Assembly: GCA_030374765.1 (NCBI GenBank)
Contig: JARGXX010000113.1
Location: 434,001 to 498,000, forward strand
Length of the DNA: 64,000 bases
Source of the DNA: Agarophyton chilense
Lineage: Eukaryota > Rhodophyta > Florideophyceae > Gracilariales > Gracilariaceae
Direction of reading: 5' to 3'
Both the position numbers and the translations under genes were made by a program. Positions 1 through 64,000 of this stretch are shown in pieces; position 1 is the first letter of the stretch; every line of letters starts with the position of its first letter. The notes beneath the pieces were generated by a model. It saw nothing but the letters and a program-made list of their open reading frames with translations, was not told where the DNA came from and did not search any database.

Positions 1-330
1 GGGAGCCATGACTCTCGAGAACATATTGGATATAAAAACGCTCGACGACTTTCAATGGATGGCCCTACATTAACCGCTAATCGACGTGACGCGCCAATGC
101 AACGATCAATTTCGTACCGTTTTGAAGATTCAGTCAATATCCTTAAACTTGCTCCACGAAGAGAATACGGGAAAGATGATACAAAAGCTTCTGCCATCGT
201 ACAGGCGCAAAAGAATACAGCTTGGATTGAATGGTTCCGTTCTTCGTGCTCACAGATAGAATTGCTTCTTCCTGATGGCCTCCTTCTTCTGAACTCTGGT
301 GAAAGCTCACGCGTGGTAAGGACAGCGTGA
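1..330 (+). CDS. Partial ORF running in from the left edge, hypothetical
   Basis: The frame is open from base 1 to a TGA at 328-330, so about 109 residues are visible and the true start may lie outside the window. The first in-frame ATG is at 55. The product has a serine/leucine-rich C-terminus and no motif I recognise. It could be the 3' end of a host gene, or chance. A second short frame (327-530) overlaps its stop and looks like noise. Confidence 0.22.
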   Translation, partial: GSHDSREHIGYKNARRLSMDGPTLTANRRDAPMQRSISYRFEDSVNILKLAPRREYGKDDTKASAIVQAQKNTAWIEWFRSSCSQIELLLPDGLLLLNSGESSRVVRTA

Positions 331-1235
331 AAACAGAAAACTGCGAGCGGATCGCTGGACGAGCGAGTCCTCACAACATGCGCGGAAGCTATCGAAGCAG
401 GTACGGAGACTCGAATCTCCGTGACGACATAAGGCCGTATTTGAACACGTTGCCACGATGCTCGCACACACCAGCCCTCTCAAATGCTACTACTGTGGAG
501 AGAGAGCCTGCCAGAGCGCGAACTTGTTAACCGCAAGAGCTTTCCCATCAGGATTGTATCCTGTTGCATCCTCTTCAAACCCCGCCCCAGCTGTCCAACA
601 ATTGTATATCAGCTCACATTTGCGTGAATAGAGTCTCAATTAGACCCTCATCTGTTTCTGTCTGACTTATACTAGGCTTTAAACACTGATGGAAGGGAAT
701 GATCTATTAAATTCCGTTCGTCGTACCTTCCCTATCCATATCCTCGATGAGATCATAGGTGACGCAGACGCAAGCTTGGTTTTCAATGATGGTTCGTAGT
801 GTTTTTTGGACGAGCTGCATCTGATTGCCAAAATTTGAGAAGCTTTTCGAGCTCAAAAATATAAAAGTTCTAAACACGTTCGCACCATCATGGTGATGGT
901 GCGTGGTGCTCTTTTTTTGTTCAATAGTTTCATTAAGTTCTAAAACGCTTTTATGACCACATTGTTGAAACATTCATGTTTACCGGAATTCTAAAAATGT
1001 TGTGAGCGGTTGCTCCCGACAAAAAAGCACGGCGCCCCCAGTCTTCCCCAAACAACTCTCCCAGGAATCTGTTTCATGTTTTTAGTGAGGACCCGCTTCT
1101 CTTCCTGCTCATCCCTAACTTTAACAACTGTCACAGAAAATGATTTCGGAGAAGCAGACGGAGATTGGCATCCTCAATTTTCTTGCGCTCACGACGTCCT
1201 ACAACAGTCTTCGAGAAACCAACCCCAATTTCTCC
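331..1235. other. Intergenic stretch, no supported gene
   Basis: Short frames on both strands have no family-like content. The only structured item is a perfect hairpin at 882-902. The stretch lies downstream of the minus-strand dehydrogenase gene and would hold its 3' processing signals. Confidence 0.4.
882..918 (+). other. Perfect hairpin followed by a T run
   Basis: GCACCATCA (882-890) and TGATGGTGC (894-902) form a 9-bp stem with a 3-nt loop. A run of T follows at about 912-918. It resembles a factor-independent terminator or Pol III stop, but in a nuclear genome without an adjacent RNA gene it may be chance. Confidence 0.3.
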
Positions 1236-2057
1236 CTATATATTGAACTCAGTGAATGGCAACGGCTCCCAGAATTCTAGAGGACGCACGTACGGTGACA
1301 CTATAAGCAAGCCAGTCCTATCAACCACATGCAAGGTCTTTCCTTTCGCCTTCTCACTGAAGAGAATCTTTTTTACCACATCAGCTAAATCCGGTCTCGT
1401 GATCGTCCCATAACAACTTACATCTTCCGTTGCAACAGGTGCTCCCCTTTTGCCTTCCACAATCGGTGCAGGTCTGATTATAGTCCATTCGATGTCGTGG
1501 ATCTGTTTTAAATATACTTCCGCACGACTTTTTTCAAGGAGCAAAGGACGTAATGTGTCCATTACTTGGGACGGAACGCTATCCTCACTATTACCGGCCC
1601 CCAATGCAGATATAAGCACGAATCGCCGAACGTTTGCACGTCTTGCTGCATCGATGAGATTCCTGTTTCCTTCAAAGTCGGGTAGTTCTGGTGTCCCAGC
1701 TTTTCCACCTATGCAAGATACGACGGTACGTGGTTTTAAATTACTGAACAAAGCTTCTGCAGTCGGGCCATCTAGAGCGTCGAGCGCGTGCGTGGTAGAC
1801 ACCTGCTCTTGTTCAGAAGAAGCTGCACTGCATGGTCGATGGGTTGTGTGCAGATTTTCTGTGCCCTGTAACGCAGTAGATAAGTGCGCCCCCAATCCCC
1901 GATTTGCAGCTACCACCAGTATGTCAGCAGGTGGTGACGAGACTTTGGCACATACTTGAGCACGAGAAGAGCGAGGAGGGGAAATACATCTCTGCAGTAC
2001 AGCCGAAGAGATGAAGGTTGTAGAATTCATTCGGTCTAATGTGCGCAGAAGGGCCAA
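1236..2057 (-). CDS. Atypical SDR / Tic62-like NAD(P)-binding protein, probably plastid-targeted
   Basis: This is a 273-residue intron-free frame. The Rossmann start is at residues 46-59 (ILVVAANRGLGAHL, a variant glycine-rich dinucleotide loop). It is followed by VVSCIGG (112-118), a GN-containing helix with NLIDAARRANVRRFVLIS (about 133-150), and the WTIIRPAPIVEG segment (about 191-202) typical of the atypical SDR/NmrA-like group that includes Tic62 and Ycf39 relatives. The later TEDVSCYGTITRPDLADVV stretch matches the usual domain end of plant and algal members. The first 45 residues are rich in Ser, Arg and Ala with few acids, as in plastid transit peptides. Met10 (2030) is an alternative start. 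The substrate cannot be deduced. The plastid assignment is inference. Confidence 0.75.
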   Translation of the reverse strand: MALLRTLDRMNSTTFISSAVLQRCISPPRSSRAQVCAKVSSPPADILVVAANRGLGAHLSTALQGTENLHTTHRPCSAASSEQEQVSTTHALDALDGPTAEALFSNLKPRTVVSCIGGKAGTPELPDFEGNRNLIDAARRANVRRFVLISALGAGNSEDSVPSQVMDTLRPLLLEKSRAEVYLKQIHDIEWTIIRPAPIVEGKRGAPVATEDVSCYGTITRPDLADVVKKILFSEKAKGKTLHVVDRTGLLIVSPYVRPLEFWEPLPFTEFNI

Positions 2058-2267
2058 GCAAACTACGAGGTGAGCGACAACACACGATCAGAGCTGCCCA
2101 GGAAGCATCGGCTCTCTGCAAATGGTCCACCAATTGACCGATGATATCATACTGTTCCTTTGTAACAACGGTGTGGTGGTCCGTGGGTAGGATCAGGTCA
2201 GATGTGATCAGAAGATTTTGTTGAGATACACAACGAAATTTTGATATCTCAAAAAGCGTTTTGCAAA

Positions 2268-2345
2268 TACAGTGTACCCCCGTTATGGTCATGTCCCGTT
2301 ATGTGCATAACCCGGATATGCGCATACAGCTCTCGGCTCCAGGGA
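2268..2345 (+). repeat. Possible pogo/Tigger-type terminal repeat remnant
   Basis: A TA dinucleotide (2268-2269) is followed by CAGTGTACCCCCGTTATGG and a second CCCGTTATGTGCATAACCCG-like block. CAGT ends next to TA and repeated CGTTAT/GCATA blocks are typical of Tc1-mariner pogo/Tigger termini. I did not find the partner terminus, so this is at most a one-ended remnant. Confidence 0.3.
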
Positions 2346-2582
2346 GAAGGACGTCGATTCCGAGCTGGAATCGCCGCTATAATGCATGATGCATACATGC
2401 ATACCGCTTTTGAAAGTAATTCTGTATTTTCATTAAAATTTTCGCTAGTTGACCCCGACATCAATGCATAGTTTTCAAATTTGATATTTCAAATCGTCAC
2501 TGCGAGGATCTAACTTATACCCACTTGCTAAGCTTTGCTTCTAGTTTCGTCATTCCCAGCCCCCTTCCACTGGCATGGTCCC

Positions 2583-3409
2583 AAGTTTTTTCCGGAGCCT
2601 CCGGCGTGCAACCTCGTTATGAGTAGGAGTAATCCGTTTTCACGGCGACGGCCGGAACGCCGGTGATGCACCGGCGGGACCGGGTGCCATACACGTGGCC
2701 GCAGCGCCCGCGCGACACGTGGCCACCAGATTGGCCCCTTTTATTAGACGGACATTTAGCTATTTAGGATAGACTTTATTTATTCTATTCTACGGTGACT
2801 ACAGTACTTAGGCCGCCGGGCTCGCGGCCGCCGGTCCAGTAAAGTCTCCCGAACAAGGGTGATCTTGGTCTTCCAGATCTTGGCTCTGGGTCGAACCGCC
2901 TGCGCGGATATAAAACTTCTTACGGAGGGATTTCCCGTGGTGCACGGCTTCCAAACCCCCTTGGACGTTCAAGCAGCCTTCGTGTGTTGGGTATCTATTC
3001 CCACTTTCGTGGTTCCGCCCGTGTATACGGTTTGCTACACCCGGCAGTGCCGGCTATTCCCGAGTCCCCTCTTGCGACTCGTGGTCAACCTCGCCCTCTT
3101 GCCTCCGTTCCCATTTTCCTTCCCTTTTCCTCCCCTTCATTGGGCAACTCCCGCTCTTACGGCTCGCACTGACACCTGTCGCGCTCGCCACTCTCGTGGG
3201 TTTTGCCTGCTCAGAGGATACGCAAGCACCGCTTCGGCGGATATTCTCGGCTTCTTTCAGCCTCGCTGCGCCCGTCGCGACGGTTCGGCTCCAGCTTACA
3301 CCCGGCATTGCGCGCCGATCCCTGGGAGGGCTCTACCGCGCTGGTTACCCCGTGAGAGGAAGATCCGGACGTCTTCGTAGGTTTTCCCCCTTGGGGGCAT
3401 TGTCCTACA
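2583..3409 (+). repeat. 5' LTR of element 1 (5'-truncated)
   Basis: It matches 13135-13960 and ends in TACA. The first 38 nt of a complete LTR (compare 13097-13134) are absent. It contains a T/A-rich TTTATTTATTC stretch near 2770 as a possible promoter or polyadenylation element, and two CCAC-N4-GTGG mini-hairpins (3001-3012, 3188-3199). Confidence 0.92.
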
Positions 3410-3412
3410 AAT

Positions 3413-3431
3413 TGGTCTCCCGACTTAGAAG
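3413..3431 (+). other. Primer-binding site of element 1
   Basis: TGGTCTCCCGACTTAGAAG begins 3 nt after the LTR. TGG fits pairing with a tRNA CCA end. The same 18-19 nt recurs at the equivalent place in the other three gypsy families here. The primer tRNA is not identified. Confidence 0.8.
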
Positions 3432-3523
3432 TCAAGACCGCTTGTGTCCTCTCTGAGGTTGTATTCCGTTTAACGGGTTTTCTCCGGTCTCACCGGTTTG
3501 CTTTCTATTCTTCCGTCGAGACG

Positions 3524-5644
3524 GTGTGGCCAATGCCAAGGAAACCGCCTAGCATGGAGCGTCCTGCAACACGCAGCCGTTCCCGCCAAAGCGGTGATGC
3601 CAAGGGCACTGATGTTCCACAGGCCCTGGCTCCAACACCGGATTCCCGGGAGATACTGGTCACCGGCACTGAAGACCCGCAGCCCGATTCCGGGTTAACA
3701 ACCGTCGCAACGGTGGTTTCTCCGCCTCCGCGGTTGGTCGACCAAGCGCGGATTGTACGCTTGGAAGAGCATCTCCGCTCCCTGCGGGCTGCTCACAATA
3801 CCCTCTCGAGGGAGTTCACCTCTTTACGAGGAAGCCTTGCTAACCCCCCTACAAGTGAGTTAGCCGAGGATATCTGCGTATTGCGGTCGGACGTCAATAC
3901 ACTACTCGAGTGTTCTGGCGCTCCGTCTTCCTTCGCAGAAGGTATGGAGAATCGCTTCGAGCGTCTCCGAAGCCGACTTGAGTCGGTCGAGAGGACGTTA
4001 ACCACGCCCGCAAACGCGGCTAGACCGGTTGTCTCTCATAGAGAGACCCAGTCGCGGAACCGGAAGAACCGGAAGAACCGGGATTCTAACCGTAAGCACG
4101 GACACCCGTCCGACTCATCATCTGATTCTGACGGTAAACCGAGTGACTCGGAGAGTTCCGATTCGTCGGTGAGCGATGACCCACAGGATCGTTATGGGCG
4201 CTCGTCCCGCTCAAAGCGGTCCTCCGACACCTACGGGGCCATCCGGTCGCGCCCCAAGGGTTGGCGACATCCGGGCCTTAAACCGTTGAAGCCCACCAAC
4301 CCTCTGTACAGGACACTCCTGTCCTACCGGTATTACCGGCTAGAAGATTCCTCTTTAGGTCGGACACCGCGTGACACGGGTAAAGTGAAAGACTGCATCA
4401 AGCGGATGCAGCTTTCACTTCGTAACCAGTCGTTTACTGGGGATGATCCAATTCTGGTCTTGGATTTCCTACACCGCTTTGTAGCGGAAGCCGATATACT
4501 CGGAATGAACGAAGGACAAGCCTACTTGGTGCTACCCTACTTTCTACGGGGTGTCGCTGAAGATCAGTTTTTGTCGGTTCGGGGCTCTTCGCGAGCCTCC
4601 GAAGGAGGTGTGACCTGCTGGCCCGAGGCCGTGCAGTACCTCCTGCGTTCCTACGCAACCAACTCCGCGATACAAGCGGCAATACTCGCTTTGCAAGACA
4701 CTCGACAACGCTCCGGCGAGCTCGAGACCGATTACTCGGTACGCCTGAATAAGGCTTTCCACCGTTGTGGTAATGTTTACCCCGCTGGGGAACGCTGTAC
4801 GATGTTACTTGATGGCTTGGATCCAGCCATCAAGACTCTTGTCGCCCGTTACAGGGAACAAGAGCCGAAGGTGACCTACCTTGAACTCGTACAGTTTGCC
4901 CGCGCAGAGGGAGATGCACTACGTGCACGCAATCCGGGAACCCGGTCGAAGGCCGCTAAGGCTTTGCTTCTTGAGTCGGACTCTTCTTCACCGTCATTTG
5001 CGACGGATGGCATCCGCAAACAGGGTTATGACAATATGAATGTCATCCATCACGATGGTTTATCTATTCCGACAACGGAATTACCATCTACGACGGATGG
5101 CTCGGTTGACTCAACCGCAAGGGACATGGAGAACGGGCAGGTCTTTTATCTTAATGACCGCCGCACTCCGGCCCCCCGTATGCCGTACTCGAACGAAATG
5201 ACACGAAGTCAGCGCCCTGGATGGGTTGGAAACCGGGAACCCGGAAGATACACCGATGCTCGGAATTCCGTACCGCGAAACGCGGGAGTGACGTTGGTGT
5301 GCCACTTGTGCTACGAGCGCGGGCACACCTCCCCGCAATGCCTTTTATCGCTACGCGATATGGCGCGAGTGGTGGATAATTACGAAGCCCTCTCCCCGCA
5401 GGAGAAGGGCTCCGTACCACTCACGTCATATCTCCGCGCGAAGACGGACTTCCCCAACGCATTGGCTCACACTCCGAATTCTCGGTACAAACCGGCTCAG
5501 CCGGCACGCGCCGCACCAGCGCCAAACCACGCTGGTGGATCTCCACCCGCTCCTGCGGTAGCTACCGTGCAACGGAATCATGCACTCGTTGCCGAGGAAG
5601 TCGGGCCTTCGCCCGACCAACACCCTGTACAGGGAAAAGAATAG
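3524..5644 (+). CDS. gag: Gag polyprotein of element 1
   Basis: This intact frame of up to 706 residues probably starts at the ATG at 3524 or 3533; the latter aligns better with the family 2 start. A basic, Ser-rich N-terminal third is followed by a Ser/Asp-rich acidic stretch and a conserved capsid-like core (about residues 265-465). That core includes the block RGSSRASEGGVTCWPEAVQ, shared almost word for word by families 2 and 3. Near the C-terminus is a CCHC zinc knuckle of spacing C-x2-C-x4-H-x4-C (CHLCYERGHTSPQC). Gag forms the cytoplasmic particle that packages element RNA. The TAG stop is 4 nt after a GGGAAAA heptamer. Confidence 0.93.
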   Translation: MWPMPRKPPSMERPATRSRSRQSGDAKGTDVPQALAPTPDSREILVTGTEDPQPDSGLTTVATVVSPPPRLVDQARIVRLEEHLRSLRAAHNTLSREFTSLRGSLANPPTSELAEDICVLRSDVNTLLECSGAPSSFAEGMENRFERLRSRLESVERTLTTPANAARPVVSHRETQSRNRKNRKNRDSNRKHGHPSDSSSDSDGKPSDSESSDSSVSDDPQDRYGRSSRSKRSSDTYGAIRSRPKGWRHPGLKPLKPTNPLYRTLLSYRYYRLEDSSLGRTPRDTGKVKDCIKRMQLSLRNQSFTGDDPILVLDFLHRFVAEADILGMNEGQAYLVLPYFLRGVAEDQFLSVRGSSRASEGGVTCWPEAVQYLLRSYATNSAIQAAILALQDTRQRSGELETDYSVRLNKAFHRCGNVYPAGERCTMLLDGLDPAIKTLVARYREQEPKVTYLELVQFARAEGDALRARNPGTRSKAAKALLLESDSSSPSFATDGIRKQGYDNMNVIHHDGLSIPTTELPSTTDGSVDSTARDMENGQVFYLNDRRTPAPRMPYSNEMTRSQRPGWVGNREPGRYTDARNSVPRNAGVTLVCHLCYERGHTSPQCLLSLRDMARVVDNYEALSPQEKGSVPLTSYLRAKTDFPNALAHTPNSRYKPAQPARAAPAPNHAGGSPPAPAVATVQRNHALVAEEVGPSPDQHPVQGKE

Positions 5645-5696
5645 AGGGAGTCTCCCCTTCGGGAGAGGCGTCCTCAGAGTTGAGGCTGACGACGCC
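5632..5696 (+). promoter_or_regulatory. Candidate -1 ribosomal frameshift signal, element 1
   Basis: The heptamer G GGA AAA (5632-5638) is in the gag frame as X XXY YYZ, one codon before the gag stop. After 12 nt comes stem TCTCCC/GGGAGA (5651-5666, loop CTTC). Directly abutting it is a second stem GGCGTC/GACGCC (5667-5696). Slipping back one base gives an open frame straight into pol. The same geometry is found in families 2 and 3. Confidence 0.72.
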
Positions 5697-8600
5697 CGAG
5701 GCGCCGATGCCTCGCTCCCCGGTGAAAATCCTGACAAGGAAGGACACCGCAGACGCGGACTCTAAACACCTCGGTGTGTTGCGTCGACCGTGGATACGGA
5801 TTAGAAATAACCGGATCCCGGATAGAGTCTTGGTAATGGCCAAGCGTAACTACAAGGTTTACGCTGACCTTGGTCTGCACACGCAGTTTATGGTGAGACA
5901 TCTCACTGTCCTGGATACAGGTGCTGGGCCGAACTTTATTGTGGAATCGGTTTTACCCCCTCCATTGCGGTCACTCATCCGTTCTGAAACGGTACCCGAC
6001 GTGTCAGACGCCAATAACAACCCGTTGAAAACGGCTGGTGTGATCGACCTGGTCGTCAGGCTAGGGCGGATGGTGGTTAAACTAACTTTTATTGTGTGCC
6101 GCTCGCTGGCCGCGCCAGTTATACTGGGATGTGACTACTGCGACAGGTTTGTCGACGCCATCCGCCCACGTTTTAAGCAGGTGGAACTTGAGGACGGATC
6201 GACCGTCCCCATTGTTCGTCAACCGCTGAAGCGGGCATCGAGGAAACACGTTCCTCTACCTGCTGCGCAGGAACCCACACCGGCGAACCGGGATTCTACG
6301 AAGCTACGCGTTGCCTCGTCAGTCACCATACCCCCGGAGAGCCAGGTTATGGTTTCAGTCAATTCCCGTCAACACGGTCTTCGGGTTGTTCAGCCCTTGC
6401 CCTCGTTGTACGAGAAATTTCAGTTAACCGTTGCGAACGGAATCGTGCAAGTCACGCCGAATTCCCCTTTCAGGGTGTTGGTTGCCAATCTGGGAAAGGC
6501 TCCCCAGACGCTGGCAAAGAACCAAGTCGTTGGGTCTGTGACGCCGCACCCGCTCGCGATGCTCCCTACAAAGGTGACGGCTGCCCAAGTACTCGGAATA
6601 ACTCCCTCTACCGAGGATGGTCTCCCGGTATCCGGTGCAGAAACCTCCGGGGAGGCACAGCAGTTGGCGCTCGATAAAACCGTCAAGACGGATGCATTTC
6701 CGACCTTGTCGCTCCCCACATCTGACACCAGGGCACAGCCCACGAGCTACGATAAGATAGACCCGATCAAGGCCCTCGAGGACCTGGACCTGAGTCATGT
6801 ACCGGTCTCACACCGGGACCGCTTACGCGGAATGCTACGCGAGTTTACCACAATGTGGGACGGCTCACTGGGTGAGATCAATACAACCGAACATCGGATA
6901 GACTTGCTCCCGGACGCACGTCCGGTTGCACAACCCCCTTACAGGACGGGACCGAAAGCTCGGGAGGAGGAAGAATTTCAGGTGGACAAGATGCTCCGTG
7001 CTGGAGTCATCGAGCCCGCCCAATCTCCTTGGGCTTCACCGGTGGTGCTGGTCCTCAAGGCTGACGGCACGTGGCGGTTTTGCGTTGACTACCGCCGCCT
7101 CAATGCCGTCACCGTGAGGGACACCTACCCGATTCCGCGCATGGACGATTGTATAGACTCGCTCGGGGACGCTACCGTGTTTACGGCTCTGGATGCTAAC
7201 TGGGGCTACTGCCAAGTCCCAGTCCGGGAAGAGGACCGAGACAAAACCGCGTTTGTTTGCCACTCTGGTTCCTACCGCTTCAAGTGGATGCCGTTTGGTT
7301 TAACCAATGCACCGGCCACCTTTCAAAGGGCAATAGACAAACTGATGTCGCGTTTCAAGTGGCGCACGTCTCTTGTCTAGTTGTACGACATCATTGTCTT
7401 TTCCAGAAACCTGGACGATCACCTGACCCACGTGCGGGACGTGATGACCGTACTGCGAGACGCAGGAATAACCCTCAAGTTGAGGAAGTGCGAGTTCTTC
7501 ACCGACACGGTGAAGTATCTCGGGCACGTCATCCGTCCAGGACGGTTAATGATCGAACAAGTTCGTATCAAGTCCCTCTGTGAGGCGAAGGAGCCCCGTA
7601 CTCAAACGGAGCTCCGATCCTTTTTAGGTCTGGTCAACGTCTATCGACGGTTTATGCCGAGTTTCTCGGATATCGCCGCTCCGCTAAACGCGCTACTGCG
7701 GAAGGGCCAGCCACCGAAGCTGGCGCCATTCACCACCGATCAGTCGGAATCTTTTCGCTCCTTGATTAAGGCAGTTGCGACAGCTCCCATCCTATCCTTG
7801 CCCAAACTTGGGCTTCCCTACTCCATCGACACCGACGCCAGCGACCACCAGGTGGGCTGCGCACTGTTCCAAACCACCCCCGAGGGGGAACGCAAACCAA
7901 TTGGCTATTGGTCCCGCACGCTGAACGTCCACGAGCGCAACTACTCGGTCTCCGAGAAGGAGTGCCTCGCAGTGGTCTGGGCGCTATCCACTCTGCGCCC
8001 CTACCTCATGGGAGTTCATTTCACCTTGTACACGGACCATGCCTCGTTGAGGTGGCTGCTGAACATCGCAGATCCTTCTGGCCGCTTGATGCGGTGGCGC
8101 CTCCGCTTAGCGGAATTCGACTTCGAGGTCGTCTACAAGAAGGGTGTCCAGAACACCCAAGCAGACGCCCTCTCTCGATTACCTACGACAGGTGAAGCAC
8201 TTGCCGACCCGGAGGTCGACGAGATCCCGTGCTTTACCTTGGAAGGGGAAACACCGACGGAGTCGGATTGGCCCGAAACCGGGGAAGACACCATGGAAAT
8301 GGATGAGCTACTCGCAGCCCGCGAGAATGAAACACCCGTACCCGGGACCTTTGTACCCATCTCCACCGAGGAGATGATCCGAGAACAGTTCGGCGACCCG
8401 TTCTGCACGCGCATACGGGCCCGCCTAAACGGTGGAGAGGACCTCCCGTTCGAGGTAAACGACATCGGTTACCTCGTCCGGACGGTGGACCACCGATCCC
8501 AGATCGTGGTCCCTCACACCCTGCAAACCAGGGTGCTCCACCTCTCACACTACCCGACCCTCGGGGGACACTCCGGTGGGAGAAAACTTTATCTAACCCT

Positions 8601-10923
8601 GCGAAGGGACTTTTATTGGCCCGCTATGGTGGTTGATTGCTACGCTACGGTGCAGTTCTGCAGCCAATGCGCAAAGAACCGGGTGAAACTCCGGAAGCAC
8701 TCCAAACGGATGAAGCTTTTCCCCGCAAGGGCGCCCCTTGAGTTTGTCGCAATCGACATTCTCGGGCCTCTACTCAAGACGCGCAAGGGAAACCAGTTCC
8801 TCTTGGTTACCACTGACTGCTTTTCGAAGCTGGTGCGCACCGTACCTTTACGGAAGATCACCGCTTTTACGGTTGCGAACGCCTTCGTTACGCACTGGGC
8901 GTTCGTTTATGGCCCTCCGATAGAGGTTCTATCCGATAACGGTAAGCAGTTCGCCTCTAAGTTCTTTCAGGACGTCTGCCGCATCCTCGACGTCAAGAAC
9001 CTGTTTACTACCACCTACCACCCGCAAACAAACGGGCAGGTGGAACGCTTCAACCGCACCCTACTCGCGTCGCTACGCTCCTACGTATCCGATCACCCAA
9101 TGACGTGGGACATTTATTCTGATGCTATCACCTACGCCTACAACACGCAGGTCCACCGGACAACCGGTCTGACTCCCTTCGAGCTTGTGCTCTCCAGGAC
9201 ACCCACGCCAGTGGCGGTCGAACCCCAACACAGGGTCAACTCTTTCCCATCCGTGGGCCAATACCGCCTCAAGTGGAAGAACTGGATTACCAAGCTCGTA
9301 CCGGTAGCCCGGAAGTCCATGGAACGTGCCCAGGCCGCCTACAAGCGGGACTTTGATAACCGCTTACGCGGACCACTACCGACACCGCCCAAGCCGGGAA
9401 CCTACGTGTTCGTTCGCCGGGAGTACTACAACCCCCGGACCGACAAGCGGCACAAGCTCTCGCCTGTCGCTGAAGGTCCGTTCCGGGTCGTGTCCTCCCT
9501 CCCCGGCACCGTTGTGGTGGACAAGAACGGCGACCACGAACGTCTTTCACAAGACCGCATCGTAGCCGCCCCACCGCCGCAGGCGGAAACCGCATCAGCC
9601 CCCGTCGAAACGGCCTCGGATACCACGGGTACAACGGTGGCACCACGCCCCGCCGTGGTACCGCACCCCTCACGGGGTCTCTCCGATATACCGACTTTAT
9701 CGGAACCACCGGCAATGCCGGAAACACCTAGCCCTCGCGGCCAGCTACCCTTACGGGCGCCGCGCAGCGGTATTTATACCCGCCATGCGGTTAACACACC
9801 ATCACCCGTCGCTCCGTCTAAGGAGGGGGAGGGGACCCGCTCAATCGCGGAAGCATCGCCGTCGCAACGGAAGTTTAACCGGACACCCCGGGCAAGGCCC
9901 CCGAGCGGGCATCCAGCATCGTCGCCGGACGTTACTCCGCTCCCGCGGGACGCGGCGGTCAATCCGACCGCCACGCAACCCCGCAAGGGGAACCAAGGCG
10001 CTCGAAGACCCGAAGCCGGGAAGCGAGACCCTACGGACGCTCCTCATCGCGTGGAAGCAACTAAGGGCTCCCCGCGCATTCGCGGTCACACATCGAGCGT
10101 TTCGGTCGATACCGGTACTCCGGCGGGCGCTGCGCAAGCAGGTCTAGCGAGCCACTCCGTTGAGAACGGTACGAACGCCATGGAGGAAAAGGGGCGCGAC
10201 GACAAGTCGAAAACCGCCTCCCTTGCCGAACAATCGGAGCCAACCGTCCGCGACGGCCCGACCACCCGTTCTCAAGGTCACGTGACCTGGGCGGGAGATC
10301 GGACCAATGGGCACCCTACATCCCGGTCATTGGCTGATAGCCACCCCGCGGAGGCGGACCGCCGGGACGGTGAACCACTCACCGCCCGCGGCGCACTGCA
10401 CGGCGGAAACTGCCCACCAATGGGAACACCGCATGCCGCAAATCAAGCGGAGGCCTCCGGCGAACCGTCACCAAAACGGAAGGACCCCCGCAAACTCGCG
10501 GTAAGAGCGGACTTCAGGGAAGCCCCTACCGCCCAGCGGAAACACAACCCGGCCGCGCCGGCAACTTCCGCCAAGCGGTACGGCAGCCTTGGCAACCCGG
10601 CAACAACCGCAGAGCGGATTGACAAACCGGGTGACCCGGAACAGGCGACGACGAGCCCAGCACCACGCGGCGCCGAGGCTCGGGCGACCACCACCCGGCA
10701 AGGCCGGCATGTTTACGTGCAGGAGTACGTCCTCGACCGAATTGTCGGACATAGCTACGATGGGTACGGGGTGCTCCAGTACCGGACCCGCTGGTACGGA
10801 TACGGGCCGGAGTGGGACACCCCGGAGCCCATCGAGCACCTCCCGCGCTCCGCGGTAATGCGATACCACCGCCTTGCGGGGACCGCACTCCCAGCCACGC
10901 TGGTAAACGCCCAAGAGGGATAA
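5638..10923 (+). pseudogene. pol: Pol of element 1: PR-RT-RNase H-IN-chromodomain, one stop
   Basis: Pol is read in the -1 frame relative to gag. The aspartic protease motif DTGAG is at 5914. RT domains follow, with FCVDYRRLN and MPFGLTNAPATFQ blocks. The catalytic YLDD box is destroyed at 7378-7389: TAG replaces Tyr and Tyr replaces the first Asp (stop-L-Y-D), after which the frame stays open to 10923. RNase H is at about 7810-8190 (DTDASDHQVG, TDHASLRWL). Integrase has an HHCC zinc region (about 8540-8690) and DDE signatures IDILG, LSDNG and GQVERFNR. A linker of about 370 residues rich in Pro, Thr, Arg and Glu precedes a C-terminal chromodomain (about 10710-10890). Reverse transcription by this copy alone is impossible without readthrough, and the Asp is also lost. 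Confidence 0.93.
9820..9834 (+). other. Internal polypurine-tract-like sequence, element 1
   Basis: AAGGAGGGGGAGGGG lies in the pol linker and almost matches the 3' polypurine tracts (AAGGAGGGGGAGA in family 3). It encodes a KEGEG peptide. Confidence 0.4.
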
Positions 10924-11255
10924 ACCGTGAACACGGAATGGAATGGCTGATGGCGCCACGCGCCATCTCCGCCCATGCCCCAACGCGGGGAAGGAAGCAA
11001 CCGCTCACGCTATCCCAACCTCGTTGGTGGTCGTGCCAGTTACCTGGTCCGCGCGCGAAGCACCCACCGTTAAACACGGGACTCCCAGCGAGGCTGGTTC
11101 CCTGCAACGCCGGAACCCCGGTTGAAGGCCGGTACCCCGGAAAGAAAGAAGTTGACTTGGGAAAGGGCGTCGGAAAGGCGACCCTCTTCTTTTATTTCTC
11201 ACTACTGGCAAGGGCGCCCTAAGGGCGCCGCCCTACATTCTACCGGAAGCTCTGG

Positions 11256-13049
11256 TCATTCCTCCGCACGAGGTGGACCCCCGCCCAGGCGGTTGGCTAA
11301 GGCATCCCGCATGGCGGCCACATCACCCGAGATCTCGGAAGGGCGAAGCCCCACCTCCCGAAGGAAGCGCGCGATGACCTCGTCCCGCCCCGCGCCAGCG
11401 ACGGTTGCGGGCGGGCCCGCCACCGATGGAGTCAGATAGGAATCCGTTCGCACGGCATCAGCAGCCCCGGATGGAGCCGCACCACCGTATTCAACGGACT
11501 CCTCACCGGCCTCGCCGGACCCGTCATCCTCCATCGGAGCGTAACCCGGATCCTCCGGTTCGTTGTCGACCATCGGGTCACCATCCGCATAGTCGCGGTA
11601 ATAGTCGCTCGAGTCGACATACCCTCGCGGGTGGTCGGCCGGGACTTCACGCGGCGCATGCCGGCTGGCTTCCGCTTCCTCGCGGCTGATCTCGTGGTAC
11701 TCCCAGGGGTCGAAGTAGACGAAATCCCCCGCTAGCGCGGTATTCCTTCCGAGTCCGGGGCCAGACCCGCGACGCGGTTGAATGCGCTGGGAGTTCTCCA
11801 GCGGGACCTCATCCCACTGGACCCCCTCCACAAAGTCGAGGAGGCCCAGCATCTCTTCTTCGTTCGCCTCGCCCCCGAGGGGGATGCGCATGTCCAAACG
11901 ACGGATCGCAGCCCGCACACGCGGTGGCACGTACCACAATCGGTATTGGTCGTACGCCTCAGCGAGGATAAAAGCCGCAGTGCGGACGGCCCATTCGCTT
12001 ACCACGACGGACCACCACCCCGACTGGGGATCGTTCAAGAACGACGACCCTACATAGGTGAATACTGGGGGCAGCTCAACGAAGCAACCCCAGCACGCCT
12101 CCAAGGAGGACCACCAGTCTGGGAGACTGACGTACCGACCACGTCGGTGAGCAGGCGCGATGCGCTCAATCTCCGTGTTCTGGTACGGTACGAAATACCC
12201 GGTCCGGGCCCGCCAACGCCGCTCATCGCGGATGAAGTTCTGAAGGAAGTTCGAGCGCGACTGCCGCGGTTGGTAGCGGAACTCTGCCCGAAGAATCGGT
12301 CGTGCCCAGCAAAGGGCTTCTTGCCGAGCGATCGGTGTGCCCCTCCAAGCGAGGGTTTCCAATCCGTTAAGACGGTCACAGTACGACATTTCCCCGCGAG
12401 TGCGGTAAAGGTGGACGTCGAATTCGACCTCTGGCGGTATCGGGAACTCGAAAGGCGCCCGATGGTGCCTGAGATAAGCGATCCGCACAAGCGCGGCTTG
12501 AGCCTCCGCAGAGGATTCACCGCGTCGGCGGAGTATGTGTTGTACCGGGATGGCGATACGATTACGCCAATCCCAGGACAGGGTCACCACGCCGGGCAGG
12601 TCGCCCGGGAGCATCTCCGAATTATCGGTGTAGGATTGGATCAAATCCTCGTCGCGGACAGCCAATGGGTGAAACCAAGGCGCATACCGCAACCTCGCGG
12701 AGCCATGCCGAGTTCTCGGATTTGCACCCACAAGGGCGTCGTAGGTCGGCCACTGCGGTGGGTCCGCCTGTCCGCGAAAGCGGGCGCCAATACGGCGGTC
12801 TTCGTACGCGAGGTTGACGGCCGGAGTTCGGTTGGTAACATTCCACGGATGGGGCGCGGACCGGAAGCCGGTGGAACCGCCAAGGGCGGGAGTCGCGGAG
12901 GTGTTTTGACGGTCGGGGTTGGACATGGTGCGTGTTGGTGTGCCGTGGTTGGAATCGGATGCGGAGGGCGTGCGTGGGATCCTTGGTGAAAGTGTGTTGG
13001 TTTCCGGAAACCCGGTGTCGGACGCGCTCTTATCATGACGAGCTGCCAT
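11256..13049 (-). CDS. Antisense accessory gene of element 1 (unknown W-rich protein)
   Basis: The frame is intact on the strand opposite to gag-pol, convergent with pol and ending 333 nt after the chromodomain stop. The frame is open from 13163, inside the 3' LTR. I choose Met at 13049, 48 nt from the LTR, because families 2 and 3 start at the same distance; this gives 597 residues. A Ser/Thr/Pro-rich N-terminal 120 residues precedes a conserved core with APWFHP, LPGDLP, FDVHLYRTRGE, RAEFRY, GYFVPYQN, DWWSSLEAC, ELPP and SEWAVR, then a GDFVYFDPWE box. An acidic tail ends with GDVAAMRDAL. The core has no predicted signal peptide or obvious membrane helix. I recognise no family. Homologues occur in both other elements. 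Confidence 0.85.
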   Translation of the reverse strand: MAARHDKSASDTGFPETNTLSPRIPRTPSASDSNHGTPTRTMSNPDRQNTSATPALGGSTGFRSAPHPWNVTNRTPAVNLAYEDRRIGARFRGQADPPQWPTYDALVGANPRTRHGSARLRYAPWFHPLAVRDEDLIQSYTDNSEMLPGDLPGVVTLSWDWRNRIAIPVQHILRRRGESSAEAQAALVRIAYLRHHRAPFEFPIPPEVEFDVHLYRTRGEMSYCDRLNGLETLAWRGTPIARQEALCWARPILRAEFRYQPRQSRSNFLQNFIRDERRWRARTGYFVPYQNTEIERIAPAHRRGRYVSLPDWWSSLEACWGCFVELPPVFTYVGSSFLNDPQSGWWSVVVSEWAVRTAAFILAEAYDQYRLWYVPPRVRAAIRRLDMRIPLGGEANEEEMLGLLDFVEGVQWDEVPLENSQRIQPRRGSGPGLGRNTALAGDFVYFDPWEYHEISREEAEASRHAPREVPADHPRGYVDSSDYYRDYADGDPMVDNEPEDPGYAPMEDDGSGEAGEESVEYGGAAPSGAADAVRTDSYLTPSVAGPPATVAGAGRDEVIARFLREVGLRPSEISGDVAAMRDALANRLGGGPPRAEE

Positions 13050-13083
13050 GCCGACTTCCTCTTCGAGGTGTTCGCCCTGTCTT

Positions 13084-13096
13084 AAGGGGGGGGATA
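13084..13096 (+). other. Polypurine tract of element 1
   Basis: AAGGGGGGGGATA lies immediately before the 3' LTR and would prime plus-strand DNA synthesis. Confidence 0.85.
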
Positions 13097-13960
13097 TGAA
13101 GAGCAACGTCCTCCAGGGAGGTTTTTGGGGACTTAAGTTTTTTCCGGAGCCTCCGGCGTGCAACCTCGTTATGAGTAGGAGTAATCCGTTTTACGGCGAT
13201 GGGCGGAACGCCGGTGATGCACCGGCGGGACCGGGTGCCATACACGTGGCCGCAGCGCCCGCGCGACACGTGGCCGCCAGATTGGCACCTTTTGTTAGAC
13301 GGACATTTAGCTATTTAGGATAGACTTTATTTATTCTATTCTACGGTGACTACAGTACTTAGGCCGCCGGCCTCGCGGCCGCCGGTCCAGTAAAGTCTGC
13401 CCAACAAGGGTGATCTTGGTCTTCCAGATCTTGGCTCTGGGTCGAACCGCCTGCGCGGATATACAACTCCTTACGGAGGGATTTCCCGTGGTGCACGGCT
13501 TCCCAACCCCCTTGGACGTTCAAGCAGCCTTCGTGTGTTGGGTATCTATTCCCACTTTCGTGGTTCCGCCCTTGTATACGGTTTGCTACACCCGGCAGTG
13601 CCGGCTATTCCCGAGTCCCCTCTTGCGACTCGTGGTCAACCACTCCCTCTTGCCTCCGTTCCCATTTTCCTTCCCTTTTCCTCCCCTTCATTGGGAAATT
13701 CCCGCTCTTGCGGCTCGAACTGACACCTGTCGCGCTCGCCACTCTCGTGGGTTTTGCCTCCTCAGGGGATACGCAAGCACCGCTTTGGCGGATATTCTCG
13801 GCTTCTTTCAGCCTCGCTGCGCCCGTCGCGACGGTTCGGCTCCGGCTTACACCCGGCATTGCGCGCCGATCCCTGGGAGGGCTCTACCGCGCCGGTTACC
13901 TCGTGAGAGGAAGATCCGGACGTCTTCGTAGGTTTTCCCCCTTGGGGGCATTGTCCTACA
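13097..13960 (+). repeat. 3' LTR of element 1
   Basis: The LTR runs 864 bp from TGAAGAGCAACG after the polypurine tract to CCTACA. Its first 38 nt are missing from the 5' copy. Confidence 0.93.
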
Positions 13961-15665
13961 ATCACTGTCACTCAATGAATCAGTTGAGCAATTCTTCTTT
14001 GACAGACAGTGACACGCAAGACAGCTTCGTGGAAGTTCATTCGAGGAAATGGAAAACGGAAAATGTATCCTTGAATCTGAATGGTTCAGTGCAAATGCAT
14101 CAATGGAAAGTCACGGGACCTGTTGAAGATTTCATCTCCGCCATTCATGCATCTTCGGGACTCTCTCTATACGATTTCTTCATGTGGATGTTTTTTGTAG
14201 CTCATTTGGAACAAATAGTTCGATCTACCAACTCTCGGCTGGAAGACAAAGGCTTACAGCAGCCTACAGGAGGTGAAATTTTGACGTTTTTCGGTTTGAT
14301 GGTGTTAATGACACGCTTTGAGTTTTCAAATAGAAGATCGCTTTGGTCTAAAGACACGTTTTCTAAATATATCGAATCTCCGCAGCTCGGAAAGATCATG
14401 TCACGAAATCGGTTTGAACACATACGGCAATTCATCGTTTTCAGTGGCTCTGAAAACGATCAAAAATCACAAGAATGCAGGTGGTCATGCGTTTCTGAGT
14501 TTGTGAAAGCTATAAACGACCATTGGAAAGCGTTCGTAACTCCGTCACACACTTTGTGCGTGGACGAAAGTATGTCACGTTGGTTTGGATTTGGAGGTAA
14601 CTGGATTGAAATTAAACTTCCACACTACACTGCTCTTGACAGAAAACATGAAAATGGTTGTGAATTAAAGACAGTGTGTTGAGCAAGGAGTGGAATTATT
14701 CTCAAAATAGAAATCACGATGGGAGCTACGCCACCAGATGTACAGCCTTTTGAATCGGAACATGAGCATGAAACAGCTGTTTTAATGAAACTTGTTGAAA
14801 ATTGGTTCGCAACTGATCGAATCGTTTGTGCCAATTCATATTTTGAATCAGTTGAAACAGCTGCAGAACTTTGAAAAAGAGGAATGCGATTTTTTTTGGG
14901 TTGTAAAAACAGCCACCAGAAGGCTTCCTATGAAACATCTTTCCGAAATTACGATGACGGCACGAGACCAGCACGTGTCAATGGTCTCGAAACTGCCTGA
15001 ATTGGATCGAAAGATGATGTGTGTGCTCCGGGTGCACCGTGAGAGGAGATATTTCATTAGCACTTGTAGCACTACCCAATCATGAACTCCCATTTCTCGT
15101 AAAAGATGGAGGACAACTGATGGAATAGCAAAAAATTTCCGCTTTCTATTGCTCTCCCAGAGGTTCGCGAGGAATACTACTCTTGTTTTTCAAGAATTGA
15201 TAGACATAATAGGTCACGTCAAGATGATCTGAATATGGAAAAGAAGCTTGAAGTGAAAGAAAGGTGTTTTAGAGTGAATACTTCTTTGCTGGCAATGTGC
15301 GTGGTTGATGCTTGCAATCTTTACAAGTGTGCATACGGAAACAAATTGATCTTACACCACATAATTTTTATTATAATTTCGCAGACGGATTAATAGATAA
15401 CAACTGGGATGCAATTCGAACTATGAAAAGAAAATATAAGGAGGAAGATAAAATAGAAAACCAATAAATGGCTGGTACAGGCATTCATTTAATGGATACA
15501 AATCGAAAAAGAAGGAAATTGGATGGTTATTTGACGTCTCAAACATATCAAGGTCAATGAAAAGTATGTGAAACCACTTACCAATCCAAATATGTTTGTT
15601 CAGAATGCAAAAAGTACAATCATATGTATGTTTATATGTGTCACAGTGGAACCGGTGTTTAGTTT
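13961..15665 (+). pseudogene. piggyBac (PGBD/DDE_Tnp_1_7) transposase, 5'-truncated and broken
   Basis: The first 724 nt read open and hold the piggyBac core: FMWMFFVAHLEQIV, GGEILTFFGLMVLMTRFEF and the catalytic CVDESMSRWFGFGG (about 14560-14600). After a stop at 14680-14682 the next block has VCANSYFESV, where family members usually have Asp (DSYF); Asn here removes a catalytic residue. Further stops and shifts follow, then SRIDRHNRSRQDDL (about 15190-15235), RVNTSLLAMCVVDACNLYK (about 15270-15325) and a C-terminal Cys-rich stretch with CSECKKYNH (about 15600). The N-terminus is cut by the 3' LTR of element 1. No TTAA-flanked termini were identified. Confidence 0.85.
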
Positions 15666-15837
15666 CTTATAGATCATCTGTGTGACATTATTGACAATTC
15701 GATCAACATTTAGTCAACATGATTGATTGTAATTGGTAAACATGCGTTTTTAAGGCTTTTTAGATACACATTTTATATAAAGTAAAAGTTCGAATTACTT
15801 TAAGTTCTCTACTAATTCAATCCGCGTTATTCAATTT

Positions 15838-16471
15838 TGTCGTACAATCACCTCTGGGGTGTGCTACTGCCGTGTATCGGGAGCGTAGTGACGCTCAACC
15901 GTAGGGAGCGTGTTGACGCTCAACCTTAGAAGGTAGACGTAGTAAACCTCGATGGTAACAAGGCACTGTGAAAACCCGCAGGGGCAAACGGCGGGGCGAT
16001 TAGCCCATAACGCGTAGGTGAACGATGGTAGGCGTCGACGCGCGGGAAAGCCTGTGTGGTAGTTGAGAAACGATGAACCAAAAGGTATAGTCGTAACCCA
16101 AGTGGTGCCTGTCTTTATCAGATTAGGATGGGGGAGGTGCAGTTACTTATATGCAGTGAACTGCACTCTCCAGATCACCCGGGAGGTGCCAGCAAGGCAC
16201 GGTCTCTGACCTAGTATCAGAGACCTGGCCAGCACTGGCTACAGTGCCAGGTGGCCACTCAAATACTGTACTAAAATACACATAATTACAATTACTATCA
16301 CTAACAATTACTCAACCAGAAGGTACATGCCAACACTACACGTGGCTGACAACACTTAGATGGTAGCTCGCCCGGAGCTACGCGGCCGATGATTCCTCGC
16401 ACCCATCACCTACAAGGTCAGCGTAGTGTATCGAACACCTCAAAGGTCAGCCGTTCCGCCACTATACGACA
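15838..16471. repeat. Solo LTR with 5-bp target duplication
   Basis: A 634-bp unit begins TGTCGTA and ends TACGACA, so it has TG...CA ends with a 7-bp inverted repeat. It is flanked by AATTT on both sides (15833-15837 and 16472-16476). It contains two tandem hairpins, including GGTCTCTGA/TCAGAGACC near 16200, and no coding frame. It does not match the LTRs of the other elements here, so it marks an additional LTR family. Confidence 0.75.
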
Positions 16472-16627
16472 AATTTGCTAGATATATTATGGTCTCTGAC
16501 GAAACAATCCCTTTAGCAGATGTCACCTTATTTTGTCTGCTGTTCAAGTGGATGCATATGCGTTCTTATAACATTATATATTTAGAAGTAGTCGAGCTCC
16601 CGTAGAAGTTTCCGAGTTACACTGAAC

Positions 16628-16700
16628 TCAGCGAGGTTTGAACCCTGTTCTTAACAGTTTTTGAGCGGTCGTGAAACCACTGAGCTGCTATTACTGAAGA
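16628..16700 (-). other. tRNA-like or SINE-like box A/box B pair
   Basis: Read on the minus strand, GCAGCTCAGTGG resembles a Pol III A box, and 32 nt later GGTTCAAACC is a perfect B box. The stems do not fold into a proper cloverleaf, so this is a tRNA relic or tRNA-derived SINE head at most. Confidence 0.25.
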
Positions 16701-17344
16701 TAACTGTCTAAAAACTGTATTTTAAAGCAAAACGAACATGTTTAGAAAAAATTTTTTTTTACTTAGAAAATAGAGTACGCTTCTGCCGTATGGAAACCAG
16801 CGAGTTTTACTAAGTTTTTGGAAAATAGAACTGATCTCATGTTAGGTCAATCCGCCGAGCGTGTAGACACTAGCCTACATTTTGAAACTGTACGACATTA
16901 TTAAGATTTTTCTATTAGCTTTCATTCATGCAAAGCGCGATGATAGAAAGTACTAATAAAGTAATGTTTTGAGGTTGTGACGTATTTAGATGCGTTGTTA
17001 TGTTTTGGTATATATTGGGGTGTAGATAATGTTTTATGCTTGGATGCCAAAGCTTAATAGGATAGCAAGATATGATCACATGCTTAAGGTATTATGAATA
17101 AAAGCCTTTCGGACGGACTGTTTGATATTAGCACAATGTCGCTGGGGTGCCGGGCAATGCGTTGGGTGGCGTTGTTGCGTTTCAATTTTCGGGGACTCTA
17201 GCAGTCGATAGCGTACATAGAGAGACTGCCCGTTGGCGTAGCTCCGAGTAAACTGAGACAGCTTCCTCGTCAGTGAGCCTGTCTGAACGGCTCATTGCTC
17301 TGTAGGTGTGCGAAATGGGGACACGTGTATTCTGCCATACCGAT

Positions 17345-17404
17345 CTCGATAAACTGAACTTCTTGACCTATGGGAGCCGCCACAAAAAGGTTCAGTTTAT
17401 CGAG
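17345..17404. repeat. 15-bp perfect inverted repeat, MITE-like
   Basis: CTCGATAAACTGAAC (17345-17359) is perfectly complementary to 17390-17404 across a 30-nt loop. The arm sequence resembles internal repeats of pogo/Tigger termini. Confidence 0.4.
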
Positions 17405-17590
17405 AATTTACTCTGTAATAGTATTATTATGACGAACCGATGCAACCCATAGAGTTGCTGAGTTCCGAAGACACAGCGAAGGAGAAGCTATCTGGTAGTT
17501 CCAGCGATCGGCCACTTCTTCAGCTGAAATAGCGCCGCATCATGTTGGACAAAGCGGAAGATGTGAGCAAAGAAAACTCACCGAGAGTGG

Positions 17591-17998
17591 ATGAAAGACG
17601 AGCAAAGCAAAAGAAATGAGAAAAGGGTGGATAGCGGGTTGAAAACGATGCGCCCATCAAGCTCTGAAAACAACGAGGGCAAGCAGATGTTTGGGACAAA
17701 CTGGTGGATTGAAGCGAACCTCTCGCTGCTAAGCACGATCATGAAGAGCATCTGCGAAGACAGTGAAAGACGGCTGGTACTGTGCATTCTCGAAATTGTG
17801 GGCGAGTTGGTGGATTCTGCAAACATGAGGATGGGTTACAAGCACAAGTTCTTGGACGTTTTTTACGGGAAATATGTGCGACGGCCTCGGCAGCCTATTG
17901 GGGTGGCAGCTAAAAATGTCGTATTGCGCTCATGGACAGGACAAGTCCGGAGGAGGACGTTTGGTATCTGTATAGTATTCTGTCATTCTGCCTGGTGA
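17591..17998 (+). CDS. Hypothetical 135-residue ORF
   Basis: The ORF has a charged N-terminus and a helical middle (residues about 40-85), then an Arg-rich segment. I recognise no family. It lies downstream of, and convergent with, GLE1, and could equally be chance or a relic. A second short frame (18023-18334) follows and overlaps the GLE1 end. Confidence 0.2.
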   Translation: MKDEQSKRNEKRVDSGLKTMRPSSSENNEGKQMFGTNWWIEANLSLLSTIMKSICEDSERRLVLCILEIVGELVDSANMRMGYKHKFLDVFYGKYVRRPRQPIGVAAKNVVLRSWTGQVRRRTFGICIVFCHSAW

Positions 17999-18183
17999 AT
18001 CATGGATACCGGGCACTGTTAATTGTCAGGTTGGACTTTAGTGCGAAGGTATGCGCGCTGCTATGATATCCGCGGGCGCACGTGCGGCTGGTTGCGTTTA
18101 GGCACGCTATCCCCGATGTACAGTAGTTTACGCACATCGTATAGATACTGTACTACAGTAAAGTCTACAAAGGGTAAGGCATG

Positions 18184-18204
18184 GCAATTGCTAGTAGCAA
18201 TTGC
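18184..18204. repeat. 21-bp near-perfect palindrome
   Basis: GCAATTGCTA and TAGCAATTGC flank a single central G. It is located about 110 nt beyond the GLE1 stop codon, so it could contribute to 3' end structure of that transcript. Confidence 0.4.
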
Positions 18205-18310
18205 TTGCAACTTCAAGGTAAAGGGATTGCTACCTTCGTACATGCGCACTGATGCCCACCTTTTGAAGCGCAAGGCTCCATCATTTTCGCAATTGTGTGT
18301 AATAAGATAC

Positions 18311-19960
18311 TCAGACGGTGTTTTCAGCATCTGATCTAGGCAGCCTCCGGCCTTCAGGCGGTGTGCGAACAACGAATCCACCCCGCTGGAAGTCTTCCAC
18401 GAAAATCTCAAGCCTTGTGGTCGGTCCTCGTGGCGCAGACTTTATCGCTCTTTTGACGACCGCCTCGCTGATGCTGTACATTAGCTTCTTAAACTGTGAA
18501 CCATACTCCTGCGAAAGGCGGAAACCAGCGATTTCTAGAAAAGCATAAACGATTGAGGGCGTGATGCTCCTCTGCTCTTTGTTGCACAGCCGCGCCAAAA
18601 TGCACCACACCCATGAAAGCGGGAATGGATTTCGAACTCCGGAAGCTCTCTGTGCCGTGTACACGTCTTCGGTTTGTACGACGGCCGCGAATAGATTGAT
18701 ACAGCCACACATACGTTCAAGATAGCTTTCCGAATCCTCGTCTTCTTTGTAACCAATACGGGATTTGTAATGGTCAATCGATTCTCCTTGTCTCCTCTTT
18801 TCGTACCTCGGAATCGTATATATACAGTGGTCGTGGAAAGCCCCCAAAAATATGTATCTGAACTTACTCACATTTTCGACGCTGGCTGTCAGTCCAACTA
18901 TCGCGGAGGCAACCGCAAACGCAGTTGTTTTGCTGAGAGCGGCACTCCCGTCAGACTCACTAATTAAGCGCTCAGCGATCATTTTCATGGCAAATGACTC
19001 GCCCACAGTACTATAGTTGGCTTTCAGTTCAGCGACGATCTTAGATAGATCTACCACTTTCCGCCAAACTTGTTTTATACTGGCAGCGATCTGATTGACG
19101 GCAAGGTTGACTTGCTTCTTAAAAGTGAGCCGTGTTCTTTTCAAGGATGGATTGTTTTTAAACTGCTCCGCCTCTGCGGATACCTCTCCCCAAATACGAA
19201 GCCCATCTTCAGCCTGTTTTAGAAGAGCGTCCTGATCTGTACTTTCAGGGTTTAGCTTCTGCGATTTTGCGGTTTGTTTCCTCTCACCTTCGATCGCGGG
19301 TGAGTACTGCATAGCGCTTGGCCTTTTTTCCAGTACCTCTTCCGAATGATCTGCTTCCTCATCATGTGTTCCAGCCCTTTCCAACGCTGATTGGGCTTCC
19401 GGGAATACACTGGGTTCCCCTTCACTTTTCCGTCCAACGTGTTCTGTACGTGATTTTGCCCTGTCCTTTTCTTCTGCAATTGATGCTGCGCTTTCTGCAG
19501 CTGCAGCCCTTAACTCTGCTTGAGCGCGCTGAAGAGCAATCTCGCTTTCTCTCTGAAGCCTCATTTCCCTTTCTCGTTTCAGCCGTTCTGCTTCTTCTCG
19601 TTGGGCTATTATATCTATTTTCGATCTTCTCAGAACTCGCAGTGAGGTTCGCTTGCCTTCATCACGCTTAATACTCAAACAAGAGACACGCAAAGTCCTT
19701 GCAGGCGTTGTTCGGGTGTATGATGGTAGGGCAACATCGTAGGAGGCAATCAGCCGTTGGTGATCGTGTTTTGCCGCGGTGTGATACGAATTCCATTTAG
19801 ACATCAACGTCGCGGACCGACTTGACACTTCGAGCCCATGACGCACCCATAGTTGCAGGGCTTCCTGTCTAGAGTTTGGTTTCAATAGAGATTTGTTTGT
19901 CTTTGATGATAACACGGATGGCTTCAAAGGGGAGTAGACACTAGCAGCAGTCATCGTCAA
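18311..19960 (-). CDS. GLE1: GLE1-like nucleoporin, mRNA export factor
   Basis: This is an intact, intron-free 549-residue frame. Residues about 115-175 form a highly charged helical/coiled-coil segment (REEAERLKREREMRLQRESE). Residues about 260-530 match the GLE1 domain, with AFAVASAIVGL, FLGAFHDHCIYTIPRYEKR, ESYLERMCGCINLFAAVVQT, WVWCILARLCN and IVYAFLEIAGFRLSQEYG followed by QFKKLMYSI and TTRLEIFVEDF. GLE1 sits at the cytoplasmic face of the nuclear pore and, with inositol hexakisphosphate, activates the DEAD-box helicase DBP5 to release exported mRNA. The FG-binding N-terminal extension of longer homologues is absent or unrecognisable. It is flanked by transposon debris on both sides. Confidence 0.9.
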   Translation of the reverse strand: MTMTAASVYSPLKPSVLSSKTNKSLLKPNSRQEALQLWVRHGLEVSSRSATLMSKWNSYHTAAKHDHQRLIASYDVALPSYTRTTPARTLRVSCLSIKRDEGKRTSLRVLRRSKIDIIAQREEAERLKREREMRLQRESEIALQRAQAELRAAAAESAASIAEEKDRAKSRTEHVGRKSEGEPSVFPEAQSALERAGTHDEEADHSEEVLEKRPSAMQYSPAIEGERKQTAKSQKLNPESTDQDALLKQAEDGLRIWGEVSAEAEQFKNNPSLKRTRLTFKKQVNLAVNQIAASIKQVWRKVVDLSKIVAELKANYSTVGESFAMKMIAERLISESDGSAALSKTTAFAVASAIVGLTASVENVSKFRYIFLGAFHDHCIYTIPRYEKRRQGESIDHYKSRIGYKEDEDSESYLERMCGCINLFAAVVQTEDVYTAQRASGVRNPFPLSWVWCILARLCNKEQRSITPSIVYAFLEIAGFRLSQEYGSQFKKLMYSISEAVVKRAIKSAPRGPTTRLEIFVEDFQRGGFVVRTPPEGRRLPRSDAENTV

Positions 19961-21610
19961 TAAAGACCAAACTCACTATTTCCTTCCCCTTTTCTTCGCC
20001 CTTCGGTAAGATACTTTTGGAAAACCGTGTTCTGGTACAGGCTGCATGCCCCCGAAGATGGAATCAATTAGATTCGACGAATCAAATGACTTATTGGATC
20101 GGCTATGTAGTCCTTGAGGAATTCCTAAAATGATCAAGCCAACTACTTGAGCGCAGTTCGCATAAATGAGCTATGCTGTGAACTTCGTGAGTACTCAGTT
20201 GCCCAAGTTCTAGTCATCACGAACAAAACTACTACCGTTGTTTTTTTGGTGCGCTGAAAATGATTTCACGCTCAACTCTCGATGATGGTGAGAGATAATC
20301 TTCGGCTCGGACAAGAAATCGTCAAGACGCGCCTTTCTTCTGATTTGGAGCCGCAGCATTATCAGGCCATGGCAGCGATGTCTCGTCCTAACCCTCTACC
20401 CTTAATTTGAGACATATTCTAGAAATTTGAACACATTTCAAAAGAAACCCTGTTCGTTTGGTTTGTCTTCCAACCAATCAGATGCGCAATCATGTGTGGT
20501 TTATGCACATATAGGATTTCTCTCTCTGCGAGTGGAACTGCCCTAAGAGCATCTCCAGTGGTAGTCTATTTGGTTCCAAATACGACAAGTGTCGACACAT
20601 TACGGGTGTGTTCCACTCCCCTCGTCGCACTCCAAATCTATTTTCAGATTAGAACTTGTTGAAGCTCAAATTCCCACAGGCGCCGCGTTCTATTAGCCAA
20701 GAGAAATCGACTGATCGCTCTACGCCCTTCTCATTCCACCGTAAACCAAGCACCAATCGCGATCTTCCGCGCTCCTGCGTGCTGTCCTGTATCACCTAGC
20801 CACCGTCCCGAGCAACGCCACATCCTTCACTCCCTGTTGCCGTAATCTTCTGCATCTCTCGCTGCTTTCCAGTGCCTCCAAGCCACTGACGAGAGTTTCA
20901 TTACGGCTGCGACTTCTTTTCTGCCGTTTCCTCACGAAGCGCTGCGCTTTCATCGTTTTCGACAACTGCTTGCGTCTTTTTCCGACTGTTTCCGTCGCTG
21001 TTAACTGATACCCCTTGCATCTAACCTGTTTCTATACGCCGCCCTTTTCTGGCTTCCAAAAATAGCCAAAACTGTACTTATTTGCCTAATCGTTCATTTT
21101 TCCCTTAGTATGCACTTTTTCTATCTGTATCAACTTTTTGTGCTCTGAAAAACCAGCTCTTTCGCTTAGATTGCTTTGGAAAGCTCGAGGTTTCCATTGT
21201 AGGAAGGTTTGAGATATTTTTCGTGCACGGGAGTACCGTCGCGCTTTTTTCGCACAGTCTGGAAATCCAGCCATTCGTGTTCTGTACTAATTAAAGCGCC
21301 ATTCTCCATCAGCTTTTGTTATCTGCCCCAAGTTTAATGAAACTCTGGCTGATCTATGTTTTAACTAATTATTTTGGTCGGAAGAAGAAATCGTTTCTAA
21401 TGAAGAGAAGACTGGTGCGATATGGCAACAAATAATTACTTTTGCGTTTGTGTCGCAAAAACAAGTCAAAATTTGAGGCTCGTTTCTTTGTCGACCGGAA
21501 AACATTTTCCGAAACTGTGCTGCAATCCATCTACATCATATGAAAAATTACATATAGCTTGAACATAACCGTTGTCCTGGAACTTATTTTAAAGGTTTTC
21601 AACAGCCCAT
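19961..21610. other. Intergenic stretch upstream of GLE1
   Basis: No convincing gene is visible. The first few hundred bases must hold the GLE1 promoter, though no clear core element is seen. The pyrimidine-rich stretch 20640-21010 has short frames without recognisable content. Confidence 0.4.
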
Positions 21611-21762
21611 GCAGCCTTCAAAAGACGTTTTCGTACGTCCAAAGACCTATTTATTCGTATTATAAATTGAGTTGGTCCAGCATCTCCCTATCTCAGCCAG
21701 GGACTCCAACCAGATGGTTTGGGAAACTAAGTATCACTCCGTTGCTTAAAACAATATATGCT
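21611..21762 (+). pseudogene. PIF/Harbinger (HARBI1-like) transposase, 5' piece
   Basis: One frame reads KRRFRTSKDLFIRIIN (from about 21620), typical of the N-terminal part of HARBI1-like nucleases, and then a stop. A shift leads to the block GKLSITPLLKTIYA, matching the family pattern G-x-L-G-L-S-P-L-Q-K before the conserved A-L-R-x-L segment. The sequence is cut at 21762 by element 2 and continues in the same frame at 33809. It was already damaged (stop, shift) or became so later. Confidence 0.7.
21758..21762. repeat. Target-site duplication of element 2, left copy
   Basis: ATGCT immediately precedes the 5' LTR and is repeated at 33809-33813 directly after the 3' LTR. Confidence 0.92.
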
Positions 21763-22683
21763 TGAAGTGCAACCCTCGTGAGGGCCGTTTTCCAGGACTT
21801 GGTTGTTTTCCGCCTCGGGCGATAGTTGTGAGATCTATGAGTAATACCGCTACTAGCGGGCTGGCGTATCCAGGTGTATGCGCGTTGTACGCGAAGTGCA
21901 CCGGCGGCCGTCCGCCGTGGCCCCGATTCGGGTGTGACTTACCCACGTGTACCACGGGTGGCCCAGGACAGGTTGGCACAGCATAGCTGGATATTTCTCT
22001 ATTTATTTAGATTTATTACACTTGGTTAGGGAGCTCTCTACAGTAGTCTACACTATATAGTGCCAGGGCGATCTCGCCCTGACACTCAGTAAACCTCCCC
22101 AACCAAAGTTCTTGGCTCTAAGTCTTTTTCCGCTTTCGCGAGTCTTCCACACTCTACGGAGGTGAAGCCGCGTTACTAACGGTAGACTTATCCATCCTGC
22201 GTCAACAGGAGACTCACCGCTTCTAGCGTGTATATTGTTCATACCACTGCCGTGTTCTCGCCCCAGTATTGCGTTTGCTAAATATTTCTTTTGGCTCTCG
22301 TGGCCCATGCCCCCGATCGCCCCCACTGGGTGGTCCCCCCTTTATCGCTTACCCACTCTCGTGGTAGCTCCCCCTTTTGCTTTGTGGTTGGTTGTTCGTG
22401 CCGCTCCCGCGTTCGTCGCGCGCCGGCTTACCGTATTTACCGCCACTCCCGTGGGTGCATTACTCGATCTCGAGACTTGCCCACTCCCGTGGAATACAGC
22501 TCATACCTGGTCTGCTCCCTTCTAGCATCCCGCACTCTCCCCGCTTGGCGTGCCGGTGAACCTCGGCCTTACACCCCGACTTAGTCGTGTTCACTCCGGA
22601 GAGGCTCCGTCGCCGTGCTACCCTCCTTGAAGAAAGACTCGGACATCTTCGTGTGTTTCCGCCGCCCTTGGCGTTGCACTACA
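21763..22683 (+). repeat. 5' LTR of element 2
   Basis: The 921-bp LTR has TG...CA ends (TGAAGTGCAACC to CACTACA). It carries three CCACTCYCGTGG mini-hairpins at 22353-22364, 22443-22454 and 22481-22492. TATTTATTTAG near 22000 is a possible promoter or polyadenylation element. Confidence 0.97.
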
Positions 22684-22686
22684 AAC

Positions 22687-22705
22687 TGGTCTCCCGACTT
22701 AGAAG
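22687..22705 (+). other. Primer-binding site of element 2
   Basis: TGGTCTCCCGACTTAGAAG begins 3 nt after the LTR and is identical to that of element 1. Confidence 0.82.
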
Positions 22706-22842
22706 GCTAGGGGGACCTGGTTTGGTTGTTTTCACATTGCTGTGCTGACTTCTCTCGTCGAGATCTGCTTTCCAATTTCTTGGTTTGGACCCACTTGGTG
22801 GAAGCTTTTGTTGTCCTATTCTTAGTGGTCAACGCTACAACT

Positions 22843-24973
22843 ATGTCACGACAACCGTCGGAAGCGGAACCCGCGATCACGCGGAGTCGTTCCGTCAATG
22901 ACGTGGTGCCTGCGGACCCTGGAAGGGTTCCCCCGCCGTTACCTCAAGCCCCTCCGAAAGGCAAGGGTAAGGGGTCGAACTCCTCCAAGAACACCAAGCT
23001 ACCGCCTGAGGCGTCGAAGAATGGACCCAATTCTGGTGCTGGACCGGCCCCTGCCATGGATGACCCGGCTCCCGCCGACGAAAAGGCCGGGAAAAACGAG
23101 TTCCACATCGACATAAACTCAAGTGTGAGGCAGCAGATCCGCGTAATGCGGGAAGCGCACAATGCCTTCGTGGAAGAGTTCGAAGCCCTGCGTTCCAGGT
23201 GTGATGGCTCTTCTATGAAGGAAGTAGTTGACGACCTCCGCGTGTTGCGGGCGGACGTCAACACCCTGTTGGAATGTTTTGGTGGTCCCGCCGCTTACGT
23301 GGAAGGTGTCGAGACCCGATTCAATCGTGTTAGCGCCCGTCTCCAGACGTTAGAGCAAACCATCTTGATGGAAGACGTCCCGGAGAAGCCGGTTGCTGTG
23401 TCGCACCAAGCGAAACACGATAGAAAAAGGGACGATACCCGCCGTCGGCGTGGAAAGCGTGACAGCGATGACTCGGACTCGTCGAACTTCTCACGGTCGT
23501 CGCGTGGCTCTCACCATTCAAATGGGTCGGACTCGTCAGATTCGTCTTCTGACGATGGCCATCGCAGGCGTTCATCCCGTTCTAAACGGTCGTCTGCCAC
23601 CCAAGGTGTGATCCGCGCCCGCGAGAAGGGAAGGAAACACTCCGGGTTGAAGGAGCTGAAATGCACCAACCCCCTGTACAAGAAGTTGGTTTCTTACCGA
23701 TACTATCGGCTAGAGAACTCCTCTTTGGATCGCACGCCCCGTGGCACGGGTAGAGTGAAGGATTGCATAAATCGTATGCAACTGTCCCTCAGGAACCAGA
23801 ACTTTTCTGGAGAAGACCCCATTTTGGTGCTGGATTTCCTTGCGAGGTTCGTCGCCGAAGCGGATATTCTCGGTATGACCGAAGGACAGGCGTTTATTGC
23901 ACTCCCGTACTTTATGAAAGGCCTCGCCGAGGATCAATACAACTCTGTAAGAGGTTCGTCTAGAGCCTCCGAAGGAGGGGTAACCTGCTGGCCAGAAGCA
24001 GTACAATACCTCTTGAGGTCCTACGCCACTAATCACGCGATTCAGTCGGCTATTCTCGCTCTTCGCGATACGCGCCAGAAGTCTGGAGAAACGGAAACCG
24101 AATTCTCGGTGCGCCTGAACAAGGCTTTCCACCGTAGTGGGAACGTACACTCCGCCGGAGAGCGCTGCACCATGTTCATCGATGGACTGGACCCCGCTAT
24201 CCGAACACTCGTGGCCCGTTACCGGGAAGACCGAAGGAAGACAACGTATCTGGAGTTGGTCCAACACGCGCAAGCGGAAGGTGACGCTTTAAGAGCTCGT
24301 GCCCCTGGACACAGGTCGCGAACCGCCAAGGCGTTGGTGATGGAAACGAAGTCGCCATCCCTATCGCTGATTGCGAGTGAGCGCCCCCAACAGGAGTACG
24401 ACAACGTACACTTCGCCCGAAGCGATATCCATTCGGTCCCGACAACCGAACTACCGTCTACGACGGACGACTCATATGACACGGCCCAGGATGGACCCCT
24501 GCTGTACGCAGACTCCCCCCGTGTTCACGGACCTCGCATCCCGTATGCAAACGGTGCGCTCCGACAGAGTCGCCCTGGATGGAAGGATACCCGCCAAGCG
24601 GTGAAGTTCACGGATGCTCGCTCCGGTTTGCAGCCCTCGCGCCCCGGGACTCATATGCCACATATGCTACGAACACGGTCACATTTCACCGGACTGTATC
24701 CTCACCATGAGAGAAGTAGCCCGAGTGATCGGTAATTATGAGGCGTTGACCCCAGTGGAAAAGCGGATTGTCCCGATGACGTCGTATCATCGAGCAAAGA
24801 TCGATTTTCCACGGAGTATTCCGGAGGCGAAATCGCGCAATGCGTTGCTTTACCCTGCCGAGCAGGCTCCCGACCACCGTCCCGTTCTTTCAAACCCCGC
24901 CGCTGGCGCCCCATTGCTAGTGGTTCAGGATTCTGAGGCCCCGCCCCAGGCGGATGGGACTCAGGAAAACTGA
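22843..24973 (+). pseudogene. gag: Gag of element 2, single frameshift before the zinc knuckle
   Basis: The frame is open upstream to 22726, but the Met at 22843 (MSRQPSEAEP) aligns with the family 1 start. The acidic Ser-rich region and the capsid-like core with RGSSRASEGGVTCWPEAVQ follow. A one-base insertion in a C run near 24645 moves the rest, including the knuckle CHICYEHGHISPDC, into the next frame, where it stays open to the TGA at 24971. Without the shift Gag would have about 710 residues, as in element 1. Confidence 0.9.
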
Positions 24974-25028
24974 TTTCGGGAGTCTCCCCTTCGGGAGAGG
25001 CGTCCCCAACAGTGAGGTTGACGACGCC
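24964..25028 (+). promoter_or_regulatory. Candidate -1 frameshift signal, element 2
   Basis: G GAA AAC is followed directly by the TGA gag stop. After 12 nt comes stem TCTCCC/GGGAGA (24983-24998, loop CTTC) and abutting stem GGCGTC/GACGCC (24999-25028). Spacing and lengths equal those of element 1. The -1 frame is open into pol. Confidence 0.68.
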
Positions 25029-25944
25029 CGAGGCGTCTCCGCCTCGCTCCCCGGTCACAATCCTCACGAGGAAACAGGCCGTCTCAGACGTGGACTCTGA
25101 ACACTTTGGTGTTCTACGTCGACCGTGGAAACGTGTTCTTAACCGCCGGTTCCCGGATAGAGTCTTAGTAATGGCCAAGCGCAATTACAAGGTGTATGCC
25201 GACCTTGGCCTTTCTACCCAGTTTATGGTTCGAGTCCTTACTGTTTTGGACACAGGTGCTGGTCCGAATTTCATGGTGGAGTCGCTGATGCCCCCGCCAT
25301 TGTGGTTTCAGATCCGCCTTGGCGGGGCGCCCGACGTCGCGGACGCGAATAACAACCCGTTGTCAACGGTTGGAACCGTCGCTCTCGTCGTTCGCTTAGG
25401 CTCCTTCGTGGTGAAACTCGACTTTATTGTATGCCGGAAATTGGCTGCCCCCATCATCTTGGGATGTGACTTCTGTGACAGATTCGTTGACGCCATAAGG
25501 CCCCGCTTAAAGCGTGTTGAGATCGAAGACGGCTCGTCGGTCCCGATTGTCCGTCGTCCGCTGCGGCGTGCCTCCAAGAAGCACGTGCCGCTCCCTGCCG
25601 CGCAGGAACCTCCACCCGCTTCTCGGGAGTCTACCAAGCTCCGCGTGGCTGCGTCTGTCCGAATCCCGCCAGAGTCCCAAGTATGGGTGCGTGTCACTTC
25701 CCGTCAACACGGTTTACGAGTCATTCAGCCTCTCTCATCTCTGTACGATGGATATCAACTCGCCGTGGCGAATGGAGTCGCGCAGATTGTCCCAGACAAG
25801 CCGTTCACCGTGCTCGTTGCCAATCTGGGCTCCACCCCCCAGTCACTGGTGAAAAACCAAGTTATTCGATCGGTAATGCCTCACCCCACCGCGATGGTCC
25901 CCACTAGGCTGACCGCTGCCGAAGTTTTCGGTCTCGTTCACTCT

Positions 25945-25960
25945 AAGGAGGGGGAGGAAG
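25945..25960 (+). other. Internal polypurine-like tract, element 2 (upstream copy)
   Basis: AAGGAGGGGGAGGAAG lies between protease and RT and encodes KEGEE. It nearly matches the 3' tract. Confidence 0.35.
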
Positions 25961-28900
25961 CTGCCGTCCAATCACCGAATGATTCGGAATCGCAACCTGC
26001 CGAAACAGAAAAGAAGCCGTTCCGACGAGTTACGACCGGGTAGACCTCGTGAAAGAACTCGAGGAACTCGACCTCGGTCATGTACCGGAGTCACACCGTG
26101 AAAGCCTGCGTGAGATGTTACGGGAGTTTACAACAATGTGGGATGGCTCTCTTGGTGGGATAAATACAACGGAACACCGGATAGATTTAATGCCGAACAC
26201 CCGACCGGTGGCTCAACACCCTTACAAGGCAGGCCCCAAGGCTCGAGAAGAGGAACAGTTCCAAGTGGACAAAATGCTCCGAGCTGGAGTGATCGAACCG
26301 GCTCAGTCGCCGTGGGCATCCCCAGTGGTACTGGCTCTGAAACCCGATGGGTCCTGGCGCTTTTGCATCGACTACAGTCGCTTGAATGATGTTACCGTCA
26401 AGGACGTGTATCCGATCCCACGAATGGATGAGTACATCGACTCTCTCGGCACTGCTACCGTGTTCACGGCTTTGGACGCCAATTGGGGATATTGGCAGGT
26501 TCCCGTTAGGGAGGAGGACCAAGATAAGACTGCGTTTGTCTGTCACTCGGGACTCTACCGTTTCAAACGGATGCCTTTTGGTCTAACCAATGCTCCCGCT
26601 ACCTTTCAGCGTGCTATCGACATTTTGTTGGCCCGCTTTAAGTGGCGTACTTGCCTCGTCTATTTGGACGATATCATTGTATTCTCAGACAATCTGGATG
26701 ACCATCTCACCCATGTCAGGGACATAATAACCACGCTACGTGATGCTGGAATAACCCTCAAACTGAGGAAATGTGAGTTCTTTACCGATACTGTGAAGTA
26801 CCTCGGGCACATTATCCGTCCTGGACGTGTAATGATCGAGGAAGCTCGAGTGAGGTCCCTTCGCAAGGCGAAAGAACCCGCTACCCAGACGGAACTGCGC
26901 TCCTTTCTAGGATTGGTCAACGTCTACCGACGGTTTATCCCTAACTTCGCTGACATCGCAGCCCCCTTGAACGCGCTTCTGCGGAAAGGTCAACCACCTA
27001 AACTGGACCCCTTTACGTCCGTCCAGACGGATGCTTTTAACTCCCTTAGGGAGGCTGTCACATCAGCACCGATTCTATCGTTACCGAAACCCGGACTACC
27101 GTTTTCCGTGGACACGGACTCTAGCGACTACCAGGTAGGCTGTGCGCTCTTTCAAACAACTCCCGAAGGAGAACGCAAACCCATTGGGTACTGGTCACGC
27201 TCGCTCAATGTCCACGAGCGGAACTACTCCGTGTCGGAGAAGGAGTGCCTCGCAGTTGTGTGGGCCCTCTCTACACTCCGCCCCTACCTCATGGGTGTGC
27301 AGTTTACCGTTTACACGGATCACTCGTCCCTACGATGGCTCATGACCATCTCGGAACCGTCAGGCCGCTTAATGCGTTGGAGACTCCGCCTCGCGGAATA
27401 TGACTTTGAAGTGATCTACAAGAAGGGCACTCAGAACGCGCAAGCGGACGCGCTCTCGCGTTTACCCACGAATGGGGAAGCTCTAGCCGTCGATGACGAG
27501 GATATACCTTGCTTCGTCGTAGACGATGGAACACCAGAGGACCCGGATTGGTTACACGATAAATGGAACGAAGGCCCAGAATCGGATGATGATATTGACG
27601 CATTGCTCGTCTCGGACGACTCAGAGAAACTCCCGCCGGGTAATTTTGTGCCGATACCCCCGGAGGAGATGGTCAGAGAACAGCAGGGTGACCCCTTCTG
27701 TACGAAGATTCGCGCCTGGCTTAATGGCGGTGCACAACTCCCTTTCGAGGTGAACGATCTTGGATACCTCGTCAGGACGGTTCAGTCATCCCCACAAGTC
27801 GTGGTGCCGCATACTCTACAGTCTAGAGTTTTGCATCTATCGCATTATGCGAAACTTGGTGGACACGCCGGTGGACGGAAACTCTACCTCACTTTGCGAA
27901 GGAACTTCTACTGGCCCGCCCTGGCGGTGGATTGCTACGCAACGGTGCGGTTTTGTACCGAATGTGCTAAGAATCGGGTGAAACTTCGCAAGTACTCAAC
28001 GAAGTTGAAACTATTCCCGGCACGGGCTCCTCTCGAGTTTGTCGCCATTGACATCCTCGGCGAGCTCCTCACCACACGACGTGGGCATAAGTTTTTACTC
28101 GTTATCAGGGATCGTTTCTCAAAACTGGTTCGGACCGTACCTCTACGGAAGTTATCCGCTTTCACGGTTGCACAAGCATTTGTAACCCATTGGGTATTCG
28201 TCTACGGCCTGCCGGTTAATCTTCTATCCGATAACGGAAAACAGTTCGCATCGCGATTCTTCGAGGACGTGTGCAGGATTCTTGACATCAAGAACCTGTT
28301 CACAACGACCTATCACCCCCAGTGTAATGGGCAAGTGGAGCGGTTTAACCGAACGCTATTAGCGTCTCTCCGTTCTTACGTTGCCGATCACCCAAAGACA
28401 TGGGATTTATATACCGACGCCTTGACGTTCGCGTACAATACGCAGGTACACCGTACTACGGGTTTAACTCCATTTGAATTGGTCTTATCCCGCCCTCCAC
28501 CCGCTGTTGCGTTAGAACCCCAGCCCACGCTGGATGCGTTCCCTTCCGTTAAGGATTATCGCCACAAGTGGAAAGAGTGGCTTACCAAGCTGATCCCGGT
28601 TGCCCGAAGCTCGATGGCTCGTGCCCAAGCCGCTTACAAGCGTGATTTCGACTCTCGCGTACGCGGTAAGGCTCCGCCAATCAGAGCCGGTGACTTCGTC
28701 TTCGTCCGTAAGGAGTACTGGAACCCTGAAAAGGAAAAGAAGCACAATATTTCTTCCGTCGCGGACGGTCCTTACAAGGTCATTTCGGTGAAAAACGACA
28801 CCATCGTGGTGGAAATTGTCGACGCTCATGAGCGGATCTCCCGCGACCGCGTCGTACTCGCCCCGCCACCGACGTTGGAAGTAACCGAAATGGGTCAAAA

Positions 28901-29118
28901 ATCCCTCTCTGAGGATGATGGTGCTCAGCACACAACAGTGGCTCAGCCCAATACCGTGGTTTCCAGACCTTCTGCGTTACCACACCCTACCTGGGGACTC
29001 TCTGACTTGCCGATCTTATCGGACCAAGGCCAGAATGGCCTCTCTTCTCTCACGCCACGGCGCGGTGTCTACCCCCGCCCGTTGGGCGTTTCAACCACTC
29101 CCCATGCCGCTCCGTCTC

Positions 29119-29133
29119 AGGAGGGGGAGGAAG
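29119..29133 (+). other. Internal polypurine-like tract, element 2 (linker copy)
   Basis: AGGAGGGGGAGGAAG lies in the pol linker at the position equivalent to 9820 of element 1. Confidence 0.4.
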
Positions 29134-30913
29134 CTCATAACTCTCGTCGAGAGACGGAAACCGCTTCGTCACGTCATGACAACCGTGGTGCACGGACTCC
29201 TGGACACACCAGCAAGAACAACGGTGATCCGGACGTCCCGTCTACTGACGTGCCATCTCCGCATTTGCGCGCTACAGCCGTTGCTGAACCCTCTATGGGA
29301 AGCGCCATCGCATCTGCGTCTGATCGCACTCCCCACGGGGACTATACTCGACAGGACGCACCACGTAGTGGAAACCCTCTCGCCGAAGCGAAACCGAAAT
29401 CGCCGCAGGATGCTGTTCGCCCTCGTGATACTGGACCGGCTATGCCGTCGAGCGTTGACCCGCAGCCCGTGGGTCACGGTTCGTCGACAACAGCTACGGT
29501 GGAAAACTTAGAGCACGCCCTCGCAGGCCCCTCTAGGCCGAATCGATCGGAAGTGGTCCCTCGTACTGTACGGCAGGACACACCGGCTAAGCCGGGCAAG
29601 CACACCGTAGCAGACGGGAGATTCACACCCAGCACGCTTGATGCTGGTTCAGAACCCGCGCGCAGTGGCGGACGCACTCCGAGTGTCTCGTTTGACCCCG
29701 ACAGCGTTGTCGAAGGCGCACCGGTCACCCCGGAGAATGTGCCCGTCAAGGACGGAAGCACCTCGTCGCCGAGTGAGCATCTCGTCGCCGAGTGGAGTTG
29801 AACCCTCGAAAGGGATAGTTGAGGACGAACTCGCGCCCCGCAGGGGTTCCTCGCCGCGCACTTCGCCGCCCGTTGGTGAGGAAGGCACGGTTGACCCGGA
29901 GTTGCACGCCCGACGCGGTACTGTGTCGCTTAAGCGAGCAGACATACCGGCAGCGCCGTTGCACACGCCCTCATGTGAGGAGGCGGAACGCAGCACTGCA
30001 CGGAGTACTCCCAGCCATCAGCCGGACGTGTCACGTGACCAGACGACACCCGGCTTGGCAGATACGCCAATCAACGCCCGAGGCGGCTCACCCGGCAAGG
30101 CACGACGCCCCGTGATGAAACCGCCTCCCGCGTCAAGTCCAGCACCGTCGCGACGGATTTCACCCCGACGACTCGCGGAACGCGACCGCAAAACCCAGCC
30201 TTGGGATGAGTCCGCGTTCCCCCGAAGGGTAGCCTCTGCACGAGAACTCTCGGAAAGCATTTCGACCCAAAAACTGGGAAAATTGCCCCACGGGAAGGCC
30301 TCCGGCCGAAGCCGTCGAACTGACGCTCTTCGTCATGACGCCTTGGCGGAAGCAACCCGCCAAGCGGCCAAGGCAACCCGGAACCCGGTTCGTTCTCCTA
30401 CCCAGGGCATGGAAAGGCAACGCCAACCCATGGACCCCTCGGGGGAAGGGCACAGTAGCCCACACGCACCCGCGGACGTACACCGGTTTGGTCCGGTGAC
30501 GCGTACACCGCAAGGGCGGGAAGTCTACGAGAAGGAGTTCGTGGTCGATCACATAGTGAGGCACTCATACCATCCGGATGGTTATATTCAATACCTCGTC
30601 CGTTGGTACGGTTTAGGGCCCGAGTGGGATTCGGATGAGCCGATGGAACATCTCCCACGTTCGAAGGTGGTGTCATATCACCGCAGAACGCGGACGGGAA
30701 TCCCGGCATCGGTTGTTAAAGCCCAGGTGGGATAACACCCACCTCGGTGGAAGAGAAAGGAGAAGTAGGTTTGCTTGAGAACAGGTTAGTGAAGGAAGGT
30801 TTTGGGTTACACAAGTCACTTGGTTTTTATTCGAAGCTATCGATGGAATACCGAGCACTCGGGATACTACTCTAAGTCACAAGGGAAACTCCCCATCGGG
30901 ATCGCGTGCCCCG

Positions 30914-32852
30914 TCACGGGTTCGGCTCACCACCCCCGGGTTGGTTACCTCCCTGGAGGCGGGTGATCAAGGCCTCGCGCATCGCGGCAACATCGCCACT
31001 CGCTGCGTTGGTCCCCAGCCCCACCTGTTGCAGGAACTGGGAGATCACGGCCGCTTGACCTGCCGGAGCGGAGCTCGCATCGCCTGGGGCGGACGCCCCA
31101 CCACTTGGGAGATTCACTGGTGGAACCGGAGGTGGTCCAGCTACCGCGTACTCCGACCCAGCCCCCGCGGGGTTATCCAAACCCGCGTAAGGCGTGGCTG
31201 GCGTCCCCGCGTTAGAGGGACCTTCCGCTTCGGATCCCTCGACCTCCGCCTCGGCGTACGCTTCCCCGTCGTCGGGTTCGTTGTCCATCATTGGATCGTC
31301 GCCGTCGTAGACGTGGCAATATTCATCCGCGTCCAAGAAACCGATGGGATGCCCCTCGGGGATATGGCGTGGAGGCAAACCGGAGTTCGTTCGCTTCCTC
31401 CGCGGAGATTTCGTGCCCTTCCCAGGGGTCAAAGTATACGAAATCACCTCCCAAGGGAGTACGCCTTCCTGGTGACAGGTCCTGACCCCGGCTACCCGCG
31501 GTGCGCCCGCTTTGTTCAATCGGAACGGCGGTCCAGTCCAACTGGTCGATGTAATCGAGAAGACCTGCCACTTCCACGGCGTTGGTTACTCCACCAAGTG
31601 GGATGCTCAGGTCCAGGCTGCGAATCGCGGACCTCAACCGGAATGGGAGGAACCACAGTCTGTACTGGTCATACACCTCCCAGAGGAGGAACACCGCCGC
31701 GCGGACTGCCCATTCGGTAATCACCACGGACCACAGTCCGGACTCGGGATCCTCGATGAGGTACGAACCGTAACACGTGATGACGGGTGGCAGCTCGATG
31801 TAACAGCCCCGGCAGGCCTCGAGGTTCGACCACCACGGTGGAATGAGGACATAGCGACCCCGTCGGTCGGCCACGCGAAGGCGTTCGATCTCCACGTTCT
31901 GATACGGGACCAAATACCCGAATCGGGATCGTGCTAGACGCTCGAAGCGGATCAGGGCGAGGAAGTTGGCCCGCGCAAGTCGACGAATGTAGCGGAATTC
32001 TGCCCGGATAATCGGTCGCGTCCAGCACATGGCCCCTTGCCGTGCTATCGGGATGCCCCTCCACGAGAGTGTTTCCAAACCCGCCAGGCGGTCGACGTAA
32101 CCAATCTCACCTTGAGTGCGGTAAAGCCGAATGTCGGTGCCGAGACCATCGCTGATGGGATATTCGAAAGGAGCCCGGCGAAGCCGTTGATGGCCAAGAA
32201 GGACGAATGCCGCATGAGCGGAAGCCGAGGTTTCCCTACCCCGGCGCGCCACAGCGTGGACCGGAACCGCTACGCGGCGTCGCCAATCCAACGAAGTTAT
32301 CGCCACGGCCGGAATATCGCCCGGAAGCATCCCGTTTCCATCGGTGTACATCGCTATGAGCGCTTCTTTTAACACCGCAATCGGGTGGAACCACGGCGCA
32401 AGCCGGAGAACGGACGCATGATGCCCAGGATGGCGCCGGACAAGCATGTCGTATGGCGGCCACCCTCTCGGGGGGAACATTCCGTACGGAGCAGCAGCCG
32501 CGTTCGCGATAGGAACCTGCGGCGCAGCCGATGACGCGCTTTGCGGAAGCGGAACGGACCGGAAGTCGGAGGAGTACCCCGCAGGGAGACGGTTGGGTTG
32601 ATTGTTTTGGTTGCTCATCGGTGAGCGAAGAGGCCGGATGACAGGAAGAGGAGACCGGCGAAGCGGGAGACGATGCCGAGGAATCGGAGGACTGGCACGC
32701 AAGGATGCGGATTCGGTTGAGATGGAACGTTGAGAACGGTTGTTGCCAGAAGACTGGAGTTTTGCCGCACTGCGTTTGTTGGCATCGGATGAAGTGGATC
32801 CCAGCGAGCTGGTTGCACTCTTATGCATTCGTCTCGGCGCGGCGCCCACCAT
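30914..32852 (-). pseudogene. Antisense accessory gene of element 2, one frameshift
   Basis: Read on the minus strand from the Met at 32852, 36 nt inside the 3' LTR, the first frame runs to 31323. A shift near 31375 moves the tail into the frame ending at 30914. Together they cover the same architecture as element 1: a Ser/Pro-rich N-terminus, then APWFHP, LPGDIP, LYRTQGE, RAEFRY, GYLVPYQN, PPWWSNLEAC, ELPP, TEWAVR, GDFVYFDPWEG and the acidic tail ending near GDVAAMREAL. The similarity continues across the shift, so the lesion is recent. The product is unknown. Confidence 0.85.
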
Positions 32853-32875
32853 CGCGGATGTCGTACTCGGGCTTC

Positions 32876-32887
32876 AGGAGGGGGATA
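32876..32887 (+). other. Polypurine tract of element 2
   Basis: AGGAGGGGGATA lies directly before the 3' LTR. Confidence 0.88.
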
Positions 32888-33808
32888 TGAAGTGCAACCC
32901 TCGTGAGGGCCGTTTTCCAGGACTTGGTTGTTTTCCGCCTCGGGCGATAGTTGTGAGATCTATGAGTAATACCGCTACTAGTGGGCTGGCGTAGCCAGGT
33001 GTATGCGCGTTGTACGCGAAGTGCACCGGCGGCCGTCCGCCGTGGCCTTAATTCGGGTGTGACTTACCCACGTGTACCACGGGTGGCCCAGGACAGGTTG
33101 GCACAGCATAGCTGGATATTTCTCTATTTATTTAGCTTTATTACACTAGGTTAGGGAGCTCTCTACAGTAGTCTACACTATATAGTGCCAGGGCGATCTC
33201 GCCCTGACACTCAGTAAACCTCCCCAACCAAAGTTCTTGGCTCTAAGTCTTTTTCCGCTTTCGCGAGTCATCCACACCCTACGGAGGTGAAGCCGCGTTA
33301 CTAACGGTAGACTTATCCACCCTGCGTCAACAGGAGACTCACCGCTTCTAGCGTGTATATTGTTCATACCACTGCCGTGTTCTCGCCCCAGTATTGGGTT
33401 TGCTAAATATTTCTTTTGGCTCTCGTGGCCCATGCCCCCGATCGCCCCCACTGGGTGGTCCCCCCTTTATCGCTTACCCACTCTCGTGGTAGCTCCCCCT
33501 TTTGCTTTGTGGTTGGTTGTTCGTGCCGCTCCCGCATTCGTCACGCGCCGGCTTACCGTATTTACCGCCACTCCCGTGGGTGCATTACTCGATCTCGAGA
33601 CTTGCCCATTCCCGTGGAATACAGCTCATACATGGTCTGCTCCCTTCTAGCATCCCGCACTCTCCCCGCTTGGCGTGCCGGTGAACCTCGGCCTTACACC
33701 CCGACTTAGTCGTGTTCACTCCGGAGAGGCTCCGTCGCCGTGCTACCCTCCTTGGAGAAAGACTCGGATATCTTCGTGTGTTTCCGCCGCCCTTGGCGTT
33801 GCACTACA
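32888..33808 (+). repeat. 3' LTR of element 2
   Basis: The 921-bp LTR is nearly identical to 21763-22683. ATGCT follows. Confidence 0.97.
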
Positions 33809-33949
33809 ATGCTCTCCGGCAATTATCATTTGGTATTCCAGGAGATATTTCAGATAATCTGTTCGAAATGTCTGATTTGAGTGCTGCATTATGTCTGGAG
33901 GCTTTTTGTCAGACGTTATCGCTTGTTTTCGGGGAAATTTATCTCCTTG
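33809..33949 (+). pseudogene. PIF/Harbinger transposase, 3' piece
   Basis: The frame of the left piece resumes at the duplicated ATGCT and gives LRQLSFGIPGDISDNLFEMS and then LCLEAFCQTLSLVFGEIYL. This fits the HARBI1 pattern A-L-R-x-L-x-Y-G, then D-x-x-x-E-x-L-x-M, then F-C-x-x-V-x-x-V-F-G-x-x-Y-L. The gene is cut again at 33949 by the 5' LTR of element 3. The catalytic part of the transposase is not found on the other side of element 3. Confidence 0.75.
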
Positions 33950-34872
33950 TGTAGAGCAACGCCCAGTTAGGGGATACTTGAAGATGCAACTCATAGAATG
34001 AGGGTTGAACCCTCTGAGGGTTATGACTATGATCCCCTCTAAGGTGTGCTGAGGTGGCACTGTTTTCTGGTTAGAGTTCGCCTATGACGTGAAGATTCGG
34101 ATGGCCCATGGTTGGATTGGCCCCGTGATACACGTGGCTTAATTTTGGCACCGATTTTCGGATATTTTTTAGAACGTTGGACTTTTGGGCCCTGACAGTG
34201 GGATCTCTACGTGTATGGCCCTGAGCAGGTGTGCACTGCTGTAACTAGTAGAGTTTAGTTAGTGGGCCCTACTTAGAGAGACGAGATCTGACAGTCCAAA
34301 GCTCAGAGTAAATGGTAACCAAGGTTGGTCTTCCATACCTTTAGAGGTTCTTCGTCGCCATCGTTTCGGCCTTACAACCCGGAACGAGCTCTGGTTAGAA
34401 ACGCCTGCGTAGGGACACGACTCCACTTGGAGAGTGCCCACGTTTGGGTTCCGTGCAACCACCCCCTTGGGACCGTTCAGACAACCTGCGTGCACGATAC
34501 CCCGTGGGGGTTCTGCTTACTTGTTGCGTGCTTTTTGTGTTTCCTTTCGAGGACAGGTTCTCTTTCCTGTATTGGGTTTCTTTTGTTGTTTCGCCCCTTT
34601 TCTGGTTCTCGGGTCCGGTGCCTGTTAGTGCCCGACCCTCGCCCCGTTTTTCCTCTTCGCCGGATTTTCCGCAATTCTTTGGGATACCCATACCCATTCC
34701 CGACCCAACGGTTTCTACCCCTCACCTCCGTCGGTACTGCCGGAATCCCCCGTGGGAGTTACACCCCACACTACGGGTGGAACGGAGGGCTCTGTCTCTG
34801 AGTCTGCCTCCCCCAGGGAGCAAGGCTTCGAACACCTTGAGAGCACTTCCCGTCGCCGGGTTTTGCTCCACA
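33950..34872 (+). repeat. 5' LTR of element 3
   Basis: The 923-bp LTR runs from TGTAGAGCAACGCCC to GCTCCACA and pairs with 44795-45717. Confidence 0.96.
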
Positions 34873-34874
34873 AG

Positions 34875-34892
34875 TGGTCTCCAGACTTAGAA
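34875..34892 (+). other. Primer-binding site of element 3
   Basis: TGGTCTCCAGACTTAGAA begins 2 nt after the LTR, with one difference from families 1 and 2. Confidence 0.78.
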
Positions 34893-35099
34893 TCCGTTCT
34901 CGGACTTTTGGGTTGGTCATCCACGTGTTGGAATATCTCTTGGAAGACGAAGCACCGTCGTGAAGATTTGTTGTAGTGGTTCCCTTTGGAAAGGGTGGAA
35001 TTGGTTTTTATTTTTGTTTTGTGTTACGTCATCCGTTCTCCGGGAATCTCGTGATCGAATTTCATCGCTACCCCGAATCGTCGGTGTCGTGTCTGCAGC

Positions 35100-37130
35100 A
35101 TGTCGCCGCCTACCCGTGGTTCTAGGACTGGATCGAACCGTCAAGCGAATTCAGTGCCCCCGGCCCCGCCTAGGTCGAGGAGCTCAATTCCCGAAGATCG
35201 GAACGATTCCGGTATCGATCCGGACACTCGGAGAGCACCCTCAGTGGTTTCAGGTCCTCGAGAGGTTGTGGCTGTGGGCCCAGCTCCAGTGGTGGAGACC
35301 CCCTCAGCAGCACCCCGAAGTCGGGCCGACCCTGAATTACAGCGCCTGGAGACTCGAATCTATATCGCCAACGCGGCTCACGTCGAGCTCCTTCAGGAGG
35401 TTACTACCCTCAGCTGCAAGGTGGAGGACGCCCAGGAGCGGGGAGTCGCCGATGACTTTCGTACCCTTAGGAGGGATGTGGACTCCCTTTTGGAAAGCTT
35501 TGGTACCCCTCGGGTCTTTGTCCAGGAGTACCGGAGCCTCGTGGAGGAACACCGCGTGCAAGCGGAACGCTTCCGAGCTCGGCTGGACACCCTCGAGGCC
35601 ATTATCGGTATGGACGGAGGCACAGAAGCCTCGAAGGATAAACCCGACGTTTCGGAAGACGAAGAACACCGCTCCGCTAAACGGGACCGCCGCAAGTCCA
35701 AGAAGAGGGTTCACCTCCAAGAGGATTTATCGGATTCCGATCCCAATCGCTCGTCATCGAGTTAGTCCTCCGAATCTTCGGATAGTGAAGATGGACGCCG
35801 GTCATCCCGGGCGACTCGGTCGAAGGCTACTTACACCTCTCAAGGGGCAATCCGTACCCGGAAGAAGGGTAGGAAACACCTTGGATTAAGGGAGCTGAAG
35901 CCGACGAATCCTCTCTATCGGAAGCTGCTATCGTATCACTATTACCGGTTGGATAACCCTTCGGGAGATCAAACATCCCGCGGAACGGGTAAGGTCAAGG
36001 ACTACATCAAAAGGCTGAGCATCACCCTACAGAAGAGGGAGTTCACAGGAACAGACCCAATTCTGGTGCTCGATTTCCTTGCGAGGTTCGTCCAGGAGGC
36101 TGACATCCTCGGTATGAGTGAAGCGCAAGCGTATCTTGCATTACCCTATTTCTTAAAGGGGATGGCTGAAGACCAGTTCAACTCCGTCCGTGGATCATCC
36201 CGAGCCTCGGAAGGGGGAGTCACGTGCTGGCCCGAAGCGGTGCAGTACCTCTTGAGGTCATACGCTACTGGAAATGCGATTCAGGAAGCAATCCTTGCAT
36301 TAAGGGATGCGCGGCAGAAGCCGATGGAAACCGAAACGGTGTATTCAAATCGCTTGAATAAAGCGTTTCACCGATGCGGGAATGTATTCCCCGCCTACGA
36401 GAGATGCTCCATGTTTGTGGATGGTTTGGACCCCTCGATAAGGGAATTGGTTGCCCGACATCGGGAAGAGAAGCGCAAGCTGACCTACTTGGAACTGGTT
36501 CAGTACGCCCAGGCTGAGGGGGATACTCTCCGTGCCCGGCAGAACCGAAAGAGTCGGCCGACACGTGCACTCCTCGCCGATGGAAATAACTCGTCTTTGT
36601 CACTCGCAGGAGACCCTGCCCCTGTGGGGGTCAATGATAACACTCACTTCATGGGAAGTAACCCCGAATATATGGGTACGTCTGAGTTGCCGTCTACATC
36701 CGCTCCGACTACGGATGAAGACCCTGCGCTCTATACCCAAGGACGGAGGGTGCCAGCCGCATCGCTACCTTTTGCGAATACCGCTGCTCGGTTCTCTCGC
36801 CCAGGATGGAGGGATACAGCACCACGTCGCGTGGATTCACGTCCACAACCGAACCCGGCAGAGCTGATTTGCTATTTGTGTTACCTCCGTGGTCACAAAG
36901 CACCAGACTGCAAATTTCCCCTGCGGGAGGGTTCACGAATTATCGCTCAGTACGAGGCTCTGACCCCTGAGGAGAAAGCTCGAGTCCCGAGTAGGTCCTA
37001 TGGGAAACAAAGGATACTCCGAGCTCACCTTGCTGACAGCGATACAGAACTTGTACCCGCGAACGGGGAACAACCGGTCCCCTTCGAGGCAGCTGCACCG
37101 AATTCGGTGGGGTCCGCTTCGAAAAACTAA
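35100..37130 (+). pseudogene. gag: Gag of element 3, one in-frame TAG
   Basis: The start is the ATG at 35100 (MSPPTRGSRTG). A TAG at 35763-35765 interrupts the Ser-rich acidic region; the same frame then continues to 37130, so a single Ser codon change (for example TCG to TAG) explains it. The conserved core has RGSSRASEGGVTCWPEAVQ and the knuckle is CYLCYLRGHKAPDC. The full frame would be 676 codons. Confidence 0.9.
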
Positions 37131-37185
37131 ACTTGGGAGTCTCCCCTGCGGGAGGGGCGTCTTCTAAGCCGGAGTTGAAGACGCC
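37121..37185 (+). promoter_or_regulatory. Candidate -1 frameshift signal, element 3
   Basis: G AAA AAC is followed directly by the TAA gag stop. After 12 nt comes stem TCTCCC/GGGAGG (37140-37155, one wobble pair, loop CTGC), then an abutting stem GGCGTCTTC/GAAGACGCC (37156-37185) that is 3 bp longer than in elements 1 and 2. The -1 frame opens into pol. Confidence 0.68.
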
Positions 37186-40100
37186 CGAGGCGCTCCAGCT
37201 TCGCTCCCCAGCTGTGACTATCCTTTCAAGGAGAACGGCTGACACCGACGTTAACTCGGGATACTTTAGTGTCCTCCGTCGCCCGTGGATACGGTCCCGT
37301 AATCTCCGTATTCCGGATCGAGTTATGGTAATGGCCAAGCGGAATTATAAAGTATTCGCCGACTTCGGCCTGTCCAACCAGTTTATGGTTCGTCAAATAT
37401 CTGTCCTGGATACAGGAGCCGCTTCTAACTTAATTAATGTTGAATTGTTACCCCCGCTGCTCCAGGTTCGAGTTCGTACCGGTCCACGTTTAGATATCGC
37501 CGATGCGAACAACAACCCACTACGGACACTGGGTACAATTTCCCTCATGGTGAGGTTAGGCTCCTATCTCGTTCAGCTAGAGTTTATTGTATGCAAATCA
37601 CTTGCAGCACCAGTCATACTGGGTTGTGACTTTTGCGACCGCTTCGTGGAAGCCATCCGTCCTCGGAATAGAACTGTGGAACTCAAAGACGGGTCTACGA
37701 TCCCAATCGTTCGTAAACCCTTACAGGGAGCAGCGCGAACACGCGTTCCTCTCCTTGTCGCGCAGTAATCTGTGAAGAAGGACCCGGTGTCTACACGGGT
37801 AAAGGTTGCGAAGTCAGTGGCTATCCCGCCAGAAACCCAGGTTTGGGTCACAGTAGTTACCAAGCAATTTGGTGTGCATGTGGTACAACCGAACCCGTCT
37901 CTTTATACGCGGCGTCAACTCGCCCTTGCGAATGGGGTTGTCTCCGTGGAACCGGAAAAACCTTTCAAGGTTTTGGTAGCCAACTTTGGGAAGACAACGC
38001 AGCATTTGGTCAAACACCAGATCCTGGGTTCTGTTCTTCCACACCCGCATGCGGTAGTACCTACAAAGATCTCCATTGCAGAGGTCCTTGGTGTGGCGGA
38101 CCCTAAGGAGGTGGAGGACACTGCCAAAATCGCGGAAGAAGGTGAGCATACGACTGCAGCTCCACACCCTGAACACTTTAAACCTCAGAAGGTTACGGCC
38201 CCTATCTCAGGAGCAGACCAGACGGATCCTGTTCAGGAATTGGAGAAATGGGATCTCAACCATGTACCCGCATCTCATCGGGAGAAGCTGAGGCACATGC
38301 TTCGTGAATATACCCCCATGTGGGATGGTTCCCTTGGAACTATTGGGATTACAGAACACCGCATCGACTTGTTACCGAACACTCGGCCTATTGCCCAACA
38401 TCCTTACAGGGCTGGACCGAAAGCTCGGGAAGAGGAGAAATCTCAGGTGGAGAAGATGCTTAAAGCGGGCGTAATTGAACCTGCCCAGTCCGCTTGGGCC
38501 TCACCAGTGGTGTTAGTTCCGAAACCGGATGGATCGTGGCGTTTCTGCATCGATTACAGACGCCTGAACGAGGTAACCATTAAGGATGTGTACCCGATCC
38601 CTCGGATGGACGAATACATCGACTCCCTTTGGAGCGCTACTGTTTTCTCTACCCTCGACGCCAATTCGGGCTACTGGCAAGTCCCTATTAGGGAGGAAGA
38701 TCGAGACAAAACGGCTTTCGTGTGTCATCAAGGACTTTTCCGATTCCGGAGGATGCCTTTTGGGTTGACAAATGCCCCCGCAACGTTTCAACGGGCGATA
38801 GACATTCTGTTGGCTCCCTTCAAGTGGAGGACGTATCTACTGTATTTAGACGACATTATTGTCTTCTCCAACAACCTGGATGACCACCTCGAACACGTCA
38901 GGGACGTAATGAAGATACTCCGCGACGCGGGAATCACCTTGAAACTCAAGAAGTGCGAGTTTTTCACCGATTCGGTTAAGTATCTGGGTCATGTCATCCG
39001 TCCCGGACAGCTTTCAATCGATGAAGTACGAGTGAAATCCTTGAAGGAAGCAAAACACCCGAAAAATCAAACGGAGTTGCGATCCTTCTTAGGTCTGTGT
39101 AACGTGTATCGCCGATTCGTCCCGAACTTTGCGGATATTGCCACCGCCCTCAACAGGCTCCTGACGAAGGGACAACCAGTTGAACTGGAAACTTTTGGCG
39201 ACGCGGAAGCGTCTGCCTTCACGGCACTGGTGAATGCCGTAACATCACCGCCAATCTTGGCTCTACCCAATCCTGGGCTCCCTTACGAAGTGGACACCGA
39301 TGCTAGTGCAAACCAAGTAGGGTGTGCACTGTTCCAATCCTCTGAGGATGGTGAACGTCACCCTATTGGGTACTGGTCACGTTCCCTGAATGTCCATGAA
39401 AGGAACTACTCGGTCTCCGAGAAAGAATGTTTAGCCGTTGTGTGGGCCTTAGCTACACTTCGCCCCTATCTGATGGGTACTCGTTTCAAAGTCCATACGG
39501 ACCACGCATGCTTGCGTTGGCTCCTGGAGATCTCCGAACCCTCGGGCCGCCTTATGCGCTGGCGTCTCCGACTGTCGGAATTCGACTTTGAGATCCTGTA
39601 CAAGAAAGGGAAGCTGAACACTCAGGCTGACGCACTATCCCGCTTGGGAACCACAGCGGAAACGGAACCCTACGAGGACGATGACATCCCATGTTTTATG
39701 GTATCGGACCTCGAGGGAGGAGCTCAACCGCTGACGGATGATGTTTGTGACGATATACTCGTCAACGAGAGTCTGGATTCGCCGACCGGCTCTTTTATAC
39801 CTATCTCTCCAGAGGAGATGATACGCGAGCAACAGCTCGACCCATTCTGTACACGGATTCGGGCTCGCCTCAACGGAGGATTTCAGTTACCTTTCGAGGA
39901 CGACGATCAGGGTTACCTAATCAGGACCGTTGGACCTCGCCCGAGGATAGTGGTGCCGCACACCCTACAACAGAGGGTATTACACCTCACTCACTATGTG
40001 AAGGTTGGAGCCCACCCCGGGGGAAGAAAACTGTACCTCACGTTGAGAAGGGACTTTTACTGGCCGGCAATGGCATTCGATTGTTACGCCGTCAGGCGTG

Positions 40101-42455
40101 CCTGCGCCAATTGCGCCAAGAATGACGTCAAACTTCGGAAGCACTCTAAGAAGTTGACGCTGTTCCCGGCACGGGCTACACTCGAATTCGTGGCCATAGA
40201 CATCCTAGGGGAATTTATCAGGACGCCCCGAGGTCATCGGTATCTGCTTGTCATTTCTGACAGATTCTCTAAGCTACCGAGAACTGTGCCGCTGAAGCGG
40301 ATCACCGCTGCTACCGTCGCGCAAGCGTTCGTGACCCATTGGGTGTTCGTATATGGACCGCCGGTGCAGTTGTTATCCGACAACGGAGGGCAATTCGCAT
40401 CAAAGTTCTTTCAGGATGTATGTCGAATCCTTGATGTAAGGAGTTTATTTGTTACTACGTATCACCCTCAGGGGAATGGCCAGGTGGAGAGGTTTAACCG
40501 CACGATACTCAACGCTTTGAGATCGTATGTTGCGGATCACCCCAAAAAATGGGACTTGTACACAGACGCTATCACGTATGCATACAACACCCAGGTACAT
40601 CGGGTTACATCGTTATCCCCATTCGAGCTGGTACTGTCGAGGAAACCGCCGCCGGTCGCCATCGAGGCTCAACCGACGCTGTCGACGTACCCGTCACCGG
40701 GATTGTACCGAGAATCCTGGAAGGAGTGGCTTACGAAGATGGTGCTGATAGCCCGGAAAGCAATGGACAAAGCTCAACGCGCCTACAAGAAGGACTTTGA
40801 CAATCGGGTTCGCAAACCTCTACCTCAGGTGGAGCCCGACGACTTCGTCTTCCTTCGAAAGGAATACTACAATCCTGAAAAGGAACGTAGGCACAAGCTT
40901 TCGCCAATTGTAGACGAACCCTATCGTGTGGTTTCTGTAGACCCGGACACGGTGGTATTGGATATCGCTAACCGCCACGAACGGATCCCCAGGGACCGCA
41001 TCACACGAGCGCCCAACCCAAATGTGGAAGTGGTGTCGGCACCAACGCCCTCCACAGGGGATGATTCAACGGAAGTTAACCCGTCAAGCGGAGATTGGAA
41101 CACCCGCCCCGTCATACTTCCGCACCCGGAACGTGGTTTAACCGACCTACCGGAAACTTCGGATACTCCCGAACCTGGGCCCGCTCCCTCAAGGGCCCAG
41201 TCAACGAACTCTTACAGAGTTACTCCCCCACCGGAGGTAATCAAGCCTCCTGGCTCTCCGCCTAAGGAGGGGGAGGAGGACTTAGATCCTTTGCAGGACG
41301 ATGTTTCGGCGTCAGCCAGTCGCCCTAACAGGGAATCTAGTTCTCACAGTGAGAGGGCGAGCCCGACCGAGCCGGCGACAGAGAAGTCACAACCCCAGCG
41401 TATGGGTAGCGACATCACCGCCGACCCAGCCGAGCACGACGTCAGAAAAGATGACGAAACCCCGCCTAAGGAGAGTCGTGTGGAGAACTCCGCACCCGGA
41501 ACGCCTACAGAGCCGACGATCACCCGCCGCCGCAGACGAGACACTGAGGTGTCGCACACTCAAACCCCGCTTTCTCGGGAACGAGCTGTGTCAGCGGACC
41601 CGCACGGGGAAGATCTCGACGAAGAGGTTGACCAAATTTGGCTCTCCGTTATGGAATGGGAATAGGAACTCCTATGGAGACACTGGAACCCTCAGGAATG
41701 GGAAAGAAATGAGTGAGAGCCGTCGGGGACAGCTCAGAAGAGTGCTAGCGCGTGTCGAAAGCGCCACCTCACATCCGCTTACGGAGTGGCAACCGGCGCC
41801 CGCGCATTTATGTGGCACACGTCGAATGGCACCGAGCCAATCAAAAGGCTCTGACGACCAACCGTCGCCCAAACCGCCTCCGTCGCACGGCGCGTTGCAC
41901 GAGAGCAACCTTCGTCCCCGTAGCTCGGGTTGACGTTGAATTCCTACCCCCCTGAGATTGGAGACGCTACCGCGTCGCGGTTTCTCAACCCTCACGGAAT
42001 CTAAGAACACCGTTGTTATCGGGAAGATCTTAGCTTTAAGAAGAACCCAAAACTCGGCCGTTTTGACTCCGTAGACGGAAGTTACAACGTAGCCCACAGG
42101 CTACTCGGCGCCGTTTGGACGAAGTGCTGAGACCCGCTCGCAACACGGAAAAGAACCCACCGGGGTGTGTCTAGACCCTACGTTGACACCCTCAAGGGAA
42201 CTAGAGCGTTCCAAGATGGAAGAGAAGCCCGAACAGGGAAAAGTGTACCCGCAGGAATTCGTTATCGATCGCATCGTGCTTCACATCTACACCATCAAGG
42301 GAGAAGTTCGCTACCAAGTCCGATGGTACGGATTCTCGCCTGATGAGGATACAGTGGAACCCATTGAGCACCTTCCGAGGTCTAAGGTTTTATCCTATCA
42401 CCGACGCGCTCGGGTAACCTTGCCTCCAAGTCTGGATCGTGCCCAATTCGGGTAA
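37127..42455 (+). pseudogene. pol: Pol of element 3: PR-RT-RNase H-IN-chromodomain, stop plus shift
   Basis: The protease DTGAA is at 37409. A TAA at 37766-37768 replaces what is Glu in families 1 and 2 (GAA to TAA), and the same frame continues to 41665. RT has FCIDYRRLN, FSTLDANSGYWQ and an intact YLDD (38843-38854). RNase H has DTDASANQVG and TDHACLRWL. Integrase has the HHCC region (about 39980-40120) and the signatures IDILG, LSDNG and GQVERFNR. The disordered linker then passes into another frame (about 41600-41933) with a further stop, before the chromodomain (42165-42455) with YQVRWYGFSPDEDTVEP. Confidence 0.92.
41264..41280 (+). other. Internal polypurine-like tract, element 3
   Basis: AAGGAGGGGGAGGAGGA in the pol linker matches the 3' tract of the same element (AAGGAGGGGGAGA) and sits at the place equivalent to those in elements 1 and 2. 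A weaker copy (AAGGAGGTGGAGGA) is at 38105-38118. Confidence 0.4.
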
Positions 42456-42626
42456 GCCACCACGGGAACTGGTGTGGATGGGACCTCGAAGTGAGGAAGA
42501 TGTTGGACCTCTGAAGAGAAATTGAGGATAGTATCCCGAAGAACACGTATTGAGAGGGAATGTCTACTGGCCCTCGGCCTAGCGCCGTTAACCGGGGAAC
42601 ACAGCACCGGTTATCGGGACAGTTTA

Positions 42627-42795
42627 TGATGAAAAAGGAAAAGAAGACCCACGAAGTGGAGAAGAAGATTAAGAAGAAGATTGGACCCTAGGAAGGGAAG
42701 AAGATGAAGACGAAGATGAAGAAGATCCTAAGAAGGAATGAAGAAGATGAAGTAGAAGTTAAGATCCTAGGAAGGAAGAAGAAAAGAAGTTATGC
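42627..42795 (+). repeat. Purine-rich (GAAGAA) low-complexity tract with 40-bp periodicity
   Basis: About 170 bp of almost pure A/G contains three copies of a GAYCCTARGAAGGR motif starting near 42684, 42724 and 42763. It lies between the convergent chromodomain stop and the antisense gene stop of element 3 only. Confidence 0.6.
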
Positions 42796-42856
42796 AAATA
42801 TCAGAAGTTTACTATTGTCGCCAAGCTATGGACTCTACAATTGCCCGAAGGCGGAA

Positions 42857-44752
42857 CTACGGAAAGCCCGAGGAGGGACCCGCCCCACCGTTGGGATTCT
42901 GACCCTGATGGTACGCCGAGGCGAAAGCCAACATCTGGCTCACATCCGTCATACCCGGGGGAATCGGAATGACCGCGTTCACGAGGCCTTGTCGCATACT
43001 ATCCGCTTGCGGAGTGGCAACCGGCGCCTGCGCAAGGGTGTTCACACCCCACCCGGGAGGAGCAGATGGACCGCCACCGGATGCATTTGCCGCCGCAGCT
43101 GAGGTCGTTCCCACTGGTTGGAAGGGTGCAGATGGCTCCACAGGGAGTACTCCACTAGGAGCTGGCATGTCGTTATCCAACGCTGGATCGTCCAGGTTTA
43201 CTGGAGGCTCGTACTCGTAATCGTCGGTATAAATGAACCCTGTCGGGTGTCCCACCGGCATCGGTCGAGGCGAGTCCATCAGCGCCCGTGCTTGCGCCGC
43301 GCTGATGCGAATCCCTTCGAAAGGATTGTAATAGACCCAGTTACCGGAGCCCGGATCGTACCGGCCAGGAGACTTGTCTCGCGCGGATCCTTCCCCTGCG
43401 GGCTGATTTTCCACTGGAGCTCGATCCCATTGGGTGTTATCGATCACGTCCAAGATTGGATACAGGTCCTGCACGTTGCTGACCGAACCCAACGCTGGGA
43501 CAAGGTCGATCTGACGCATGATGGTCCGTAGCATCGGAGGAATATACCAGATACGGAAATGGACATGAGCATCCCAGAGGAAGTGCGCCGCTACGCGGGC
43601 TGCCCACTCGGCTGCAACGAGGGCCCAGTATCCCGAGTTCGGGTCGTGCATCAAACGAGACCTGATATAGTAGATGCACGGTGGCAGTTCAGCAAAGCAC
43701 CCTCGGGGGACCTCGACCTTACTCCACCAAGCTGGAAGGGGCACGAATCGCCCAACCTTCGCCGTGTTACGGATACGCTCCAGTTCCACGTGAGGATACG
43801 GGACAAGGAACCCGAAACGGGAGCGCGAGCGGCGCTCGAAGCGCACGCGTCGATCGAACCCATACTGGGTACACTGCCGTTGAAGGTACCTGAATTCAGC
43901 CCGAAGGATAGGACGACTCCATTGGAGCATATCTTCTCGGAGAGGAAAACCCGGTCCGCGGAACTCGGCTTCGAGAAAGGCTGCCAGGTTATCCCCGTAG
44001 GAGACCTCACCGTACGTGCGGTAATAGGCGACATCGAACCCGTATTCCGGGGGAACCAGATGATCAAAGCGTGACCTCTCCAATCGCTGGTAGGCCAGAG
44101 CCGCCATCGCTGCGCGCGCCTTGTCCAGGGACTCCCCGCGACCGCGGTATAGATACTGAGGCTCTATGGCTACCCGCGCCCTCCAATCGGGAGAACGTAC
44201 AACCTCGACAGGTAGGCCACCCGGCAATAAGCCGTCCTCCACGTAGGAGTCGATGAGCTCATCGTCGCGAACCGCTGTCGGATGGAACCACGGAGCGCGG
44301 GAATATATCACCGGATCGGTAAGGGGACACCACCTTCGAAAGGATTCGTTTGAGATCCAACCTCTGGAGTTTACTACCAAGGGCATCGCATGAGCGGAGT
44401 TCCACGCCACTGCGTTAATGTCCAAATCCTCCTGAGGATGTCGGTTGCTCGCCGAGGCGGAAGGTTCGGTACCTGACGAAGCCGCATCCAAACCGGAGAA
44501 ATATCCACCCTGCTGGGGAGTTTCGTTGTCCGCCGGCGCGGAGGCCTACGGCCCCGAGAGTGGGTTGGTGAGGTAGGGGTTCATTCCCTTGAGAGGGTTG
44601 GTTGAGACTGCTGTTGCGAGAAGTTGCTTATCGCCGAAAGTCGGAGGAGTAGAAGAAAGTTGTACCGATGTGCCGGTTTTGTGGCGATCCCCGGAAGTGG
44701 TGAAGGATCCCATTCGGAGAGCAGTATATATAGCGACTGGAACGCGAGACAC
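42857..44752 (-). pseudogene. Antisense accessory gene of element 3, one in-frame stop near the N-terminus
   Basis: From the Met at 44752, 43 nt from the 3' LTR, the frame has one TAG at 44546-44548 and is otherwise open to 42857; from the internal Met at 44491 there are 544 uninterrupted residues. The conserved order is present: APWFHP, LPGGLP, FDVAYYRTYGE, RAEFRY, GFLVPYPH, PAWWSKVEV, ELPP, AEWAAR, NWVYYNPFEG and an Asp-rich DDPALDND segment. The Ala/Gly/Pro-rich tail differs from families 1 and 2. The start distance to the LTR matches the other two elements. Function is unknown. Confidence 0.85.
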
Positions 44753-44781
44753 CCGCGGCTCGGAATGTTCTTCCTCGTCTT

Positions 44782-44794
44782 AAGGAGGGGGAGA
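44782..44794 (+). other. Polypurine tract of element 3
   Basis: AAGGAGGGGGAGA lies directly before the 3' LTR. Confidence 0.88.
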
Positions 44795-45717
44795 TGTAGA
44801 GCAACGCCCAGTTAGGGGATACTTGAAGATGCAACTCATGGAATAAGGATTGAACCCTCCGAGGGTTATGACTATGATCCCCTCGAAGGTGTGCTGAGGT
44901 GGCACTGTTTTCTGGTTAGAATTCGCCTATGAAGTGAAAATTCGGATGGCCCATGGTTGAATTGGCCCCGTGATACACGTGGCTTAATTTTGGCACCGAT
45001 TTTTCGGATATTTGTTAGAACGTTGGACTTTTGGGCCCTGACAGTGGGATCTCCACGTGTATGGCCCTGAGCAGGTGTGCACTGCTGTAACTAGTAGAGT
45101 TTAGTTAGTGGGCCCTACTTAGAGAGACGAGATCTGACAGTCCGAAGCTCAAAGTAAATGGGAACCATGGTTGGTCTTCGATACCTTTAGAGGTTCTTCG
45201 TCGCCATTGTTTCGGCCTTACAACCCGGAACGGGCTCTGGTTAGCAACGCCTGAGTAGGGACACGACTCCACTTGGAGAGTGCCCATGTTTGGGTTCCGT
45301 CCAACCACCCCCTTGGGACCGTTCAGACAACCTGCGTGCACGATACCCCGTGGGGGTTCTGCTTACTTGTTGCGTGCTTTTTGTGTTTCCTTTCGAGGAC
45401 AGGTTTTCGCCCCTGTATTGGGTTTCTTTTGTTGTTTCGCCCCTTTTCTGTTTCTCGGGTCTGGTGCCTGTTAGTGCCCGACCCTCGCCCCGTTTTTCCT
45501 CTTCGCCGGATTTTCCCCATTCTTTGGGACACCCATACCCATTCCCGACCCAACTGTTTCTACCCCTAACCTCCATCGGTACTGCCGGAATCCCCCGTGG
45601 GAGTTACACCCCACACTACGGGTGGAACGGAGGGCTCTGTCTCTGAGTCTGCCTCCCCCAGGGAGCAAGGCTTCCAACACCTTGAGAACACTTCCCGTCG
45701 CTGGGTTTCGCTCCACA
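44795..45717 (+). repeat. 3' LTR of element 3
   Basis: The 923-bp LTR ends GCTCCACA and abuts the decayed RNase H region of element 4. Confidence 0.96.
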
Positions 45718-45718
45718 C

Positions 45719-47790
45719 GAGATACGGCCGTAAGTACAGGATAGCGCAGAAAGCGACAAGACATTCCTGTTCGGTGGTTGTGTACTCCCGTTCGGCTTTG
45801 TTTAGCGTGCCGCTCCAATACCCAACCGGTAACAAGTTTCCGTCCAGTTCTTTTGAAGTACTGCCCATCCGACTTGGCGGTTACATGCGTCCGTACCCAA
45901 GACGATTTGAAAGTTTTGGTGGGAAATAGCCAGTATTGGCGGACGTATTAGCCATCGTTAGAGCTCATCCAAAGCTTGGTATTTCGAATCGCTTAATACC
46001 TCGCAGTCGAAGGGCTTTCCCTTTCCCAGTTTGCGGTTAAGTGGCACCGAGATGCGTGCGAAATTGGGAGCGAACCGTCGGATCACGTTACAGAGGCCCT
46101 GAAACGATGGAATCTCTGTCTGGTTTGAGCGCGTCTTCGACTCACAGATGGCACCGCAGGCCTTGCTGGATACCTCCAGCTTTCCCGGACGGATATAGTA
46201 ACCCAAGTAGTCGACAGTGTCCCTGAAAAAGTGACACTCATCTAAACGGAGAGTGATACCGGCGAACTGTATCGAGACAAGAACAGTCTCCACATGTCGG
46301 TAAATGCTCTTGAACCGTATGAGAATAAATAATAAAGTCGTCCAGGTACACCAGGGCGTACTGCCATTTCACCCGTGAAAGGATGATTTCTAAGCTCTAG
46401 AATGTCGCTGGAGCATTCTTTAAACCGAACGGCATTCTCATTTACCGATACAGTCCCATGTACGACGTAAAAGTTTTCATATCCTGATCGGCTCCGTCGA
46501 TCTCGACTTGCCAGTTACCGCTATTGCGGCCAACGTGGTGAAAATCTGTGCATCTCCGAGTGAGTGGATGCACTCGCTTACTCGCGGAATTGGGTAAATA
46601 TCCCGTACGGTAACATAGTTAAGGCGACGGTAGTCTAGGCAAAAGCATGGACTACCGTCCTTCATCTCCGCTAACGCCCTTTGTCTGTCCAACTCTGCCG
46701 AAGACGGTTCTTTGACGCACGATTTGAGTTGCTTTTCCACAGCGGTTCGTTCTTTCTCGCGGCGCGAGTGTCCCGCAAGGTAGGTGACCAAGTATATAGG
46801 CTTAGTGCCCGGGTCGAGTCAGATGCGGTGTTTAGCCGCCGCAACTCGAGCTAGATGCACATTCCACATGTCTTGAAACAGTCGGAGCAGCTCGATGGCC
46901 TTTTAGCGGTCAGTTTAATAGTCCAGAGACACTTGGATTCTACAAGTTCAGTCCTCTGTGTTGGTTCCGTCTAAGTTTGGTTGCTTTTTAGCAGTATCCT
47001 CCGAATTGGAATTCGGGGGATTGGTGCCTTCCTCCTTAGCGACGGCGCACTGCGACGAAAATCGTTCTGGTGCAATGAACTAATTCGGAAAAGGAAGCGA
47101 TAAACCGAGAATGGAGCGCTTGTAAAGGCGAACCGGTCGCTCAGGGAAATCAGAAAACTGAACGTAAAAGGGAATTTCCGTTCGGAGTTCCATGACGCCA
47201 TTGACAAAGAGCACGAGCTCTTGCCTACCGGTACGGAGATTGGACTGAATGAAGGAAAGTATAGAGGCCTTAGTGGTGACTATGAGATGGACCTCCGACA
47301 TCGGTTGAATTGCTGTCTGGCGAGCTACTCGCAACTTGTTCAAGGGAGTCTTCCGAGTGGTATCAGGTTGTGGTGTACGTTGATTAACCGGTACGGAAGA
47401 AGCTTAATTGGATACCAGAAGGACAATTGGTTGGGAATAATGTAAGAGGACCGTCAGTTTCAAAGTGAGGATTCCCAACACGTATCGGTCTATAAAGGAA
47501 GTGCGGTGGATGCAACTGGTGGCCAGATTGGTGATTACCAGAAACGGTAATTGAGCATGGAAATCACCAACTCAGACCAGCAAAGGTAGAATTCAAATAG
47601 TATCTACACGGTTCCGCGAAGCGTTTGTAATATTGGGAACCGAACGAAGAATTAACCTAGACTTCCATTGCGGTGGGAGAAGCCGTTCGTGGATGAGATT
47701 CGGTCCCGCTTCGACGACGAGTACCCCAGTGAAAGGGCACATGACAGTAGAACGCAAACCGACGGAAAGGAGCACTTTGTAGTTTGCGCT
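45719..47790 (-). pseudogene. pol: Pol remnant of family 4, copy A
   Basis: The protease equivalent at about 47593-47775 reads VLVVEAGPN where active relatives have VLDTGAGPN, so the catalytic Asp-Thr-Gly is gone. RT pieces include CLDYRRLNYVTVRDIYPIPR (about 46600) and an intact YLDD box near 46345. The thumb and connection pieces are at 45958-46293. An RNase H piece has LPVGYWSGTLNKAEREYTTT (about 45790-45850). Multiple stops and shifts separate these. Confidence 0.82.
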
Positions 47791-48513
47791 ATTTCATAGT
47801 ACGTCAGAATCATCTGAATGGTATTCATCTACCATATAAACCGAGGTCCGCTCATCTCAGTCGGATTTTGGATTTTGGCCGTCCGGTTGTGGGAGGCGCT
47901 CTGTCGCCGAAGCCCCATGCGCTTCTACGAACCTTCCTGTTTGTTTTGCGAATGTGGTCTGCGTTCGTCAGAAAAAAATGCCGGTGGAGTGCTTTGTGCA
48001 CCACCGTTCAGATTAGCATGTACCCTATGGCCTATGTTTTCCCGACCAGAGCTCGACGTATTGCCGTTCGGACCAGATGACCGAGAACGGTAGTAACCCT
48101 CGTCACGGCGCTGCAAGTTGTTAGCGTCGCCAATGGCTAAAATAATCAAACGGAATTCAGAAGTCAGTATCTGATAGTGATTCGGTTCTCGTGAAAGGCA
48201 AAATCGACACGGCCTGTCCGGCATTTGCCGAACGTTCCGCACGGGTTGAAATGAGTGTGGGGGGGGCTAAGGCGGTTTGGAACAGATAGAAACCGTACGG
48301 CGAGATGCCGTAGACGCATTAAGCGTCGTCGGGATGGACGGGAACGAACCGTTTTGAGAAAAGGCAAGAATGTGCTACTTGTTATCCGAATCGGTGTACT
48401 TCGCGTCGGAAGGGCTTTCGACGCTCAGAACTGACCTCTGGGTAGAGTGCCGAGCATTTTTATCGGTTGTGTTAACCTGAACGGACTGTCGCCTTGACGC
48501 ACGGTGGGAATCA
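45719..48513 (-). repeat. Large inverted repeat, left arm
   Basis: Position x corresponds to about 104,604 minus x in the right arm (56091-58885), with few indels. Both arms share stop codons and a lost protease Asp, so the duplication happened after decay had begun. Confidence 0.85.
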
Positions 48514-50074
48514 CCGTACGACTCCGAGTACAGCGCGAGCGCGTCGTAACCGATAGCAGTTTGCGCCTTGAGATGATTACTCTCCTCAGACGGTGTGGCG
48601 GCAAGAAGCTCTTCGATAAAGATGTAGTTAAAACGCCGATCAGCGAGGACATTGCCGCATGAGATTTCTTTGTCCACAGCTCTGGTTGTATTCTGTTTCG
48701 GACATACCGGACGACTGCCGGGAGAGTGTGTTTTCGGCGAACCCATCGGCGATGATCTCGTTCGTCGCGTACGTAGTCAAAATCAAGTTTACTAATTCCG
48801 AATAAATGTTGAGGGACTCACGGCGCTGTAAGTCTACAGCACCGGACTCCCACAGGATCCGGGATTGCACGAGCGCGAGCGCCGGAACGGTAAAGGAAAA
48901 CTGGAAGCACTGATGCGCTGCCGTTTTGGTAGGTCCGTTTTGGCTGCATGTGTTCTTAAATCGTTGTAAGAAATATAGATCCGAAATCAGGTCTGAGCCA
49001 GCAAAAGAATGTCCCATCATCTGGACATGAAACTTCTTCTGATATCGTGGGATCTTCCAAGCTTCGCAGGATTCGTATGTATCCGAACGATTAAACAGAC
49101 CGTACGTACGGAAAGCCGCCATTTTGGCGAACAGCTCGTTTAACGGCTTCATAAACGTAGTCGCAGGAGTACCCGAGCGGGAACGGTACCGTTCGGATTT
49201 GCCGCGTGTGGGACTTCGGAAATTGGCGTAGCTGTTTACCTTGGAATCTGCGTCCAAAGAGAGCGTCCGGCCGGAGTCCAAATCCGATTCGGAAGAATTT
49301 TGCCTCTTGTAGCGTCTGCGGTTCCTTCCGACAGTTTTTACAATCCGAATCGAAGGGCTCGTCCGACTTGTCACGGCGACCGCGAAGGTTTCTTTCATCT
49401 TCAGAAGAACTGTTGAACTCTCCGTGCGGATCTCCCAGGGGTGGGCCGAACGGTTCACGGCCGGACGGATCATCTGCGGATCCCTCTTATCCGGTCGGTC
49501 CATATCAGCACATTTTGGATGCCATAACCGTTCGGCTTTGAATAACTTTTGAAAAGGGTAGCTGATCGATTGCAGCCAGAATAGCAGCCACGCGGGCACC
49601 CTGAGCATTCCGTTCGGTAACTTCCGGCTGGTATTCGGAAAGAAACTACTGTACAACCGATCGGATGAGCGGAAGAAAATCTTTTCGTAAAAGGGCAGGA
49701 ATCCGTTCGTCTAGATACTCTTCAACTGCCATGGGTATCCGGACACGAATTTTTTTGCGGAGATGCTCGAGCACATAGAGGTCCAGCTCCTCTCATACCG
49801 CACGGGAGGAGCACATCCCGAATGGTATTTTCTGCGCAAGCTGGTCGTCCACAGGGGGACGACCCACAGTGCTCACCGTGGACTTTAAGTTCTTTCCGGA
49901 CGGTGGAGTGGAGATGCGAGAAGAAATTGTACGGAATAGATCCTCAGGGTTCTCGAGCGGACATGGGCGGGCTTGCGCGGAGCTTCGAGTGCTCCAGCCG
50001 CCGACAGAAGCGGTCTCAAAAACTCCTTGCAGTGGAGCCGAAACGGACGGGAGGGGGGGGGTCTTTGTCAGCCA
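48260..50074 (-). pseudogene. gag: Gag remnant of family 4, copy A
   Basis: The frame seems to begin at an ATG near 50074 and is broken by stops before a 338-residue open stretch (49656-48640). That stretch resembles the capsid-like core of families 1-3, including LILTTYATNEIIADGF against their LLRSYATNSAIQAAIL. The C-terminal knuckle equivalent, near 48200, is degraded (CRFCLSREPNH). Confidence 0.7.
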
Positions 50075-50180
50075 TATCTATACGGTTGTACGCGAGACAG
50101 TAGAGTTGCGAAATTACGATTGATTCTGAGTCTCAAGTTGAACTCGTGACTTCTTCTAAGTCGGGCGGTTATGAACCTTA

Positions 50181-50199
50181 CTTCTAAGTCGGGAGACCA
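50181..50199 (-). other. Primer-binding site of family 4 copy A
   Basis: The minus strand reads TGGTCTCCCGACTTAGAAG, identical to the sites of elements 1 and 2, one base after a presumed LTR end TTGCA. A second partial copy of the same sequence lies at 50153-50165. Confidence 0.75.
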
Positions 50200-50760
50200 T
50201 TGCAAGATAGTTCCTAGAAGCAGGAATGTATCAAGCGGTGGAGAGTCGTGTGTGATTGTACCACCCGTACGGAGGGAATCACGTTTTGTCTGTAGGTAGA
50301 ATGGGCGGTTGCTGCCACCAGACACGGTCAGGAACGTGCGGAGGGGAGAAACTGTTTGGAAACCTCTAGTAGAACCGTCGGAAAGCCGCTGATCTGCACA
50401 GACGACGAAGGCAGAAGGCTAGGCGTGCGTACAGCTTACTTCCAATGGTGTCGGCCGAGCTCGGGTTATTAGGGGCTCCGAGGCTGAGGCCCTACTGTAA
50501 AGCCTACTTTATTCGAAATAAAAATAAAACAATTACTAAAGCTGCACAAGTGTTCATCTGTATATACCCATCTCGTTATTACGTCATCCGTTCCGCAGTG
50601 GAGCGTTCCTCCCATCCCATCGTTCACGTGTCCAGCCCCGGCATCTCCGTTCGGGCTGGCGGCAGCTCCATGCGAGCGGGTGGCCGTCAACAGCGTTGTC
50701 CACACCGCCGTCCGTTCGCCATTCCATTTCCGCTCACCCACACGGTTCCGCCACTATGCT
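50200..50760 (-). repeat. Probable 5' LTR of family 4 copy A, outer boundary unknown
   Basis: The segment beyond the primer-binding site starts TGCAAGATAG on the plus strand, as an LTR end would, and has no coding content. It contains an A/T-rich AATAAAAATAAAAC stretch near 50520. The outer end lies somewhere before the copia remnant. Confidence 0.4.
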
Positions 50761-50861
50761 ACAGGTTGTCGTTAAAATATTTCAGTTCTGCAGGTTGGGG
50801 TATTTTCGGGCCTGCTTGTGGTTTTTTGAGGGTGGCGAAGTAGATGTGATTTGCTATGGGA

Positions 50862-51486
50862 TCGGTCTAAAAGTTAACCTATTCTGTGCGGTGGGGATGT
50901 GAACCAGTTGGGCGAAAGGTTTTGTATCTCTAAAGTACAGTTTATTTCCTGTGCAAATAGATGTTACGCGATTGGTCTTGGGGTCCAGCACTTGTATGAT
51001 GCGTTCGTCGGTGTGGCATAGGTATCAGCAAAGTAATATGCGTTTCGCTAGTTTCTTTCGGGTGTCCTTATTGGTTTGTATGGGGGCTGTCCCATATTGT
51101 CCGAATATTGGGATGTGTGTGTTTGTCGGTGGCCTGCCATGCAATCTAGTGTACGGTATTTTTTGTTTGGACTGGTGCATGGTGCTGTTATGCTGGTGAG
51201 TGGCATCTCGGAGTGCGTCATCCCAGTTCATATTTAAAAGAAGGCTGTGTTTGAGGGATGCCCGAGCTGCCGAGAGGAGTATTGCATTTATATATTCGGC
51301 TAGTCCATTCTCTCATGGTGAGTAGGGCAAAGACGTGGATTGATGTATATAATGTCTTTTGTAAGTGTTGGTGCTATCCTTCGAGAGATATTTTCCGGGG
51401 ATGTCGGTGTGAAACAGTGTGAGTATGTATCCCGTCTGGTGTCTGATTTTCTTGATCATGGCGTCAATGTGGGCATGTAGGTGCTG
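50862..51486 (-). pseudogene. Ty1/copia integrase remnant
   Basis: Read on the minus strand from about 51480, one frame with two stops gives a DxxGKYLSKDS segment matching the copia DNGGEYxSxxF box. It continues with STSLPYSP, stop, ENGLAEYINAILLSAARA (the SAPYTPQQNGxAER box; the stop at about 51317 replaces one residue), WDDALRDATHQHN, PYTRLHGRPP and IFGQYGTAPI. After a second stop it ends with YLCHTDERIIQVLDPKT. This is the C-terminal half of a copia-type integrase. No RT or LTR was found nearby. Confidence 0.72.
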
Positions 51487-51489
51487 GCG

Positions 51490-52229
51490 GTTCAGAAAAC
51501 TTCTCTATTCTGATCTCTAACAACAGTCCGCGAAACAATAATGAATACCCTCGAAGGTTCTTATCGTTTTCGTCAAACCGTGCCACAAGCTTACAAATTT
51601 CCCCAATTCCTTTGCGATGCACTGATTCTAGAGTAACCGCTATTCCATAAACCTTGTTTCCATTGTGCAATACCCCTCCTACCATCAAATATGTTCAGGA
51701 TATTTCAATAATTGTTTATGTTTTTCACCGAACTATCTTTCCGTTTGATTTATGCTTTTACATACAAACCAAAACAGAGCAATTGTCATCTAAATACAAT
51801 TGCTCTTCCAAAATGTAAACTAGTTTTCTTTAATATGTAACTTGATATAAAGTTCTCAAAGTTCAATCTTTGCCTTCTTTTTCAGTACTCATGCATTGAG
51901 ATCCATATTCTTATTTTACCTGCCTTAGATAATGGGTTTTTTCAACTTCATATGAATAGAGCAGTGAAAAACCTACATTTACTGGTACCAATTTTTTTAT
52001 ATATCTACCATACTACTTATAAATACTCTTTACGATATAAAAAAATCTTCGACCTCCAGCAACATCAAACTGCCCAAAACATCGCTCAATTAGTATCAAA
52101 CAGTGGAAAAATATATCATACATGAACACCACATTTGAGACGTTCCAAGAAATACTAAACAAACTATCCGTAGACAAAATATATTTGGCGACCAAGAAAA
52201 CGTAAACTTTAACTCGTTTTATGACTTAT
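51490..52229. other. AT-rich intergenic stretch
   Basis: The stretch is markedly AT-rich. A 74-codon minus frame at 51464-51688 has no recognisable content. Nothing else is supported. Confidence 0.35.
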
Positions 52230-52990
52230 AAGGTTTGGCTTGGTTGTGTGTTCTCTCTTCTTTCGCACCAAACTGCTCGTTTTCAAAGTTTTTTAGTTTT
52301 CTCCAAGACCACAAACTGGCTCGCTCTTATTAATAGCCTAGTGAGTCATGTTTCGGGAAATGAAGTTGGCTTTATCTGTTTATGTTCTTGGACGCACCAC
52401 TCACTGCCTCACATTTAATGGCTCTTCCGAAGAGGTGTAGCAGGTGTGAAGAATGAGAATGAAAAAAGTAAAACTGGCTCGAACAGCATTTTTTCCACTA
52501 TGCCTCACTTGATTGAACATAAAATCTGGCTCGTTCAGGTCGTGTTTTGAGAGATTTACTTCATTGCTTTAAACCAAACAGCTCGTCCAAAGTTGTGAAG
52601 GAGATGTTCAGAGTGCGCCAAGAGAAGAGAATACTGGCTCGTTTAGCATTCTTCCTCAATGCTGCACGTCGCAAAAAATAGAGCTAGTTCGCCCAGCTTG
52701 TGTTCTGGAAGGTTCAACTCACTGCCTCAAAATAAACAGCAGTTCCGACGGTGTGAGTGCGGTAAGATGGAAAAAGATTGGCTCGTCCAGCAATTCTTCT
52801 GCGCTGCTCTACGTCTTATAGAGAAAGCTGGCTCGCCCAGCTTTTGTTCCAAAAGGCTACTTCACTACCTCACACCTCACACATCGGCCGAGGATTTCAT
52901 AGAGATTTGCAGCTTGCCAAAAGAGAAAGATGTGCTGGCTCATCCAGCACTTCTGTTTCGGTGCCGCACATCAAAGACCATTGCATCTGA
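52230..52990. repeat. Diverged tandem array, about 155-bp unit, five copies
   Basis: A CTGGCTCG box recurs at 52316, 52474, 52634, 52778 and 52935 (spacing 158, 160, 144, 157). A second related box recurs at about 52375, 52526, 52684 and 52828 (151, 158, 144). Units also share CACTGCCTCA and GTGTGA segments. No gene fits the array. Confidence 0.7.
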
Positions 52991-53154
52991 TCTGGGACAG
53001 ATCAGATTGTGGGGTTAACATTTTCATCTTCCCGCAGCACGTCTCTGCATCTCTGCAGAGTTCATGGGCATTATAGCACCTAGCGCTCCTAGTGAGAGCT
53101 AATATGCTAGTGCCATTCTACCGTGTGAGAAATGCGGTTGATGGGTCCCGATCA

Positions 53155-53480
53155 TCTGTGACGGATTTCAGGACGACCTGATCGTAATCATGTTCACACG
53201 TGTGAGACGCATGTGATACGTCTGGAACGTAGAGCGAATCTACGAGTAAGACGACAGCCGGTCAACCCGCCGGCAACGGGCTGCTCTTAGTGGTAACCCA
53301 AAAAATAAAGACGGCGTCCACTTGGGGGGAGAAAAGCAGGACGACCTACCCTATGAACTCGCCTCCGGACGAGCACTACCTTGGCCCAGTCTCGTGACTT
53401 TGCGAACAGGACGACCTGATCGACTCGATTCTGGTGTTCCGTTCCGCTACGCCGCTCGTACACCAGACCAGGTGTCACAG
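53155..53480. repeat. Possible short inverted-repeat element
   Basis: CTGTGAC at the left and GTCACAG at the right bound about 325 bp, flanked by CAT on both sides. GGACGACCT occurs three times inside (about 53172, 53338, 53409). The 7-bp ends make this only a candidate MITE or solo LTR. Confidence 0.25.
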
Positions 53481-56090
53481 CATTGCTTACGATATATTTG
53501 GGGTATATTAAGTTTTTTGGTGGAGAAACGGAAATATCTTTAACGTTTTAAGAAGTTATTTTTGTCAAGAGAAAAATATCATCCTCATCATGCATTGAAG
53601 TGCTTCAATTCTAACAGGAATCTATGTTCTTTTTATATATAAGTTCCGACTGACAGTTAATAGTTTTTTTTATATCCAAAAATCTCTAACATATGGGAAG
53701 CGAGGCAAATCAGGGGTTTACAGTTTTTGTACGCTGAGAAATAGTTGTGATAAGCGTTTAATCCATACATTTGTATCAGCCGCATCTCCATTTCGACTCG
53801 TAAACCATAAGAGCAGTACAACTGCACGTGAATTCGCTTCTTTGAATTTCCAGAGAATGAAGTAAGATCTCTTTTCCCAACTCCAACATGGCTTACTCAT
53901 TGACGCGGATGATTGGTAAAGATCTAAATGTGCCAAGATTTGGATTGAATCAGAAAATATCATTCATTGTTAACTCGGACTACGCAGAACAAAAACCGGA
54001 TCGCATATCCTCGGATTGCAAACCAAGCATTTTGCGAGCCAAAACCTTACTTTTGCAAAAACTTCGCAGTCTTTCCTAGATATATGTGAAAATCAAAGTT
54101 GCCATTCCTGCTGAAACGTCTTGCGACTGCACTGGGTCTAGGCCGATCTGCCTTTCAGATCTACGATGAAACGGCGTGGATACGTTCCAGTCATTCGACA
54201 GGGTGGTACAGGAGCTTGCTTCAAGGTATCACGCCAAATTCGTGGATACGAACCCCGAGTGCTTTTAAACCATAGTCTTAGCTTCTCTCATCATTTGATT
54301 TCGGAGAAAGTGGTTTGGTTGAGAAGAACGAGGCGAATAACAGGTTGGTGTTGAGACATGATGCCAAAGATTGTTTCAAAACATTTTTCAAGCGGAAGAA
54401 ACTTCTTCCTCCAAACTGCTTTCCTTTTAACGTCATTTGTGTCTTAAATTCATGTACAGGTCGCCAATCTTCAAGCGTTGATCATGAATACGATTGTATA
54501 AGTTCTGAGCATCTGATATTTGATTAGAAACAAGATAAAACTCCCTTGCACGAGACAGCTCTGTGGTAACACTCTATGAAACCAATCAGCTGCTGCGTGC
54601 CAAGCTACAAAGCCATTTCTAGTATTCCTTTCAATATTGAATATTTCGTTAGAATGTTGCTAGTTGTGTGCAAATAAAAAGCTCCAGATCTTAAAGATTT
54701 TTTCTTACTACTTCGTCACGTCAAAGTATTATCAGGAATTATACTGAAAAGTATTGGGTTTGAAGAAGACAAAAAGCAGAATTCTTCGGATTCAAAGATC
54801 TTGTTCAATATGTCTGTGAGCGTGAACCGCTTACTAAAGCGATAAAAAGTAAGGAATGATCATGGAAGGAAACGAAAAGTCTTGGGAGTACGGAATTGAA
54901 AACGTGAAGACACTCGAATTTTTTTCGAAATGGAGATTATTTATGAGTGAATTGCTTAGGTTTGTGCGTCAGGAACAAAAACTGGTTTGAACGATATACC
55001 CATCGGAGAGAACCCCATGACAAAGATCTGGAGCTACAGGACGTTGGGTGTTGATCGAATGTATTGTGGAAAGCGGATGACTCTCATGATGGTAGTGCGT
55101 TTGAGGTGAATAGGTTGCTCGATTGAAGTGCTCGAAGTGTTTAGATGTAGGGAGAAATTTAGATGTCCGATCCTTAAATCGGAAAGAAGGGAAAACTTGG
55201 GCAGTCACTTGCCATATAACGGCTCCGTCCCAGTAACCACTGCACCAATTCGCTCTCAACTTATCCATTAAGAGGCGAAGACCAGACCTTAATCAGTAAT
55301 TGATAAAGAGGAAGAAACATTTCATTTTCGAGAACGTTACGACAGCCGCAAACAAGCTTAACATATGGCTCAGATAGCCAGCTTCCTTGAACCCTGTCGT
55401 TTGAACGCGGTTCGTTGTGCGTTGCATTCGTCACGTTGCACAATCAACGTGATAAAAGCGAGCGCAACGAGAGGAGAGAACAAACGCGTCTCTTCGCGTT
55501 TGAACAGTAAATTGTCTAACGACCTTCTTTACTGATATTTCTCCTTGTCCCCTCTTTTCTGCGTGTCTACGGCGTTGGAGCCGCTACGTTATAAGACGTT
55601 GCGAGAGCGCTTTGCCACTAATTGGCAAGGCGAAATGTGTGACTCAAAATAAACAAAATATCTAAAAATACGAGCTCGTGGTGCACCTCCAATCAAAACG
55701 AGATCACTGCACTGCAATAAAACACCACGACGCCAACAAACCCAACAATACATTTGTGCGTTCCGGCGTTCATGACCGTTTCGGGTCTTTAAGTATTTGA
55801 ATAGGCCGGTACCCCAGAGGTGTTTGTATGCTGAACCAAGAGCTCCAGAGCCCATGCTTTAGCTCGGCGAAAATCCCTGCGAGTCTGGCGTGTCTGCACA
55901 GGAAGAGTGTGTCGAATTTTTTGCAGTGAGGGAAACTGCACCAAGCGACGTTTGTCAACTTTTGGCTTTCTATTAGCAGCTGCTGCTTCACGTTTTTTGG
56001 CATCTTTCCTCTTCGCCTGGCGGATTGTTGTACATTCTTGAACCGCTTGCAGCACTAAATTAGATGTTAAGTGCGATCCATTCGTTGTGT
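53481..56090. other. Spacer between the inverted family 4 copies, no supported gene
   Basis: Short frames exist (plus 53888-54079 and 54166-54354; minus 54969-55443 and 55770-56055), but none shows a motif I recognise. The two minus stretches are relatively long for AT-rich DNA and may be relics of a transposase or host gene. No RNA gene was seen. Confidence 0.35.
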
Positions 56091-56700
56091 TGATTCCAAC
56101 CGTGCTTCAAGGCGACAGTCCGTTCGGGTCAACACAACCGATAAAAATGCTCAGCACTCCATTCAGAGGTCAGTTCTGAGCGTCGAAAGCCCTTCCGACG
56201 CGAAATACACCGATTCGGATAACAAGTAGCACATTCTCGCCTTTTCTCAAAACGGTTCGTTCCCGTCCATCCCGACGACGCTTAATGCGTCTACGGCATC
56301 ACGCCGTATGGTTTCTATCTGTTCCAAACCGCCTTTGCCCCCCCCCACACTCATTTCAACCCGTGCGGAACGTTCGGCAAATGCCGGACAGGCCGTGTCG
56401 ATTTTGCCTTTCACGAGAACCGAATCACTATCAGATACTGACTTCTGAATTCCGTTTGATTATTTTAGCCATTGGCGACGCTAACAACTTGCAGCGTCGT
56501 GACGAGGGTTACTACCGTTCTCGGTCATCTGGTCCGAACAACAATACGTTGAGCTCTGGTCGGGAAAACACAGGCCATAGGGTACATGCTAATCTGAACG
56601 GTGGTGCACAAAGCACTCCACCGGCATTTTTTTCTGACGAACGCGGACCACATTCGCAAAACAAACAGGAAGGTTCGTAGAAGCGCATGAAGCTTCGGGG
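56091..56700 (+). pseudogene. gag: Gag C-terminal remnant of family 4, copy B
   Basis: This is an inverted duplicate of the copy A gag end. It contains a degraded knuckle CRFCLSREPNH and a basic/Ser stretch, with the frame broken more than once. Confidence 0.65.
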
Positions 56701-58885
56701 ACAGAGCGCCTCCCACAACCGGACGGGCAAGATCCAAAATCCGATTGAGATGAGCGGACCTCGGTTTATATGGTAGATGAATACCATTCAGATGATTTTG
56801 CCGTACTCTGAAATAGCGCAAACTACAAAGTGCTCCTTTCCGTCGGTCTGCGTTCTACTGTCATGTACCCTCTCACTGGGGTACTCGTCATCGAAGCGGG
56901 ACCGAATCTCATCCACGAACGGCTTCTCCCACCGCAAGGGAAGTCTAAGTTAATTCTTCGTTCGGTTCCCAAAATTACAAACGCTTCGCGGAACCGTGTA
57001 GATACTATTTGCATTCTACCTTTGCTGGTCTGAGTTGGTGATCTCCATGCTCAATTACCGTTTCTGGTAACCACCAATCTGGCCACCAGTTGCATCCACC
57101 GCACTTCCTTTATAGACCGATACGTGTTGGGAATCCTCACTTTGAAACTGACGGTCCTCTTACATTATTCCCAACCAATTGTCCTTCTGGCATCCAATTA
57201 CGCTTCTTCCGTTCCGGTTAATCAACTTACACCACAACCTGATACCACTCGGAAGACTCCCTTGAACAAGTTGCGAGTAGCTCGCCAGACAGCAATTCAA
57301 CCGGTGTCGGAGGTCCGTCTCATAGTCACCACTAAGGCCTCTATACTTTCCTTCATTCAGTCCCATCTCCGTACCGGTAGGCAAGAGCTCGTGCTCTTTG
57401 CCAATGGCGTCATGGAACTCCGAACGGAAATTCCCTTTTACGTTCAGTTTGCTGATTTCCCTGAGCGACCGGTTCGCCTTTACAAGCGCTCCATTCTCGG
57501 TTTATCGCTTCCTTTTCCGAATTAGTTCATTGCACCAGAACGATTTTCGTCGCAGTGCGCCGTCGCTAAGGAGGAAGGCACCAATCCCCCGAATTCCAAT
57601 TCGGAGGATACTGCTAAAAAGCAACCAAACTTAGACGGAACCAACACAGAGGACTGAACCTGTAGAATCCAAGTGTCTCTGGACTATTAAACTGACCGCT
57701 AAAAGGCCATCGAGCTGCTCCGACTGTTTCAAGACATGTGGAATGTGCATCTAGCTCGAGTTGCGGCGGCTAAACACCGCATCTGACTCGACCCGGGCAC
57801 TAAGCCTATATACTTGGTGACGTACCTTGCGGGACACTCGCGCCGCGAGAAAGAACGAACCGCTGTGGAAAAGCAACTCAATCGAGCGTCAAAGAACCGT
57901 CTTCGGCAGAGTTGGACAGCCAAAGGGCGTTAGCGAAGAAGAAGGACGGTAGTACATACTTTTGCCTAGACTACCGTCGCCTTAACTGTGTTACGGTACG
58001 GGATATTTACCCAATTCCGCGAGTAAGCGAGTTCATCCACTCACTCGGAAATGCACAGATTTTTACCACGTTGGCCGCAATAGCGGTAACTGGCAAGTCG
58101 AGATCGACGGAGCCGATCAGGATATGAAAACTTTTACGTCGTACATGGGACTGTATCGGTAAATGAGAATGCCGTTCGGTTTAAAGAATGCTCCAGCGAC
58201 ATTATAGTGCTTAGAAATCATCCTTTCACGGGTAAAATGGCAGTACGCCCTGGTGTACCTGAACGACTTTATTATTTATTCTCATACGGTTCAAGAGCAT
58301 TTACCGACATGTGGAGACTGTTCTTGTCTCGATACAGTTTGCCGGTATCACTCTCCGTTTAGATGAGTGTCACTTTTTCAGGGACACTGTCGACTACTTG
58401 GGTTACTATATCCGTCCGGGAAAGCTGGAGGTATCCAGCAAGGCCTGCGGTGCCATCTGTGAGCCGAAGACGCCCTTAAACCAGACGGAGATTCCATCGT
58501 TTCAGGGCCTCTGTAACGTGATCAGACGGTTCGCTCCCAATTTCGCACGCATCTCGGTGCCACTTAACCGCGAACTGGGAAAGGGAAAGCCCTTCGACTG
58601 CGAGGTATTAAGCGATTCGAAATACCAAGCTTTGGATGAGCTCTAACAATGGCTAATACGTCCGCCAATACTGGCTATTTCCCACCAAAACTTTCAATTC
58701 GTCTTGGGTACCGACGCCTGTAACCGCCAAGTCGGATGGGCAATACTTCAAAAGAACTGGACGGAAACTTATTACCGGTCGGGTATTGGAGCGGCACGCT
58801 CAACAAAGCCGAACGGGACTACACAACCACCGAACAGGAATGTCTTCTCACTTTCTGAGCTATCCTGTACTTACGGCCGTATCTC
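56091..58885 (+). repeat. Large inverted repeat, right arm
   Basis: It mirrors 45719-48513. The left limit is TGATTCCAACCGTGC against TGATTCCCACCGTGC in the other arm. The right limit is not a natural edge: it is where element 3 interrupts the partner. Confidence 0.85.
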
Positions 58886-60420
58886 GAAGCGCAGATCTTT
58901 TCTGTCCGCACGGATTATCATTCCCTACGGTGGATACTCGACCCAGCAGACGCATACGAGCGTCCGGCTCTATGGAGACTGCGCCTGATGGAATTCGACT
59001 TTGACGCCCTCCACCGTCTGGGGCTTAAACACCAAGCAGCAGATGCTCTGTCGCATATCAGTAAGGAAAGGCACGGTACACCCCGTTAGACGAGGAGGTG
59101 CGCTGCATTACTGAAACAGAAGAGGAGGGTTGCAATCAGGACACGATTGCAACTGTACCTATAGACGATCGGGCCCATGCCGATACTGTAATTGACCAGC
59201 CGCAAACTTAACAAACCTCTCTCCCCCCCTCGTTTCCGAACAGGTCTTGGCTGTCCCCTCCGAGAAGACATACATTACACCGATTACGGTTAAAGAATTC
59301 GTGCAAGCTCAAATGCCCGAAGCTTTCTACAAGGCCCTTCGGAGAACCATTAGGGATAGTTCCTCCTGCTTCGACATCAACCGGAACGGTATTTTGGTCC
59401 GTTGTCTCCGTCTGGACGGCTCCTTGCAAAAAGTTGTTGCCAGCTCTCTCCCATCACAGGTTCTCCATTTGGCGCTGAACCAGCGATTAGGGAATCCTCC
59501 TGGTGCCGGCCGGATGTAATAGTCCCTACGGTGGGACTTCTACCGACCGCAGATTGCTAACGACACTTTCTAAACCGTTTGGGATTCCCGCTCTTGTGCT
59601 AATGTGCGGGGTACCTACTATCGGTCGCAGAGGTACCTCGAGCTCTTCCTCGCCGCAGGCCTCCTGGTATTTGTCGCCATGGAAATCGTCGGTTCATTAC
59701 CGAATTTCATTAACGATTCCCAGTATATACTGGTAATCACCGATTTGTTCAAAACTATATGCCGCGCTCTCCTGCTTCGGCTCACGACCGCCCCGGTCCT
59801 CGCGAAAGAGTTTCTCCAACACTGGGTTTACCCGTACGGTATTCCCAATTACTTTGTAACTGATATCGGTTCCTAGTTCGTCTCGAATATTTTTAGGGTA
59901 TTTGTACTGCCTTGGGCGTCTAATACGTCCTCACTACGGCGTATCACCCTCAAAAAAACTGGATAGCCAAATGGTTTAACGAGACTTTGGTACAGTGCGT
60001 GCGACATTATGTCTCACACCATCAACCGAACTGGCACGCACAACCGCTCACTTCCCGCTAAAGCTTCGCCGGTATACCGCTCGGTTGGGAGGTCTTTGTT
60101 TGAGTTGGTGCTCACACGCACCCCACCCAGTGTGGTTTTTGATGAACCCAGCTCCGCTCTGGACCTGGCAACCCACTCGCAACCGACAACGGTGAAAATG
60201 AAGCGGTGCAACTTGAAACTTGTCAAGGCTACCCTCCAAAGCGCACGGCATAAACTAACGAATGCGCATCAGGGCTACAAATTGGACCTCGATAAATCCG
60301 TACGGTATACCCCGCATCTGGAACGAAGGGGACGAACTCTTCACAGACCGCCTCAGCTACCGCGCGGATGGCGAGGACCTTGCCGGTCAGGACCGCACTT
60401 ACCGAAATTGACTCCATAAG
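56800..60420 (+). pseudogene. pol: Pol remnant of family 4, copy B
   Basis: Protease-like VLVIEAGPN (about 56880) has lost its catalytic Asp. RT has CLDYRRLNCVTVRDIYPIPR (about 57960) and YLND instead of YLDD (about 58256), unlike copy A. The thumb/connection piece is at 58311-58646. RNase H pieces lie at about 58700-59060, with RTDYHSLRWILDPADAYERP. The integrase core is at about 59670-60010, where the first catalytic region reads VAMEIVG (Glu for Asp), the second VTDIGS, and the third WIAKWFNETL (Lys where Glu is expected). Many stops and shifts are present. Confidence 0.82.
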
Positions 60421-60672
60421 ACGGTTGGCCCTTTCAAAGCCATTACCGCTACGGATGATACGGGAACGATCGATGAAGAAGGTATAGATAATACCTTCAG
60501 CGTCGCGTCGACCGCGTACCTAAAGAGCCCCGCCCTCACTTCCGCCGCGTTCCGGCGGCGCGAAACCCTACGGTTTCCATTTTCGCTGACCCGTACGGCT
60601 CTTTCTCTGACAACCCATACCCAACCCGGCCACGACTCCCACTTTTTCCATTTTTTACCCGGTCGGCACAGC

Positions 60673-60840
60673 AACATGCATCTTCGAGCTCATCGTCCCT
60701 CATCGCCGCATTACAAATGATTTCCTATACCGTATTCGTTGGTACACGTATAACCCGACCGACGAAACTGAAGAGCCGCCGGCACATATACCCGAACACT
60801 TTATCCATCGTTACTGGCGCCGCGCTAACCGTTTTCTTAC
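60673..60840 (+). pseudogene. Degraded chromodomain of family 4, copy B
   Basis: One frame reads FELIVPHRRITNDFLYRIRW then YTYNPTDETEEPPAHIP and EHFIHRY. It aligns with the chromodomains of families 1-3 (YRTRWYGYGPEWDTPEPIEHLP). The aromatic W-Y pair is kept. It shows that family 4 had the same C-terminal chromodomain. Confidence 0.7.
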
Positions 60841-61153
60841 TGCACCACCCTTAGAAGGGGTGAAAGAATTGCCACAAGACGGTACACCACTACCGTTCGG
60901 GAAGACCATTACGTGCGGGATACTTTACATGGAATGGCATGGTTTCGTCCCCACCTGCGCAGGCAAAAATATCGCTCGGTAGTCGAGCGACATCCATATG
61001 CCACTCCCGCGACCATGAACCGAAACGGAACCACGTCTGTGACCGCGCGTCATGGGGGGCGTACTCCCAAGAGTTCCGCTTCCACGACTACAAACCGAAG
61101 CGAAACCATGCCCGCGACTGACAGTCATGGCGGGCTTACTTTCACCAAACGGA

Positions 61154-61822
61154 CTAGCCCCCCTTCCCCTCTAACCACTTTGCAACCTCTCCAGGGCCGG
61201 GCGATTCACAGGACGGAACCGCTGCCGCAATGGCTGCCCTGCCACCGGGCAATTCCACCTGTATTTCCCCATCCGGTTGCGCCCCACTCCGTTGAGGTGC
61301 CACCTCAAGCACGGCCGCGCTGGGATTGAACGACATACCGCTTTCGGCAAACCGCAAGGACGCTTCCCATAGCTCCCTCATCGTGAACACCGTTTGGCTC
61401 TCTACCGCATGAAGCTTATCCAACTCTTTACACGCGGCTTCTTGAACATCCATCAACCCCGGGGCCGTCCATAACGGAAGTGGAGCCTCTACCGATATGG
61501 CAGGCACGTCCTAGCCAAAAGCTTGAATAGCCTTGCAGTACTGACCGAATCCCTTCGCGGCATGCTCGAGTATGACCCCGACCAGGTCACCCTGGCTCTT
61601 TGTCGCACGTCGCAGCGCACCCTCCGCGACAACCATAAGGCGCAACCATACACAATAAAACACCAGGGACTGCGCCATATTGGCAGGGCTGGTTTCACCA
61701 ATCGGTATGCAGAGAGCCTGGAGTGCTCCCAGTTCGTCCTCCATACCGGCTCTCTCCGTCTGGACACCTGCCTCAACGGTCTTCACCTTTGTAGTATTCG
61801 CTCTAATGGAGAGAGTAGACAC
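61154..61822 (-). pseudogene. Antisense ORF with one stop, possibly the family 4 antisense gene
   Basis: Two segments in the same minus-strand frame (61822-61511 and 61507-61154) are separated by one stop, about 223 codons in all. The content is Ala/Glu/Leu-rich with no recognised domain. The position, antisense and beyond the chromodomain, equals that of the antisense genes of families 1-3, but I see no clear sequence similarity. Confidence 0.35.
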
Positions 61823-61915
61823 CTGCGACAGCGTTCGGACTGCCGATGGGTCGCTTGCGGCGAAGGAAAAGGGGTGGTAGAGCTACAACACCAGCTAGCT
61901 GGAAGTGGCGTGTAA

Positions 61916-62528
61916 GGCCACTACTCGCCAGCGAGGGTGAACAGTGCAACTGTAAAACGTTGATGGAACGTAGGTACGAGACGGCTCGTGAAGTGGTTGG
62001 GGGCTGACTATCTATTATAGCTCGTCCGGATCTCCGGTTAAGGAATCCTAAGCGAGGAACAGAATAGTCATGATGCCCATGTGGTCTCCTTTACTTGGAG
62101 TCGGCGCTCAGCTCTGGTACACTTTTTACTGTGTACCAGGGTGAGTGCCCAGATAAATATATAAATAATACCCAGTAGTCAGCCATTTAGCCAAACCACT
62201 GTATGGGTACGGTCCCTAGTGAACGTCTAGCTACAAAGGGTAGTAAAACCAGCCACGTGGATCGCCACTATATGCGCCGTTGCAAGCCACTCCACTCGTG
62301 ATACCACGTATTCCAACAATTTACCCTGCCTCCTGGCATCCTACACTGTGTGCCGTTTCATATCACAAGTCTGATGATATCACTCACTTATGAGTTCTAA
62401 CCGCGTATTCGCGAAAAATCAGCCTATCGGATTCCCCGACATAGTAGAATACTACAACCTTCTTGGGTGCGGGTGGTGCGACAATTGCTGCTGCGGATGG
62501 ATGCACCGAAACGGGTTCTAAGTAGGCT
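61916..62528. other. Non-coding stretch
   Basis: No supported gene. It contains an 8-bp hairpin TGGTACAC/GTGTACCA near 62115 and a TAAATATATAAATAAT tract near 62155 that could be a promoter-like element of an undetected LTR. Confidence 0.3.
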
Positions 62529-63222
62529 TCAATGAATCTTATGGGGAAAAAATCCGGTTTCTATTCGAAAGGCCAACGCGGCAATCGCCCGGATGGCAAC
62601 AACGAAAGATCGGCATGAGTGATCACCACGCTGGAAAACGGCATCTGCGGGAACGAATCCGCGTTGTAGTCGTACCACAGAAACCCGGGCCCCTTCGTCC
62701 AATTGGCTTCCAATGCGTACTGAAACAGCTTCACAGCATCTTCCAATAGAAAAACAGTAGCATGTAGAATGTTCTGAAGCCCCATCCCGGCCAACAGGCA
62801 CACCAACTGGCACGGGAGCGGCAACAGCCGACCAGACTGCGTGTAATCTCCCCCCCCCCCCCCCCACAAGAATGATACAAGCGCGCATCAGCCGAATAAG
62901 TAAACAGGACGACACCATCGTGGTCTGCCTGCACGAACGCCAAAAAGGCGAACAGGGCACAGTCGGCGTAGTCAACTTGCATCATCTTATGACCGAGCTG
63001 GTTCGAAACCAGAAGCTCCTCCGTATGGTACGCGATCACCGGCGGCTTTCGCACGGCGAGGTCGCGCGTCATGGTGGTACTTTTCCAAGCGAGAGGGCTG
63101 AGAACACACACAACGAGTTGGTCTTTTTTCTCCAAATGGAAGAACTCGACATTGTGCCAGCAGAAGAAATAATTTGTCAAGGCTCGAATCAGACTCTCTC
63201 TTGCGTAATGATCACACACCAC
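62529..63222 (-). pseudogene. Second broken antisense ORF interrupted at a poly-C/poly-G run
   Basis: A minus frame from 63222 reads to the homopolymer at 62850-62865 (16 C on the plus strand), where a different frame continues (62869-62561). Slippage at the homopolymer is the simplest explanation. A segment DARLYHS just before the run weakly recalls the D-x-x-LYRT position of the family 1-3 antisense proteins. No domain is recognised. Confidence 0.35.
62850..62865 (+). repeat. Homopolymer of 16 C
   Basis: A run of 16 C lies inside an antisense reading frame and is likely to vary in length. Confidence 0.9.
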
Positions 63223-63539
63223 TTTTCGAGATAACCACTAGAGCTTGTAATACGGCGGCCAAAATATGATCAAACCGAGTGGATTGGAACCTACTGCTGG
63301 GAACCCGGGGTCCTCGCTCATCAATTCAACAGGTTCTGCAACCGCACCTGGTAATCCCGTTTGTCAACGCCCCGCACGAACGGCATGTCGCACTTCCCTT
63401 TCGTTTTTTCAACCCCCGCGCCAGTAGCTCCCCGACAATGGTTCCATCATTCCTTCCACGCCGCAGCGCTCGTCCGTTTCGGGTTCCTTGTTGCCATTTA
63501 GGACAAGAGGCGGCTCGCGAGAAGACGCCCGAACCACCG

Positions 63540-63575
63540 TGCGTCCACATGTGCGTCCACATGTGCGTCCACATA
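63540..63575 (+). repeat. 12-bp tandem repeat, three units
   Basis: GTGCGTCCACAT is repeated three times. On the minus strand it encodes a repeated Met-Trp-Thr-His unit within an open frame (63796-63326) of unknown meaning. Confidence 0.85.
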
Positions 63576-64000
63576 CTGATGACAGTACTGGGCATAGTAG
63601 ATCGCCGAAAACGGAAATACCGTCTACTTCCTGGGCCCGAGATGCGCACGGTGATAGCGGTGATCCAACTCCTGTCCCGGTAGTGGAACCGATCGGAAAG
63701 AGGCCAGCACGGGCGCATTCCTTGCTGCGCTACCAGGCGTAAACGACCCGCATTAACCTGCCATACAGCCCGGCTGTTGCGATATCTCCAACACACCTAC
63801 GGTCGTGGGGTCGCCGAAGTCTGAGTCCAAACAAACCAGAACTTCGCACGCATTTTCTCCCATTTATGCCAAAGGAACACCGAACGCAGGTCTCGAGTAT
63901 ATCTTACCGGTGCGGACCGACCCACTCTGGGTCGCGAAACGACCGTACGGGATTTATCGCCCTGGCACTCGCGCGCGCAAAGACCAAAGCGGGTGGCTCC

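What the first reader, a model, noticed from the sequence alone, without database searches (positions are those of the whole stretch)
11256..44752. A conserved antisense gene in three divergent gypsy families
Seen: between chromodomain and 3' LTR, all three large elements carry a long frame on the opposite strand (11256-13049, 30914-32852, 42857-44752). The proteins share an ordered set of motifs (APWFHP, LPGD/GxP, YRTxGE, RAEFRY, VPYxx, WWS, ELPP, EWA, VYxxPxE) while N- and C-termini diverge. Known: some plant LTR elements (for example Grande and the Tat/Ogre group) have extra ORFs, a few antisense. Inference: this is an algal accessory protein of unknown fold kept by selection, perhaps acting in silencing evasion, RNA handling or particle function. 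I recognise no family.
Basis: partly seen in the sequence, partly recalled or inferred. Interest (0 to 1): 0.88.

Follow-up and report, generated by a model that had tools for sequence, protein, structure and literature searches.

The report
Antisense gene in seaweed retrotransposons
Several distantly related jumping genes in a red seaweed genome carry, back to front near one end, the same conserved extra protein of unknown shape, which natural selection has kept; the layout is known from flowering plants, but this protein family appears to be new.

Summary
Three chromodomain Ty3/gypsy elements (A, B, C) each carry a long bottom-strand gene (aORF) between the chromodomain and the 3' LTR. It is protein-coding: codon positions differ as 2>1>3, synonymous sites are saturated while dN is 0.40-0.76, and omega=1 is rejected in 14 of 14 between-family pairs from five families. 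No sense frame is open in all of A, B and C. Families D and E occur elsewhere in the genome, and a decayed sixth (F) lies in this window. Where flanks could be tested, the aORF faces the pol end on the other strand in 64 of 64 loci. A divergent second clade, seen by coordinates only, shows this layout in 28 of 30 testable hits (chance about 1). The 12 relatives with a named source are all Gracilariaceae. No Pfam, PDB or fold match; the core model is only fair (pLDDT 64). The protein lacks a membrane segment and a zinc knuckle and diverges faster than gag and pol. Antisense pol-3'LTR genes are known (Grande, Retand, HTLV HBZ), so the layout is a known kind; the protein family looks new. Best guess: an accessory regulator. 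Transcription and function are untested.

The parts
2583..3410 (+). element A 5' LTR (lacks about the first 38 bases present in the 3' LTR)
3524..5644 (+). element A gag with CCHC knuckle
5680..10923 (+). element A pol (RT, RNase H, integrase, long linker, chromodomain 10681-10920); one in-frame stop at 7378-7380 in this copy
11256..13049 (-). aORF of element A, intact, 597 aa
13097..13961 (+). element A 3' LTR (start inferred from the purine tract; the repeat match begins at 13135)
21763..22684 (+). element B 5' LTR
22726..24735 (+). element B gag
25012..30735 (+). element B pol in broken frames, chromodomain about 30499-30732
31323..32852 (-). aORF of element B, open part with ATG, 509 aa
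30917..31585 (-). C-terminal part of aORF B in another frame (this copy is frameshifted)
32888..33809 (+). element B 3' LTR
33950..34872 (+). element C 5' LTR
35949..37130 (+). element C gag core with CCHC
37133..42452 (+). element C pol in pieces; RT-RNaseH-integrase in 37772-41665, chromodomain match 42228-42452
42857..44752 (-). aORF of element C; one premature stop near the N-terminus in this copy, open from 44545 to the stop
44795..45717 (+). element C 3' LTR
58308..60844 (+). family F pol remnant: RT/RNase H 58308-59059, integrase 59229-60305, chromodomain 60680-60844
62734..63237 (-). family F aORF remnant (168 codons), profile match 11.2 bits, expected place and strand

Best explanation
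A lineage of red-algal chromodomain Ty3/gypsy retrotransposons carries a third gene, on the opposite strand between the chromodomain and the 3' LTR. Shown: it encodes one homologous protein of about 550-650 aa (low-confidence Ser/Pro-rich N-terminus, mostly helical conserved core, variable acidic stretch, short C-terminal helical stretch), it sits opposite the pol end, and it is conserved at protein level between families whose LTRs no longer align. Inferred: an antisense mRNA starts in or near the 3' LTR, because the start codons lie 47 and 35 bases from it in A and B, and the protein acts in trans on the element's own life cycle, most likely as a regulator of sense expression or replication, working like HBZ/APH-2 of HTLVs or Grande GENE23 without shown relation to them. 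My probability for 'translated protein kept by selection for the element' is about 0.93, and for 'regulator of its own expression' about 0.4. The confidence given is for the whole statement; a draft said 0.5, which cannot stand beside 0.4 for one of its parts, so it is 0.4.
For: Coding strand: codon-position identity .61/.68/.42 (A-B), highest protein identity in the aORF frame, each other frame with stops. Selection: 14 of 14 between-family pairs reject omega=1, 2dlnL 83.6-512.5, dN 0.40-0.76 with saturated dS. Within families pairwise dN/dS is 0.54 (A; core 0.49) and 0.66 (B), against 0.70 and 0.71 for the pol end. Layout: 64 of 64 loci opposite to the pol end, two of them the window's own A and B (the 65th, L065, has flanks too short), plus 28 of 30 testable hits in the divergent clade. 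Same branching as gag and most of pol at matched columns (A-B closest): gag .64/.58/.61, aORF core .55/.44/.43. LTRs give only matches of at most 38 bases between families. Start codons beside the 3' LTR. No transmembrane segment in 9 of 9 proteins. Relatives in Gracilariopsis chorda and Gracilaria domingensis.
Against: No RNA data: antisense transcription, start site and translation are unseen. Counting variants without frequency weights in 30 A and 30 B copies gave N/S near 1 (0.87-1.05 for aORF, 0.92-1.10 for pol ends), and the within-family pair D-D2 has omega 0.72, not distinguishable from 1. The regulator role has no domain support: no significant Pfam match, no lysine/arginine-rich nuclear signal by a simple pattern in 16 of 17 aORF proteins. 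Loci were fetched by the aORF itself, so they do not show what share of elements carries it.
Confidence: 0.4

Rival explanations
1. The aORF protein is a particle or replication cofactor (partner of Gag, integrase or the long integrase-chromodomain linker) made from an antisense message.
For: It shares the branching of gag and pol; it is large, without membrane segment, and largely helical in the model.
Against: Structural proteins are normally made from the sense RNA that is packaged (general knowledge); no CCHC knuckle; no fold match to capsids was listed (inconclusive).
Confidence: 0.2
2. The aORF protein counters host silencing or another host defence.
For: Faster divergence than gag and pol at matched columns, termini that vary while the core is kept, and high-copy families (73, 79 and 80 scored hits for A, B, C).
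Against: No silencing-suppressor motif is recognised; rapid divergence alone does not show conflict, and positive selection could not be tested because dS is saturated.
Confidence: 0.2
3. The main product is antisense RNA that tunes or silences the element, and the open frame is incidental.
For: Antisense transcripts without coding role are known in other elements (PMC7264820, passages).
Against: Protein-level conservation with saturated synonymous sites over five families, with F matching at profile level, is not expected of a noncoding RNA.
Confidence: 0.05
4. The conservation is a shadow of a sense-strand gene in the same stretch.
For: A has a sense ORF 11778-12989 of 403 aa, open in 22 of 30 A copies; the aORF frame over the same stretch is open in 24 of 30.
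Against: The same sense frame has 4-8 stops in B and C over the aligned region and lower identity (A-B .32 against .51); openness among near-identical copies carries little information.
Confidence: 0.02

Closest known systems
Antisense additional ORFs between pol and 3' LTR of plant elements (aORF-3R: maize Grande GENE23, rice RIRE2, Silene Retand)
   Same: Same position and orientation, conservation comparable to other element proteins, no clear relatives outside the elements (PMC7264820, passages).
   Different: Those are in plants; the Retand lineage is non-chromovirus and 97% of its clusters carry TRP28 (PMC11963269, passages), which no protein here matches. Sequence comparison with GENE23 itself was not made.
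HBZ of HTLV-1 and APH proteins of HTLV-2/3/4
   Same: Antisense gene expressed from the 3' LTR; a working model of a regulatory antisense protein (PMC10186651, passages).
   Different: HBZ is a 31-kDa bZIP protein with known transcripts; ours is longer, with no bZIP match and no RNA evidence.
Boty of Botrytis cinerea
   Same: Named in the review as a non-plant element with an aORF-3R (PMC7264820, passages).
   Different: Fungal; its protein was not compared here.
Env-like sense ORFs of plant LTR elements
   Same: Extra gene between pol and 3' LTR.
   Different: Those are in sense orientation and some have transmembrane domains (PMC7264820); here antisense, and no membrane segment in 9 of 9.

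Membership tests
aORF-3R class (antisense ORF, pol to 3' LTR) | lies between pol and 3' LTR | tested here: met
   A, B, C; pol side in 64 of 64 flanked loci; the LTR side was checked in A, B and C only
aORF-3R class (antisense ORF, pol to 3' LTR) | antisense to gag-pol | tested here: met
   28 of 30 testable clade-2 hits
aORF-3R class (antisense ORF, pol to 3' LTR) | present in most copies of a family | tested here: inconclusive
   at least 73, 79 and 80 hits for A, B, C in capped lists, but loci were chosen by the aORF, so copies without it were not counted
aORF-3R class (antisense ORF, pol to 3' LTR) | conservation comparable to other element proteins | tested here: met
   within families constraint at least like the pol end; between families somewhat below gag and pol
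aORF-3R class (antisense ORF, pol to 3' LTR) | antisense transcript | not testable with these tools
   no RNA data held
Retand aORF with TRP28 (PF04195) | TRP28 domain | tested here: not met
   no such family among Pfam matches of A, B, C or the 23 members of A4; that the library holds PF04195 was taken for granted
Retand aORF with TRP28 (PF04195) | carried by a non-chromovirus Ty3/gypsy element | tested here: not met
   chromodomain in A, B, C, D (Pfam scores 22.5 and 24.2 for A and B lie just under the cut-off 25.1, D 27.6 above it, C by similarity to A and B only)
HBZ-type antisense protein | bZIP domain | tested here: not met
   no bZIP among Pfam matches
HBZ-type antisense protein | transcribed from the 3' LTR | not testable with these tools
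   position only: start codons 47 and 35 bases from the LTR in A and B
Env-like protein | transmembrane segment | tested here: not met
   maximum 19-residue hydropathy 0.88-1.54 in 9 proteins
Chromovirus (host element) | RT-RNaseH-integrase order with a C-terminal chromodomain | tested here: met
   (chromodomain scores as above)
Any solved or viral fold | structural match of the core | tested here: inconclusive

The most novel reading that the evidence does not exclude
The antisense gene is an old, regular component of a whole lineage of Gracilariaceae chromoviruses, as standard as gag and pol: a three-gene, two-strand retroelement with its own protein superfamily (clade 1: A-E; clade 2: F and longer relatives with frames up to 876 codons) and possibly a new fold, arisen independently of Retand, Grande and HTLV antisense genes.
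Probability: 0.5. Interest if true: 0.75.

Novelty: new variant of a known kind. Interest (0 to 1): 0.6.

Why it matters
Antisense genes in LTR elements are known but their roles in retrotransposons are open (PMC7264820). Here one homologous protein can be compared across six or more families in one small (80 Mb) genome with at least 230 scored matches, so conserved residues, expression and function become directly testable. It also extends the layout to red-algal chromoviruses, which suggests repeated origin or an unexpectedly broad use of the opposite strand. Public records carry relatives as 'hypothetical protein' (BWQ96_03215, BWQ96_10156, FGB62_50g12).

Tried and rejected
Family and structure searches that found nothing convincing: Pfam, PDB sequences (one chance-level hit, E 0.64), PHROGs, viral contigs (7 pattern matches, none confirmed). 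The C-terminal stretch looked to me like a SAP/HeH motif (recalled); Pfam gave only Ish1 at E 0.054-0.092 in D-type proteins and unrelated weak hits in A and B, so I do not claim it. E3_binding in 7 of 23 members (best E 0.029) lies in the core where I looked (3 proteins), and I take it as chance. First AF2 model (15 sequences, whole protein) was poor, pLDDT 46; the second (23 sequences, core) is fair. Fold searches listed no convincing family.

Apparent discordance between gag/pol and aORF identities in BLAST segments vanished when the same columns were compared, except in the last pol block (linker, A-C .51 above A-B .38). Sense ORF of A considered and rejected as the source of conservation. 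Variant counts near neutrality are kept as evidence that recent copies decay; they were made with looser ends and without frequency weights. The fall of dN/dS with distance is partly expected from binning on dS itself. For family F the profile-profile test alone is weak (probability 4.5%, E 0.009), while the profile score beats 5000 shuffles. Some of the 109 hits are pieces of one locus.
Full report
WHAT IS THERE. The window lies in a eukaryotic assembly of 79.76 Mb in 135 contigs. Three LTR elements are complete enough to read: A (2583-13961), B (21763-33809) and C (33950-45717), with LTR pairs 97.0, 98.2 and 95.8% identical. Each has gag (CCHC knuckle found in A and C), and pol with RT, RNase H and integrase plus a distant chromodomain (in A and B the chromodomain scores just under Pfam's cut-off, in C it was found by similarity to A and B). 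Between the chromodomain and the 3' LTR each carries a bottom-strand frame: A 11256-13049, intact; B 31323-32852 open, with the C-terminal part in another frame; C 42857-44752 with one early stop. The start codons of A and B are 47 and 35 bases from the 3' LTR, and the stretch given for C ends 42 bases from it; a purine tract lies just before the LTR.

MORE THAN CHANCE, AND WHICH STRAND. The longest open frame in each pol-LTR interval exceeds all of 300 dinucleotide shuffles. In the A-B comparison identity at codon positions 1, 2, 3 of the aORF frame is .61/.68/.42; A-C and B-C show the same order. The aORF frame has the highest protein identity of the six frames (.51/.39/.40) and each other frame contains stops. 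A 403-aa sense ORF in A is open in 22 of 30 A copies, the aORF frame over the same stretch in 24 of 30; copies are so similar that this says little. The same sense frame has 4-8 stops in B and C.

SELECTION. With real copies of five families (A, B, C, D twice, E), maximum-likelihood pairwise codon models reject omega=1 in 14 of 14 between-family pairs (2dlnL 83.6-512.5); dN is 0.40-0.76 and dS is saturated (lowest estimate 3.65), so omega is not estimable beyond 'far below 1'. The within-family pair D-D2 gives omega 0.72, not different from 1. Within families (30 copies each, window copy included), mean dN over mean dS is 0.54 for aORF A (core 0.49) and 0.66 for aORF B, against 0.70 and 0.71 for the 3' ends of pol. 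The ratio falls with distance in all five sets, as expected if active lineages are constrained and inserted copies decay, though binning on dS makes part of that trend. An unweighted count of variants gave ratios near 1 for aORF and pol alike. In the scored lists, which favour the best matches, 50 of 73, 40 of 84 and 48 of 80 hits have no stop in the matched stretch.

HOW WIDE. Family D (L061, L062; both copies interrupted near the N-terminus) and family E (L065) were found in the same genome. In 64 of 64 loci with usable flanks the end of pol, with chromodomain, lies on the strand opposite to the aORF; L065 was too short to test. These loci were fetched through the aORF, and two are the window's own, so this shows that the aORF sits in such elements, not that all such elements have it. 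In the window a decayed sixth family F (pol 58308-60305, chromodomain 60680-60844) has a remnant at 62734-63237 on the bottom strand. It scores 11.2 bits against the A-E profile (single-comparison E 7e-6; E 0.014 among the 1913 frames of the window); none of 5000 shuffles reached it, the highest of the 2904 reported being 2.9. A profile-profile test was weaker. Searched in the genome, this remnant has 109 hits, many in long frames up to 876 codons. Of the 30 hits with an F-like integrase hit within 8 kb, 28 have it on the opposite strand and on the aORF's 3' side, 1.8-3.5 kb away; random placement gives a mean of 1.03 and at most 5 in 500 trials. All 15 hits with an RT hit within 9 kb are opposite too, only the best 27 of 150 RT rows having been used.

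WHERE ELSE. Protein searches gave 16 distinct relatives. The 12 with a named source are Gracilariopsis chorda (4), Gracilaria domingensis (1) and Agarophyton chilense (7); 4 have no name. D is up to 91% identical to A. chilense proteins, and the published G. chilensis assembly is 76.07 Mb in 138 contigs (PMC10388701, passages), so the host is probably that species or a near relative; this is inference. No relative outside the family was found, but the search needs shared five-residue words and scored only about 8000 candidates each time.

WHAT THE PROTEIN LOOKS LIKE. About 550-650 aa: N-terminus of low confidence, with a short recurrent motif GFRS[AV]P in 5 of 17 proteins, several of the others lacking that end; a conserved core; a variable acidic stretch; and a short helical C-terminus. 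The core model (23 sequences) has pLDDT 64 and pTM 0.56, mostly helices, with confident parts at model residues about 11-60, 251-330 and 351-370. No fold match, which does not show that the fold is new. No membrane segment, net charge -27 to 0 in 9 proteins, no CCHC. At matched columns identities A-B/A-C/B-C are .55/.44/.43 for the aORF core.64/.58/.61 for gag.74/.63/.63 for the protease part, and .67-.85/.63-.79/.61-.80 for six pol blocks; the seventh, linker block is .38/.51/.44. So the aORF shares the history of gag and most of pol, and changes faster.

MECHANISM. Shown: position, strand, coding, constraint. Inferred: the message starts in or close to the 3' LTR, since the frame begins there and since the same arrangement is used by HTLV-1 (PMC10186651, passages), while Grande uses a promoter upstream of gene23 (PMC7264820, passages). 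A protein encoded this way can be made without the full-length sense RNA, which suits a regulator acting before or against sense expression; that is why I put an HBZ-like role first, at about 0.4, ahead of a particle cofactor and an anti-defence role at 0.2 each.

KNOWN OR NEW. [quoted passage not shown] In the listings of ten full-text searches I saw none that describes one in red algae; the listings show titles and the starts of abstracts only, the library holds openly licensed papers only, and I read passages of five papers. The two defining features of the Retand case that could be tested (TRP28, non-chromovirus) are not met. I therefore file it as a new variant of a known kind: a new protein family in a new host lineage.

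Noticed in passing
window 45718-48513 and 56091-58886: 97% identical inverted repeats of 2.8 kb that contain pol parts of two oppositely oriented family F copies; the left one begins exactly where element C's 3' LTR ends, so C probably inserted into, or recombined with, an F copy.
   Followed up: partly
window 48640-49656 (-): ORF with 25% identity to gag of A (48685-49356), probably F gag; Pfam gives only a weak XRN_N match (E 0.03).
   Followed up: partly
G000 C68:3138181-3158347 and C77:295889-306910: aORF A copies spaced regularly (9,197 and 9,249 bases), three and two in a row on one strand: tandem elements, perhaps sharing LTRs.
   Followed up: no
window 13708-14682: Frame with a DDE_Tnp_1_7 (transposase IS4-like, piggyBac-type by recall) match that begins inside the 3' LTR of element A.
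   Followed up: no
window 7381-10923: In A about 400 residues of low-complexity linker separate integrase from the chromodomain.
   Followed up: no
window 3411, 22685 and 34873 onward: A, B and C share nearly the same sequence just after the 5' LTR (TGGTCTCC[CA]GACTTAGAA), presumably one primer-binding site.
   Followed up: no
window 18311-19960 (-) and 1236-2057 (-): Host-like genes: a GLE1-like protein (E 1.4e-45) and a NAD(P)-binding protein (E 8.8e-23).
   Followed up: no
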